DNA from: Psococerastis gibbosa
Taxonomy: Eukaryota > Arthropoda > Insecta > Psocodea > Psocidae
Length of the DNA stretch: 64,000 nucleotides
Reading direction: 5' to 3'
Assembly: GCA_963971405.1 (NCBI GenBank)
Contig: OZ020491.1
Coordinates: 28,199,019 to 28,263,018 of the forward strand
Part shown: positions 1 through 64,000 of the stretch, piece after piece
How positions within the stretch are numbered: position 1 is the first letter of the stretch
Layout: every line of letters begins with the position of its first letter
Program-made: the position numbers and the translations under genes
Notes under the pieces: model-generated
Told to the model about the DNA's origin: nothing
The model's database searches: none
Seen by the model: only the letters and a program-made list of their open reading frames with translations

Positions 1-535
1 TGTATTCGAGATATTCATATGGTTATCAGTTGTGAACATCGGGGGCTGATTGGTTGACTTTTCGTTCAATTGTTGCCTGTAATGTTTTAATATGCTTTCG
101 GTCTTTTGAACTTTACTGTAATACAAGAACAGCAACATACAGGACAATAATAAGATTATGGACAAACTACAGTAGCATTAGCACTACCATTTTACATATT
201 TTTATACAAACATTTTTAAAAAAAAAATATTCTTAGATATAGGTAGTAGAGAAGGTATAAATTAGTTCTTAACTCGTAGCGTAGTAAAATTAGTAAAATT
301 GTTTTGGGTGAATTAGGTATAGGTATTGAGTGCTACCCTCGCTTGCCCCTGGCATGAAGGGGCACATCAACTGTCTCCCTATTTGTGTAAAACCAACGCA
401 GAAAAAATACTCGAATTATTCCTATTATTCTTTAATAGCCTACAATTTAATACATAAATGGTATTGTATACAATTTTAAGCAAGAGCATCGCTGAGGCTC
501 CTCTAAAATGTTATCCCGTATTCTTCTACTTATTA
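1..535. other. Intergenic, no supported gene
   Basis: AT-rich sequence. The only open frame (54-236) has no recognisable motif. No repeat shared with the rest of the window was recognised here. Confidence 0.4.
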
Positions 536-539
536 TAGG

Positions 540-1000
540 TCTATCATCTTTGGTTGAGACTCACTCAACTGCCCGAGATCTTTCTGAGTCCCTAAAGTGG
601 ATGAAAATAGGACCACCCGGAGGTTGGCGGTAACAAAAATACAAGGTAGAAGATCCATCGGCAGATCGAAGACAACCCTCGAGGAAATAGTCGAACATCT
701 CACCGGAGCTGTAGCCGAACTCAAGACGTTGGCGACCGAACGGGTGGACGGTGGACTACGAAACGGCGTCCACCCTTTTGTTTGCCGTTGGCATTGCCAA
801 CGCAGAAAAGCCAATACAATTTGGACGCGACGGTTGGCATGTGCCGCTGAGTCAAAGGTCGTTCCACGGAAAAAGAGAATGGGTGGTGAGGACGTTGGCT
901 CCACGCGACACGCAGGTATATTATCCTAGTAAATCCACCTTGTCTGACATTTTTGAGACTGAATGCCAACGCTCGGTGTGAACGGGAGGCCAAGGGCTTT
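540..1000 (+). mobile_element. LINE 3' end remnant, copy 1 of a repeat also at 14560-14990
   Basis: The frame at 597-780 reads GRRSIGRSKTTLEEIVEHL followed by LATERVDGG. This resembles the tail of many arthropod non-LTR polymerases (a GRP-type motif, then a dR.xW-type motif). The same block recurs at 14560-14990 with many point differences, so it is a dispersed repeat. Downstream lie repeated GTTGGCATTGCCAACGC words in partly palindromic arrangement. No intact gene remains. Confidence 0.4.
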
Positions 1001-1215
1001 GCCGCGTTGGCATTGCCAACAGCCAACGCGGTATAGTGTGGACGCCGCTTTAGAAATGGGTCTGGGGCGACCCCTTTCCACGACACTAAGAGGAAAAAGG
1101 AACAAGTATGGGTCAAGTCAGGGTAGTTTTACTAGCTATGGCTGTAGTGGCTGGGGTGAAGAAAAACCTTTTAATAGGTTAGTAAAAATACTGGTCTCAG
1201 GTTTCAAAATATATA

Positions 1216-1443
1216 TTATTCCTTTTTAATTGATCCATTGATTATATACTCACAAAAATGATATCCTTTTATAACCGATAAAGCTAGGAGATTAGCTCTA
1301 CTGTCAAAATTTAATTCACCAACATCATCGACGTTGGCCACAGCGAAAAGATTAACTTCAAAAGGCATACCGTCCACCACATTTAACTCTGACTTATATT
1401 TTTCCATTGACGGATGTACGGAATTCAGCACACCAATAGTCCC
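1216..1443 (-). CDS. Gene A exon 4 with stop
   Basis: Acceptor TTTCTAG ends at 1444. The exon has 75 codons then TAA at 1218-1216. It encodes GTIGVLNSVHPSMEKYK and the last cysteine (YHFCEYI). No AATAAA is visible in the 60 bases after the stop. Confidence 0.8.
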   Translation of the reverse strand, partial: GTIGVLNSVHPSMEKYKSELNVVDGMPFEVNLFAVANVDDVGELNFDSRANLLALSVIKGYHFCEYIINGSIKKE

Positions 1444-4400
1444 CTAGAAACATAGAATGAAAGAATATAATAACAACTATGCCAACCTGGTAGAACTCCC
1501 AAAAAGCTCCAACTAGAAGTCAAATTATTGAATGTATTGCAAACTAACAGATAATTTAGTCGGTTTCTTCTAAATTGATTAGGTTTCAGATTAAAGTATT
1601 GGATATCTTACAACCGAAATTGGTTCTTTATTTTTCGCCTTATCAACCTGGCATTATGAAGAGTCGGTCAGCCTTGGCCCTTGGCAAACCTTTTATCAAA
1701 GCCAATTAAAGTTTCATCCTGGACTCTTTTCAAAACAGTAGCGCGTGGATGTCATAAATACGGATTTCCCCAAAGCATTTGATATGGTAGATAATTTTAT
1801 ACTAATAGTCAAGCTCCGTGTTTATGAATTGACTCCATCACTCCTATATAGAATGGATTTGGGCATTTTCGCCCCATCAAAAATTAATTTATTGTGAAGA
1901 TTAAAAATGCATACTCTCCACTGTTTATCCAGCGGTGTGCTGGTGTCCCACAGGGTTCTCACTTAGGGCCTCTACTATTTATCTTGTTCATAATTGATTT
2001 ACGTGCATACATATGTGCCCGATATATTGGACCTCATATTTGTAGATGATCACAGGATCCTGAATTATGATGTTGTGTTCAGATTACAACCGGCCTTAAA
2101 TGCCGTTTTTACATTATGCAATGACAATAATAATATGATCATAATCATGTTAAGTGTTATGTTATTACCTATATATACTACACATAAGCAAAGCTTAAAA
2201 TAATATACAAACTGGGCGACATTTTTGTCACCAGGTGACAGAATTTAGTCACCCAGTGGCAGGGGGTATTGTGCAAAAAAAAATTGAAAGGAAGTTTAAG
2301 TTTTGAAGTTATGCTTCTGTTAATTGGCAGCAACACACCCATGAACATGGCGCAACCTATGCTTAACTTTGAAAACTCAGGGCCCGGCTTGCCATCTTGA
2401 CCAGACTTGCCACCCCCAAGTAGGCTGCTGTTTGGTTGTAATACTAATTGATAAATAGCCAAGAGTCACTCGTTCAGGAGAGCCAGGATCTTGAGGGGGT
2501 TTAGAAGCGGTAGGTCTTTTGCATGTAACTGCGAGCTTCCCAAGCACTCTTCTTAGTGCGATCGCATCGCAGTGAAGGAGGATGTGCTCGGGGTTCTCCG
2601 TTCCTTCTTTGCAGAATCTGCATGCTCTAGACTCTCTGACACCTATGTTAGTCAGATGTTCATTCTAGTTGCAAAGCCCAGAGAGGTATACTGTAGTTGG
2701 TATACTGTAGTGGTCTCCCCAAGAGACTCCAGATATTGAACCCCAGGCCCAAAGACACCAAGGCCTGTTCTTGGATTTGTACGTCCTAGCCTAGAGCCAT
2801 CAGTAAACCACTTGATTGTGTGACTATTGAGAATTCCTGCTGGTTCGCAGTATTCTTTCTAACCTGACGGTCAGTGCACACCCAAAGGTTGTCTTTGGTC
2901 TCAGTGGTGAAAGGATTAGTCGCTAGATGTCTACACTATGCGTTGCCCAGGGTACGCCCGATCGGTTTTTTATCCACGGTTTTTATAACACGTGTATAAA
3001 AAGTGATCATCGGCTCCTTTCCTGTACCCCCACTAGTATCTTTAAAATAATTAACACCTATTGCCTGGCGTCATTATTTTCCGTTTGTGCTGCAACCGCA
3101 GAAGAGATGTCTAGAAAAAGGCCACTTACTTTGTTAACAGAGCATTGGTCCGACTCCATTGCATTAATAAAGAAGCTATAAAACTCATTCTCTTCTAGCA
3201 AATCGGTGCAAGTATCTTTTGAATCGTCAATAGGATGTTCTAGGGCTACAAGGCCAGTGGTGAAAAACTGAAACAAAACCGTGCACGAGAAGTTATGGTA
3301 CAGTGGTTCTCAAACGTAATGGAGGGGGGAGGTTGGGTAAAAATAAAGTGGGTGTGTGTACTTATGTACGCGCGTGAGAAGTTATACTTCTTTGCCATCA
3401 TTAGAAAACAGTTTTTAATTGCATGCAAATAATTAATTACAATAAAATGATAAAAGGACTGGAAAAGGACTATCAACAAAATATACAAAATGGCGAATGA
3501 CAATACCTGTCCAGAAAATAGTGATCAGAGCTGCCGAGTGTACCCACATGCGCGACTAATATCGAGGTTTTTATCACAAAATTTGTATTAAATTTATTTC
3601 TTTATTTTGTAAATATAAAATAACCAATAATAAATTTTTAACAGTAATAATTTAATAATATTTAGTGTTAATAATTATATTAAATACAAATATTTTGATT
3701 TATATCAAGAAATAATACGTACGGATAGAACTAAAACACGGGTACAAAGTGGCGGATGATAATACCTGTCCAGAAAATAGTGATCAGAGGTGACGAGTGT
3801 ACCAACATGCGCGACTAATAGCGAGGTTTCTTTTTTGTAGGCAGCTTCATTCTGTGAACTTTTTCTGTGAACTTTTGGGTGTTACAGATGCGCGCGCATC
3901 CTCAAAATTCACTCTCGATCGTAAAGAAGTATAACTTCAAAACTTTGTGTGTTTTAAACAGTATTTCACAATAATTAGACTTTTTTCAAATTTGCAAGTA
4001 GTTCATGAACTTCAAAAATTTGTAACGTATTTACTAGCTTTTTAGTACGGTTGTGCAGTTTGATTTTTCCTCATAATATTTTAGTATTACTTCTAAGGGG
4101 GTGTGACTAGTATTGGAAGTATACTGGGCGAAGTAAAAAAAAAAATACGCTGGTATGGTGACTTTACATATTACCTATCCGGCAATTACTTACTTTAATT
4201 TGGCGCAGTCAGCCCAGTGGGACTTTTGGCCGCTCTAACAATAGTGTCAATAGTCCCCTACCTGGTAGCCAGTGGCTGAGTGTGATTGAAAACGATAAAT
4301 ATGTCTGTGTGTCTGTGTTGCATGCATATGGAGAATGGAGAGGAATGCGCTCTTTCTCATATTAGGTATGTTCAGAAAATAAGGGGAATTGTAAAATTTC

Positions 4401-7400
4401 GGAGATGAGTCCAATAATAATTTTTTTTTATTATATTGATATTCATGCCCCTGAAGAAAGGTGAAATTTTCAGCTGTATTCATTGTTTACTTTGTCTATA
4501 GCTGCCGCTAAAGTTTGACGTGTTTTTATCAGCTTGGCGATTTTCGTTTATGAAAAGAAATGGATAAAATAATTTGTGTCAAATTTTGCTTAAAAAATGG
4601 AATAATAAAGTGCAACAAAGTGTGTGAAATATTAACAAAGGCCTAGGCCTATGGTGCTGAGTCTGTTATGAGTAAAACAAGAATTTACGAGTGGTACAAG
4701 CGTTTCCAAGATGGCCGTGAAAACGTTGAAGATGGTAGCGCCCCCCGGACGCCCCAGCACATCAACAACCGATGAAAACGTAGAAAATGTGAAATCAATG
4801 GTTATGAATGATCGCCAAATCACAATCAGAGAAGTCACTGATGATGTTAGCATAACGATTGGCACACGCCATGAAACGCGTGGTGCAACAAAATTTGTTC
4901 CAAATTTGCTGAATTTCGAACAAAAACACATCGTTGCTCTTTCGTGACTTCTTTGCCAAAAAACAATACCGTAACAATGGCCCAGCCTCCAAATTCACCA
5001 TTGTGTGACTTTTTCATATTCCCAAAAATAAAGAGAACCTTAAAGGGCTGTCGTTTTACAACGATAGATGACCTTAAAAGGGCACTGCTGAAAGTGCTGA
5101 AGGCTATTCCAACAATCGAGTTTGAGAAGTGTTTCGATGATTTGAAGAAGCGCTAGCATAATTGTACAATATAGAATGGGGACTATTTTGAAGGCGACAA
5201 CATTAATGTAAACAGATTTTTTTTTCTTTCAAAAAACGAAAATTCCCGTTATTGAACACAACTATTGAAATATTATAAAAATACACATATATTTATACAT
5301 AATATTAATATTTCTGCTAACATGGGGGCTGGATGCCAAAGGAGGAAAAGTATTGGAAAAATAGTTGGGAAATAGTGGGATACTACGCATTTTAACGGGA
5401 GTCTGGGGACTGCAGACACCATAGCTGTAGCTCCAGTAAGAAATTCTGAACGGTACCCATACCTTCCAATGCATGTAGTGTCAGATTTTTGGTGGGCACT
5501 TAACATGATTGCCAACGCAGTACTAATGGGTTAATTTTAAGGGTGGGCGGAAAGGAAATAAACCCATACGGAACATAAATACACTTTTCTATACCTATTG
5601 CTTCTTTTCTTACGGTAGGCCAAGGAAGCTAGTGGCGGATGATGGTGTAGGGGCATCGCAGCGGCCAAAAGTTTCCCCGAGCTGGATGCGCCCAAGGCCG
5701 TGCCCAGGGGGTGGTCCGAGGGGTCCGGACCCTCTCCGAAATAAAAGGGCACTGGATAGAATGGACTTCCATTAATAAAATACGTTAAAACAAGTTTGGA
5801 CTCCCCCCCCCCCCAAACAAAAACCTGGACATGGCCTTGGATGCGCCTAAGTAAGTCAAGTAAAGTTCTTTTCTTATACTTACATATAAACCATGAGTAA
5901 CGTTTTCGGTCATTGTGAAGTAGCCTTCCAAAGCGCCATCCTCATTAACTCTGACATTGCTTACATTTGCGTAGCAAGTTAAATCAACTGGTGGTATATT
6001 TTCAACGAAACTGTGTACATATAACAATCTCTGAAAATATTAAGAGATTTCAACATAGGTAAATTTAACAATTAATATAGCTTTTGTTGTGAAGTTCTAC
6101 GGACTCTGACTTTCGCTCCAAAGATTGCTGTTTCAAGTCCCACACTTGCTTAATTTTCTTGGAGGGCTTGTAAATCAGGCAGTCCCGGGCCTTACCAAGA
6201 GAATGCTTTAACTCCGCAAGTTAACCTACGGTGAGTTGCAAATTATAACAAAACTTACAGCAGAAAATCCCGGTTGGTTGACTGAGGCATACTTTGCAAG
6301 GGTTATACGAACAACTGTTATTTTACAAATTGCATTACATTTGTATCACCGTGACGTATTGGTTGAATGAGGTATACAGTGCAAAAGTAATGCGAACAAC
6401 TGTCATCATACAAATTGCATCAAATTTGCATAGCCGTGACGTATTTGTTGACTAAGACATACTGTGCAAGTGTTATGTGAACAGTTGTTTTCTTACAAAT
6501 TGCATAACATTTGCCGTGAAGTTTTGGTCAACTGGGTGTAGTTAATTTATTGCAGTATTGTAATTTATAAGGTATGTTGTTGTTTCCAACGCCTTCTTTC
6601 TGCATTTCTGCTTTAAGCAACCCTGTCGGCCTGGCGGGGGAGTGAGCCTGTTTGTTAACTAGAGGAACCCTAAGGGCAGACTCCTTCAACTCGGAGGAAA
6701 GGAGAGTTGACTGACAGGATGGACCTCCTGATTATAGTGGATTCCGAACCACTTGGGGAACATGGTAAAGTCACACGATTAGATCGGAGGTGACTCGACA
6801 CGCACGTAAACTGGTATAGTCTCAGCGTGTTATCATGTCCCACCATGTTCCCCTGCCGACGTTGTGCCCACTACCAAGTTAGCCGCAGTTTGAAACATGC
6901 TCTGCTCTCATAGATTCAACATGGTTGGCTAAAAGAAACATCCGACAGCCGAAACATCAAACAGAATAATTACGAGCACCTAAATAAGGCAAGAGAAAGT
7001 TTTTTATTCTTTATTTCTTTATTTCAAATTAATTTTTCGTAGCCTATGACCAGTTTGATAATACTAATGAATAATAATGTGAAGGGAGGAATTCATTTAT
7101 TTCGTAAAAATATTTTGAAACCTCTCCTTTAAGTCTATACCTCTCAACTTTGGAATTTCCTGACTGACAAAACAAGGACAGAGAGCAGTTTGGGGAAATT
7201 TAATAAGGCAGCCTGCCATCAATTTCTGCTGGGGAATGTGTGAGAGTAAATGAGTGAGTGCAAGAGTTTTTTTCTTCTTTTCTTATCTCGTTTAGGCTAT
7301 CTTTTTTTTACAGGAAAATTATTTTTGAACAAAAAATTTAATGTAAATAAAAAAAGTATGCAGATTATCTGGAAGAGTAGCCCTTCGGGGCTAAAGCTCA

Positions 7401-7525
7401 CCTGAAAATAAAGACGATTTTCATTTTATACCGAAAAACGTAAATGAAATCACTGCACTTACCTCTGCTTCAGCAGTGGACATCAGCGCACAGGTCAACA
7501 GAGCAACAGCGAATAGACTATTCAT
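1216..7525 (-). CDS. Gene A: secreted four-cysteine protein, candidate ML/GM2-activator-like lipid-binding family, 4 exons
   Basis: Coding exons on the minus strand are 7463-7525, 5884-6030, 3130-3267 and 1216-1443. All have GT/AG boundaries with GTAAGT donors, and all introns are phase 0, giving 191 aa. Residues 1 to about 20 form a signal peptide (MNSLFAVALLTCALMSTAEA). The mature part has cysteines at 40, 90, 112 and 180, with 22 residues between the middle two. It carries SFFINA before the third cysteine and sequons NVS, NVT and NGS. The order (a strand-rich half with a dG.l.g.ft pattern, then C-x(21)-C-S/P-V, then a GxxxxV...C...I tail) resembles GM2-activator, MD-2 and DUF1091 proteins. 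A disulphide-bonded lipid-binding beta sandwich is therefore inferred, not shown. Introns hold LINE, mariner and SINE debris. Gene B is its close tandem copy and gene C an older relative. Confidence 0.75.
1755..2150 (+). mobile_element. LINE reverse-transcriptase remnant in gene A intron 3
   Basis: Broken plus-strand frames read TDFPKAFDMVDNF, then a mutated GV.QGS.LGPL region (GVLVSHRVLT in one frame) and FVDDHRILNYD. These correspond to the FxKAFD, PQGS-type and F.DD-type blocks of non-LTR reverse transcriptases. The aligned copy sits in the same intron of gene B (21603-22390), so the insertion predates the A/B duplication. Confidence 0.6.
2470..2905 (-). mobile_element. LINE fragment: RNase H start fused to C-terminal zinc knuckle
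   Basis: Minus-strand frames read IKWFTDGSRLG (the first acidic motif of RNase H) and, after a gap, CRFCKEGTENPEHILLHC (a C-x2-C-x10-H-x4-C knuckle). The stretch between is too short for a full RNase H, so an internal deletion is likely. Gene B intron 3 lacks this block (around 22690), so it arrived in A after the duplication or was lost from B. Confidence 0.6.
3130..3267 (-). CDS. Gene A exon 3
   Basis: Acceptor TTTCAG ends at 3268 and donor GTAAGT begins at 3129. The exon has 46 codons. It contains DTCTDL, SFFINAM and the third mature cysteine in DQCSVNK. The same length as gene B exon 3 confirms the boundaries. Confidence 0.8.
3489..3830. repeat. Pair of 80-bp direct repeats in gene A intron 2
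   Basis: About 80 bases beginning near ATACCTGTCCAGAAAATAG occur at 3489-3568 and again at 3749-3828 with a few differences. The AT-rich stretch between them has no coding signal. Confidence 0.6.
4368..5262 (+). mobile_element. Mariner-like element, internally deleted, in gene A intron 2
   Basis: The plus strand keeps the N-terminal part of a mariner transposase (starting near 4559, with SKTRIYEWYKRFQDG and ITIREVTDDVSI). It jumps at about 4925 to the C-terminal part (CDFFIFPKIKRTLKG, ending FEKCFDDLKKR at 5156). The DD34D catalytic core is missing and there are stops and frameshifts. Imperfect terminal repeats containing AGGGGAATT / AATTCCCGT lie near 4370-4390 and 5240-5260. The element is absent from gene B intron 2, so it inserted after the duplication. 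Confidence 0.75.
5580..5830. repeat. Dispersed repeat with poly-C tract, shared with 25300-25640
   Basis: This block between exons 2 and 3 of gene A matches the corresponding block of gene B, including a C tract ending CCCAAACAAAAACCTGGAC. In B the segment keeps a LINE-tail-like frame; here it is more decayed. Confidence 0.5.
5884..6030 (-). CDS. Gene A exon 2
   Basis: Acceptor TTTTCAG ends at 6031 and donor GTAAGT begins at 5883. The exon has 49 codons, phase 0 at both ends. It encodes the first mature cysteine (DLTCYANVSNV) and two sequons. The exon length is identical to gene B exon 2. Confidence 0.8.
6095..6245 (+). repeat. tRNA-derived SINE fragment, gene A intron 1
   Basis: It contains GGACTCTGACTTTCGCTCC and a degraded box B (TTTCAAGTCCC). 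A GGAGGGCTTGTAAA-type body follows, as in the fuller SINE copies at 34190 and 48145. A counterpart sits at 25895-26050 in gene B intron 1. Confidence 0.55.
6575..6930 (+). repeat. Dispersed repeat R1, copy in gene A intron 1
   Basis: About 350 bases running from GTTGTTTCCAACGCC through a GGCGGGGGAGTGAG motif to AACATGCTCTGCTCTCAT. Related copies are at 26155-26455, 40395-41205 (interrupted), 20655-20855 and 59135-59335 (3' part). No coding frame was recognised. Confidence 0.6.
7463..7525 (-). CDS. Gene A exon 1 (signal peptide)
   Basis: The ATG at 7525 opens 21 codons ending in GAG before a GTAAGT donor (GT at 7462-7461). It encodes only the signal peptide. The start was chosen because the same ATG, leader and upstream TATA box are preserved in gene B. 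Confidence 0.75.
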
Positions 7526-7557
7526 TTTGCAAAACACTAAATGCTTGTAAAACATTT

Positions 7558-7592
7558 AATGAGTTACCCATTCATGGACCATTCTTTATATA
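7558..7592 (-). promoter_or_regulatory. Core promoter of gene A (TATA box and initiator)
   Basis: On the minus strand TATATAAAG (7592-7584) is followed, 32 bases from its first T, by the A of a TCATT initiator-like motif (7562-7558). This predicts a start near 7560 and a 35-base 5' UTR. Gene B keeps both motifs at the same spacing. Confidence 0.55.
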
Positions 7593-7869
7593 CGAGGTGG
7601 TCACCGGAAATCGTCTCTCGAAATAACAAATAAAGGATACGAAACAATAAAATTGCCCGGATATACGCACCTATACATTTGCGGGTACAAAAGACTTCTG
7701 GAATCAGGATGGGCTAATTGAGTTGTTATTCCCCAAAAAATGACAAATATAATCATTTTCGCATTAGCGCCAAATGCCGTACACGCCAGTGGACAATGAA
7801 TGGTTTAGTGGCAATGGGAACGTAACGCTCTTCTATACTGAACTAGACCTATACACAATTGGAAAAGTC

Positions 7870-8112
7870 AAACGAAGACGGGCGTAGTGGGGCCACACAA
7901 AATAAAGAAAAGAGGGACACCGGCTACAACGTGTCAGGGACTATACGGTGGAGGGTACAAGACCTATAGGACGACCGAGGATGTCACTTGAAACAAAAGT
8001 GAGGAAAAACCTCAGGACCCTCGGTCTCTCACCGGATGATACTCAAGACCGGAACACCTGGAAGTTGGAGATCCGTGCCACAGACCCCGCCGGAGGGAAA
8101 AGGCGCCGTTAA
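7870..8112 (+). mobile_element. LINE 3' end remnant upstream of gene A
   Basis: The plus-strand frame reads RDYTVEGTRPIGRPRMSLE and later RNTWKLEIRATDPAGGKRRR, the usual GRPR...W...A.d layout of a non-LTR polymerase tail. Its first part matches 28005-28115 upstream of gene B. Homology between the two loci stops near 7955 and 28113, marking the duplication edge. Confidence 0.5.
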
Positions 8113-8539
8113 AGTAAGGTGCACAATTGGAAAAGTGAGGAACAGGTATCAGTGACCCCCTGCGTGATTTAGAAAATGGGACTTGAGCCTAAATGTCTGC
8201 AAAATTTCTCATGCTTGTATCCGCGCAAACCCTAAGTCCGCCCCTGTATCTCACCATATTGCACTTTTTTTCAGTGAGACATCCAGCAACGATAACGTGA
8301 CACTGTCTTCATTGCAAGCCAAAAATATCATGGATGCCACCCCTATATCCTTGACAGGGGGTCTTACTGAACAGTATAATGTTTATTTCAATATGTAAGA
8401 GTTCAAGTACGGTACGCTTTATATCGCTGCAAAAACTCGGCACCTGGTCCCGACTCTAAATACCATACATTTTCATTAAACAACTTCCAAGACATTACCT
8501 ACCTATGTTTATAATGAACTTTCTAAATAATGTAAAACT

Positions 8540-9050
8540 ATCAGTGCGGGTGGGAGGGCTGACATCAGCTCCTCAGCTCCCCAAAGTTCAGTTTTAAGTT
8601 GCACCTTATTTATTATCGCAATTAATTCAATTGCTGATTACCTGCCAATCACTGTTTATCCCTCACTTTATATTGATGATCTGTGCGTAATTTACTCATG
8701 TCGTAACTTAGTACAACTGTGTAATACACTAAAGAAGGCCATTCATGGAATTGAATTGAAAAATGGGCCAATGACTACGGTTTCCGATTCTTAACCAGCA
8801 AAACTGCAGCAATGCACTTTTGCCGGGAAGAGAAACTGTCATGGCAATCCGACTCTAAAATTCAACAACCAGTTGGTTACTTTTAAAGATACGCATACGT
8901 TTTCAGACGCTTAACTTGGTCATTAACAGCAGAAACCAAAGTGTGAAAAAGACCTGAATACATTAAAACCTGTAGCGTATCATCAATGGGGCTCAAATCG
9001 GCACGTGCCACTGACCATGTACAGAGCTTTGACATTGGCGAAAATTCCCA
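8540..9050 (+). mobile_element. LINE reverse-transcriptase fragment
   Basis: Plus-strand frames read SAPQSSVLSCTLFIIAINSI, then PSLYIDDLCVIY (the catalytic YxDD block). After a shift come EKWANDYGFRFLTSKTAAM and RRLTWSL. These blocks are in the order expected for a Jockey/CR1-type polymerase. Downstream parts of the same frame reappear after the 9050-9780 G-rich insert. Confidence 0.7.
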
Positions 9051-9540
9051 AAATTTGTGGGGGGGGGGGGGGGCTTTAGGATCCGAAGACTTTGATCCCC
9101 CATTCCCCCGGTGAAAAAAAATCGATAAATGGGCCCAAATTAGTGAGGTTTTACGCATTTTCTATACTAATGAAAGGGAAGCCCGGGGGTCACCCCCGGA
9201 GAACAAAAATTGATGAATAAGCCCAAATTAGTGAGGTTTATATGATGTTTATGTGATGTTTTATACGCATATTATACCCTGGAGGAAGGGGGGCCCGGGG
9301 GTCTCCCCCGGAGAAAAAATTGATAAATGGGCTGAAATTAGTGAGTTTTTAAAAATATTCTATACTGGAGAAAGGGGGGCTCGGGGGTCTCCCCCGGAGA
9401 ACAAAAATTGATGAATAGGCCCAAATTAGGGAGGTTTCGGACTTTGCAAGCAAAACAGTTGAGATTTTACCGACGAATAAACCTACCACTGAGGAGGGCC
9501 CGGGGGTCTCCCCCAAAGAAAAACCCCCCTTTTAGTAATA
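9050..9540. repeat. Degenerate tandem G/C-rich repeat
   Basis: Three to four imperfect units of about 100 bases. Each contains a GGGGGTC(T/A)CCCCCGGAGAA word, then AAATTGATGAATAGGCCCA and AAATTAGTGAGGTTT. A related inverted block occurs at 26880-27180. No open frame is preserved. Confidence 0.6.
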
Positions 9541-9710
9541 TATTTTTTGTGAAAGTACTTGGTCAATATGTTGATTTTTTTTCAAGTAAAGTAAGCATAC
9601 TAAGAATTAATTCCCCTTTCATTATTGTGGATACTATGCCGTTAGCCTCCATAACGTCTTCGTCACCAAAAATCCTGGGGGGGGGGGGCTACGGGTGGAC
9701 CTGGGGGGGG

Positions 9711-10240
9711 CTATCCCACCATCCTGAAAGCCCTAGATGGGCTAAGCCCCCCCCCCCAGGACCCCCCTCTTTACGCCAATGAGCTTTGATTGGATTGAAA
9801 CTAGATTACGGATGCATTGTATACTCCGCAGCGCATCCCACCATCCTGAAAGCCCTAGATGGGCTAAGCCCCCCCCCCCAGAACCCCCCTCTTTACGCCA
9901 ATGAGCTTTGATTGGATTGAAACTAGATTACGGATGCATTGTATACTCCGCAGCGCATCCCACCATCCTGAAAGCCCTAGATGGGCTAAGCCCCCCCCCC
10001 CCCCCCAGGACCCCCTCTTTACGCCAATGAGCTTTGATTGGATTGAAACTAGATTACGGATGCATTGTATACTCCGCAGCGCATCCCACCATCCTGAAAG
10101 CCCTAGATGGGCTAAGCCCCCCCCCCCCCAGGACCCCCCTCTTTACGCCAATGAGCTTTGATTGGATTGAAACTAGATTACGGATGCATTGTATACTCCG
10201 CAGCGCATCCCACCATCCTGAAAGCCCTAGATGTGGTTCA
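9711..10240 (+). repeat. Tandem array of 122-126 bp units built from LINE coding sequence
   Basis: The word ATCCCACCATCCTGAAAGCC starts near 9712, 9834, 9956, 10082 and 10206, giving four full units and a partial. Length differences come from a C tract of varying length. In one frame each unit reads IGLKLDYGCIVYSAAHPTIL, the LDYG block that follows the reverse-transcriptase domain in LINEs. The rest is a C-rich spacer ending TTTACGCCAATGAGCTT. Confidence 0.85.
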
Positions 10241-10600
10241 TAACACTCCTCTATGTCTTTGTCTCGGCGCCTTCAAATCAAGTCCAACAGCAAGCCTGTA
10301 CGTTGAAGCTAATGAACCACCCCTATTCTTGAGAAGGGACAACTTGATGCTTAAATATTACGCCAGAATCTGCAAAAATATAAACCTGTCCATACGCCTG
10401 GATGCCAGTAATACTTCATCATAGATAAATACGCGACCACGCTCATCTTAACAGACTAAAAGTACTACTTTCCAATCTTACATGGCAACTTCCGCCTGTA
10501 ATCAATACTGACAGCACTATGTCTCCTCCTGAGTTGCCCCCATACCCTGTGTTAACGTCCATCTCACCTTAGCATATGAAGACGACAGGGGAAAATCCGG
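10206..10600 (+). mobile_element. LINE C-terminal fragment continuing past the array
   Basis: The frame runs out of the last array unit as TILKALDVVHNTPLCLCLGA, then PTASLYVEANEPPLFLRRDN. These are conserved post-polymerase blocks of Jockey/CR1-like elements. Stops appear after 10424. This is the same element as 8540-9050. Confidence 0.65.
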
Positions 10601-11334
10601 TAAGGTGATCAAAAGTGGATTTTTCAGAAATCGAATTTAATGTTGAAAGTAGCTGTTTCTTCCCATATTCTGTTTTTTCCCCCACGCCATTTGTGCAGAA
10701 CCTTACTTGTTTTTCTTCGGTTTTGTCAGGACATCTAAAACTACGTTAAAAACTGAACAGAATGCCACCATTATCTCAATTTCGACCAAAAGTGCACCTT
10801 TCCTGTTTTTCCCCTGACGTCTTCGTATACATTATAGCCTACAACTACTGGGAACACAACATTTCACCATTCTCCTTGAAGTTCCAACCGTAGGGCCTAT
10901 CACATATACATAGGAAGAAAGAATTCAAAAGAAGCTTCTGTCAGCGATTTCAGCGACCGAATCACATCGCCCCGGAACCCTCCTACAATTTCCTATAAGC
11001 AGTATGAAAAATGGGTCCCTATTTCTTTCGACCCCCAAAGAATGTCTTCGGATCTATCACAGGCTAATAGTATGCCTTATCCTTTGTCTTCTATCGTTCG
11101 TCCCCTCCCTAAAATAAATTCAAGGATTTGAGAGCCGTCATTGCTCTTACGTCCCCTCGGACCTTCCCCCCTTATTTCGGGGGAAGGGCTTCAGGAGGGG
11201 GGAGGTTTGCACTTCCGTATGTAATAAAATACGTCTGAATAGTATTACAGTATATTTACACATTCCAGGGTCACTTCAAAAGATATAAATGCCCGTCTTG
11301 CATGCATTAGTAGAATAAAGAGGTACGCACTAAA

Positions 11335-11480
11335 GCGGCCCGATCATGGCGATTATTATACCGGGGTTAATATAATACTCTGGTATTAAAAATGTAAACA
11401 AGATAATTATGCAATGGAAAGTGCTATGCAAAATTTGTTTGTTTACAGTGTTAATACCAATTACCATGATCGGCCAACTG
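11335..11480. mobile_element. Small foldback element
   Basis: A palindromic unit runs from CCCGATCATGGCGATTATTA to CCATGATCGGCCAACTGCAG. The interior arms are GGTATTAAAAATGTAAACAA and its near complement. It abuts the next foldback at a shared CTGCAG and is related to the three units at 48022-48772. Confidence 0.65.
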
Positions 11481-11670
11481 CAGCCCGATGGTATTATTAT
11501 AATACCGGGGTTAATATAATACCATGTCACGTGATGGTGTTGTTAATTCAATTGTTTAAAATAAATGAACAGTAAAATTTGAATTTTTCTAATTTTTCAT
11601 GCTGGTAATCGTCGCAAGAGTGCTAAGCGCGGAAAATTCAAATTGTGTCTATTAAGAATGATCTTTGGCC

Positions 11671-12553
11671 TGCAGGATGATTTCGACTCTGTTAGTGAGT
11701 GGACTGCTTTTAATAAAATGTGCTTGCATAGTGGCAAATGCTAGTTTATGCAAATTGGCAAGGGTCAAAAAATACCGGCAGCTTATATATTAAATGGTCA
11801 ATCCCTTCGACGCAGCATTTCAATCAAGGATCTTGGAATCACCTTTACAGAAGACTTAAGCTTCAGTTCACACAATAAAAATAACATAAATGATGCAAAA
11901 CGTACTCTAAGCTTTATAACAAGAATCTGATGCCACAACTTCCATAATACTGACACGTTTAAGCTATTATATCTCGCATTGGTCAGATCTAAACTGGAAT
12001 ATGGCGCAATAGTGTAGAACCCTAGTGCAATTACTTATATTTCCGCCTTGGAGCGTGTGCAAAAACGATTTCTCAGATATCTATATTTTCGCAAACATAA
12101 GGTGTATCCACATTATTCGCGCCATCCTGTCCGCAGCTCATCAATGATGAATGAGTTTAACTTTTCAACCGTAAAATCTAGGAGATGAGATGTGTTGGAC
12201 TGCATGTTTGTGTACAATGTCTTAAACTACTTAGCCTATAATTGACAGTCCACAAATTTTGGAATTATTTCCAATTAGAGTAAAAGTGAGGGCGACTCGC
12301 TCTCGAGTGTTATTTATATTTAATGGTCACTATGAGAATTCTTTTCAGAGGATTTACAAATTATTTAATGTGTATGATATTGACCCGTTCTCAATGGGAC
12401 GTAACCTATTTAAAAATGAGCTATTACATAAGGTATGACAGATCGGGTGACTTTGCATTTGACTTTGTATTTTTGTAAATGTGTTCGTTTTGGTTTGTCT
12501 TGACAACTGTGATTCACATTATATATAGGCCTATGTTATTATTATTATTATTA
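11671..12553 (+). mobile_element. 5'-truncated LINE inserted in the foldback
   Basis: Broken plus-strand frames read SLRRSISIKDLGITFTEDLS, then LLYLALVRSKLEYGAIV and ALERVQKRFLRYLYF, the post-RT blocks of CR1/Jockey-like elements. Several stops and frame changes make it dead. It ends in (ATT)n at about 12536-12553. Confidence 0.65.
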
Positions 12554-12823
12554 TTATATTTTCGGTAAGTTTTTTTGAATTTTTTCTGCCTTAGATTTAG
12601 ACAATTCATTTATAATCCTTAATATATTAATTATAAATTAAACCTTGTTTATTTCTAGCTAGGGCGTTATGTGTTTACATTTGCTCTTTATAGTTTATAT
12701 TTTCTGCGGCAGCGTCGCGTCAGTTCAGTTCTTCTGCATTGCCAACATCACAATTTAAAAAATTCTGAAATTTGCTGTTCATTTATTTTAAACAATTGAA
12801 TTAATACCATCACGTGACATGGT

Positions 12824-13148
12824 ATGAGGTTCATTTGTGACGTCATTTTGTAGATGGCAGCACCAGTTACAATGATATCAAAGCGTTGATTTTTCCATGT
12901 CTCAATATTATTTTAAAATTATTTTTAATTACGTATTATTTTAAAGTGATATTTTTCTATAAATCATGGAGAATATATATATTAAATTATATGCAGCGAA
13001 ATAAGGTCCAGGCATAGTAATAATATTATAAAAAATATTAAAAGAATTAATTAGATGCTAAGAGCTTAGTTTTCACATGCAAACGGCGGCCATTTTGAAT
13101 AATATGGATATCGGTTTGTCGTCAGCGAACCTAGTGACCAAAACTGTC
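12824..13148. mobile_element. MITE with GAGGTTC ends, nested in the foldback arm
   Basis: A 325-bp block starts GAGGTTCATTTGTGACG and ends CTACAGAACCTC. It is nearly identical to 50768-51111. Here it interrupts the foldback arm between GGTAT and ATTATATTAACCC, giving a clean empty-site comparison with 55220-55245. Confidence 0.7.
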
Positions 13149-13214
13149 CCTACAGAACCTCATTATATTAACCCTGGTTTTATAATAGTAGCAAACCGCC
13201 ATGAACGGGCTGCA

Positions 13215-14384
13215 GAATTCTACACAGTATATCCCGAAACTATTTACCTCAACCCCAAAGGGACCACTTCTGAGAGAACCTAAGATAGACACCTACCACA
13301 CACCTGAAAAGTCGCGAAATTTTTCCATTTTGTTGTGTAAGTCTACTTGGCAGTTGTAACAATAAAATATAAAGCATGCTAGATATGGTAGCTTATACAG
13401 GTCAATAATAATAACAAATATGATTTTTACATGAAAAATTGTAAATAATAAATAAATAAAAGTCATACTTAGCCTGTGTAGGCTCACCAGCACTGCCACG
13501 TTGATAGCGGTATGCAACCCTTCGATTGGGTAAAGGTAAACAGAAAACTTCAGCGTCGTTTGGTACAAATTTTAATGCTGTCTATAAATAGGAAAAAATA
13601 CACTTAAAATATGAATTGATGCATTATTTATATCTATTTGTAATTAAAAAAAAATCTAGTTTCGACTAGGTAAGCCAGAAAAAACACTTCTCTACCCCAT
13701 GGTACGATATGCAGTAAAATATGTAGCCTACTTTATCGATCATATTTTAGAATCAGCCCTAGATCAAGTACGGAAACGAGTCTTAACTACTTCGTATTAA
13801 CTTTATTTAACCATTTTTTTCACTTTACTAATGGAAAGTGAGTTCCCCTAATAATCCAATACCAAAAAAAACTCATAAACTTTGTTATCAAGCAGCCTAA
13901 TCCAATGTTTATGGTGCTACCGCAGATTTAGATAATACACCTAATCAAACCTTTTTGAGACCCGATACCTGTAGGACCACCGAGGCTCATGATCGTAAAT
14001 TTCGGCGGTCATATTGTGTCAGTAGCGGTCTCTTATCTCTCAATAAAATTATAACCCTAAAAATGCTAACCTTTTTGATACCGCGTTAAGGGTGAGACAT
14101 TTTAGGACCACCACACATCGGATACCTAAATACATCAGCATTCTTCTTCGGAGATCGCAAACTCAAGATCTTCTCGTTAGCGATTCTGTTGTCAGCCCTG
14201 GCTGTTGAATCGTTCATTTTTTTTCAATATTCACATTCTTTTATGCTTGCAACCCTACTACACCTTGGTCATAATTCCTTTGACCGTCGTTTTAATTTAC
14301 TTTGACATTTACCCTACGTTTGCCTACTATCGGCAGTACTTAGCATATGATTAAATCAATAAGTAAATAAGGACTTTTCTTGTT
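13215..14384. other. Intergenic, no recognised repeat
   Basis: Mostly AT-rich. One minus-strand segment (13469-13577) has exon-like properties and is listed separately. Nothing else was supported. Confidence 0.4.
13469..13577 (-). other. Unrecognised exon-like segment
   Basis: On the minus strand a pyrimidine-containing stretch ending GACAG precedes an open frame reading LKFVPNDAEVFCLPLPNRRV then AYRYQRGSAGEPTQA. A possible GTATGA donor follows. The composition looks more protein-like than its AT-rich surroundings. No partner exons and no family were recognised, so it may be chance or an old transposon piece. Confidence 0.2.
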
Positions 14385-14545
14385 CTTTTACTAAGCCAAC
14401 CTAGCGGAGTTAGGGCTATACAGCCCACTCTTACACTCAACTAGGAAGGCCTGGGACCGCCTGCTTTACATGCCCTCCGTAGCATGGCCAGAAAATGTAG
14501 GAAGTGTAGGACTCGAGCCAACAACCTTTCTGGTGAAAGTGCGAT
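14385..14545 (-). repeat. tRNA-derived SINE
   Basis: Read on the minus strand it has TGAAAG/GGTTGTTGGCTCGAGTCC-like box B sequence, then CATGCTACGGAGGGCATGTA and CCTAACTCCGCTAGGTTGGC. It matches the copies at 34190, 46950 and 48145. Confidence 0.7.
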
Positions 14546-14559
14546 CTATTCTTTTTTAT

Positions 14560-14990
14560 TATCTTTGGTTGAGACTCAGTCAACTAACAGGGATTCTTCT
14601 TGGGTCAACTCAAGTGGATGAGAATAGGTCCACCCGGAGTTAGGCGGAAGAAAGGCCACAAGGCAGAAGACCCATCGGCAGACCGAGGACAATCCTTGAG
14701 GCAATAGTCGAACATCTCACTGGAGCTGTAGCCGAACTCAAAACGTTGGTGACCGAACGAATGGAGTATAAAACGGCGTTCCATACTTTTGTTGGCCGTT
14801 GAAATTGCCAACGCAGCAAAGCCAATACAATGTGAACGTGGCCGTTGGCATGTACCACTGAGCCAACGGTCGGCCGCGGAAAATCGCTTAAGTGTCGGCC
14901 TCCGTCATTGAAAGCCAGCGAGAGCGGGTAATGTGGAAGTGCCAACCGTTGGCTACACGCGGCACGCATTTATATCATCCTAGAAAGTCC
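14560..14990 (+). mobile_element. LINE 3' end remnant, copy 2 (see 540-1000)
   Basis: It aligns along its length with 540-930, including GTAGCCGAACTCAAAACGTT and the CCACCTTGAGCG-type end. The coding frame is broken. It directly precedes the presumed end of the Bel/Pao 3' LTR. Confidence 0.45.
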
Positions 14991-15009
14991 ACCTTGAGCG
15001 CGCTGGAAT

Positions 15010-15206
15010 TGGATAAGTAAGTAGTAAGACGTTTTGCGTTAGACTGACTTGTATTTTTCTAATTCTATTCCTACAAAGTACAAACTTAAACCTAGAGGGG
15101 TGCGTTACAAGAGGGGTGAGCTTGATCCTCATTCGGCCCCCCGGAATTCATACCTCCGCGTCGCTGTACCTATTGTCAGTTGTTGAGGGTCAACGGGCCT
15201 CAACAA
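15010..15206 (-). repeat. Probable 3' LTR of the Bel/Pao element
   Basis: On the minus strand a polypurine tract (AAGGGGGGCAGAT, 15219-15207) is followed by TGTTGAGGCCCGTTGACCCT, a typical TG LTR start. The far end is uncertain; about 15010 is where similarity to the 540-1000 repeat begins. No 5' LTR is present to confirm the length. Confidence 0.4.
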
Positions 15207-15219
15207 TCTGCCCCCCTTG

Positions 15220-16155
15220 AAAGACAGTGAGGCTTTCAAGACCAAAAGTAAAAGGTTATATAATATGTAAATGAAAAGGAAGGGGACTCTGGTAAGCGAT
15301 CATTGGTGAACGATAAGGCGCAGCGACGCGGAATCGCAACAGGCAAGTCATGAGAGAACGATTTACGATTAAAGAACCTTACAACTATGCAAATAATAAA
15401 CTATGGCGAGTAATTTTATGGGTATTAACACTATTGATGTTACTTTGCGAACATTTTTTTAACGCGAGCGTAAGGCATCGCATACACAAGACATTCAAAA
15501 CTTTTTTTTGAAAAAACCATCTCACGATTTCTTAGAGAGTCCATTTACGATTAAACAACTTTGTAAGGAACCCAATAGGTTAAATATGACAACTAAAATT
15601 TATTTGAGACGTTATTACGATGAAATGAATTCATACGAGGATACGGGTAAGTAATGCATGACGATTACAATTTGATCGAAACGTTATTACTACTAAATTA
15701 ATTATTTTATACTAGGATACGAATATAAGTTATATGATACTAAATAGACGATTAAGCCACTTGCCAAACAATATACGATTGTTGAAAACAAACTGCAGTT
15801 CTGTAAGCTTATTTACTGAAACTAAAAATTACTGAATATGATGCCAATCGAGTTTTAAAAGAGGATCGCTTACGTCTTAAAGAGGTTTTTACTTTTGATA
15901 AGATATGATTGTTTGCTTACGATATTTGCAACATTGCGACGGAATAGACATTACTGAGTACGATTATTATGATCACGACAATTTCGACTACGACACATGG
16001 TTACGCAAACCACACACACAAAAAGAGCATGAATTACATTTTGATGCTGCACTCATATTTCACTGCACCTTTGGGTTAAAAACACAAAAAAGGGCGACTC
16101 TTGCGGGTCTGAAGTTCATGGTTCCCACAACTGGTGAAGGTGAACCTGGTAGCAG
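15220..16155. other. Non-coding 3' region of the Bel/Pao element
   Basis: Between the integrase stop and the polypurine tract lie about 930 AT-rich bases with no recognised domain. They are unusually long for this position and may include foreign sequence. Confidence 0.35.
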
Positions 16156-17064
16156 CTAGCGCCGTGCTGCCAACCGCTCACTGCGGCGGACTGCCTGGGG
16201 TTGTAGCTCCACAGGAGATGCTGTAGGTGTGTCATTGGAGTCAATTCCGTCAATATCTGTGCCATCGTCAAGGGGAAGCTTGCATATGCGAGTAATTGGG
16301 CGCTGGTAAGTGCTGTGTTGTGTTCGCACGGTTACCGCCCGAGCCAACACATCTGCGGATGCATGAACTTCGAGTACTCTGCCCAATCGCCATTGAAGCG
16401 GGTGGAGATTGTCCTCCTTTATCACTACTAGATCGCCCATGCGTATGGGTGGTTGTTGAGTACACGACTTTGGACGATGATTCAGTCTCGTTAAGTATTC
16501 CCAAGACCATCGGCGCCAAACGTCTTGAGACATTCGCTGGACGAAAAGCCAACGCTGTCTTGGTAGTATCTTATCGTCCTCCATGCGCTTGGGAGGAGCG
16601 ATTAAAGGGCCTCCGACGAGAAAATGCCCAGGTGTCAATGCTGCTAGGTCTGATGAATCTCCTGAGATGGGAGTTAGCGGTCGCGAGTTGAGAACGGCCT
16701 CCGCCTGGCAGAGGACGGTAGACAGCTCTTTGAAGGTCAACACGTGGTTCCCAACAAGGGCATTTAAATGGAATTTTACGGATTTAACACCTGCTTCCCA
16801 AACACCACCCCAGTGGGGAGCGGCAGGAGCGTTAAACTGCCACTGAACTTCTTTGGTAGGCAGCGCATTTTGTAGTGAAGCTGACTCGTGGATGTCTTTT
16901 AAGATCTTCGATGCAGCGGTAAAGTTAGTACCCCGGTCACTGAACATTGTAGAAAGTGTGGAACGCCGTGCACAAAGACGCTGAAAGGCGGCCAAGAAGG
17001 CATCAACTGATGAACTTGACGTAAGCTCCAAGTGCAGAGCTCGCGTGCTCATGCAGATAAACAA
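16156..17064 (-). pseudogene. Bel/Pao integrase core and C-terminal domain
   Basis: STRALHLELTSSSSVDAF continues the core. FSDRGTNFTAA gives the second Asp and APHWGGVWEAGVKSVK the Glu. LNSRPLTPISGD and LTPGHFLVGG then lead to a DUF5641-like tail with WRLGRV and ITRICKLPL. The stop is at 16156. It is readable over about 300 codons but displaced in frame from the zinc domain. Confidence 0.85.
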
Positions 17065-17633
17065 ACATATGTACCCCTTGTCCCCTTATGGTGGCGTGCC
17101 CCCCGGCTGAGGTAGGTGTGTAAGTTAATGGGACCGGCAAAATCAACCCCACAACGCTGGAAAGGTGAAACTGTGGTAACAGGAAGATCAGCCATTAACT
17201 GGGTGGCAGCCCGCGCCCGAAGACGAGTGCATGTCGCGCATGTGCGCGTGATAAATCGCGTTAGATTACGGAGCCCGGGGACGTGGTATGACTGAAGGGC
17301 AATCGCTGCCAACAACTGGGGCCCCGCATGTTCACTCATCACATGCAGGTTTCTGACGATCAGCTTCATAGCTGGATGCGCATAGGGTAGTACAATTGGG
17401 TGCCGAGTTGACTCAGGGAGCTCGGAGTTGCGCAGGCGGCCGCCTACTCTAACTATGCGTTCGTTGTCCAAAAAGGGTGCCAGTTTGAACAGTGAGGACA
17501 TACGACCGACAGGCTTTCCTGCGATCAACCGTTCGATTTCCTCGTGGTATACTTCGCGTTGAATCATACGCAGCATGGTGAACCGAGCGTTGGTAATTTC
17601 CGGTCCTCTAATGGGGCCCCGGGGTCTTTGCAC
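17049..17633 (-). pseudogene. Bel/Pao integrase zinc-binding part
   Basis: It has HPIVLPYAHPAMKLIVRNLH, HAGPQLLAAI and TCATCTRLRA (the H-H-C-C zinc-binding domain). FQRCGVDFAGPI, which carries the first catalytic Asp of the core, follows. The frame breaks at YVCLSA (17049) by a small deletion relative to the next frame. Confidence 0.8.
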
Positions 17634-17648
17634 TACCGGGGTAATGGC

Positions 17649-18239
17649 TCATTGAACGTAGGCAATTACTCGCAGTGTCTTGGATAGTCGTTCATATCGC
17701 GTCAGTAAAGGAATTGGCTTGGCCGCCACTAACAATACGAGTTTGGAGGGGCGAGCCTCCGGAGCATTGACGTACATATTAGGGTCCAGGGGCCACTTCT
17801 TTGACGTTAGCCATTGCGGACCACGCCACCACAGTTCACTATCCCTCAATTCGGAGGATGAGCATGGCCGGATTGCGATATCTGCTGGGTTCTCCTCGGA
17901 AGGAACATAATGCCAACTGTGTGGTGGAATGAGATCTTGCACAGCTTTCACCCGATGTGCTACGAATGTGTTCCATTTGCTTGGATGCGCCCGCAACCAA
18001 GCAAGCACGATTGTGGAGTCCGTGAATACTGCTGAATTATGCTTCACTTGAATCGCGCTTGACACCTTGTCCATCAGCTTAGCTAGCAGCACCGCAACAC
18101 ACAACTCCAGACGAGGGAGTGTAAGGGGTCGAAAAGGAGCTACCTTTGTTTTAGCCGCTATAAATCTAACTGTGTGGCTTCCGTCGATTAACTCTTGTTT
18201 GATGTAAATCAAGGCTGCATAAGCTGCCTCACTTGCGTC
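17649..18239 (-). pseudogene. Bel/Pao RNase H-like domain
   Basis: It continues in the same frame after the TGA with DASEAAYAALIYIKQ, PRLELCVAVLLAKL, FTDSTIVLAWLRA and PSEENPADIAIRP. In the family the last block is usually PAD..SRG, so IRP is probably a mutation. The frame ends with TGA at 17651-17649. Confidence 0.8.
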
Positions 18240-19376
18240 TCAAAAACCACAAAGTGTTGTCTTTGTGGCGGAGGATTCGTAGACCTTCCGAGGAATAGAA
18301 ATATACCTAGTTTCTGCGGCATTTTGCATGATCTCCGCCCAACGAGAGGAAAGGGCAGTTGGAAGGGTAGAATCCCAGGTGAGAGTATTGTCGGCCCATA
18401 GACGTTGGACAAATATTTTTGCGCACGAGAGAACGGGTGACGTCCATCCAATTGGGTCAAAGAATCGCCCGAGGTCACTAAGTACGGTGCGCTTTGTTGT
18501 TTTGCTGTGATTTATAGGCGTAGTCGTCTCCAGTGGGAGCATGTCATTGGCGATACACCAGCGAATTCCCAAAGTTTTGGTATCATTTCCTACTTCTTGG
18601 AGTACCCGAGTGGCGAGATAGGCTGCCGGTTTTGTGCCCCAAGTGACTGTAGTCAGCTCGTATTCCTGAATTGGATCGGAGGGTGTGTCACGCCAGAGAA
18701 TTCGCTGTAATGAATGATCGGTACGGTGTACGTTAACTTGTCTATACATTTGTGCCACATCGGCGGTCACAGCGTATTTCCAAATGCGAAACCTTACAAG
18801 GATATCGAACCGGTCCCTTTGAATCCGGGGTCCATTTCGCAACTCGTCGTTTAGGGACCTACCGTTAGAGGTCTTCGCGGACGCATCGAAAACAACCCGT
18901 AACTTACCCGCTTGGTTCAACACTCCACGGTGGGGAATGCAGACAGCGCTATCATTTGGTGCGGCCAATGTAAGGTGGCCTTGAATCCAAAAATCATTCA
19001 TTACCTCTCGGTATCTGGCAGCGTATATGGTATCCTTCGCCAGTTTACGTTCTAGGCCTTGGAGCCGAGCCAACGCCATTCTTCTGCTGTCACCTAGATT
19101 CGGAGGGTCATGCAGTTTTGGGATACGAACGCAGAAGCGTCCCGAAGGTTCCACGATGGTCGTCTGCTGGAACAACTCTTCCACGTACTGTTCCTCCTCG
19201 GTGTATATGGGAGTTGAAGGGAAGTTCTCAACCGCGAAGAATCGACCCAGACTGTCCCAACTCTGGGGCACTTCTCCGGTGACTGCATGCACGTGGTGAG
19301 TCACCTGTCCACCCGAATGAGTTTGTGAAACAGGGCCCAGTAATACCCAGTGTTGAGTTCTGTGCACAAGGGGCAC
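18240..19376 (-). pseudogene. Bel/Pao reverse transcriptase, catalytic loop deleted
   Basis: It has GRFFAVENFP, KLRVVFDASAKTSNGRSLND, TADVAQMYRQVNVH, ILWRD and VTWGTKPAAYLATRVLQEVG in order. It then jumps directly to TKTLGIRWCIANDM. In Pao polymerases these blocks are separated by roughly 70 residues holding the YVDD catalytic motif, which is absent here. The frame closes at a TGA (18242-18240) that falls inside the otherwise continuous domain leading to DASEAAYAAL. Confidence 0.85.
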
Positions 19377-19896
19377 CAGGTACTCGCTTGATTTCGGGCA
19401 ACAGAATGTTATGTAGAATGTCCGCCCCCAGTAAAACGTCTATTTTGCCTTGGATGCCGTACGTTGGGTCGGCGAGAAGAAGCCCTCGCAGATGAGGCCA
19501 TTCCTCGTTAACGGCCATTGATGGTACTGAGCCTGTAATTTTGGGTAACGTGTACGCGGTGATGGTGGTGGCATAGTTACCGTCCATGGATGTAATGGGC
19601 AAGTCAACCAGCTCATTGAGCCTTTGCTCTCTCCCGCCCGCGACTGAGATGTATCCTTCCGTTGGCCTTGTCGGTAGGCGCAGTACGTGCAATGCCTCCT
19701 TTACTACGAGCGATGTCGTTGAACCTCCATCCAACAAGGCTCTTAACTGTACACGAGACCCGTCAAAGGCCGTAACATGTATGATGGTGGTTTGTAAAAG
19801 AATGGTTTTCTTGTTTAGAACATGGGTTGTTTTCTGTTCTATTCCTCGAGGGTGTAACGTGGTGTTGTGTCTCCCGTTACATATCGTATCTTGCAA
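19228..19896 (-). pseudogene. Bel/Pao aspartic protease (DUF1758-like)
   Basis: The frame contains LRALLDGGSTTSLVV, the retropepsin active-site region with DGG in place of the common DSG, and later VLLGADILHNILLPEI. Upstream is NGRHNTTLHPRGIEQ, the end of the gag knuckle region. The frame runs out of phase with the polymerase near 19370, so the polyprotein is broken there. Confidence 0.75.
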
Positions 19897-20000
19897 TTGC
19901 TTGCCGATTTACACTCTTTAAGTGTATGCCCCCCGATAATGTAATTAGAACACAGCTTGTGCTTACTTACCAGAATGTGCCTTTCAGCGAGTGTGACTTC

Positions 20001-20077
20001 AGGTTAAGGGGGCCTACAAAATAATTTGTTACGCCAATCATTTTAGAAAAATATACGAATTGCTATTATTATTATTA
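20001..20077. repeat. Small repeat inserted in Bel/Pao gag, shared with 56768-56858
   Basis: AGGTTAAGGGGGCCTACAAA through ATATACGAATT and an (ATT)n tract occurs here and at 56768-56858, just upstream of the LINE at 57 kb. The (ATT)n end suggests a LINE- or SINE-tail insertion. Confidence 0.55.
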
Positions 20078-20492
20078 GATGGGGCGTCGGTAAATAGGAT
20101 GCTCGAGCGAACATTCCGGACACCTTGGGGGAAGAAGAAATTGCCGCAGCGTGGAGGCCTTAGTTGCAGAATCGATAATAGGGGCTGTCACAGCGGAATT
20201 CATGGGACGGATGGGCACCGTATAGTTAATCCTGGCCTGTCTCTGGAGGAACTCGATCACTGAGACCGTGGACGGTACCCTGTCGTCAGGGAGAGGCCGC
20301 TCAAAGTCAGATTGCAGCTGTCGATCGCATTTGTCCAAAATTAAATAGTTCCAAATGTAGTCACTCTCCTCTGGGTTTAGCCCCAAGATTCGGAGAGTTC
20401 CAAACCCTTCTTGAAAAGTGTCTATTATCTTTTGAATGTCCGCTGTTCTCGGTTCATTAAATAGCTTGTGTAATGTGCAGACGCGAGGTCAA
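20078..20492 (-). pseudogene. Bel/Pao gag C-terminal fragment (DUF1759-like)
   Basis: The minus-strand frame reads LHKLFNEPRTADIQ, ESDYIWNYLILDKCDRQLQ and DRVPSTVSVIEFLQ. These match the WD.lLi..kLd and PT...l..FL blocks of Pao gag. It then reaches the start of a knuckle region (CPECSLEHPIY), where a repeat insertion breaks it. A stop about 20492 bounds the 5' side. Confidence 0.65.
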
Positions 20493-20860
20493 CAATCAAC
20501 TGGCGTGGCATTAACAGCCCACATTATTGCCAAAGCCAACAAATGGGTCTGGGCGGCCCCGCTACAGTGCGGACGCGGCACTAGTAGTAGTAGTAGTGTT
20601 CGTCGGGTTAATAACGACTTCGGCCTCATAGAGGGACTCCGACTTGACTGTCCTATGCCAGCCCATAGGACAGTGGACCTCCTGATTATATTGGATTCCG
20701 AACCAAAACACAGTGAAGTCACACGATTAGTTCGGAGGTGACCAGAACAAGTCCTACCATGTTTCCTTACCGGCACTGTGCACACGACCAAGACCCAAGT
20801 TATCTCCAGCTTTGAACCTGCTCTGGTCCGCTGGATTCAACTTGGTATGGCGGCCGGCTC
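20493..20860 (+). repeat. Repeat block at the gene B duplication edge, includes partial R1
   Basis: It contains GGACCTCCTGATTATATTGG and TAGTTCGGAGGTGACCAGAA, shared with R1 copies at 6720, 26290 and 59150. A GACGCGGCACTA motif shared with the gene A flank follows. No coding signal. Confidence 0.5.
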
Positions 20861-20999
20861 GGACGCGGCACTAAGAGGGGGGAGGAAGTATGAGTCAACT
20901 CAGGGTAGTTTTACTATAGGGGTGCGATGGTTGGGGTTAAACAAATCCTTTGCGAAAGTAGGTTTGTAAAAATACTTGTCTCAGGTTTCAAAATATATA

Positions 21000-21227
21000 T
21001 TAGACATATTTAACTGCTCCCCTGATTAGATACTGACAAAAAGGATATCTATGTTCAATGGATTTACCTAGGAGATCAGTTTTATTGTCAAAATTTAAGT
21101 TACCAATATCTTTGATGTTGGCCACACCGTAAAGATCGACATAAAAAGACATACCGTCCACCACATTTAACTCTGACTTATATTTTTCCATAGACGGATA
21201 TACGGAATTCAGCACACCAATAGTCCC
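21000..21227 (-). CDS. Gene B exon 4 with stop
   Basis: Acceptor TTTCTAG ends at 21228. The exon has 75 codons and TAA at 21002-21000. Its first 26 codons are almost identical to gene A; the remainder differs at 27 residues. Confidence 0.8.
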   Translation of the reverse strand, partial: GTIGVLNSVYPSMEKYKSELNVVDGMSFYVDLYGVANIKDIGNLNFDNKTDLLGKSIEHRYPFCQYLIRGAVKYV

Positions 21228-24200
21228 CTAGAAAGAAAGAAAGAAAGAATATAATAACAACTATGCCAACCTGGTAGAACTCCCAAAAAGCTCCAACAAC
21301 TACAAGTCAAGTTATTCAATGTATTGCAAACGAACATATAAGTTAGTCGGTTTCTTCTAAATTGATTTGGTTTCAGATTTAAGTATTGGATATCTTATAC
21401 AACCCAAATTGTCTCTTTATATTTCGCCTTATCAACCTGGCCATATGTACCATCAAACTTGGCAAACCTTTTATCGAAGTCTAGCATCATCCTGGACTCT
21501 TTTGAAAAACAGTAGCACGTTGATGTCATAATGAATAAATGAATAACGACATTATTGCAATACAACTGGCGAGGAATAAGACTACAAAGTCTTTTTTTCA
21601 TGTTAACCATAAATACGGATTTCTCCAAAGGATTTGATATTGTAGATAGTTTTAAACTAATAGTCAAGCTCCGTGGTTATGAATTGACTGCATCACTCCT
21701 ATATAATGGATTTGGGAATTTTATTTTGAACATTAAAAATGTATACTCTCCACGGTTTATCCATCGGTGTGCAGGTGTTTCACAGGGTTCTCATGTAGGA
21801 CCTCTACTATTTATCTTGTTCATAAATGATTTACCTGCACACATAATTATGTGCCTGATATATTCGACCTCATATTTGTAGATGAAGCTACATTTTACCA
21901 CAGGATCCTGAATTATGATGTCTTCAGATTACAATCGGCCTTAAATTCCGTTTTTACATGATGCAATGACAATAATATGATCCTAAATGATGTTAAGTGT
22001 TATCTTATGACTTATATAGGTCCTATACTGTATTATAAGCAGCGCTTATATATATATACAATGGATTTGGGCATTTTTGCCCCATCGAAAACTAATTTAT
22101 TGTGAAGATTAAAAATGCATACTTTCCACCGTTTATCCAGTGGTGGGCTTGCGTTCCACAGGGTTCTCATGTAGGGCCTCTACTATTTATCTTCTTCATA
22201 AATGATTTACGTGCAAACATAATTATGTGCCTGATATATTCGACCTCATATTTGTAGATGATGCTACATTTTACCACGGGATCCTGAATTATGATGTCTT
22301 CAGATTACAATCGGCCTTAAATTCCGTTTTTACATGATGGAATGACAATAATATGATCCTAAATGATGTTAAGTGTTTATGTTATGATTTATACATACTG
22401 TAGCCTATATATAAGTAGAGCTTAAAATAATACAGAAAGTGGGCGACATTTATGTCACCAGGTGATAGAATTTAGTCACCCAGTGGCAGGCGTCATCGTG
22501 CAAAAAAAATTTTGAAGTTAATTATGCTTCTGTTGGCAGCAACACACCCATGAGCGCAGCGCAACCTATGCTTAACTTTGAAAGCTTGGGGCCCAGCTTG
22601 CTATCTTGGCCAGACTTGCCAACACACCTTCAAGTACGCTGCTGTTTGGTAGCAGCTAATACTAATTGATGATAAATAGCATAAAGTCACTCGTAGCTTT
22701 AAAATAATCAGCACCTATTTTTATTTTATTTTTATTTTTATTTTTTTTTAAATTGGGGTACAGATGCTACCTGTGTGCACTTCAGCCTATTGGCCTACTG
22801 TGCCACCTACAACAAAGTATCTACATCACTTCTACATCACTTTCTCGAGGCCTATCTCCCTCAGGAACCTATTGTCCGACGTCATTATTTGCCGTTTGTG
22901 CTGCGACTATAAAAGAGATGTCCTGAAAAATACAACTTACAGATTTAACGGGGCATTTGTCCGGCCCCATTGCATTAATAAAGAAGCTAAAAAACTCATT
23001 ATCTTCTTTCAAATCGTTGCAAGTGTCTTTTGAATCGTCAATGGGATGTTCTAAGGCTACAAGACCAGTCATGAGAAACTGAAACAAAACCGTGCACGAA
23101 AAGATGTAATTCAGTGGTTCTCAAACGGAATGGACGAGGAAGGGGGGTGCGTGAAGAAGCTTGGATAAAAATAAATTGTGTGTCTAAAACATTATTACAA
23201 AAAATTAGACTTCTTTCAAATTGCAAGTAGGTTTACGAGTATATTGCAGTTCAAGAACTTCAGAAATTAGCTACTTATTTACTACCGTTAAAGGGGGTGA
23301 CTTTGATTTTCAACGGTGACTTTGATACATTGACATTTTTTTTTAAAAGATTTGAATTTCGCGGGTATTTTTATTAAATATTTTCGTCTGTTAAAATTTA
23401 TGGTACTAGATAATATGCCGAAATATTTTTAAACAACGGTAGCAGTTTTGACCATCTTCGAAAGCGCTCATTTTTTATTTTGAAGTTTTCACTATTTTTT
23501 TCCCTTATTTTCATACCTGGTATACTTTCCAACTTTCCAATGTAAGTATAAATTGATGTATTTTCCTTTTCAACTAAAACTTTTGTTTGATTCTTTGTGA
23601 CTTAAAGTGTAGTAGTTACCATCATTTTGATGACATAACTGGTGTTTTTAAATCTTCTCCTTCTCGATAGGGGGGCGTCTTTGATCGTATTGCGGGGGTG
23701 ACTTTGATTTTAAAACTGTATTTTTTGTTCTAGAGAATGGCTAGAAAGCATAAACGGCTTCTTGGCGTCCGGAGGTATATTTAAAGACTATGATGACCGT
23801 AGCCAAAGGGGGGTTGGCTTGATAGGTACGACTAGTAGACAGAATAGGATTTTGAGAGGAAAAATAAAAGCCACTATGGAATATCCAATGAATGAAATTT
23901 CTGAAACCCCCCCCCCCCCCCCCGAAAAAAATCCTGGCTACGGTCTTGATGATGATGAGACAGTGGAGAATGCGCTGCAGGCCATAATCGATGAAAGGCT
24001 AACTTTAGCTGGAAGCTGGAAGGAAACTTAACTTCCCTTATGGCACAAGCACAATGGCATGAATATCCGGGGAGATATTTAAAAAAAAAACACTTCAGAC
24101 GTTTTCGGCAAATGTATGAAGAAAGGGACAAAATGTTTTATGTGGCCTCCGAAAGATGATATTTTAGAGTATAATTTTTTTTTCTTTTTTTCTTTTTTCT

Positions 24201-27200
24201 TTAGTTTTAGAGTAGGATATATTGTTATAGGTCTTCATGTGAGGCTTTACAATTATTGTATTTAAATTATTCTATACTTAATACATTCATTCATTCATAA
24301 TTTGTCGGATATAGTCCGCAAAATCAAATCTCCAACCGCCATTAACAAACGGGGACATTTTTGAAATTGGTCCATGAATTTCAATAAAATAAAATAAACT
24401 GTATATATTGTTATCTGTTCCCTTAACCTTGTCTTATCAAAGTCGCCCCAGAAAACATTTTATTTATTTTCTACTCCTCACTACCAGTCGTTTCATGCAA
24501 TAAAATTGGTGCGATCAAAGACACGACTTTGATCGCACCTTTTTTTTTTACTTTTTGGAAAACCTAATAAAAAATGTGGACTGAAATTTTGTAAGGTTGT
24601 ACCAAGTATACTATCAATTGCCAGAAAGCAAAAATAGTAAAAGTATCGATCAAAGTCACCCCCGGTAACGGTAGCTATTTTAGTAGAGCAGAGAAAATAT
24701 AATTTTAATTTACGTTGGCACCGATTTGTTCCCTGATCAATGCAAAGTATGATGCGCGCAGTAGCTGGCGCCTAGTTAAGTGAATATTTGATTTTTCCTC
24801 ATAATTTAGGCTAAAATTTAAGGGGGAGGGGGGCGACTAACAGTTATATGGGGGGTGAAAAGTTTGAGAAACGCTGGTATGGTGACTTTATATATTAACT
24901 ACCCGGTCATTACTTACTTAAATTTGGCGCAATCAGTCCTTGTAGTCCTGTACAATTAGTCCTGTACCTTTCGCGACCCTCAGCCACTGGTAGCCAGGCT
25001 GCAGTGTCAAGGCCGGTTAAAAATTCATTGTGTATTACATAGTGGTTTTTATTTTTCCTCTCAAACGAATCTATCTAGCATCAAGCCATTTCATTTCGGC
25101 GGGGGGGGGGGGCTTTGAACCCCCATGAACCACCTCCTTGGCTACGGCCTTGCTGAACGGCACCCCTACGTTCCAATAGTAGGATTAGAATTTTTTTACC
25201 GAGTCATGGTGGACACTTAACTGAGAGCCAACGCAGTACTTATTGCGGTTAATTGTAAGGGTGTGCGGAAAGGAAATTCCCCCATACTGAAAATAAATAC
25301 AATTTTCAGTCTTCCTTCAATTCTTACGGAAAGCCAAGGCTCAGATGGAGGGGCCAAATGCTCGAAGATGTGCGCGCGCCACCGCGCGGCACCCGAGATT
25401 GGAAGCTAGCTGCGGAAGATCGTCCGAGATGGCGGGGTGTAGTGGCAGCGGCCAAAAGTTTCCCCGGGCCGGATGCGCCCAAGGCCGTGCCCAGGAGGGT
25501 GGTTCAGGGGGTCCGGACCCCCTCCGAAATAAAAGGGCTTTACACTGGATAGAACGGATCTTCATTAATAAAATACGTTAAAACAAGTTTGGACACCCCC
25601 CCCCCCCCAAACAAAAACCTGGACACGGCCTTGTATGCGCCTAACTAAAGTCAAGTAAAGTTCTTTTCTTACTTACCTTCATATCATGTGTAACTTCTGC
25701 GGTCATTGTGAAATTGCCTTCTAAAGCGCCTTTCTCATTAACTCTTACATTGCTTACATCTGCGTAGCAAGTTATATCAAATGGTGGTAAATTTTCAACG
25801 AAACTGTGTAAAAATAACACTCTCTGAAAATATTAAGAGATGTTTAACTTAAGTATAAATGTATATTTAACAATTAATACACTAGTAGCTTTTGTTGTGA
25901 AATTCTATGGACTCTGACTTTCGCTCCAAAAGTTATTAGTCCCACACTTGCTTAATTTGCTTGGAGGGCTTGTAAAACAGGCCTTACCAAAAGAATGCTC
26001 AATAACAGCTGCAACTCTGCAAGGATGTCATTTTGTAAAACTACGGTGAGTTGCAACCAATTATAACAAAACTTACATAGATCTCGGTTGGTTGACAGAG
26101 GCATACTTTGCAAGTGTTATACGAACAACTATTATCTTGCAAATTGCATAACATTTCCAACGTCTGCTTTCAGTATTTCTGCTTTAAGCAACCCAGTCAG
26201 CCTGGTGGGGGAGTGAGTCCGTTTATTAACTTGAGGCACCCTAAGGGCAGACTTTTTCACCTCGGGGGAAATGGGAGTTGACTGCCAGGGTGGACCTCCT
26301 GATTATAGTGTATTCCGAGTCACACGGGGATAGGTCACACGAATAAATCGGAGGTGACCAAGACTCGACACGCACGTAAACTGACTGGTATAGTCTCAGC
26401 GCGTTATCAAGTCCCACCATGTTCCCCTGCCAATGCTGTGCTGCCAGGCTTGAGCACCATTCAATCGAAAATTGCTGAATATAGGTTCAGAAGCCTATAA
26501 GATACAGACTTGCCTAAAGCAGTAGTCAGTAGGTACTCAGTAGTCGTTTGGCCGCGGCCGTGAGTTTTATCAAGTTTATTAAATTTATACAATAGTATCC
26601 CTCTTTTGTTTGTTGATACCCGCCTGAAGAATTTTGTGTATTTTTTTTTATCTGTGTGTAATGGTGAATCATGTGAATTGGAAATAGGATACTAAATAGG
26701 CAACTAACCAGCTAGCGCAGTGGCGAGTGGAATAAGGGTTTTTCTTTGAGGGATGGCGGTCCAGCCCCCCCCCCCCCAGGATTTCTGGTGACAAAGACGT
26801 CATGGAGGCGAATGGCGTAACATCCACAATAACGAGAGGGAAATTAAATCTTGGTATGCTTATTTTACATGAAAGACATCATAAAAAAAATCGATATATT
26901 GACACAAAAAAATATATATTACTCAAAATGTTTACAACCCCAATATTTCAGACTTAATTTCTCAAAATTTTTCTGCGGGGGAGACCCGGAGACCCCCGGG
27001 CTCCCCTCCGTGGTAGGTCTATTCGTCGGTAAAAAAAATAAAAAAATACCGGTACTGCTTGCAAAATGATTTATCAATTTTTTTCTCCGGGGGAGACCCC
27101 CGGCCCCCTTTCTCACTTTGGAAGTGAATGAGTAATTAGTCAAAATCTTGGGGTTCTAAAGCCCCCCTAAAATTTTAGGAATTTACGCCAATGCGAGGGT

Positions 27201-27682
27201 CTGTGTATAATTTGTGTATGATTGATAGATTTATTAGAATAATGAGTTGGAATCAAGGCCGTAGCCAAGAGGGGGTTCATGGGGGTTCAACCCCCCCCCC
27301 CCCCGAAATGAAATGGCTTGATACTACATAGAATCGGATTTTGAGAGGAAAAATGAAAACCACACTGTAATAGCCAATGAAATTTCTAACACCCCCCCCC
27401 CCCGAAAAAATCCTGGCTACGGCCTTGGTTGGAATATTCGCATGCCAGAGTTGGCCAATCGCTGTGCCCCCCCCCCCCCCCCAATCACCATACCCTCGCG
27501 ACGCCCCTGTACTGCTCTCATTGATTCACCGTGGTAAGACCGTTTTTAAATCTCTCCGTTAAGTCCATGCCAAAAAACGTGCCTGAAATCAAAAATCGTA
27601 CTGGACCTACCTTTTTTTTGGCAGCAGCAGACATCAGCGCACAGCCCAGCAGAGCAACCCCAACAACGAATAGACTATTCAT
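21000..27682 (-). CDS. Gene B: secreted four-cysteine protein, tandem copy of gene A, 4 exons
   Basis: Coding exons on the minus strand are 27611-27682, 25677-25823, 22941-23078 and 21000-21227, all with phase-0 GT/AG introns, giving 194 aa. The signal peptide is MNSLFVVGVALLGCALMSAA. Cysteines fall at 43, 93, 115 and 183 with the same spacings as gene A. CPVK after SFFINAMGPDK is closer to ML/GM2-activator and DUF1091 patterns than A is. Sequons are NFT and NKT. About 68 percent of residues in exons 2-4 match gene A. Introns align with A except for element insertions. Function inferred: extracellular lipid or hydrophobic ligand carrier. Confidence 0.78.
21603..22390 (+). mobile_element. LINE reverse-transcriptase remnant with internal tandem duplication, gene B intron 3
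   Basis: The plus-strand frame 21603-21881 reads TDFSKGFDIVDSFKLIVKL, CAGVSQGSHVGPLLFILFIN and DLPAHI (RT blocks 3-4). The segment 21705-22025 is then repeated at 22061-22388, including the GTTTCACAGGGTTCTCATGT-type word. Gene A has a single copy. The duplication therefore happened in B, or one copy was lost in A. Confidence 0.7.
22941..23078 (-). CDS. Gene B exon 3
   Basis: Acceptor TTTCAG ends at 23079 and donor GTAAGT begins at 22940. The exon has 46 codons with DTCNDLKEDNEFFSFFINAM and KCPVKS. Confidence 0.8.
23830..23955. repeat. Dispersed poly-C repeat D, gene B intron 2
   Basis: It contains a C14 tract followed by GAAAAAAATCCTGGCTACGG. Related blocks are at 25050-25160, 27245-27430 and 63755-63885. 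All join a C or G homopolymer to TTGGCTACGGCCTTG-like ends. Confidence 0.6.
25050..25160. repeat. Dispersed poly-C/G repeat D, gene B intron 2
   Basis: A TTTTTATTTTTCCTCTCAAA stretch, then CATTTCATTTCGG, a G tract and CCTTGGCTACGGCCTTG. It is absent at the matching position in gene A, where the mariner element lies instead. Confidence 0.6.
25320..25640 (+). mobile_element. LINE 3' end remnant with poly-C repeat, gene B intron 2
   Basis: The plus-strand frame reads MLEDVRAPPRGTRDWKLAAE then DRPRWRGVVAAAKS, typical of non-LTR polymerase tails (W..LA.DR..WR). A downstream C tract and CCAAACAAAAACCTGGACAC are shared with 5800-5835 in gene A. Confidence 0.5.
25677..25823 (-). CDS. Gene B exon 2
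   Basis: Acceptor TTTTCAG ends at 25824 and donor GTAAGT begins at 25676. The exon has 49 codons containing DITCYADVSNV and LEGNFTM. It is the same length and phase as in A. Confidence 0.8.
25895..26050 (+). repeat. tRNA-derived SINE fragment, gene B intron 1
   Basis: It aligns with 6095-6245 in gene A (GGACTCTGACTTTCGCTCC, GGAGGGCTTGTAAA), so it predates the A/B duplication. Confidence 0.5.
26155..26455 (+). repeat. Dispersed repeat R1, gene B intron 1
   Basis: It aligns with 6590-6900, including the GGGGGAGTGAGTC and TCACCTCGGGGG regions. It gives the uninterrupted reference for the split copy at 40395-41205. Confidence 0.6.
26750..27190. repeat. G/C-rich repeat block related to 9050-9540, inverted
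   Basis: It contains GGGGGAGACCCGGAGACCCC and TCCGGGGGAGACCCCCGGCC words and AAAATTTTAGGAATTTACGC. It is the reverse-complement relative of the 9.1-9.5 kb units. It lies in gene B intron 1 and has no counterpart in gene A. Confidence 0.5.
27245..27480. repeat. Two poly-C repeat D blocks, gene B intron 1
   Basis: C14-C16 tracts follow GGGGGTTCAA and a TTGAGAGGAAAAATGAAAAC block. The text GAAAAAATCCTGGCTACGGC recurs as at 23930. Confidence 0.55.
27611..27682 (-). CDS. Gene B exon 1 (signal peptide)
   Basis: The ATG at 27682 opens 24 codons ending AAAAAAAAG before donor GTAGGT (27610). The leader is three codons longer than in A because of a GTTGGG-type insertion and the lysine-coding A-run at the end. 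Confidence 0.75.
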
Positions 27683-27714
27683 TTTGCAAAACACTAAATG
27701 CTTGTAAAACATTT

Positions 27715-27749
27715 AATGAGTTACCTATTCACGGACTATTTTTTATATA
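27715..27749 (-). promoter_or_regulatory. Core promoter of gene B (TATA box and initiator)
   Basis: TATATAAAA (27749-27741) precedes a TCATT motif (27719-27715), 32 bases from the first T to the A, exactly as in gene A. The predicted 5' UTR is about 35 bases. Confidence 0.55.
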
Positions 27750-28159
27750 CGAAATGGTCACCGGAAACCATCTCTTGAAATAACAAATAGAGGACACAAA
27801 ACAATGAAATTTCCCGGATGTATGCACCTATACATTTGCGGGTACAAAAGACTTATGGAATCAGGATAGGCTAATTGAGTTGTTGTTGGAATTCCCCCAA
27901 AAAATAACAAATATAATCATTTTCGCATTAGCGCCAAATGCCGTACACGCCAGTGCACGTACACGCCAGGGAACGTAACGCTCTTCTATACTGAACTAGG
28001 CCTATACACAATTGGAAAAGTCTGGGAACGAAGACTGGCGTGGAGGGGACATACAAAATGAAGAGAAAGTGGAAATTTGCTACAACGTGTAGAGGGACTA
28101 TGCGGTGGAGGGTTGATTTTAAGACAGGGGGAAAGGCTCGAACAAATCGGTGACCCCCA

Positions 28160-28335
28160 GGTACGGATCCAGCCCATTTTTTTTTGGGGGGGGGGGTAGC
28201 TGAGGGTCAAAATAGGAAAAACTTATGTAGGATCGACTAAATTAGTGCGTAATAACTTAATTTACAATAGATTTACCAAATATTTTTTTTTGGGGGGGGC
28301 AGCTACCCCCCCTACCCCCTCCTGTATCCGTCCTT
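28160..28335. repeat. Dispersed repeat E
   Basis: TAGGAAAAACTTATGTAGGA, then TAATTTACAATAGATTTACC and CTCCTGTATCCGTCC. Further copies are at 51115-51265 and 61535-61745, each with a G or C homopolymer inside. Confidence 0.6.
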
Positions 28336-28699
28336 GGTGACCCCAAGACTAAATTGTTACGTCACTGGAACTACTTAATGCGAAACATTACAGGGGTATT
28401 AGTTGTAGGCAAACTAACAAATGGGTTGTGACGAAATTTGGCATGTAGCCTCACAAAAATCTTATTCAACATTTTATTTTAGTCTAACTCAATTTTACTC
28501 TCCATATCTCCAAAAAAACGTTTAAAAAAATTACTAAAAAGGCTCCAACGATTTTTTTTTTTTTTGAAATGCTCATATATATATTTATATATATATATTT
28601 TTTTGTTTTGTTTACAATAATAAGAGTGACTAGTCCGTGAGCGGTTTATGCTTTTAAACAAATAATTCATAAATGTATGGAAACCAAGGTAGAATTATG

Positions 28700-29745
28700 C
28701 TTGTTTTGTTGTTGTGCTAGGGTATTAATTTCACGGCCGGAGTCTGATGAGGATACAGAGGAATCCGGGCTAATAGGCCGTGGTCGATTTGCTCGTACTC
28801 CTCCGTCTCCTCATGTTAGTGTATTAGTAATTAGTATTGTGTTAGTATTGTTTGCGCAAGAGATTGGAGATACTCTTAGTGTTATTTATTTTTTGTCTAT
28901 CTTATGGATCTATTTCTTCTTTTATCCATATTTTTAATTGTTTTTTGAATGATTTGATGTTCTCAATTGCTCTGATATTTATGGGTATACGGTATTCTAT
29001 TGTAATGCTCGATTCCTATGTACTATGTGTTTGATGCTGTTTTTATGTGGTTCTTGCACATTGCTGCTGCAGTGGGCGTGACTGCTGCCTTCTTGTATCA
29101 TAGGGGTGTTCATATAGGGGTTTATGTGTCTATTTTTTTTTTCAATTATTGATTCTTTTATGAATAATTGTCTGATCGAAAGTACTTCTGCTGTTTGGAA
29201 CAGCTCTTTTGTTGGGTGTCTGTTGTCTACTCTTTAGATAATTTTTAGGATTTTTCTCTGTACTACATTCAGCTTCTCTATCACATTATGACATGCTCCT
29301 CCCTATGCAGTTATTGCATAGCTTAAGTGCGATTGCAATATTGTGTAGTAAATAATTTTGTTGAGTTTAATGCTACTTATACTTGTAGAAAGAATGAGAC
29401 GCAACTGATCCGCAATAAAATATAATAACAGTGACCGGTTTCGGTAAGTTACCATCATCAGACATCACATTCTTTCTACAAGTATAAGTATGATGAAGTT
29501 CCGCAGTCACTTTGGAGAATCTCACTTTGATTAGTTTAATGCTGACTATGTTTCGCAATTGGACGAAGTTATGTAGTGTCTTCCCTAGTTTTTTTGTCGA
29601 GAGTATTATTTGGTGGACCCATTTTAATTTTTCATCTATGAGTATTCCTAAATATTTTGTCGTCTCTACTTATTCTATATTTGGGATTGAAAGTTGATGC
29701 TCTGGGTTTTTCTTATTGGTGAAGTCTATGTACAGTGCATTATGA
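28700..29745 (-). mobile_element. LINE C-terminal half, interrupted by a hairpin insert
   Basis: Minus-strand frames read TTKYLGILIDEKLKWVHQI, LGKTLHNFVQLRNIVSIKL, then after the insert YYTILQSHLSYAITAYGGAC and NVVQRKILKII. These are the standard blocks following the LINE reverse transcriptase. The upstream polymerase lies at 30160-30905, separated by an unrelated 400-bp insertion. Confidence 0.7.
29369..29492. mobile_element. Hairpin insertion in LINE
   Basis: The ends are inverted copies of CTTATACTTGTAGAAAGAATG (21 bases). Inside is ACCGGTTTCGGTAAGTTACC ATCATC-type sequence. It splits the LINE coding frame, so it inserted after the LINE. Confidence 0.6.
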
Positions 29746-29749
29746 ACTA

Positions 29750-30155
29750 ACATAAATTAATATATTGGCATGAAGTGTACGCCGATGGCAGCGGTACGTC
29801 TCTGGTAGCGGTACGCCTCTGGATGGCTTGACCTACTTTGGGCCTGGTGTGTTGAACCTGCTGACGACCACTGAGAATGAGTACCGAGTGTGTAAGCATT
29901 GTACAGCGGACGTCCAAGAAGGGAGGCATGAGCTAGGCCCGGGGTTGCCCAAGAAGTTCAGGGGTGGACATGGAGGCCTATGATTTCCATCAATACATCT
30001 GAGATCAATCAATCCGGTCTTCTCTTTGCATAGGGTAAGTTCCTTTTAGAATTATCAGATGTTAAATGGTACCTCAGGGCTCAGATTCACCCTGACCTCT
30101 GAATCTGAGGGATCATACGACAACAGTTGTATATGTATGTGTGTACTTGTATGTG
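29750..30155. mobile_element. Unidentified insertion between LINE halves
   Basis: The LINE frame stops at about 30160 and resumes at about 29745. The 400 bases between carry no LINE motif; their origin was not recognised. The left edge is near CATAAATTAATATATTGGCA. Confidence 0.45.
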
Positions 30156-30159
30156 GTTT

Positions 30160-30905
30160 TGTTGAGATTTAGGGCTAAAAGGTTGCTATTCAGTCAATCG
30201 TGTATAATTTTAAAATCTCTATTCATTTTGTTTTGGAGCTCGGTGGATGTATGAGATGTCCATTTAATTCTCGTATCGTCTGCAAAAGCAGCTATTGTTC
30301 CTGAAATGTTAACTGACATCAGATCATTTACGTACAGAATGAAAAATAGGCTGGACAGAGTAGATCCCTGTGGGAGACCTATTCATATAGATTTTGGTTT
30401 ACTTAATGTATCTTTTATTTTAGTTTGCTGTGATCTGTTTGATAAGTAGCTCTTCAACAATTTCCCCGCAATTCCCCTGATACCAAGTCTATCAAGTTTT
30501 TGCAGTAGCCTATCATGCGGTACTGTATCAAACGCTTTTTTAAGATCCAGACACATTGTTGCACAGTATTTATTTTTATCTCTGGCCTCATATAGTTCTT
30601 GCATCAGTTTGTTTATGGCGTCGCATGTGCTACGGTTTTTTCTGAATCCGTATTGACATGGAGATAGTATATTGTGTTGTTCGATAAAGTTGCAGAGTAT
30701 ACGTACATAATTTTCTCAAATATTTTGCAGACAGTAATGAAATCGGTCGATAGTTGTTTACTTCGGATGGTTCATTACCGCCCACATTGTCGCAAGGTAT
30801 TACTATAGAAACTTTCAACGCATCTGGGAATATTCCCGTTGTTAATGTTGTATTTAGTATGTGTGTAATAGGTCTACTTATATTCTCTGCGGTATACTGT
30901 CAATT
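30160..30905 (-). mobile_element. LINE reverse-transcriptase fragment
   Basis: Minus-strand frames read LTTGIFPDALKVSIVIP, EVNNYRPISLLS, then a shift, CLDLKKAFDTVPHDRLLQKL, GLPQGSTLSSLFFILYVNDL and AAFADDTRI. These are blocks 0-5 of a CR1/Jockey-like polymerase with FADD at the catalytic site. A small deletion and stops interrupt it around 30630-30720. Confidence 0.8.
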
Positions 30906-31935
30906 ATTATTATTATTATTAATATTAATGTAAAAAAAATATATATTTGTAAAGAAAATATATTGTCATATATCTTTATTTGAATTTTACCGCCTAAACT
31001 GTATTGCCACTTGTTTTTTTTATAGTCTGTGGTATTTTTGTTTGATCTAGATTCTGAATGATTAAATATGGAGATTTGTGTTTATGTATGTTCAGAATAT
31101 TAAAAATTGTATTATAAGAGTAATTACTAAAAGGAAAGGAATTGTGAAGTGGGAAACAATAAACTTAATATGTTGTTTCTTTGTTTGCAGGTATGTGTTT
31201 AGATAATAGGTTGTTTATTAGTTTTAATTGTTTATAACTATTGTGTTAACAATAAAACACTTTGTTTGCAGAGCAACACATATTGATGTCTTTTATTTCA
31301 CAAGTTCAAGACTATATAAGCTTATATATTAATGTAAAAAAAAATTGCAGGTAACTTGCCCCTTGATAGTTTTGTTCTGGGGGTAAAAAAAACCTCAATT
31401 TTCATTAAAAATGGCTAAAAAATAATTTTTCTTGTACCTTTTTATCGATGCTTTCTTACTTCAGGTACGTTTTAGGTGTCAAATAGAGTAACAAGACCGA
31501 ACAGGTTGCTTTTCCAAACAAATATTTGGTTTTGAACAAAAAATAGTAGCAGCCTATGTACTATGCTACATTAGGGTAGGTTGGACTGCCCCCCCCCCCC
31601 CAGGCTCCTATTCTGGCGTACGCCCACGGTATGAGTCGTTAATTAATAAAAGGATGTACAACAATGTATTCAACACGACATAATAAGTATTTTTCTATTC
31701 ATTAACGTTGTACTGTGAAATGTGCACGGCATTGTAAAATTGCCATAAGTATAGAATTGCATGTTAGTCAGTAAGCCTCAGTTCACCGCGGCTCGTTTCC
31801 ACCAGGCGGGTGCAACATTAACAATGTTGTGATTAGGCTTGGAGGTTTACGCCATAAGTTAATCATAGTCCAGGTCCCATAGATGTCTTGGCCAATACCA
31901 ACGACCCCATGGATTTCGGATATTATTTGTATTGT
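30906..31935. other. Intergenic; fragment of element F at about 31345-31550
   Basis: Mostly AT-rich. From 31345 the text ACTTGCCCCTTGATAGTTTT through CCGAACAGGTTGC matches part of the element F copies at 32220, 37850, 43090 and 60530. The rest holds no recognised feature. Confidence 0.5.
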
Positions 31936-32675
31936 TGCTTTCCAATTTAAACGTAGTATAAGGAAAGCTTTGTGACGGTCGAAATTTTCGATTCCGAGAT
32001 TTCAACGTTTTGAGGTCCCAGGAACCCAAAAAAGTGGTTTCTACGAAATGTCTGCCTGTCGCTCTGTCTGTCGCTCTGTCTGTCCGGGCAAACTCAATGG
32101 GGGGGGGGGGGGTTATTTTCGAAAAATTAAAAAAAAAAAGTCTAAAAAAAATGGCTCCAACGATTTCTTTTAAATTCACATATATTGTAGTCGTCATTAA
32201 TGTTAACAAAATGCGGGGGGTCGCTTGCCCCTTGATTGTTTGTTTCTGGGGGTAAAAAATAAAAATAACTCAATTTTCATAAAAAATAATTTTTCTGCGG
32301 CACCTTTCTATCGATTTCTACCTTCAGGTATGTTTTAGGTGTTCAATAGGATAACAAAAACGGGCAGGTTGCATTCCCAAAAAAATATTTGCTTCTGTGC
32401 AAAAAATTATTTTTTGAGAAATTATGGAAAGTTCACGCTCCAATACATTGCGTGACATGTGTCATTGTTACTACTGTTACAATGTATTGGTCTGTTCGTT
32501 CCAGAATATGCAATTGAGTTTTAAGGGGTTTTTAATATGTATTGAGGTGAACCCCCCCCCCCCCCCTCGAGGGTTCTGTAATTTAACCATAGGGAAATTA
32601 TTTCCTATGAAATTACGCATGTAAATTTATAAATTGGAAACCATGCTCGAGTGAACTCGGACCGGTTCTTTCCGT
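31936..32675 (-). mobile_element. Element F, non-autonomous repeat, copy 1
   Basis: The ends are inverted TGCTTTCCAATTTA / TAAATTGGAAACCATGC. Inside are a (CTGT)n microsatellite, a G tract and the TCGCTTGCCCCTTGATTGTT region. It is related to 37495-38358, 42760-43629 and 60134-60990, and opposite in orientation to the middle two. No conserved protein was recognised. Confidence 0.65.
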
Positions 32676-32834
32676 ATGCATTTTTTGCCATTGGCAAACG
32701 TGGTATACGTTCTCGATGTCAACCTACACCGGCTACAAGCGATAATGGACAAGCTGAGACAAGCTTATCATCGACGAAATGAAACAGGCGAAGGCATGAC
32801 TTAACCAAGTACAGAATCGAGTCAGTACAGATAG

Positions 32835-33420
32835 AGCAGAGGTACGGGCTCTGACTTTCACCCGAACGGTTTCTGGCTCGAGTCCCACACTGGCTATGCT
32901 TAGGAGGGGACCTTCCTAGTTGAGTGAAAGGCGGGGATTCCACCGACCGGCTGGGGCTAAATAAAAAAACGGTGACGTGGTAGCAGACATTCAAGACTTA
33001 GGCGGGGTTTCCACCGACGTCGCATTACAGAATGCAAATGACACTGACGGAAATGTTTGTTTTCCTCTATGCCATAGTTAAAATTGATCAATGATCATAC
33101 AGTAAAATCACAAACAAACAAACTAAAATTAAAAAATGGCGTCATGGGATATGTTAAGTACAAACATTTTAATAGATTTCTATAAAAAGAAAAATTCTAA
33201 TTTCCGTCAATGTCATTTGCATTCTGCAATGAGAGGTCGGTGGAAACCCCGCCTAAGTCTTGAATGTCTGCTACCACGTCACCGTTTTTTTATTTAGCCC
33301 TAGCCGGTCGGTGGAATCCCCGCCTAAGAGAGGGCTTAATAGCCCGAACTCAGTGTTACGGCCTGGGCCTAATACAAGAGCATACGCTTCTCTTGCCTAG
33401 GGCTCATGGCTGAGGACTGA
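32835..33420 (+). repeat. tRNA-derived SINE split by a MITE
   Basis: The 5' part (32835-32934) has CTCTGACTTTCACCCGAACG and box B GGCTCGAGTCCCACACTGGC. The 3' part (33328-33420) resumes with AAGAGAGGGCTTAATAGCCC. The interruption is exactly the 32934-33327 MITE. Confidence 0.65.
32934..33327. mobile_element. Harbinger-type MITE, copy 1
   Basis: The long inverted ends begin GGCGGGGATTCCACCGACCG. Nested inverted copies of AGGCGGGGTTTCCACCGAC lie inside. The flanks AAA/TAA suggest a 3-bp TWA duplication as in PIF/Harbinger elements. Related copies are at 35446-35791 and 42025-42414. Confidence 0.65.
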
Positions 33421-33434
33421 CAAGTTAGTTTAGT

Positions 33435-33880
33435 TTAGCCAACGCCCGTCTGTGGCAGTAGAGCCATTTGACGCCGAGCCTCCCAGTATCTCTTTGTTAG
33501 ATCAGCAGGTAGATGCTTGAGTCTGGAGCAGGTGTGTAGGTGACTTGCGACCATGGTCCCAAAGGAGCAGAGGGGACACACATCTGAGTCACCCCGACGA
33601 AAGAACTGGCAGAGGTGTGCCTGCAGGTAGTCGTGGCCAGTCTCGAGACGGAACCGGGCGACTGCTTCACTTCTCTCGAGGTTAGCTGCGATATGGCCTG
33701 GAGTCGCAAGCTTTTCCCATACTTTTCCAGTGCTTAGGTTCTTGAGGATGTTTTTTGAATGTTTTGAGACAATTGTGTCAATTTGATTCCTTGCCGCCTG
33801 GAGGGTTTGGTGGATCTCAGGTTGCTCGGATTCTGCTCCTTTTTTTGCCAGGACTGACAACAAACCTCTGTTTGATAAAT
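33435..33880 (-). mobile_element. LINE C-terminal domain fragment
   Basis: The open minus-strand frame ends at 33435. It contains NLERSEAVARFRLETGHDYL, then CPLCSFGTMVASHLHTC (a C-x2-C-x8-H-x3-C knuckle) and YWEARRQMALLPQTGVG, the characteristic end of an RNase-H-bearing LINE polymerase. The frame itself is intact for 142 codons but lacks all upstream domains. Confidence 0.75.
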
Positions 33881-34189
33881 ATTATGTTGTATGTATGTCC
33901 TTAGCCATAACGTATACGAGCCTTGGGTTCGAATTGAGAACTGATTCACTATGTGATCTGATACACTGTGCAAGTAGGACTAGCCTCCTAACGATGTAAG
34001 TGTAAGTACGTTATCAGGTAGCCTCTAAGTTACTAAGTTCCCCCCCCCCAGTCATTATATTGTCCCTTAGGCATTGTCCCTAAGTTACGTTGTCCTTATG
34101 TTATTATGCTGTTGCTAAGTTTTATTTGTGCATTATAAGATATTTCACTCATTTGTACCATCTTATAGGCTCTTTTATACAATTAAATG

Positions 34190-34350
34190 TAGAGTAGTGG
34201 AACGGACCCGAAAGGTTGTTGGTTCGAGTCCTACATTAGTTCCATTATCTGGCCATGCTTCGGATGGCATGTAAAGCAGGCTTTCTTAGTTGAGTGTAAG
34301 AGAGGGCTTTACAGCGCTAACTCCGCTAGGTTGGCTTAGTAATAGAACAG
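34190..34350 (+). repeat. tRNA-derived SINE downstream of gene C
   Basis: Box B is GGTTGTTGGTTCGAGTCC. The body GGCATGTAAAGCAGGC and CCTAACTCCGCTAGG-like end match the 48145 copy. It lies about 60 bases beyond the gene C stop. Confidence 0.7.
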
Positions 34351-34400
34351 GAAAAAGTCATTATTTATAAGGTATTTAATTTATTATTTAAAGTAACAAT

Positions 34401-34406
34401 TTTATT
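34401..34406 (-). terminator. Polyadenylation signal of gene C
   Basis: AATAAA on the minus strand begins five bases after the stop codon, giving a very short 3' UTR if used. A second AATAAA-like word lies about 20 bases further on. Confidence 0.45.
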
Positions 34407-34410
34407 CTCA

Positions 34411-34626
34411 TTACTTCTTTTCGACTACATTGCCAGTAATATCAAAGATGCAAAGATGTCTGACATATGGAGTAATGGTGGAGATCTTAGTGACATCAAT
34501 TGTCTCAAGGCCTGCTGCATCTAGATCCACCAATAGCAGTATTCTTATTCTAAATTCTTCGTTAAGCTTGGCATCTGAAAACTGATCCAACGGAGGTCGT
34601 ACAGGCGTAATCGTGCCGTTAGCTTT
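34411..34626 (-). CDS. Gene C exon 4 with stop
   Basis: Acceptor TTTTTAG ends at 34627. The exon has 71 codons and TAA at 34413-34411. It begins KANGTITPVRPPLDQF, matching the position of GTIGVL in A and B. Confidence 0.75.
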   Translation of the reverse strand, partial: KANGTITPVRPPLDQFSDAKLNEEFRIRILLLVDLDAAGLETIDVTKISTITPYVRHLCIFDITGNVVEKK

Positions 34627-37600
34627 CTAAAAAGAAGGAAAATCAGACCAATAATTAAAATCTGTCTTAAAAACATACTTACTTACTTAGGCTACTTAAT
34701 AGCCAACAACCACCCTTGGCATGTCGGCCATTTGCTGACGCGCTGACCAGTAGCGACGTTTGATTTTCGGAAACTCGCCTTCATTTGTTGGTGTGTGGGC
34801 CAGCCACTAGGTGTTCTGCGTCCATCGGGGGGAATCCACATAGGTCGCAGGAATTGCTGACTCCAATGTGTGCAGCGAGGTAGTCATGGCCCGTCGTGAT
34901 CCTGAACGCCGCGACACTAATGGACCTGGGTGGGCTGCGTGAAATTGGCTTTTAAGGAGATTTGTGTTAGAACATGCTCAGCAACCGCTCTCATAATACG
35001 CTTTCAGGATGCTACAGTGTTATGTACAACTTCTTCATACCACCCCCGGTTACACAAAGAGGCTATAGAGATCTGTAAGCACCCTCACAACTTCAATAGA
35101 AAGGAGAAAGGACTGAAAGTTAATAGAATTTGGTATCCAATTTTTAACAAGACCACAACAAAGAAACTTATGTCATCATCATCCGGAAATCGGGTTGATG
35201 TAGTAGGGAGCCAATCAGGTATGAGGAAGACTCCGCCTCCACCCCCCGCCACCCCGCAACTTGGTATAAATATCAGAGCACAACCTCCTGCCCACACAGT
35301 TGCTGCTGAGCCTCCAAGATACAATCTTAGAAGTCTACGCAGTTCCACTGATGATGTCGACCGCAGATGTTGATGAAACGTTTGGAAGTTCGCTTTCATT
35401 TCGACCACGGCCCATCATCTAGATATTATATATATATATACCATATAGATATCATTAATAAAGGCGGGGTTTCCACCGACCTCTCATTGCAGAATGCAAA
35501 TGACATTGACTGAAATTTTTGTGTTACTCTATGCCATAGTTAAAATTTATCAACCATCATACAGTAAAATCACAAACAAACCAACCGAAATTAAAAAATG
35601 GCATCGTGGGATATGTTAAGTACAACCATTTTAATAGATTACTATAAAAATAAAAATTTAAATTTCCGTCAATGTCATTTGCATTCTGCAATGAGAGGTC
35701 GGTGGAAACCCCACCATTATTAATGATATCTGCTACCACGTCACCGTATGTGTATTTTGCACTTGCAGGTCGGTGGAAACCGCGCCTTCGCAGTGTAATT
35801 TTCGACCTCCCTCATGGTCTTCTTCCTTGTTTTAGTTTCTACGAATAGTACGTGTCCCCACCAATTCAGTCTCCTTTCTCTCAGTTTTCTCGTAACTTGT
35901 ATCGTAAGTCACGTGTTCTCATCTCTTTCTTTATATCTTGATTTCTTCGTTGGTCTCTCAGCGTTAAACCGCAGGATCTTCTTAGCATTTGCATTTCTGC
36001 TACGTGAATAATATTTTCCTTACCCTCAGCAGGGTCTGTGGAATCTCCCTACACCTGATAGGCCAGAGCCGAATGGGATTTTAATTTACTTACATCGGGA
36101 ACTTGTTGGCAAGTTTTCTTTCCTAGTGCATTTATAAAAAAGCTCCAAGGTTCATCCTTCTGCTTCAAATTGATACACGTCTCACCTGATAACAAGAAGG
36201 GATCTGTGCCCACCGTTGCACCTGGCATACCTTGAACAATGAACTGAAACACAATGAAGGAGGAGCTATAATTGTATACCTGTGGTATATTTTGATAAAT
36301 AGGAAAGCATGTACGGGTCCACTCGAACCATTCATTTTATTTATATCCTGCTAGGGCTGCCGTTTCATTATTTTCATATTCCCGGAATCACTGCTTGAAA
36401 AGTCCCGGAATTCCCGGAAAATTCAAAAGTTTGCTGCCTAAAGGTACTACCAACAAATCGGTATAAAATTTCGGCTCCACTAACATCATAAGTCATAACC
36501 AAGAAGTTTTTTTTTTAAATTTTGAGTTTTTTTTTTAAGTTGTAAGTTGTTAACCTGTATTAAAAATATTTTTAGGCTATTTGGAGTAATTTTACGTTTT
36601 TTGCTGTATCAAGTATTCAGAAATTACTGCATTTTGTCTTAAAAACACGTTTGTAGGCTAGGTTTACGCCATTTTTTTTATATATTTTTTTAAAATTTGC
36701 CGTGCTAGCTCGATTTAGCGCATTTTTTCATATTGCGGCAAAGTCTCGGAAAATTCCCGGAAATTGATAGGTCCGGAAAAATTCCGTAATTTTAAAAAAT
36801 TCCCGGAATTCCGGGACTATTCCCGGACAACGGCAGCCCTGAAATCCTGCATTAACAACAAGTCATGACTATACCTTCAAAAACATCTTCACCGTATAGT
36901 ATAGTTGTAGCAGTGGAGCCTTTCTGCCCTTTATACGACACCCGGGAAGAGATGGACGAAAAACACATTAAGACGTCAGTAGCAGAGGTTCACCAGACTA
37001 TGTGTTGTGTTTACATATTTACGTTATTAAATGCAGTAATGTAGATAAAATATAAAATAAAACTCGCATTATTCGCACCATGTATGAAACAGTATTAAAT
37101 AGGGGCCCATCACAGATTTATCTACAGGGTCCCTGTATGTATGCCACTACTACTGTATACTATTACTACTTTTGTACTATTATTTGTTATGTATGGATGA
37201 AGGAAATAAATAAATTATTTATTTATTATTTATTGGGCTGCAAGATAGCTGCTGATGGCGGAAGCCTAACGCTATGGTTTAATTAAAAAATATATATCTT
37301 TCATTTTTATATTTTAATTTAATTGCATAAATAGGAAACACGACCCGCTATTATAATTTGTTATCTATCTACAATTAATTAACAGCTTCTTTAAATACAT
37401 TTGAGGAGCTTGGTTACAAACGTGGCCAACTCCATTTTTTTACAAAATGGGGTTTTGATCCGACCTTGCAGAAAATTTTAATGTCCACCTGCACGTTGTA
37501 AAAGAACCGGTCCGAGTTCACTCGAACATGCTTTCCAATTTATCAAAATTATTAGATAGAGAAAATTAGTAATTTTATGGCAAATATTTTTCCTACGGTT

Positions 37601-40600
37601 AAATTTCCGATATCTCGGGGGGTGGGGGGGGGGCGGTTGTCCACCTGACGTCACTGGAAGTGAGGTAAATTCTCGATAGGTCAATAAACAAACACATTAA
37701 TTACCACACAGCAATAATGGCAGGGCATGCAATGCATTTGAGCGCGAATTTTCTATCATTTTTTTCAAAAAATAATTTTTTGGGCAAAACCAAATATTTT
37801 TTTGGGAAAGCAACCTATCCGGTTTCGTTACTCAATTTAACACCTAAAACATGCTTGAAGGTAGAAATCATCGATAGAAAGGTTTCGCATTTTTTAGTAA
37901 TTTTTTCATTAAAATTTAGTTATTTTTATTTTTTTACCCCCAGAAGCAAACTATCAAGGGGCAAGCGACCCCCCGCATTTTGTCAACATTAATAACGACT
38001 ACAATCTACGAGAATTTAAAAGAAATCGTTGGAGCCGTTTTTGAGAAATAATTTTTTTAGACGTTTTTTTGGAGTTTTTTGAAAATAAAACCCCCCCAAA
38101 TTGAGTTAGCCCAAAAAAAAAAAAAAATGGTCCCGAGGTATGATTTTTGTGAACCTACATGCCAAATTTCACTCAAATCCACTGAGTAGTTTGCCCGGAA
38201 ATCGACGAACAGACAGACAGAGCGACAGACAGACATTTCGTAAAAACCACTTTTTTGGGTTCCTGGGACCTCAAAACGTGTAAATCCGTTGAAATCTCAG
38301 AGTCAAAAATTTTGACCATCACAAAGCTTTCCTTATACTAAGTATAAATTGGAAAGCAATAAAGTGACAAAAGCAGCCAGATTGCGCACAGAAGTGCTGA
38401 GAAGTCTAGGGTTAGCTATAAACTTAATGCAATTTTCAACAGAAAATCCACTCTCCTGAAAAATTCTACAACTTGGAGTTGGCCATGTTTGTAAACAGCC
38501 TCCTCATTTATTATCAATCTAACGGTACCTAAACCTGGTATGTACATCAACTCCATTTTAGACTAATAGTTGGCCTTAGTCCAGTGTAGACAATTTTTTT
38601 AAATGGGTTTTATTCTACTATAATTTGATGTCCCATTTCACAATTTTTCAAGGGAACTACCCTGAACTACGACTTGAATGACTATTTTGTCGTCCGCTTG
38701 CAAATATAAATGGATACATTATTCTACTTACCATAAGGGAATCAAGTTTGTCGTAAAGGGTAAAATTGCCAACGATACGCCCATTTGTATCAAATTTCAT
38801 ATGGCCTGTGGTGGAAACGCATGTTGCTGGATCAGGGGGTGGACTAGTGAAGCTCTTGACATCTAGATAATACTGAAAATGTTTAAAATGTTAATGCCTG
38901 GGACGACTCGAAAGAATTTCAGAGAAAATTCACAAAACAAGCATGGCGGGAAGAAGAATGCACAGCTCCCGGCCAAAGAACTTCTAATATAATATACTAG
39001 AAGTACCATTGGCGCTAGTGTCGCATGGTCATTTGATTTCCACCATTTTTGGGATAACAGCAGGGGGTATTCTGCATTTTATTTAAAAACTAAGAGAAAA
39101 TGCTTTTTTGTTGCCCTGTTATTATTGCCTATAATTTAATTTTGCATTTGCTACATTTTAAATTTCATAGGGTACAGTATAGTTGTTGTTTTGTATGATT
39201 GAATTTTTTTGATGCTACTGTTTATTTTTAATCCACTATTATTATATAATTCAGCTATTTTGGGAAAGCCTATTAATTATAATAGTGAAGTTAGACAGCC
39301 TAAATATTTAATAAAGACACATTTTTTTTTGTTTTAAAAATGTTGGGCTAGGTACCATAAGATAACTATAGAGTTTCATTTGGCGCGAAAATCTGAGGCC
39401 AAAAGATGGCGGATCTTCTATTGGTCTCCACTGCTGCAAGCAAATCATGTGGCTTGCTCCCGGCAGAAGAAGAGCATCCTGAATGAAAAACAGGAGGTAT
39501 AAGGCTTGGCCTTTTCAGAGCAGCAGTCTCTGAAGGTACGGGTTATTTGTAATAATTAATTAAATAAAAAATAATGTTATAATAAGCACACCGCATTGTT
39601 TATTTTTCTTCTCATGTCAGAACTTCAACACAACAGTAGTACATCTTTACGCCGCCAGTTGCAACTATTGGCGGTACTTTTAAAACTTATTTTTGTTCCC
39701 ATAGTCTCCAAGGTCTAAGTTGCCATGATTATAATCAATCTTCGATAGAAGAGGCTGTTGCCTGTACCAAAATTAGTGTTCAATATAAAAATAAGACAAT
39801 TTTCTTTCTTTAATTCAAAAGACGCATGCACCCAAGTCGGTACCCAGTACCCCCATTAAAAAAAATCTGACAAAATACGTAAGCCCCCACAATCTTGCAC
39901 CAATAATTTAAAAAAAGATCTGACCCCCCCCCCCCCAGTTTGAAATATTAATCACTCTTGTTTGGTAAAATCTTAACTTTATTGCTAACAAAATACGCAA
40001 GTCCCATTATTTCGCGCTTATGTTATCATAAATTTCCCCCCCGGCTCCTCGCCCCCTTTTTTGCACTATATAAATGGCTTATACATGGACCACGGACTTA
40101 AATATTTTAAAGTTTTACGGATTAATCTAAGAAAACTCCCGAATAAACTGAGAGCGGCGAAAAAATTCTACTAACTTTCCTAAATGGCGTAGAGACCATT
40201 AATTATCACTGGGGCACTAGCCCAATGACAATGGCAGAACTACCGATTTTGACGATATTTTGACGATTTAACTTTATACTTTCTTATCAACGAAATTACT
40301 TGTTGATTGCTTGATTGTATAATTTAAAAGAAATATATATATATATATATATTCATTTATTTATCGGCTGAAAACTCCTCTCTCGAAATTCCTGTTGTTG
40401 TTGTTTGTTGTTTCCAACGCCTGTTTTCAGCATTTCTGCTTTAAGGAACCCACCCTGACAGCCTGGCGGGGGAGTGAGTCTGTTTGTTAACTTGAGACAC
40501 ACTAAGAGCAGACTGTTTATTGAAATAAGCTGATTTCATGACTTGAGTTGCCTATTAGCAAAAGCAATCCTCTCCATTTTTTTCAGTTTTGAGATATTCG

Positions 40601-41469
40601 TGCCATTTTTTTATATTTTTCAATACTCTATCCGATGAATCAGATATTGAGACGCAAAAGCAATTCCAATACTGTTAAAATTAGCTTTAAGAACTGTAAT
40701 GTTATGGCGTTGCGGCTCAGCAGTTTTCTGCGGTTTCTGAAAAATCGACCTGGGTGAACAGGATTGTTTTTGCTAATATAGGCAACTCAATTATACTTTT
40801 GTTTTCTCCCGCCAATTTTAGTTATCTGTGACTAGCGCTGCTGGCGCCGAACATTCTAGAACATTAGAAAATGGCGTTTGGTGTGAATTCCTTTTTTATC
40901 GTTTGTAAAATTGTATTTCAATAATTATTATAGGCCTAATTATGATTTATTCAACTATAAATATAATTATTTCACTACTCTTTCACCTCGGGGGACAGGG
41001 TGGATAGCGAATTCCGAACCACTTGGGGAACATAGTAAAGCCACACAATTAATTCGGAGGTGACCAGGACTTGACACGCACGTAGACTGACAGGTATAGT
41101 CTCAGCGCGTTATCATGTCCCACCATGTTCCCCTGCCAACGCTGTACACACTACCAAGTTTGCCGCAGTTTGAAACATGCTCTGCTCTCATGAAATCAAC
41201 ATGGTAAGGCCGTTGTCAAAATTGCTGGGTGCGGCCTTACACGCAATATTTAGTAATTTATCCATTGTGCGCTTAGCCCTCTGTGGGGGTGCTGAGCGCA
41301 TATGAGCGCCCAACAGAATTCAATGCTTGAGTTATGCGTATTTGCGGTGCCAAAACCCATTTGAAATATAATTTCAATTTATTTTGCGAATGAGAAATTT
41401 ACTTACGTTGGCATCAACAGTATATAGCAGCGCGGAGCTGACGAAAATGGCAGCAAATAAGCAGTACAT
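34411..41469 (-). CDS. Gene C: secreted four-cysteine protein, divergent paralogue of A and B, 4 exons
   Basis: Coding exons on the minus strand are 41407-41469, 38732-38872, 36094-36243 and 34411-34626. All introns are phase 0 with GTAAGT donors, giving 189 aa. The signal peptide is MYCLFAAIFVSSALLYTVDA. Mature cysteines at 39, 91, 113 and 177 keep the A/B spacing (22 between the middle two). Motifs kept are MKFDTNGRIVGNFTLYDKL, ETCINLKQKDEPWSFFINAL and a C-terminal RHLCIFDITG. Sequence identity to A and B is low outside these blocks, so C split earlier. The dG.i.gnFTl...l block and the final C...I tail are what suggest a GM2-activator/ML-like fold; this is inference. Introns contain Penelope, hAT and Harbinger-type debris. 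Confidence 0.75.
34700..34925 (-). mobile_element. LINE C-terminal fragment, gene C intron 3
   Basis: Minus-strand frames read VAAFRITTGHDYLAAHIGVS and CDLCGFPPMDAEHL, then in a shifted frame IKRRYWSARQQMADMPRV. It is the same domain type as 33435-33880, frameshifted. Confidence 0.65.
34930..35373 (+). mobile_element. Penelope-like element C-terminal fragment, gene C intron 3
   Basis: The open plus-strand frame contains YHPRLHKEAIEICKHPHNFN then KVNRIWYPIF. This is the end of Penelope polyproteins after the GIY-YIG endonuclease (R..KEA.eI.Kh..NfNR...l....W). Its tail is rich in Pro and Arg (PPRYNLRSLRSS). The upstream reverse transcriptase is missing. It runs antisense to gene C. Confidence 0.65.
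35446..35791. mobile_element. Harbinger-type MITE, copy 2, gene C intron 3
   Basis: The inverted arms are GATATCATTAATAA plus GGCGGGGTTTCCACCGACCT, and the complement ending TTATTAATGATATC at 35731. The outer arm (TGCTACCACGTCACCGT) is kept only on the right, so the left end is truncated or altered. Confidence 0.6.
35800..36012 (-). mobile_element. LINE tail fragment, gene C intron 3
   Basis: The minus strand reads AEMQMLRRSCGLTLRDQRRN and, after a shift, RRLNWWGHVLFVETKTRKK. This matches the LR...G.T..D..RN...RL.WwGHV layout of LINE tails. Confidence 0.65.
36094..36243 (-). CDS. Gene C exon 3
   Basis: Acceptor GTTTCAG ends at 36244 and donor GTAAGT begins at 36093. The exon has 50 codons, four more than A and B, the extra residues lying before the ETC cysteine. 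Confidence 0.78.
36352..36842. mobile_element. hAT-type MITE in gene C intron 2
   Basis: A 491-bp element begins TAGGGCTGCCGTTT and ends AACGGCAGCCCTGA, with CCCGGAATTCC-rich arms. It is flanked by 8-bp near-duplicates TATCCTGC (36344-36351) and AATCCTGC (36843-36850). End sequence and target-site length fit hAT elements. Confidence 0.7.
37495..38358 (+). mobile_element. Element F, copy 2, gene C intron 2
   Basis: It starts GAACCGGTCCGAGTTCACTC, then TGCTTTCCAATTTAT, and ends TATAAATTGGAAAGCA. It contains the GGGGCAAGCGACCCCCCGCA region and a (CAGA)n tract. It aligns with copy 3 in the same orientation. Confidence 0.65.
38732..38872 (-). CDS. Gene C exon 2
   Basis: Acceptor TTTTCAG ends at 38873 and donor GTAAGT begins at 38731. 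The exon has 47 codons including PDPATCVSTTGHMKFDTNG. Confidence 0.75.
38873..40390. other. Gene C intron 1, part without recognised repeat
   Basis: AT-rich, with a C tract near 39925 and an (AT)n run at 40335-40352. A short ATGGCGG-containing stretch near 39410 is noted but too short to call. Confidence 0.45.
40395..41205 (+). repeat. Dispersed repeat R1 split by an insertion, gene C intron 1
   Basis: The first part (40395-40515) and second part (40982-41205) align with the continuous copy at 26155-26455. The join corresponds to CAGACTTTTTCACCTCGGGG there. Confidence 0.6.
40516..40982. mobile_element. Foldback insertion inside R1
   Basis: About 465 bases with internal inverted arms: GAGTTGCCTATTAGCAAAAG near 40545 and its near complement ending GCAACTC near 40795. 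A CT/ACT pair flanks the insert. No coding frame. Confidence 0.55.
41407..41469 (-). CDS. Gene C exon 1 (signal peptide)
   Basis: The ATG at 41469 opens 21 codons ending in AAC before GTAAGT (GT at 41406-41405). The length equals gene A exon 1. Confidence 0.72.
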
Positions 41470-41502
41470 TTTGAATTAGTTGAAATGCGGGTTAGAAGTA
41501 AA

Positions 41503-41538
41503 TATGCTTGTGTATGGTGTAAGCTCCCCATTTTATAG
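41503..41538 (-). promoter_or_regulatory. Core promoter of gene C (TATA box)
   Basis: CTATAAAAT (41538-41530) lies about 65 bases upstream of the ATG, similar to A and B. No strong initiator is seen 32 bases downstream. Confidence 0.45.
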
Positions 41539-41965
41539 GCAGATACTGAGTAAAAATAATGGACGTTACATTTCTAAAGGACAATGTTCCGGACGTAATG
41601 AACATTTCCGCATAATTTTTGGCTACAGCAATTATAATACTGTCGTTGGCATTAATTAAGAGATGGCTCTAGTAATTTTCCATGAGGTAAATGTATATAG
41701 AATGAATGGCGTAGTCGTTGAATTGGGTCACAACTGGAAAACTCTTCTTCTTTATTTAAATGCCTCTTCTATCGAAGATTGAAACTGTCAAAAGGCCAAA
41801 GACAAAGGCCACATAAGTGGGTTCATTGAACACCCTGATAATGTAGACACCGTAGGGATATTTTTAAGTAGGCAAATTACATGTTCTCCATAACTTGTGT
41901 CAACATCTCTTCTTACCATGGTTTTTGTTCTATAACCACTCGACCACGGCCCTTGCCTTGTCGAT

Positions 41966-42016
41966 TTGTTAGAGCATTTACATTTCAATCAGGAGAACGG
42001 TTGCAGTTCGAACCCT
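41966..42016 (+). repeat. tRNA-like fragment (SINE head)
   Basis: GTTAGAGCATTTACATTTCA followed by GGTTGCAGTTCGAACC resembles the D-arm to T-arm span of a tRNA with box B. No acceptor stem was found, and the following MITE interrupts it. Confidence 0.35.
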
Positions 42017-42024
42017 AAGGCACC

Positions 42025-42414
42025 GATCCCACCGACCGGCTAGGGCTAAATACAAAAACGGTGACGTGGTAGCAGACATTCAAGACTTAGGCGGAGTTTC
42101 CACGACCTCGCATTGCGAAATGCAAATGACATTGACGGAAATTAGAATTTTTCTTTTAATAGAAATCTATTAAAATGTTTGTACTTAACATATCCCATGA
42201 CGCCATTTTTTTAATTTTAGTTTGTTTGTTTGTGATTTTACTGTATGATCATTGATCAATTTTAACTATGGCATAGAGGAAAACAAACATTTCCGTCAAT
42301 GTCATTTGCATTCTGTAATGCGACGTCGGTGGAAACCCCGCCTAAGTCATGAATGTCTGCTACCACGTCACCGTTTTTGTATTTAGCCCTAGCCGGTCGG
42401 TGGAATCCCCACCT
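42025..42414. mobile_element. Harbinger-type MITE, copy 3
   Basis: The arms AAATACAAAAACGGTGACGT and GGCGGAGTTTCC are paired with their complements at 42330-42405. It aligns end to end with 32934-33327 in reverse orientation. The flanks TAA/TTAA fit a TWA target. Confidence 0.65.
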
Positions 42415-42474
42415 TAACAGGATTGGATTTACTCAATAATTTAGAGTAGAAGCAATGAGTCAATCGGCCAGATA

Positions 42475-42477
<3 letters not shown>

Positions 42478-42509
<32 letters not shown>
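42478..42509. repeat. Poly-T tract
   Basis: An uninterrupted T run of about 32 bases, possibly the tail of a minus-strand retroelement, though no body was recognised next to it. Confidence 0.6.
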
Positions 42510-42516
<7 letters not shown>

Positions 42517-42759
42517 TGAAAGAACTGGCTGCACTATTTACTTTTATCCGTTGTAATTTCACATAGCACCATTATAGGGAAATTTCTTTAATCTCTTTTA
42601 CCATAAAATTTTGGAAGGGCTGCTCCCCCAGTGCCCTTATGGACGCGCCACCACTGATTTTAAATTGCGCTGTCGTTTTGGACCTGTTGTTGGCAGTAAA
42701 TTAATATATTTATTATTATTTCAATGATACATTGTTGGATTACTGTCAATGACGCAAAT

Positions 42760-42987
42760 TACAAGAGTTTACTCGAACATGCTTTCCAATTTATTGATTA
42801 GTAGAGAGAGAAAATGATTAATTTCATGCTAAATAATTTTCTTATGGTTAAATTTCGGATATCACGGGGGAGGGGGGTCCACCTGGCGTCACTAACGGTG
42901 ACGTAAATTCTAGATAGGTCAGACCAACACATTACCTTACAGCAATAATGGCAGGGCACGCAATGCATTTCAGCGTGAATTTTCATT

Positions 42988-43024
<37 letters not shown>

Positions 43025-43472
43025 CATAAAACCCAATAGTTTTTTGGGAAAGCAAACTGTCCGGTTTCGTTACTCAATTTAACACCTAAAATATGCCTGA
43101 AGTTAGAAATCATCGATGGAAAAGTTTCGCAGAAAAATTATTTTTTAGTCATTTTTCATGAAAATTGATTTATTTTTATTTTTTTTACCCCCAGAAGCAA
43201 ACCATCAGGGGGCAAGTGACCCCCCGCATTTTATCAACATTAATAACGACTACAATATATGTGAATTTAAAAGAAATCGTTGGAGCCGTTTTTGAGAAAT
43301 AATTTTTTTAGACGTTTTTTTGGAGTTTTCTGAGAATCGAGGCCCCCCCCCCCCCGAATTGAACTGGCCCAAAATAAAAAAAAGGATCCCGAGGTACGAT
43401 TTTTGTAAACCTACATGCTAAATTTCATCTAAATCGGCCGTGTAGTTTGCCCGGAAATCGATGCACAGACAG

Positions 43473-43506
<34 letters not shown>

Positions 43507-43629
43507 ATTTCGTAAAAACCACTTTTTTGGGTTCTGGGACCTCAAAACGTGTAAATCCGTTGAAATCTCTGAATCGAAAATTTCGACCTTCACAAAGCTT
43601 TCCTTATACTACGTATAAATTGGAAAGCA
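42760..43629 (+). mobile_element. Element F, copy 3
   Basis: It runs from ACTCGAACATGCTTTCCAAT to TATAAATTGGAAAGCA. It contains a 30-base A run (about 42990-43021), a C tract at 43345 and (CAGA)n at 43466-43507. It aligns with copy 2. Confidence 0.65.
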
Positions 43630-43639
43630 ATAAAAAGTC

Positions 43640-43990
43640 AATAAGTAGGATGAAAGGACAGCGATGGGAATACAGAGAGTGACGTATACGAAACATCTCC
43701 GAAATACACAACGGAGAACACATAGTCCGGTTTATAAAAGCGCAACGCATAATATGGCTGGGACACGTTGTAAGAATGTCCGACAACCGCATGCCGAACA
43801 AGATGTACAAAGCAAGTATGATAGGAAGACGACTGGCAGGACGTCCTCTAAAACTCTGAAAAGATTAGAAACTGACCCTCGCGAGTTGGGGGTCCTTAGA
43901 TGGTAGAGCGTTGTACAAAACTGAGATGACTGGAGGAGTGTTGTCGAGCAGGCCAAAGCTCATCAAAAGCTGTAGAGCCTGGCCCGTACC
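43640..43990 (+). mobile_element. LINE tail fragment
   Basis: Plus-strand frames read [20 protein letters not shown] then [15 protein letters not shown], the RI.WLGHV.RM...GRP signature of LINE C-termini. Stops follow. Confidence 0.65.
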
Positions 43991-44439
43991 CAAAGGGGGG
44001 GGGGCAAGGGGCCATGGCCCCCCTAATATGACAAATTTTTTTTTTTTAGATAAACTACTAAAATCACTGCGGATGTACCTATCATTTATAAAAAATGTTG
44101 TACTTGGTCACCCCCCCCCCCCCAAATTAAATCCTGGGCGTGCTGTGGAGCCTTAACAAGAAGAAGAAGAAGACAATGTATTATGGAATTAAATAATAAC
44201 TATTTGCATGATTCTCAATGCCGAATCGATTAAATGGCGCATGTATAGGCTACCAGGTAATAACGAGGATACAATTTTAAAAAATGACCATCTTCCTGCA
44301 TAAACAGAGCTTTCCAAATGGTATAATTATGTATGCTACTATGAAAGCGTAGTTAATTATAATGTATGTTGTCAAAACACACGTGCTGTAGGCCACACAA
44401 TACAGTTTCTGTATACGGTAGGCTAGTTACAAATTATTC

Positions 44440-45130
44440 GTATTCATTCCTCTTCTTCGGAGGTCACAATCTCTGCGATTGGTTTGCAGCAACTCCCTGC
44501 ATACCATCCACCAGCTCTCTCGGTCCTGCACCTTCCTCTTCAGCTCATGGTACGTTCTAGCTTTTGCGTCCTCCTTCAGTTGAATTCCTTCTTCGGCCGC
44601 CCTTTTCTATTGGTTTCTTCCATTATGTCCTCAATGATGGTATGTACCAGATTTTTGTGTCTTCTGCCCCACCCATTTCGCTCTTCTGCTTTTTGTATGA
44701 GGTAGCAGCTGTCTCTCTTCTTCTGTATCCACTAGCACTCTTTCGTTGGTCCCTCCAGTTGATCCATAGCAACCTTCTGTAACACCACATTTCAAGCGCT
44801 TCAAGCTTCTTCAGTTCCTAAGAGTAGCTGCTCAGCTTTCGCTACTCCGTGGAACCTCCAGCGCTCTTTAATTCGCCAAGTGGTCACTCCAGCTTATCCG
44901 AAGCAACCGTCTGTAACACCACATTTCAAACGCTTCAAGCCTCTTCAGTTCCTCAGACTAGGTGCTCAATATTCACTACACCGTGGAGTCTCCAGCACTC
45001 TTTCATTCGCCACGCGGGCGCTCCAGCTGACCCGTAGCAACCTTCTGTAACACCACATTTCAAACGCTTCAAGCCTCTTCAGTTTCTGCTACAGCCCAGG
45101 TTTCACATCCATATAATAAGACACTCCATG
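44440..45130 (-). mobile_element. LINE C-terminal fragment with threefold internal tandem repeat
   Basis: The minus strand reads LKKLEALEMWCYRRLLWINW then RDQRK and, downstream, EEEGAGPRELVDGM. The segment encoding EALEMWCYRR.L occurs three times at spacings of about 125 bases (44790, 44925, 45055). Such a tripling is not normal for this protein. Confidence 0.7.
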
Positions 45131-45343
45131 AGCAAGTTTCTAGAGACTGTTTCCTAATCCGTAGTCTTATGCTAACAGATTCCAAGATCTAAGATTTTTA
45201 TTGAAGGCTATTTCGCTTGCTAAAAACTGCTGTTTATTTCCCCTTCTGAGCAATAGTCTTCAGCTATATAGTCTTCCCCAGGTGATTAAAATTGCTTCAT
45301 CCTTAGGAAGGTACTTTACTTTTTCGCGTCCGACAGATGGAGA

Positions 45344-45900
45344 CTAGGCGAATCTTTGGACCCAGTGCGGTGCCGTCTTTACGCCAGCTTCAGTGCAATT
45401 CCAAAAGTCGTCCAGTGTACAGTTGGTTGGGCACAGGGTGCACTGCAGCAGGTGCTCAGTGTCCTGTATTTCTGCTCCGCATTCGCAGGATGTGTCAGGG
45501 GTGTATAGCTGTCCCCACCTGGCTCGGTTCTTCTTTGTAGGTGCGACCCCAGTTCGGAGTTGGTTTAAGGTGGCCCACGTTCTCCAGTCAAGGTCTAGAC
45601 CTGTTGTCTTCGGAGGATTCCCGGGAAACCAGGCAGGTGGCTGAATGGTAGTGCTCAGTAAGAAACCTTTTCTTTTTAGTCTCGGTGGGGGTGGGTCCTC
45701 CGCTTTGTGCATCACGTGTCGTTCGTCAAAGGTCTGTTTAAAGCGCTCGGTGTATTCCGCGGCAGATCTTCGTTTTCGGGAAGTTTCAATGCCTGTGGCT
45801 CTCTGTAGTTTGTCAAGCTGGGTGGGTTTCATACAGCCTGTGATGACCCTGCACGTCTCATTCAAGGCTTAGGAAGGTATATAGATATGATTTCGTCAAG
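45344..45900 (-). mobile_element. LINE C-terminal domain fragment (Jockey-like)
   Basis: The open frame of 173 codons begins MNETCRVITGCMKPTQLDKL. It contains LDLDWRTWATLNQLRTGV, ARWGQL and CECGAEIQDTEHLLQC. This is the standard C-terminal module of Jockey-clade polymerases. Upstream domains are missing. Confidence 0.75.
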
Positions 45901-46262
45901 GAAATTATGTTCTTATACCTATAACAATCTCTGAGTCTGTACAGGTATATGTAACATTGCAAATATTTATTCTATGATATGTAATAGCATATATATTATT
46001 CGAGAAACAAGTGATACTCAAGTAATGTTTCACTGTTGTGACCAAAGCCATGGCGGAAAAGCATAAAAATGACCTAAACCAAATATATGCAGTCCTTGAC
46101 GGAGTGTCCCTCAGGTGTGGGAAGCCATATAAGAACCTGTACAGCTGATCTCAATCTCACAACAGTTGAAATAAGCAGCCACGGTATCTGCAAACGAAAT
46201 AATCTTAGATCTTGGAATCTTTGTTTTTTTTGTTTTTGTTTTTTTAAAGACTATTCGCTTGC

Positions 46263-46410
46263 AAACAATTCAATGAATGTATCCGAATAACCTCTTCAGT
46301 CGCCTTTGTAGGTAATACCTGTGTTGAGTTACGACAGGTCACCGATCGCATGATGTTTAGTGACTCGCACAAGTACGAACAAGCTACCACTATGCCATCA
46401 AAGTCCCTGT
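46263..46410 (-). repeat. Second dispersed SINE-like repeat, copy 1
   Basis: TTCAGTCGCC, GTAGGTAATACC and GACTCGCACAAGT words are shared with 54575-54720. On the minus strand it begins GGACTTTGATGGCATAGTGG, reminiscent of a tRNA box A, but no clear box B was found. Confidence 0.4.
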
Positions 46411-46885
46411 TAACAAAAACCTAAGGATCAGAAAACAGTTTCGGGAAACCTGCGTACGGAGTGCCTTATTATACGAATCTGAAACCTGAATTATAGAAGA
46501 TAAGGAACTAAGGAGGCTATAGAAGCGGTTGAAACTAGGTATTATAGAAGGATGCTTCAGATCGACTGGAGAGACCACGCGACAAATCAAAGAGTGCTTG
46601 AGGTTATTGATGAAGAGAAGCAACAGCTACCTCATATAAAAAGTAGATGAGCAAAAATTGGTGGGGCATTTAGTTGAGACACGAAAATCTGGTACGCACC
46701 ATCCTTTTGGGAGGAACCAATAGAAGACGGTGACCAAAAAAGAAATTCATGGTGAAGGAGGTCCCACCAAGAGCTGAAGAGGAAGGCGCAGGACCAAGAG
46801 AGCTAGATGATGATATGTAGGGAGTTGCTCCCAACCAATCGTTGAGATTGTGACCTTCAGAACAGAGAGAATGCAGATTTAACTT
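46400..46885 (+). mobile_element. LINE C-terminal fragment
   Basis: Plus-strand frames read AVETRYYRRMLQIDWRDHAT, NQRVLEVIDEEKQQLPHIK and KRKAQDQES. It is the same tail type as 44440-45130, on the other strand and without the tripled segment. Confidence 0.7.
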
Positions 46886-46949
46886 GTTTCACTCAGTGTA
46901 TTGCTATTTTAACCAACTTTAAATGAATAAATATTGACTTTTTTTTTGT

Positions 46950-47105
46950 TCTATTGCAAAGCCAATCTAGCGGCGTTATGCGGCTATAAAGCCCTCTCTT
47001 ACACTCAACTAGGAAAGCCCGGGACCGCCTGCTTTACATGCCCTCCAAAGCATGGCCAGAAAATGTAGCTTCAGTGTGTCGAAGTCTGTACCTCTACTCT
47101 ACATG
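46950..47105 (-). repeat. tRNA-derived SINE
   Basis: On the minus strand it carries CATGCTTTGGAGGGCATGTA and the 3' end CGCTAGATTGGC, matching 48145-48400. The tRNA head is eroded. Confidence 0.6.
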
Positions 47106-48020
47106 TCCTGAACTTTCTCATTCATATCCCTTTCTTATAATACACACTCCTGAGATAAAATTAACCAAAGAAAACTATTAACCACAAAGTCGTTGACAAT
47201 GACGAAAATAAACGACTTGCAAGCATCATTAAAAAACAAAAGAAAGAGGCGGAAACCACGAAACAGTGAAAGAAAGCAGACGAAGAAACAAATGACAGAC
47301 AAAAGACGATCGACAGCAAAGATTACGGAAAACATGCCAGACACGGTCGAAAGATTTCTTGACATCAAAATTTGGCAAAGAAAGACGCTGTGTAATATGA
47401 ATCGCTTATGGTATGCCGACTGTTGCTGAGAACAGAGGAAGGCTTTGTTTATAACAGAAGCAGTTATGTGCTGGGAGCTTTGAGTTGTGTGTACAGGGAA
47501 CTTGGATATTTATGGGCGATTTCTGTTTTTTCTCGAAGATTTTGTTGACTCATGAATGCACGGCATTGATATTTTTAATTGCTAGACTTTGACGTGGCAA
47601 TCTGCGCCTTCTGATATATTATACACATGTTTTTACGAGATGGATGAAAATATAAATGAGTTTGGGAATATTTTTACTGCTGACTGTAGGACTATGAGTG
47701 GCTCTGACAGTGGTGGATCCACGGGGAGGGGGTCACAGGGTTGTCATGACCTTCCCCCTAAATACGTAAATTCATAAGTGATAGTAAAATAAATATTAAT
47801 TGAATAAAACTCAACTTTACAACAAAAACCTTTTAAACTTACATACAACTTGTGACTGCCTCCACCCTGAATTTTCCGCTGGATCCGTTTTGGGTTCTGA
47901 AATCTTATCATACCTTTGGGATAGGCTATGCAGAAATTAAAGTATAATAATAAATTAAATAAATGATTTTTATCCTTCTTACAAGATATACATAAATCCC
48001 TTTTCGGCTCTGGCCGATCT
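47106..48020. other. Intergenic, no supported gene
   Basis: Open frames on both strands at 47135-47430 are low-complexity (Lys/Arg-rich one way, Phe/Leu-rich the other) and show no family motif. Confidence 0.4.
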
Positions 48021-48021
48021 G

Positions 48022-48772
48022 CAGGCTGATCATGGCGATTATAATACCGGGGTTATTATAATACCCTGGTATTAAAAATGTAAATAAAATAATTTTATAG
48101 GCAAATGGAAAGTGCTATTCATAATTTGCTTGTTTACAGTTTTAAGACATGTAGTGTAGTGGTAGGGATTCTGACTTTCACCTGAAAGGTTGTTGGTTCG
48201 AGTCCCACACTGGCTACATTTTCTTGCCATGCTTTGGAGGGCATGTAAAGCAGGGGGTCCTGGGCCTTCCTAGTTTAGTGTAAGAGAGGGCTTTATAGCC
48301 CTAACTCCGCTAGGTTGGCTTCGTAATTAAAACAATAAAAATTCGTTATTTATTTTATTTTTATTTTTATTCTATTTATTTAATCCCATGAGTAAATTAA
48401 TACCAATCGTAATGATCAGCCTGCAGCAGGCTGATCATGGCGATTATAATACCGGGGTTTATTTAATCTACTGGTATTAAAAATGTAAACAAGCAAATTT
48501 TGGATACCACTTTCCATTATAAAATTATTTTGTTTACATTATTAATACCAGAGAATTAAATAAACCCCGGTATTATATTCCCCACGATCAGCCTGCTGCA
48601 GCCTGATCGAGGCGATTATAATACCGGTATTTATTTAATCCCCTGGTAATAAAAATGTAAACAAGATACTTTTATAATTGAAAGTGGTATTCAAAATTTC
48701 TTTGTTTACAGTTATAATCCTAGGGTATTTATTTAACCCCGGTATTATAATCGCCTCGATCAGCCTGCTGGT
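48022..48772. mobile_element. Three tandem foldback units joined at CTGCAG
   Basis: Palindromic units at about 48022-48429, 48427-48600 and 48598-48772 each start with a GCTGATC(A/G)(T/A)GGCGATTATA-type end and finish with its complement. Neighbours share a CTGCAG/CTGCTGCAG junction. The first is enlarged by a SINE. Confidence 0.75.
48145..48400 (+). repeat. tRNA-Glu-like SINE inside foldback unit
   Basis: The head GTGTAGTGGTAGGGATTCTG then ACTTTCACCTGAAAGG resembles tRNA-Glu with a TTC anticodon region. Box B is GGTTCGAGTCCC. The body ends CCTAACTCCGCTAGGTTGGC with an AT-rich tail. It is the most complete copy in the window. Confidence 0.7.
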
Positions 48773-49250
48773 GTAGGGAGATTCAAAGCAAGCGCAGACC
48801 CCGCTTTTCTTCTATGGTTTGTATGTTATTAAAAATAAAAAGAACACTTCATTCTTTTCCCGACCACAATATCAACACTCTCGTGTTGCGAATTTTGAAC
48901 CACAATGATGACTATGAACTTTTACTTATCAAATTATTTTCACGTTGCCTGGACGCCATCTTGAAAGCGTTGATTTGTCATAAAAAGGGTAGATTACCAT
49001 TATCGTAGATAATAATAGGGGCTTTTAGTCAGATTTTATTTCATTCCTCTGTGATCAATATTAAGTGAGATATGAATTTTATAAGGTTTTAATGTCTGTG
49101 TCGCGGCGAGTGGGAGGTAGGTAATACCTGTGTACATATTTGCTAATAAATATGGAAGTCTGATCTGAGGATTTCTGATAGTGTAAATAAATAAAAATAA
49201 AAATAAAATAAAATAATGTATTGACTTTATGTATTGGTGTATCTTATCTT
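48773..49250. other. Intergenic, no supported gene
   Basis: AT-rich with (AAAAT)n near 49190. No motif was recognised. Confidence 0.4.
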
Positions 49251-49254
49251 AACA

Positions 49255-49705
49255 TATATATTTCGACTGTCCGTGTGTATGTTCCGGGCCTCCTCTCAAA
49301 CGACTGGACCGATTATGATGAATATTGTTGTGTGTGTTCAAGGAGATTCGAGGATGGTTTACATTAACACTTTCGTCCACTGGAGAATGTTTTTATAATT
49401 TGATTTTGGAATATTTTGCATTGGTGCGTGTACATGGCTGCTGGTACTGCCGACATCAACGGAAATCTAGCGGCAGACTGCGCTACATTTAATTTTCGTT
49501 TATCCGGACAGTTGGCGCTACCATCGCCAACCGACATCAACTGACATCTAGTGGCAGAGTGCGCTACCATTAATTTTCGTTTATCCCGACAGTTGGTGCT
49601 GCGTGTGTTGTATGTGACCACAATTAATTTACATGAGGAGTGGGCGCGAGGCCGAAGGCCACCAGTGGTGGAGGCAGTAGCAGAAGGCTGCGCCGGGAAC
49701 AGTTT
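49255..49705 (+). repeat. Dispersed-type repeat with internal 76-bp tandem duplication
   Basis: CTCTCAAACGACTGGACCGA TTATGATGAA-type text resembles the body of non-autonomous arthropod repeats, possibly Helitron-like. Two similar 76-bp segments (49447-49520 and 49524-49600) both contain TTAATTTTCGTTTATCC. Assignment is tentative. Confidence 0.35.
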
Positions 49706-49739
49706 GTGTATTTATATACAGTATATCGACTGATAATGG

Positions 49740-50765
49740 TCAACTCCGATTTGAACGTCTTTGACTGCTTTTTTAAAAATATACATGCTTTATAGGAACC
49801 TAAACTTGATGTAAATCTTACTTACCAATGCTCTGACCCGTCAGTGTGAAGCCTCCTTTTAGCAATCATCTCAAAAATCTTACCTGCAAAGTGAAAAAAA
49901 TGAAAGTAAAACAATTTATGTTAGTTTAACTAACCTAAATCCTTGTCGCCGTAGTTCTACAACCATCCTGTAGAGGATTCAGGCATGGTCGACAACATTT
50001 CCCCATGCAGCACGGCATAATTGTAGTTAAGTTGTGCGAAAAGCGAGTGCTGCTGAGGAAGGAATTCAAAAACTGTGGCCAATTACCTACAGAGAAGAAA
50101 ACGTAACTGTCGGGCACGTTGCTGACAATAATATCCCACACACAGCAGTGGTCAAGTGAGAAGATTCCCTGCCTGTCGTCAAGTTTAAGCCTCAATGTGT
50201 TACCGAATTTGTTTGCTTTTGCAGTCAGTTTGCTGCAGAGTCATACTAAATGCTATCATGCAAGCAACAGTAAATATTGCCTCTTAATACAATAAGAAAG
50301 ATATCAAAAGGAATGCTGCTGCTACGCTGTTGCTGGAAGTACACGAAAAAGTAAGAGAAATGGAGAGAACATGTGGCGAAAGAAATATGGGAGGAAGGAA
50401 ATCCGACATCTGTTGTGATGAATTCTTTCCTAATGCCGATATCATATTCTTTTTTTCCTCCGAAAGGCATTTCCCTTGTGGAAACAGATGTGTAAATGTA
50501 GAAGCTTTTGCGAAATTTTGCACTCTATCTTTCTGCTGTAATACTTCCTGTCAAACAGGTGCTGTTGATGTTTTATTTGATGAAGATTTGTTTGGCAGTT
50601 ATTTATTGTAGAAATTACTTACTTCAGCCATGGCTCTTTCGCAAATTTGGCTATGTTTATATTTGACACAATATATGTCACTGGTAAACATGAATGGCTT
50701 GTCCTTGTCCTTCATCCTTTACAACGGGATCAAGGACGGCTCCAGCCCATTGTTGTAGTAGTTAG
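49740..50765. other. Unresolved region
   Basis: Short frames on both strands lack family motifs. Splice-like words on the minus strand (donors GTAAGT at about 50626 and 49825) suggest an old gene or transposon, but no connected frame was found. Confidence 0.3.
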
Positions 50766-50767
50766 TT

Positions 50768-51111
50768 AGTGGGGTTCATTTGTGGCGTCATTTTGTAGAT
50801 GGCAGCACCAGATGCAATGATATCAAAGCGTTGATTTTTCCATAAGCCTCAATACTATTTTAAAATGATTTTTAATTACGTATTATTTTAAAGTGATATT
50901 TTTCTATAAATCATGGAGAATATATATATTAAATTATATGCAGCGAAATAAGGTCCAGGCATAGTAAAAATATTATAAAAAATATTAAAAGAATTAATTA
51001 GATGCTAAGAGCTTAGTTTTCGCATGCAAACGGCGGCCATTTTGAATGATATGGATATCGGTTTGTCGTCAGCGAACCTAGTGACCAAAACTGTCCCTAC
51101 AGAACCTCGTT
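50768..51111. mobile_element. MITE with GGGTTC/GAACC ends, second copy
   Basis: Nearly identical to 12824-13148 throughout. It is flanked by GTTAGTG on the left and GTTAGTA on the right, a possible 6-bp target duplication. Confidence 0.65.
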
Positions 51112-51114
51112 AGT

Positions 51115-51265
51115 AGTTGGGGGTCAAAATAGGAAAAACATGTATATATGTTTTTCCTACATGTAGGATTGATTAAATCAGAGCGTAATAAATTAACTTA
51201 CAATAGATTTACTAAATTTTGGGGATAGCTACCCCCCTGCCCCCCCCCCCTGTATCCGTCCATGA
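51115..51265. repeat. Dispersed repeat E
   Basis: TAGGATTGATTAAATCAGAG, TTACAATAGATTTACTAAAT and CCCTGTATCCGTCC match 28160-28335 and 61535-61745. Confidence 0.55.
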
Positions 51266-51289
51266 AAGGTGGTTTACACCGGTGGACCA

Positions 51290-51665
51290 GTATGTCAATG
51301 ATCAAAATTCAAGTGGAAACAATACCAATAATGCCAATGGGGTAGTTGGCAAGAGAGAGTGGCGTATCCACAGAAACGATGAGCTCTACGCGATATACCA
51401 AGAACCTACGATAGTACCCCAAGTCAAGAGAGCCCGTACCAGGTGGCTAGGGCACGTGAAACGAATGCCAGATTATAGGGCAACAATGGCAGCCTTACAC
51501 AAGGTGCCGCAAGGGAGAAGACCTGAAGATGACTGACGAGTGAGACGATCACAGATGGCTGGACAACGTCGAGGAGGATCTGGCGACCATTGGCGTCGAT
51601 GACTGGCGAAGGAGAGCGCAGGATCACGCAGACTGGCGCGATGTGGCAGAGTAGGTCATGGGCCG
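51290..51665 (+). mobile_element. LINE tail fragment
   Basis: Plus-strand frames read DELYAIYQEPTIVPQVKRAR, TRWLGHVKRMPDYRATMAAL and GRRPEDD, then in another frame GGSGDHWRR and AGSRRLARCGR. It is the same family as 59490-59800. Confidence 0.7.
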
Positions 51666-53390
51666 TACCACCAATTGACAGTAAACATTTGTGCCGATTT
51701 TCTAACAATAAATAGGTACCAAGAATAAGCGCCTCAACAACGTTATTGTACATTGTTTTTTGAAAGTGGCGGTATTTTTTAAGTTTTTCATTTTTCATTT
51801 TGAATTTTGAATTTTCATTTTTGGTTAGCCTACATTTTTAAAGTTCTAACTGCAAACTTCATTAACTATTTCATTTAAAAATAGGTTGAGACACTTCCTT
51901 ACTTGCTTCCAACAGTGACCCACCACTGGTTGAATAAGGTGCGGAAACCAGAAATTCAAAAAAATATTTTAATTTGGCGCGAGTGAATGTCCCTTCTCTC
52001 TTATAGACCTACATTGAACTCAATAGCACCGGCTTGAAGGGAGAAATATTATTTCTCTCCTTGATAAATCTCCAATGCTCAAATTTCTGTGTAGCCAGAG
52101 CAGAAGACAAAATCAAAATGGGCGCCATTGTAACCTTATGTCGTCTGCAATTATTCAAATTTGTCGGAGCCGCAATTAGGAACACATTAGTACGGGAGGC
52201 GGGCGATTATCGCCAGTTCTCTCTCATTTAGCGGTGACCCACTAATTTCACACCTGTGGTTACCCCCGAAGACCAACTCGGAAAGTCGAATAGAAAGCTT
52301 TTGGCACAACTTTAAGGTATGGTTTTGGTTTTAGAAAACCCGCACACCCAATAAACAAAATAAACAAAAATTAACAAAAACTTGTTATAACAACCCGAAT
52401 TCGTAAAACCCAAATAATCGTTAAGAAATTAACTTTGTCTAAGAAACCCACTTGTGTTAGTATTGTAATGAGATGCTGGACGATGGATTTGAATAGGCAG
52501 TTGACTGTAACTGATTTTTATGATAAGGTAAGTAAGTCAATAAGTCAAGTAAAAGTAAGTAGGCTAAGTAAGGTATCGTTGTAAGTAATAACATGGCCGT
52601 GCCCAGGGGGATGGTCCATGGAGTCCGGACCACCCCCCCCCCCCAAATACATTTTTGTATGTAAACCTGTATGGTTTGAAGAATTTATACATTAATTGAT
52701 TAATAAATTACGTTAAAAAAATTGTACCCCCCCCCCCCGTAATAAAAACCTGGGCACGGACTTGAGTAATAATATATTTTCACATGAAGCTTTTAATAAT
52801 TGAATTATAGTTAATAATATTTTTCACGTGTCAGTTTAGCTCCCTAGCGACGCCCCTGTAACATCAGGAACAGTCACACCTCACGCACCTACTTCGACCA
52901 CTACTGGTCATATAACATATGAGGTACCAGCCAGTTAAAAGTGCACAAGAGTGATTCAGAATTTTTTTCCAAAACGTTGTAGTAGCCAGAAATCTCCTCA
53001 CGGGCAAGAAAATGCTCAAAAATCAGACTAGAAACTTTCCCTTCCTAAAAATCTATAGAGCAACCCTCAAGAAGAAACCGATGAAGAGTCAAATCCGATC
53101 AATGGCAGGGGGGATTATTTAAATTATTGGGGGCCCGAGTTTGGATTTTTCAGGCGAAGACCTTCAGGAGGGGGGCACAGCGGGGGGTACAGATGAGGAG
53201 GTAGGCTTATAGAGAGGGTGCAAAAAAGGGGGACTGCCACCCGTCTTATGTACCTCGTATAATTAAACTGGCGAGGAGGGTTGGTATTTTCTTTGAAACC
53301 GCTTTCTACAGGTATATGTGGTGTACAGTTTAGTTGAGTAAAATGCCTGGCTTAGGGCTGAGCTTCTCAGTTATGTCTTATGGTCTCAGA
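51666..53390. other. Intergenic, poly-C bearing, no supported gene
   Basis: C tracts at about 52635 and 52727 with CCTGGGCACGGACTTG ends resemble repeat D-type blocks. The frame 52034-52231 shows no motif. Confidence 0.4.
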
Positions 53391-53720
53391 GAGTCAAGGG
53401 TGAAGACGCGAATCCCTAATACAAGTATGCACCGTCTCGTGGTGAGGAAGGAAGCGTGAAATTGGGACTGAAAAGATAAGGGACCCAGTTTGAGCCGGGA
53501 TAAGCGAAAAACACAGCCATTTCTGTACAGGGCACTCCTTTGTCCAGGGGATGGGAAACTGGCCTCGAAGGTGGAGGAACTCAATGAAGAGTCAACGGCA
53601 CAATGATGCAGAAGGCAAAGAGAAACCACTGCATTTCAATGCCCTAGTATAGTCATTATGACTACTATTGCCATGATGATCACCAATCATAGATAGGCAT
53701 TTGAAGAAGAAGAAGAGAGT
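53391..53720 (+). repeat. Probable LINE-tail-like repeat, unassigned
   Basis: Ends in GATGATCACCAATCATAGAT and a GAAGAAGAAGAAG tail. No second copy is present in the window, so assignment is weak. Confidence 0.25.
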
Positions 53721-54570
53721 GGATGCAATGCAACCGATAAAGTACTCCATACAGTTCAGTGCTCTAAGAGCTCTATTTGTGAGCAAGGAGACATTTGCTT
53801 CGCGCCAAAAATATTTATTTGAATTTCTGGAGTCACTCATCAAGCCATGACCAGTCATTGCAAAAACGTATTAGTGGCCCCAAGATTAAATAATGTATTT
53901 GGCGCGCTGGAATGTCCCATCTCTCCTAGATAAAACGATAAGAGCCCTTGCATGGTACAGCGCAGAGAAAAATAGATACAAATATCGTAATAAAAATAAT
54001 TACAAGTGTCAAATGCAATGAATAAAGACAAACGATCTGTCGTGTCAGTAGACAAAAGGAAATAAACATCAACGCGGGGATTATCCAATCTAGAATTCAA
54101 CCAGCGTAACCCATGATTGATGATCATATGATTTGGTTTGTTTTTGATCGAAATTAGTTATGATCACCGGATGGTATCTGCGTGGGTGAGCTATTTAAGA
54201 CCGGTATATAATGGAATACGGTAATAGAGCAGATATAGTGCATTAGCCAAAGTCGTAGGTAGTCTCGGAGAGCTTCGGTAAAGGAGCCCCTAAGATATAC
54301 TATATTATATAAACTAGGCCTATATTATAAAAAAAAATAAAAAAAAATAAAAATAAAATTAATCTATTGCATTTGTTTTAGGCGGGTTTCAAATTTATTG
54401 TTGTTTTCTAGATTTCGAGAATAACATAAATTATTAATAAAATTGTGTTGTGCGTTGTTATGTTTCAATGATACATTTCTTGTCAAAGTCGTTATCTTTA
54501 ATTGCTTTAAATGTAACTTTCCTTTTTATTCTTTTTTTTTTTTTTAAATAAAAAGGTAAATCGCATACAA
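53721..54570. other. Intergenic, no supported gene
   Basis: AT-rich, with short A-rich runs at 54330 and a T run near 54530. Confidence 0.4.
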
Positions 54571-54574
54571 ACAA

Positions 54575-54720
54575 TTTAATGAATGTATCCGATTGACCTA
54601 TTCAGTCGCCTCTGTAGGTTATTTTCCGTGATAAGTACGACACGTCTCCGATTGCATGGCGTGTAAAGACTCGCACAAGTGCAAGCACGTTACCCCCTGG
54701 CCATCGAAGTCGAATAACTT
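54575..54720 (-). repeat. Second dispersed SINE-like repeat, copy 2
   Basis: It matches 46263-46410, including TTCAGTCGCCTCTGTAGGTT and AGACTCGCACAAGTGC. Confidence 0.4.
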
Positions 54721-54776
54721 TTAGAGTTATTTTAGGTTAAATATTGCTAGGTAGGCTGCTTACATATTTATCATCA

Positions 54777-55257
54777 CCTGCAGCCCGATCATGGCGATTT
54801 TAATACCGGGTTAATATAATACCATGTCACGTGATGGTGTTAATTTAATTGTTTAAAATAAATCAACAGCAAATTTCAGAATTTTTTAAATTGTGATGTT
54901 GGCAATACTGAAGAATTGAACGGACGCGAAGCTGCCGTAGCAAATATAAATAGCAAATATCAACACATATTGCCCTAGAAATAAACAAGTTTTAATTTTG
55001 AATTAATATTAAGGATTACAAATAATTTGTCTATATCTAATGCAGAAAAAATGAACAAACTCACCAGAAATATAGCCAAAGATCATTCGATTGTTTGAAT
55101 AGACAAAATTTGAATTAGCACTCATGCGACGATTACCAATATCAAAAATCAAAAAATTCTGGAATTTGCTGTTTATTTATTAAAACAATGAATTAACACC
55201 ATCACTTGACATGGTATTATATTAACACCAGTATTAAAATCGCCATGATCAGGCTGC
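54777..55257. mobile_element. Complete foldback element, uninterrupted
   Basis: It starts CTGCAGCCCGATCATGGCGA and ends CGCCATGATCAGGCTGCAG. Both arms carry the ATACCATGTCACGTGATGG palindrome region. Its 481 bp give the empty reference for 11478-13214. Half of a copy lies at 62165-62425. Confidence 0.75.
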
Positions 55258-55800
55258 AGCAAATATAAGCTGATAGCTATACTTATGAATCAATATGCAT
55301 TTTTTTTTAGCTTTATGGCCCCAACCTCACTCGCGGGCTTCGGACCATCTATTGTCTGAACGGATATATAACTATATTCCTGCACATAGGCGAAAAAATA
55401 TATATAAATTATTCAAACTAACATTTTGAAATCTAATAGAAAGCTACGATATATAGCGTATGTAGCGTCTTTCAAAAGAATATCTAATGTCACTGAAATC
55501 TATTCGGAACGAAAGCTACGAGGAACCCCTAATCGGAGATTTTCTTGTAACCCCTCGTATACAATAGGTGAAAATAGGGACCACCGTAGCATTTTAACGC
55601 CTGAATTCGATCCAACATTGAGTATTCCATGGGCATCTCGCTCCCTCCCCAAATAAATGCGTCGCCTTTTCAATCATTTGGTAACGTCAGCTCGAAATCC
55701 TAACGCCTCCATCGACAATTTCAAAGTCGTAGGTGACATTTGAAACCCGCTTTTTACTCGGTTTATTTCTCACATGTCGTTAAATCCTTAATGCAGGTGG
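55258..55800. other. Intergenic, low-confidence open frame
   Basis: A 76-codon frame (55426-55656) is more GC-balanced than its surroundings but shows no signal peptide, domain or splice context. Confidence 0.3.
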
Positions 55801-56160
55801 GCACCCATAGCAAGTTACTTACTTACTTGCTCCTTGGCGCTAATGCCCGTGAAGGGCCTCGGCCTGCTTTGTCACATAGCCGCAGCCTACGCAGTCCTGC
55901 GGTCTCCTTCGCCAGTCATCAACTCCAAGGGTCGCCAGATCCACTTCGACGTCGTCCAGCCATCGCATCCGTGGCCGTCCAACTTCTCCTTTGGGGCACC
56001 TTGTATAAGGCTACTCTTGTAGCCCTATTGTCTGGCATTCGTTCCACGTGCCTTAGCCATCTGATGCGGGCTCTCTTGATATCGGCTACTGTCGTAGGTT
56101 CTCGGTATATCGCTTAGAGCTCGTCATTTCTACGGTTACGCCATTCTAGCTAGTGCAATT
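55800..56160 (-). mobile_element. LINE tail fragment
   Basis: On the minus strand: TTVADIKRARIRWLRHVERM-like text, then GRPRMRWLDDVEVDLATLGV and a DRRRLR.CDKAGRGP end. It is the same family as 51290-51665, on the opposite strand. Confidence 0.6.
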
Positions 56161-56765
56161 AAGCGGAAAAAGTTCTTTACATTTTGAACCCTACACACTC
56201 AATAATGGGACACAGACAAAATAAAATCCAATTGCTGAAAAATTATTAAAAACAATTGGAGGGAAACCGCCCGGCTACACCCGAAAACGACCCTTAAAAA
56301 ATTCACCTGAGCGGGAGAAAATTTTTGAAATTCCAGTTTGGAGTGGGGATACTTGAAACGTTCATACCACGGACTTGAGAAGTGGTGTGCAAACACACAG
56401 GGAACCTGTATATACACCGTATTTGCCCTGACTGACCCTTATCCGGGTAGCCCCGCAGTGTTTGCATTAAATGTCTCCCCCCGGCCCCTCTCAAAATGTT
56501 CATTTCTGTGAAATTCGTCTTTGGGAAGGAGTTATTAATAGTCAATTGGTAAGGGTTGATAGTGTTAATAATGTGAGTCATTATTGTAGTATATAAGGGC
56601 CGCATTGGAGAATACCAGAGGCATTGCTGCCAGTTAATGCTGCCAACTTAACAGTTTATATATAATAACTATTGGGTATAAATGTGTATAGGTGTGTTAT
56701 TGTATGTATTACTTCATTAATTAATTTTGTCAACTTGAGTTGGTAGGTAGGCTACCCGCACACGA
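56161..56765. other. Intergenic, no supported gene
   Basis: No repeat or coding motif was recognised. Confidence 0.4.
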
Positions 56766-56767
56766 AC

Positions 56768-56858
56768 AGGTTAAGGGGGCCTACAAAATAATTGGTTACG
56801 ACAATAATTTTAGAAAAATATACGAATTATTATTATTATTATTGTTATTATTATTATT
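56768..56858. repeat. Small (ATT)n-tailed repeat, second copy
   Basis: It matches the insert in Bel/Pao gag at 20001-20077 (AGGTTAAGGGGGCCTACAAA to an ATT tract). Confidence 0.55.
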
Positions 56859-57017
56859 TATACAATTATATACAATTGACAATAATCTACACAGTGAAAC
56901 AAACAGCAATTTTTTCTTTAAGAAATATCGTGTATTGCCTATAACTTTATTACATACTCAAGCCATTTTATTGTTGAATTATTTTAACTCAAAATAGGGG
57001 ATGTCCTGAATACTTTA

Positions 57018-58180
57018 TTGAACCTGCCAACCCTGGGAGTCTTCATTGAAGCACAGGCCAGGATGGGCGCCTATAGATTGGAGCTGGAAGGCTGCTGGAG
57101 AAGCAAAAGGTCAGGCCACTCCAATATTACCAAAAGCATATCGGAAGACACGCTTTTAATGCCGTCAGACCGAATGACACCCCTGCTCTCATTCAGCAAA
57201 CCATTTAACACTAGAATTCCAGCTAGAAAAGAATGGAATGCTGAAGAACATCAAACAGGGGACAATGACCTAGTCTGGTATACAGATGGGTCGAAAATGG
57301 AAAATGGGGCTGGAGGAGGAGTCTATGGGGAAACTGTAGACAAATCCATAGTCCTAAGCCTCGGCAAATATGCTACAGTCTTTCAGGCTGAGGTAGGGGC
57401 CATTATAAAATGCCTAGAGGAGTGTATGGAAATGGAAAGCAAGGGCAAAACCATTATTATCTATACAGACTCGCAGGCAGCGATTAAGGCTGTGGAGGCT
57501 ATAAAGATCACATCAAAAATGGTGTGGCACTGCATCAACCTCCTAATAAAGGTGTGTCGGGAAAACTCAGTCTCGCTGATTTGGGTCCCGGCTCACTCGA
57601 ACTTTGATGGGAATGAAAGAGCCGACGAGCTGGTTCGAAAAGGTGCAGAAACGCCATTCATTGGTGCAGAACCTAAGTATGGGATGGCTTATTGCCAGGC
57701 CCGTACTTCTGTACAAAAATGGGTGCAGAGAAAAACTGCAGAGGAATGGAAGAAAGTCCCGGAAAGCAGATTTGCTAAGAAGGTTATTCCGGGTCCTAGT
57801 AAAAAGCTCACCGATCAGCTTCTCTCTTTAAGTAGAGAGCAAGCTAGAAGGGTGGTTGGCACGCTTACGGGCCACGGCCTCTTCAACAAACACATGCATA
57901 GGGTTGGCGTGAAAAACGACAGTAGATGCAGACTGTGTGAAGTTGAAGAAGAAACAGCTGAACACATTCTCTTTGAATGTGAAGCGCTGGGAAAAACTCG
58001 ATACCAAACTCTTGGCCACCCTAGGTCTGAAGAGGAAACCATCCGATCTAATCCCATCACAAAAACACTAGAATTTATCAAAAAGACTGGTGTTATAAGA
58101 TGGGCGTAGACGGCAAACGTGGAAGCAAAAGACCTTCTAGGTCGACGCTTATAGGAACTCAAACGAGTAGGCCCCACGAA

Positions 58181-58214
<34 letters not shown>
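57018..58214 (+). mobile_element. 5'-truncated LINE with intact RNase H and C-terminal knuckle, poly-A tailed
   Basis: A continuous frame of 363 codons (57018-58109) encodes a type I RNase H. Its motifs are VWYTDGSKMENGAGGGVYG (Asp), FQAEVGAIIKCLEE (Glu), IIIYTDSQAAIKA (Asp) and VPAHSNFDGNERADELVRKG (His/Asp). CRLCEVEEETAEHILFEC, a C-x2-C-x9-H-x4-C knuckle, follows. The reverse transcriptase and endonuclease are absent because of 5' truncation. A run of about 28 A follows at 58187-58214. The absence of stops suggests a comparatively young insertion. Confidence 0.8.
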
Positions 58215-58215
<1 letters not shown>

Positions 58216-58217
<2 letters not shown>

Positions 58218-58447
58218 CAAAATATAAGACCATAAATCCTTCTAGGTACAGTCGCAGAGCTGGAACAACCTACAAACATTACATTGAGCTGCCTCATAAT
58301 AATATGTATGGCTATCATGAACTTAAGGTGGCAATTCCCCGAGTATTTAATTTGATTCCCGTCAGTCTTCTAGAGTTGGATAGTTACAATGCTGTTAAGC
58401 GAAATCTAGGGGACTGGCTGATAAATTGTTTAAATGATGGCGATTAA
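58216..58447 (+). mobile_element. C-terminal fragment of another LINE
   Basis: The frame reads YSRRAGTTYKHYIELP, then ELKVAIPRVFNLIPVSLLEL and KRNLGDWLINCLNDGD before a stop at 58447. This is the usual end of CR1/Rex-like polymerases (R..T....V..PR..N.lP). It lies directly after the preceding A-tail, so the 57-kb LINE inserted just upstream of or into it. Confidence 0.65.
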
Positions 58448-59130
58448 TTCTTTTGATTTATTTTTATTTTATTTTATACAGGATAATGTAAGGTAACTTT
58501 AACTTATTTAACATTAACTAACTATATAACTGTATTATTATTATTTTATTTACACTTGTAATAATGTAGTTCGTACTCCCCATAATAACTGTTTGTAGTC
58601 TTTTGGCGAATCCTGCCACAAGCCTCCCTTATGGGGCTTACATGCAGTATTCCGGTAAAAACTATTATTTTCTTTAATATTGTATTGTTTTATTTCTATT
58701 AAATTCTCCCAGTGCTGGGGGTACCGGCTGGGGAAAACAAAAAACAAAATATTATAGCAATGGTGTAAGTTAATTTAACAAAAGGTTAATTGGACTTGCA
58801 TTGGCTGCTGTGTTAATAGTCATTAGGCAGAGGCCTCACTGTCATCGAACAATTAGGTTGGAGCCCATTTTCAGGGGAAGGGGATGACGTCTCAGGAGTG
58901 GGTGCTATACTGCCGTCATCAGGCTAAATCCCGATAATGACTGATGGTTTCTGGAAGAGGCCTCCTTGCTCTAGTATTCTAATACAAAATTATTGAGTAA
59001 ATCTTATCCCCTTGACAATTCGAACTACAGTTTTCCCGATTGAAATGATGCAAGCTCTTTAACCACTCGACCATGGCCCTCGCCATGACTATTAGTAGTA
59101 GAATGGTTGAACACAGTCCCAGGCCACGGT
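58448..59130. other. Intergenic, no supported gene
   Basis: AT-rich. CAGTGCTGGGGGTACCGGCT near 58715 is unassigned. Confidence 0.4.
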
Positions 59131-59134
59131 GTGG

Positions 59135-59335
59135 GCCCATAGGACAGTGGACCTCCTGATTATAGTGGATTCCGAACCACTTGGGAAACACGTCACACAA
59201 GTCACACGATTAGTTCGGAGGTGACCAGGACAAGTCCTACCATGTTTCCCTACCGGCACTGTGCACACGACCAAGTTATCTGCATCTTTGAACCTGCTCT
59301 GGTCCGCTGGATTCAACATGGTATGGCGGCCGGCA
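59135..59335 (+). repeat. Dispersed repeat R1, 3' part
   Basis: GGACCTCCTGATTATAGTGG through GGATTCAACATGGTATGGCG matches 20670-20850 and 6720-6925. Confidence 0.55.
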
Positions 59336-59489
59336 TGACTATTAACAAAGCAGGCTATGTAAGTCCTACTATCCCTTTGTTCAGTAATGCGTTAAAAAAG
59401 GCTTATTGCATGTCCTTTCAATAGGTGAGAGCAAGGTATTCGTTTCAGTTTTAGCAGGCTAACTAAATTTTGATTGCATACCTCCTAAC

Positions 59490-59800
59490 TTGCCAGAGAG
59501 AGCGGCGTGTCCGTAGAATTGATTAGTTCTGCGTGATATATCAAGAGCCTACGATAATACCCGGAATAAAGAGAGCCCGCATCAGGTGGCTAGGGCACGT
59601 GGAGCAAATGCCAGACGATGGGGCAACAAGGGCAGCCTTACACAAGGGAGAAGACGAGTGGGACGGATGTGATGGCTGGACGACGTCGAGGTGGATCTGG
59701 CGACCCTTGGCGTCGTTGACTGGCGAAGGAGAGCGCAGGACCGCGCAGACTGGCGCAATCTGGTAGAGCAGACCAAGGCCCTACACAGGCTGTAGCGCCA
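59490..59800 (+). mobile_element. LINE tail fragment
   Basis: The frame reads YQEPTIIPGIKRARIRWLGH then VEQMPDDGATRAALHKGEDE. In another frame it has DLATLGVVDWRRRAQDRADW, the RL.WLGHV...LGV.DWR..A.DR..W signature. It aligns with 51290-51665. Confidence 0.7.
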
Positions 59801-60133
59801 AGGATTAACCTGCTAATTTGTCTCTGCTCTTGCATTTGGAATAGTCTGCATTCTTGCTTTGTAGAGGCTACCATAAGAAGTTACACTTCAAAAAAATAAA
59901 GCATAACATATGACTGCACCACGTGCTGTGTATAAAGTTATCCTAAGACGTGCTTTAACTTTATATTGTTGTATTTAAAGCCGTTTTCCATCTCGATGAC
60001 AGTCACTTAAGCATTGATCAGCAGTATTAGGTGACTGCCAACCTTAAGTCGTTTATGAAAGGTGAGTTCCTTTCGTACAGCCTATTTATTTATAAGCTGA
60101 ACATCCCCTAAAAATTCCTTTTCCTTAAATTAT

Positions 60134-60990
60134 TGCTTTCCAATTTATACGTAGTATAAGGATGTGATGGTCGAAATTTTCGATTCCGAAATTTCAACGG
60201 ATTTACACGTTTTGAGGTCCCATGAATCCAAAAAAGTGGTTTTTACGAAATGTCTGTCTGTCGCTCCATGTCTGTCTGTCTCTTCATCAATTTCCGGGCA
60301 AACTAGTCGGTGGATTTGTGTGAAATTGGACATGTAGGTTCACAAAAATCATACCTCAGAACTGTTTTTTTTTAATTTGGGCTAACTCAATTTGGGGGGG
60401 TTTTATTTTCAAAAAACTCCAAAAACATAACGTCTAAAAAAATTATTTCTCAAAAACGGCTCCAACGATTTCTTTTAAATTCACATATATTCTAGACGTT
60501 ATTAATTTTGATTAAATGCGGGGGGTCGCTTACCCCTTGATAGTTTGCTTCTGGGGGTAAAAAAATAAAAAAAACTTAATTTTAATGAAAAATGACTAAA
60601 AAATAATTTTTCTGCGAAACCTTTCTATCGATGATTTCTACCTTCAGGCATGTTTTAGGTGTTAAATTGAGTAACGAAACCGGACAGTTTGCTTTCCCAA
60701 AAAACTATTTGGTTTATTGCAAAAAAATTTTTTTGAAAAAATGAAAGCATATTCACGCTGAAATGCATTGCGTGCCCTGCTATTATTGCTGTGTGGTAAT
60801 GTGTTGGTCTGTCCTATCTAGAATATACGTCACCTCCAGTGACGTCAGGTGAACGACCCCCCCCCCCCCCCCCGTGATATCCGAAATTAACCATAGGAAA
60901 ATTATTTACCATGAAATTAATCATTTTCTCTCCCTACTAATTCATAATTTGGAAAGCATGTTCGAGTAAACTCGGACAGGTTCTTTTTCA
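60134..60990 (-). mobile_element. Element F, copy 4
   Basis: It starts TGCTTTCCAATTTATACGTA and ends AATTTGGAAAGCATG followed by TTCGAGTAAACTCGGACAGG. It contains GGGGGGTCGCTTACCCCTTG and a C17 tract at 60855. It is inverted relative to copies 2 and 3. Confidence 0.65.
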
Positions 60991-61530
60991 CTTGCACTCA
61001 TGCATATATATAGTGAAAGTATTGTGATTGACCAAATTTTCGGTTTCGAGATTTTCAGTTTCCCATAGTCCAATTCTTGGGGTTCTCTTTATCTGAAAAA
61101 GTAGCTAAGGAAACATTGGCGTATATTGGCAATAGTGTAATACTATTTAACAAAGGGTTAGTTGGACTTACATTGCCTGCTTTATTAATAGTCATTAGAG
61201 GCATGGGCCTCATAGTCATTTTGAAGGAAGTCCCTGGATAAAATGTTTATGTGAACCTGCATGCCGAATAAAAAAAATAAAAAAATAAAAACGCTCCTAG
61301 TATTGTAGCTTGGCAGGAAATCCGTAAATCCATAGAAACCAATGTTTTATAGTAAAATTGTACCTCAAAACGTGTGATTCTGTTGACATCTCCAAAATTG
61401 AAAACTTTTGAACATCACAAACCTTTTCTAATACCAACGTAGGAAGACAAACGAGGTTAAGTTGCATAACATACACCCGCTCCATGCGATCTTCCTACAT
61501 TACACCCTCAAATTGGTAACTTTATAATAT
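60991..61530. other. Intergenic, no supported gene
   Basis: Around 61280-61420 the text CCTCAAAACGTGTGATTCTG is a distant echo of the element F end. Nothing else was recognised. Confidence 0.4.
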
Positions 61531-61534
61531 CCAG

Positions 61535-61745
61535 CCCATTCTTCTTTTTTTTGGGGGGGGGCTTGTTATGGGTTAACATAATAATAATAATACTAATATA
61601 TACGTGCATTTACAAAATAGGAAAAACACGTGTAGCATCGATTAAATCAGAGCATAATAAATTAAGTTACAATAGATTTACCAAATTTTGGGGGGGGGGG
61701 GCAACTACCCCTTGCCTCCTTGCCCCCCTGTATCCTTCCATGTGT
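61535..61745. repeat. Dispersed repeat E
   Basis: AATAGGAAAAACACGTGTAG, GTTACAATAGATTTACCAAA with G tracts and CCCTGTATCC match 28160 and 51115. Confidence 0.55.
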
Positions 61746-61785
61746 GGTTCGGTACTCACTGCAATGCTATAGCCTTGAAAATATC

Positions 61786-62167
61786 CCCATATCGCTCAAG
61801 CACGAGAAAAGTGACACATTTCTAAATATTGACTTTTGAGATAATTCAAATTTTAGTTCTGACCATTTTTTAGTTTTTACTTGTAGTACCATCGAGGCAC
61901 TTAATACTTTTGAGATGTGACAGTTTACTTGAAAGAGAAGTCTAATTACCACGTCAGCACCTGAAGCCCATTCCGAATTATGTCAGTATTGCCAAACCCG
62001 AAGTAGTCAAACTTGACAATGGATCAGTGACAAAACGCAATCTTATGGAAACAAATTAAACTAGATATGTGACACTACATTCATAAAATTCGCTATATGT
62101 TCCTCGACATTTTTGTATAAATAACTTTTTTGAAATGTGTCACTTTTCTCGTGCATGAGCGATATTA
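61786..62167. mobile_element. MITE with 34-bp inverted ends
   Basis: ATATCGCTCAAGCACGAGAA AAGTGACACATTTC-type left end and its near complement at 62134-62167 (GTGTCACTTTTCTCGTGCAT). The right-hand 137 bases occur again at 62480-62617. Confidence 0.65.
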
Positions 62168-62425
62168 AGAATTATAAATAATTTGTCTAAATCAAAGGCA
62201 GAAAAAAATTAAGAAACTCACCAAAATATAGCCGAAAATCATTCAATTGTTTAAATAAACACAATTTGAATTTTCCGCGCTTAGCACTCTTGCGACGATT
62301 ACCAACAACAAAAATTAAAAAATTCTAAAATGTACTACTAATTTATTTTAAACAGAATTAATACCATCACGTGAAATGGTATTATATTAACCCCGGTATT
62401 AAAATCGCCATGGTCGGGCTGCAGA
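62165..62425. mobile_element. Half foldback element
   Basis: It matches the right part of 54777-55257, ending ATCGCCATGGTCGGGCTGCAG. The left arm is missing. It sits between the two copies of the preceding MITE end. Confidence 0.6.
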
Positions 62426-62479
62426 TACAATGTCAAACACTCGGATTGAAGAAAAATATCCGGCCATTCGCAACGCAAT

Positions 62480-62617
62480 CTTATGGAAACAAATTAAACT
62501 AGATATGTGACACTACATTCATAAAATTCGCTATATTTTCCTTGACATTATTGTATTAATTACTCAATTTTGCAATTTTTTGAAATGTGTCACTTTTCTC
62601 GTGCATGAGCGATATTT
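62480..62617. repeat. Duplicate of MITE right end, just upstream of the 62.7-kb gene
   Basis: CGCAATCTTATGGAAACAAA through CTCGTGCATGAGCGATAT is shared with 62031-62167. It ends about 60 bases before the next start codon. Confidence 0.65.
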
Positions 62618-62677
62618 ATACAATTCTTCAAACGATTTTTGATCGTTAAACTTATATTCTTAACTTTTATAGCGGAA

Positions 62678-63268
62678 ATGCCAAGAACACCAATGCACAC
62701 AGCCCTTCTCTGTGGCCTAGTCTTACTGTTCTCTGTAGCAAAAGCTGTACCAGAAGACCAGTCGCAATCATTAGACCCGGAAGTAGTAAAGAAATCGGGG
62801 GATACTGCATATCAAGCAGGAATGGCCATGTACGAAGTACCTGCAGTAGTTAGTGACAGTCTTGTAAACCCTTCAGCCATCTCAGAACTACCTGAAACAC
62901 TTATAAACTTTGTGGACACATCAGCAATAGCAATCGCTACATCATTGTCTGGAGGTTCAGACTTAAAAAATGTAAATAAATCCAATGTAAGTGAAACTGA
63001 GGAAGAATCAATGAATCGACTATTTATTTACCCCACGTACGCTGCAAATACTACAAGTGACACCGTGGCTACATCTGTAAACGCAACGAAGGCTGTATTG
63101 AAAGGCTCGACAGCTCCAGAAAAAGATCCAGCGACCAGAGCCAACGAAAAGCAACAGGCTGGTGTAGAAGCGGCAAGAGCTGGAGTAGCAACTGCGAAGG
63201 AAGCTAATTTGTTTCCAGAATTGTTGTCCAGATTGCTGGCAGTTTTGACTTCGCGAGGAACTGCATAG
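62678..63268 (+). CDS. Secreted Ala/Ser/Thr-rich protein of unknown family
   Basis: The ATG at 62678 (context CGGAAATGCC) opens 196 codons. Residues 1-23 are a textbook signal peptide (MPRTPMHTALLCGLVLLFSV, then AKA before VPEDQ). The mature chain of 173 residues has no cysteine and is rich in A, S, T, E and V. Its sequons are at N100, N103, N124 and N135. It has an alanine-rich helical-looking C-terminal stretch (QQAGVEAARAGVATAKEAN) ending in a short hydrophobic LLSRLLAVL. CTTATATTCTTAACTTTTATAG just before the start looks like a splice acceptor, so an upstream untranslated exon is possible. I do not recognise the family; a short extracellular or matrix protein is a guess. Confidence 0.6.
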   Translation: MPRTPMHTALLCGLVLLFSVAKAVPEDQSQSLDPEVVKKSGDTAYQAGMAMYEVPAVVSDSLVNPSAISELPETLINFVDTSAIAIATSLSGGSDLKNVNKSNVSETEEESMNRLFIYPTYAANTTSDTVATSVNATKAVLKGSTAPEKDPATRANEKQQAGVEAARAGVATAKEANLFPELLSRLLAVLTSRGTA

Positions 63269-63470
63269 TTCATGCCATAGCATAGATGTGCCAAGAAACG
63301 TCTTCAGAATCGACAAGTCAACTATTTCCTTATGATGTGGCAACTGTGGTCCTATCAGATCTGTCTTGTGGTGGATCCACATTCTTAAACTTCAAAATCT
63401 TCATCACGGACAGTTGATGTCCAATGAAATACCTGGGATTAAACAAGGCGGACCTGCTACCTAAGATATA

Positions 63471-63476
63471 AATAAA
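63471..63476 (+). terminator. Polyadenylation signal for the 62.7-kb gene
   Basis: AATAAA lies 203 bases after the stop codon, in an ATATAAATAAATATAAG context. It is the first such signal downstream. Confidence 0.45.
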
Positions 63477-63750
63477 TATAAGCGTTATATATGACAACAA
63501 CAGATTAATTGGATCCACAAAGAAGGCGTTTTCATTTAGAACATCACAATGTACAGCTTTAAAACATAGAACAATTAAAGTAATGGTATTAAGCGTTACT
63601 AAGCAATTGTCGGATTCATACAACCCCGTAAACAGATGGCTGGAAAAAGGGTCTATACCACCATATCCGTTAATTGTTCTTGCAATTCTAGACAGTGGAG
63701 CCTTGGACAGTGAAATTGCCATAAACAGAGTGATTAATTTTTGTTTCAGA
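63477..63750. other. 3' flank, no supported gene
   Basis: The overlapping frames here (63583-63849) run into repeat D and show no motif. Confidence 0.35.
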
Positions 63751-63754
63751 AATT

Positions 63755-63885
63755 TCATTGTATATTACATGGTAGTTTTTATTTTTCCTCCCAAAAATCG
63801 ATTCTGTGAAGTGTCAAGCCATTTCGTTTCGGGGGAAGGGAGGGATTGAACCCCCATGAACCCCCCTTGGCTACGGCCTTGGCAC
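63755..63885. repeat. Dispersed repeat D
   Basis: ATTACATGGTAGTTTTTATT, CATTTCGTTTCGGGGGAAGG and CCCCCTTGGCTACGGCCTTG match 25050-25160 and 27245-27430. Confidence 0.6.
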
Positions 63886-64000
63886 AGTGTAGCAAGTGGA
63901 AGCATGACTTAACCCAGTACAGATATGAGTCTATTTGGCAAGAAAGTTGTATGATTTAAATTTGGCCTGGAGATCATGCCTTTAACCTTACTTAATCCAC

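Follow-up and report, generated by a model that had tools for sequence, protein, structure and literature searches.

On the minus strand of the window, by which we mean the whole 64,000-nucleotide stretch of Psococerastis gibbosa DNA that was analysed, lie three genes, here called A, B and C, all of them real and standing exactly where the first-pass annotation had placed them. Each has the identical exon plan that had been claimed, with four exons separated by phase-0 introns; in the joined models, the length of each of the 12 exons is divisible by three and all nine introns are of the GT...AG type in phase 0. The exon junctions as predicted rest on the sequence and on conservation between the paralogues. 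The features are as follows.

1081..7956, minus strand: duplicated segment with gene A (exons, intron parts and flanks), in blastn pieces colinear with 20866-28113
7463..7525, minus strand: gene A exon 1, signal peptide MNSLFAVALLTCALMSTAEAE, with the hydrophobic maximum; TATATA box 67 bases 5' of the ATG
5884..6030, minus strand: gene A exon 2, with the first mature cysteine
3130..3267, minus strand: gene A exon 3, with cysteines 2 and 3 and SFFINA, ending in CSVNK
1216..1443, minus strand: gene A exon 4, with the fourth cysteine and the stop
20866..28113, minus strand: duplicated segment with gene B, in blastn pieces colinear with 1081-7956
27611..27682, minus strand: gene B exon 1, signal peptide; TATATA box 67 bases 5' of the ATG
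25677..25823, minus strand: gene B exon 2
22941..23078, minus strand: gene B exon 3, with SFFINA, ending in CPVKS
21000..21227, minus strand: gene B exon 4
41407..41469, minus strand: gene C exon 1, signal peptide; TATAAA box 68 bases 5' of the ATG
38732..38872, minus strand: gene C exon 2
36094..36243, minus strand: gene C exon 3, with SFFINA, ending in CQQVPD
34411..34626, minus strand: gene C exon 4; AATAAA 4 and 25 bases past the stop

Joined in this order, the exons encode proteins of 191 aa (A), 194 aa (B) and 189 aa (C). As proposed, exon 1 holds the signal peptide only in all three joined models, and the common SFFINA stretch is located at 3160-3177, 22971-22988 and 36127-36144, respectively. 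The matched spacing of the four cysteines was likewise borne out in the mature part, where they stand at 40/90/112/180 in A and 43/93/115/183 in B (gaps of 49/21/67 in both) and at 39/91/113/177 in C (gaps of 51/21/63). One extra cysteine is found inside the signal peptide of each protein.

The plan said to be shared by A, B and C is found again in three genes at other places in the genome, and the lineage-specific family that had been suggested holds and is larger than first described. A genome search gave three clusters (A, B and C; D1 and D2; E1 and the truncated E2), with six intact members and one truncated. All six intact genes have the four-exon phase-0 plan and retain the splice sites, TATA boxes and four cysteines, and the proteins measure about 152-170 residues past the signal-peptide exon; B and D1 are only 32% identical. 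The order of the four cysteines would be compatible with the ML pattern of disulfides in 6/6 intact members, E1 having one more cysteine in exon 2. Searching up to 100 kb on either side of the window for exons 2-4 of A, B and C brought up no further convincing exon of the family. Past the window end, a candidate fourth gene at 66876, an exon-2-like match (E 0.007) with neither splice sites nor partner exons, was taken as chance. A weak genomic match to gene C lies at C19:9741309-9741458 (E 0.94). No mention of the family was found in the parts of the literature covered, including those of PMC2827562, PMC5216343 and PMC5637092.

A and B share 69% protein identity and C is 25-27% identical to either; because of these identities and a 264 kb search in which exon 3 of B matched exon 3 of C (E 4e-6), the likeness of the three genes exceeds chance. 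A and B are a 7 kb duplicate, with C as an older relative. The reading frames of A and B have been kept: their exons hold 2 indels per 576 bases, both in frame, against 79 per 2822 noncoding bases, a density eight times lower (Fisher p 6.6e-5), counted with three of the ten blastn pieces dropped as non-colinear, unalignable noncoding stretches excluded, and some noncoding indels possibly counted twice where two of the used pieces overlap. The A-B dN/dS of 1.33 is not distinguishable from neutral (bootstrap range 0.76-2.73). Among the three exons examined, exon 4 reaches 3.2 (nonsynonymous versus synonymous p 0.056, versus noncoding p 0.009), an excess that is suggestive only; dN/dS is 0.74 for D1-D2 and 0.61 for E1-E2 (two exons), so that the A-B excess is not repeated there. 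Lack of stop codons was considered as a coding test and rejected as weak, since at 0.08-0.10 substitutions per site 29-39% of simulated neutral copies still lack a stop.

The first-pass annotation had placed the genes beside the ML, GM2A and DUF1091 proteins. This link is plausible, given that ML is the best Pfam match for B and D1 and that the DUF1091 exons share the intron site and cysteine pair, but it is unproven, as the ML matches fall below the cut-off, DUF1091 matches none of the six members and the GM2A profile similarity is not significant. Against a Pfam ML (PF02221) cut-off of 22.7 bits, B scores 13.5 bits (E 0.093; mature 14.0 bits, E 0.069) and D1 12.6 bits (E 0.18; mature 13.2 bits, E 0.12), and the two matches overlap on the profile (positions 42-106 and 58-114 out of 133). 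By our own arithmetic, which divides E by the 24,736 families, the values against ML as a single named family would be about 4e-6 and 7e-6, and the two matches come from paralogous proteins and are thus not independent tests. None of ten cysteine-fixed shuffles matched ML; shuffles also reach Pfam E values of about 0.1, with four matches to other families in three of the ten, and D1 also matches the unrelated DUF3860 at E 0.27. No Pfam match was obtained for A, C, D2 (exons 2-4) or E1, none of the six members reaches the Pfam cut-off of any family, and the DUF1091 profile (PF06477) matches 0/6 at E <= 10, as does the prokaryotic NCBIfam library at E <= 1. A hand-made residue mix of A, B and C gained no score against Pfam ML (E 0.1). 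Between the mature family profile and 15 GM2A-type proteins the hhalign probability is 0.2%, which is not significant, and GM2A profiles, whether from a single sequence or from 15, align with the family just in the signal peptide or in out-of-register stretches, the D1-led comparison excepted. Support for the ML reading from sequence is weak.

Gene structure is the best new evidence for the DUF1091/GM2A side. The same genome holds two arrays of DUF1091 exons, on C2 at 22.67-22.80 Mb and on C14 at 41.36-41.53 Mb, with 22 exon matches at E <= 1, and the three that were scanned all match PF06477 (E 1e-4 to 2e-4, 22-23 bits, cut-off 25). In all eight of the 22 that were read, a comparison covering exon 3 of those genes only, the exon is in phase 0 on both sides and its donor lies four residues past the second cysteine or its place. 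The family donor lies four residues past the second cysteine in six of seven members (A, B, D1, D2, E1 and E2) and five past it in C. When family exon 3 is compared by profile with seven of the eight DUF1091 exons, both cysteines and the exon end align, and the score beats 150/150 column shuffles and 148/150 with the cysteines fixed; hhalign puts the probability at just 10% (P 0.003). When the CPxxx end is held fixed along with the cysteines, 38/150 shuffles reach the score, therefore the signal is mostly the motif itself. Two ML exons of this genome (L003 and L004), read by eye, instead end in YPL, 22 residues past the CP cysteine and 18 further than the DUF1091-type cut, and their start phase differs from that of the family. 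Because the intron site is shared with DUF1091 and not with these two ML exons, the family looks like a divergent DUF1091/GM2A-like branch.

CheB proteins, which we take to be DUF1091 proteins, offer a close comparison in gene structure: the exon with the cysteine pair has 21 residues between the cysteines in the family and 22-23 in DUF1091, it is in phase 0 on both sides with the cut four residues past the CP cysteine, and in both cases the genes are arrayed. However, the GYQkN-DG-SWQT stretch common to the local DUF1091 exons is missing from the family, PF06477 is unmatched by it, and its clusters are separate from the DUF1091 arrays. Like the family, GM2A is secreted, and the human motif CPFKEGTY can be set against CPVKxGT of the family, but we take GM2A to have eight cysteines in four disulfides as against four conserved mature cysteines here, which we assume could correspond to two of those four. 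The ML fold has a first-to-last disulfide and a central pair; the introns of the local ML exons L003 and L004 lie at another site than those of the family. Two papers portray the CheB proteins of flies as small soluble or secreted products with a link to the detection of cuticular hydrocarbons (PMC5637092, PMC2827562), and how such proteins act in insect contact chemosensation is described as still unknown (PMC5637092). PMC2827562 further notes that CheB42a is secreted and not lysosomal, by which its GM2A homology is disputed in favour of a limited sulfotransferase similarity.

On balance, we find it probable that A, B and C belong, as intact genes, to a small family of secreted insect proteins that seems restricted to its lineage, and that this family arose on the DUF1091/CheB-GM2A side within the MD-2-like (ML) superfamily of lipid binders and acts in carrying hydrophobic molecules. 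Each member would probably fold as an ML-type beta sandwich around a hydrophobic cavity, with two putative disulfides joining the first cysteine to the last and the second to the third, and would probably act outside the cell as a soluble protein that carries or presents lipid-like molecules or other small hydrophobic compounds. Duplication (A/B, D1/D2, E1/E2) would diversify the ligand, as would relaxed or positive selection on A and B, strongest in the last exon. A more far-reaching version is possible and put forward tentatively: the genes would belong to a so far unrecognised group of secreted lipid or semiochemical carriers in insects that has diverged from the CheB/DUF1091 arrays of this genome beyond the reach of sequence search, with selection diversifying its last exon along with ligand specificity after duplication. 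A semiochemical or other sensory role as such could at most be inferred.

Several other explanations have to be weighed against this. The proteins might be a secreted four-cysteine family of unrelated fold, for example with defence, salivary or reproductive roles, for which the CPxK motif and the intron position would be no more than chance resemblances to DUF1091. A search of 5.8 billion proteins with a six-member family profile brought up no relative at E <= 10, sequence searches of the PDB yielded just weak matches to other folds (best CD3 gamma at E 0.2 and OhrB at E 0.76), and the Pfam cut-off is unreached. Fast change is usual in defence and reproductive proteins too, so the rapid A-B divergence would suit them as well. 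Yet exon phases, near-equal cysteine spacing and donor site all match the DUF1091 exons of the same genome, and ML twice emerged as best Pfam match, which makes an unrelated fold rather unlikely. A divergent branch of NPC2-type ML proteins, that is, sterol carriers away from the DUF1091/GM2A side, would agree with the matches of B and D1, as PF02221 also covers NPC2, and the genome does have ML genes, one of which (L005) matches NPC2 structures. We nevertheless regard this as improbable: the L003 and L004 exons differ in intron site and start phase, the L005 protein is encoded by a single uninterrupted frame, and the six cysteines of NPC2, joined in three pairs, compare with only four conserved in the family.

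Finally, A and B might be decaying duplicates, either pseudogenes or prediction artefacts under apparently neutral substitution. Their dN/dS is compatible with neutrality, neutral copies often stay stop-free in simulation and E2 is truncated, but the scarcity of exon indels, both in frame, and the splice sites, TATA boxes and cysteines kept in six genes make decay very improbable.

If the reading as carriers from the DUF1091/CheB-GM2A side is true, the family would be a sister to the CheB type that profile searches missed and intron position recognised, and insect extracellular carriers would thus be undercounted. The recent pairs A/B and D1/D2 would then be test cases for how such carriers change ligand.

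Genes A, B and C each consist of four exons, the third of which is marked by the motif SFFINA:

1216-7525, minus strand, exons of gene A, joining into a protein of 191 residues
21000-27682, minus strand, exons of gene B, joining into a protein of 194 residues
34411-41469, minus strand, exons of gene C, joining into a protein of 189 residues

All nine introns run from GT to AG, measure 1.4-2.6 kb and are phase 0 throughout, and TATA boxes lie 67-68 bases 5′ of the start codons. The four mature cysteines are separated by 49, 21 and 67 residues in A and B, and by 51, 21 and 63 in C. Exon reading and joining, together with the phases, cysteines and SFFINA, thus confirm the three genes as the first-pass annotation had described them. 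Elsewhere in the window, an open frame on the plus strand (62609-63268) encodes 196 residues from its ATG, with a hydrophobic start (MPRTPMHTALLCGLVLLFSVAKA) and no Pfam match at E ≤ 1, and possibly represents one more secreted-protein gene.

A and B were duplicated as a block including their flanks, pieces of which lie within 1081-7956 and 20866-28113. Over exons 2-4 the pair shows a dN of 0.194 and a dS of 0.146 (ratio 1.33, bootstrap 0.76-2.73), with a noncoding divergence of 0.145; nonsynonymous change slightly exceeds noncoding change (p 0.037), with no excess over synonymous change (p 0.46). Exon 4, one of three exons tested, gave a dN/dS of 3.2 on its own (uncorrected p 0.056 against synonymous and 0.009 against noncoding change). 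Indels number 79 over 2822 bases of noncoding sequence but only two over the 576 bases of exon (Fisher p 6.6e-5), and these two lie in exon 1 and preserve the frame. Taken with the dN/dS values, this indicates that the frames are kept while residues change at about the rate of neutral sites. The A-B excess was not repeated in two further pairs of this genome, D1-D2 (0.74) and E1-E2 (0.61). Mobile elements also occupy the window: a BEL/Pao-type retroelement of several separate frames between A and B (about 16156-20836, minus strand; Peptidase_A17 and DUF5641 matches), a remnant that by eye resembles a mariner-type transposase in intron 2 of A (about 4550-5160, plus strand), and a LINE-like frame with RNase H and zf-RVT matches (56988-58109, plus strand).

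The whole genome (409 Mb, 68 contigs) was searched by scoring the best candidates only, so that counts are lower bounds. B as query recovered A, B, C and exon-3 matches on contigs C14 and C2; among the best candidates D1 recovered the same three clusters only, and C added one weak match on C19 at 9.74 Mb (E 0.94). Three further genes have four exons, with phases and cysteines as in A-C:

C14, exon 1 starting at 14303835, gene D1
C14, exon 1 starting at 14314521, gene D2
C2, exon 1 starting at 5987188, gene E1, with one extra cysteine

A broken copy, E2, retains exons 2 and 3, and its exon 4 is family-like for 12 codons before running into other sequence, which by eye resembles a repeat from an intron of C, and the 5.3 kb upstream yielded no exon 1. 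The family therefore comprises at least six intact members and one broken member in three clusters, with none further within 100 kb either side of the window. The hydropathy maximum falls in the exon-1 part of all six intact members, nearly equalled in E1 by an internal stretch (2.71 vs 2.72). The same genome also encodes PBP_GOBP (odorant-binding) exons above the Pfam cut-off, with six matches at E ≤ 0.001; as this protein family is not known outside insects, the host is very likely one.

Against 5.8 billion proteins, neither a three-member profile (3592 candidates, E ≤ 0.01) nor a six-member profile (5656 candidates, E ≤ 10) found a match. Named animal proteins are present in that database, as a GM2A search shows, and very diverged relatives would escape a search that depends on shared 5-residue words. 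In Pfam, the sole match of B was ML (PF02221; E 0.093, or 0.069 without the signal peptide), and ML was the better of two matches for D1 (E 0.18, or 0.12 without the signal peptide; DUF3860, E 0.27). A, C, D2 (exons 2-4) and E1, the last also without its signal peptide, had no match. Shuffled sequences gave four Pfam matches at similar E in three of ten shuffles, ML among none; since such matches arise by shuffling, the weight rests on which family matches, ML having been named beforehand. GM2A profiles gave no significant match to the family. In GM2A, the FEHFC and CHCPFKEGTY regions are joined by a disulfide, and the best local alignment of a D1-led profile sets cysteines two and three of the family against this part of GM2A, between FEHFC and CHCPFKEGTY. 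ML genes on two contigs of this genome, at C1:48987275-48987678 (loci L002 and L006) and C3:22055463-22055723 (L001), have stretches that look near-identical by eye, which suggests a recent copy.

The DUF1091 profile (PF06477) matched none of the six members, and a search of the genome with it found three exons on C2, one passing the cut-off only jointly with its in-frame neighbours (25.1 bits vs 25). One such exon as query gave 22 matches at E ≤ 1, two of them elsewhere on C14 and the rest in two arrays:

C2:22672694-22795605, DUF1091 array of ten matches
C14:41361258-41522151, DUF1091 array of ten matches

All eight of the 22 that were read are phase 0 on both sides and are cut four residues past the second cysteine, or past its place in one exon, L050. 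Our family is cut four residues past the third cysteine, the second of exon 3, in six of seven members, and five in C; by eye, two ML exons of the same genome (L003, L004) are cut 22 residues past the CP cysteine and differ in start phase. In L050 (C2:22672684-22672862) Tyr and Val stand in place of the two cysteines, a joint loss suggesting that the pair is bonded in other DUF1091 members. With L050 left out, the probability from profile comparison of exon 3 with seven DUF1091 exons was just 10% (P 0.003). The score lay above all 150 column shuffles and above 148 of 150 with the cysteines fixed, but fixing the CPxxx end too left it above only 112 of 150, so that the support comes from the paired cysteines, the CP motif and the intron rather than from general similarity; an earlier comparison with three DUF1091 exons stood above 198 and 199 of 200 shuffles. 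The proposed ML/GM2A/DUF1091 link is partly supported: ML is the best Pfam match of B and D1, and the strongest new argument comes from where the intron lies. The DUF1091 and GM2A profile searches gave the link no backing.

DUF1091 is carried by CheB proteins. These are small, soluble or secreted, and tied to the detection of cuticular hydrocarbons in flies, by a molecular mechanism described as unknown (PMC5637092, PMC2827562); five CheB genes are expressed in Rhodnius antennae (PMC5216343). Counting against the mode of action proposed here, the authors of PMC2827562 state that GM2A homology of CheB42a is unsupported by their data. That mode, which may serve sensing, reproduction, immunity or saliva, would begin with export of the family proteins via the putative signal peptide; most likely, an ML/GM2A-like two-disulfide sandwich would then enclose a hydrophobic ligand, which would most likely be handed to a receptor, an enzyme or a surface.
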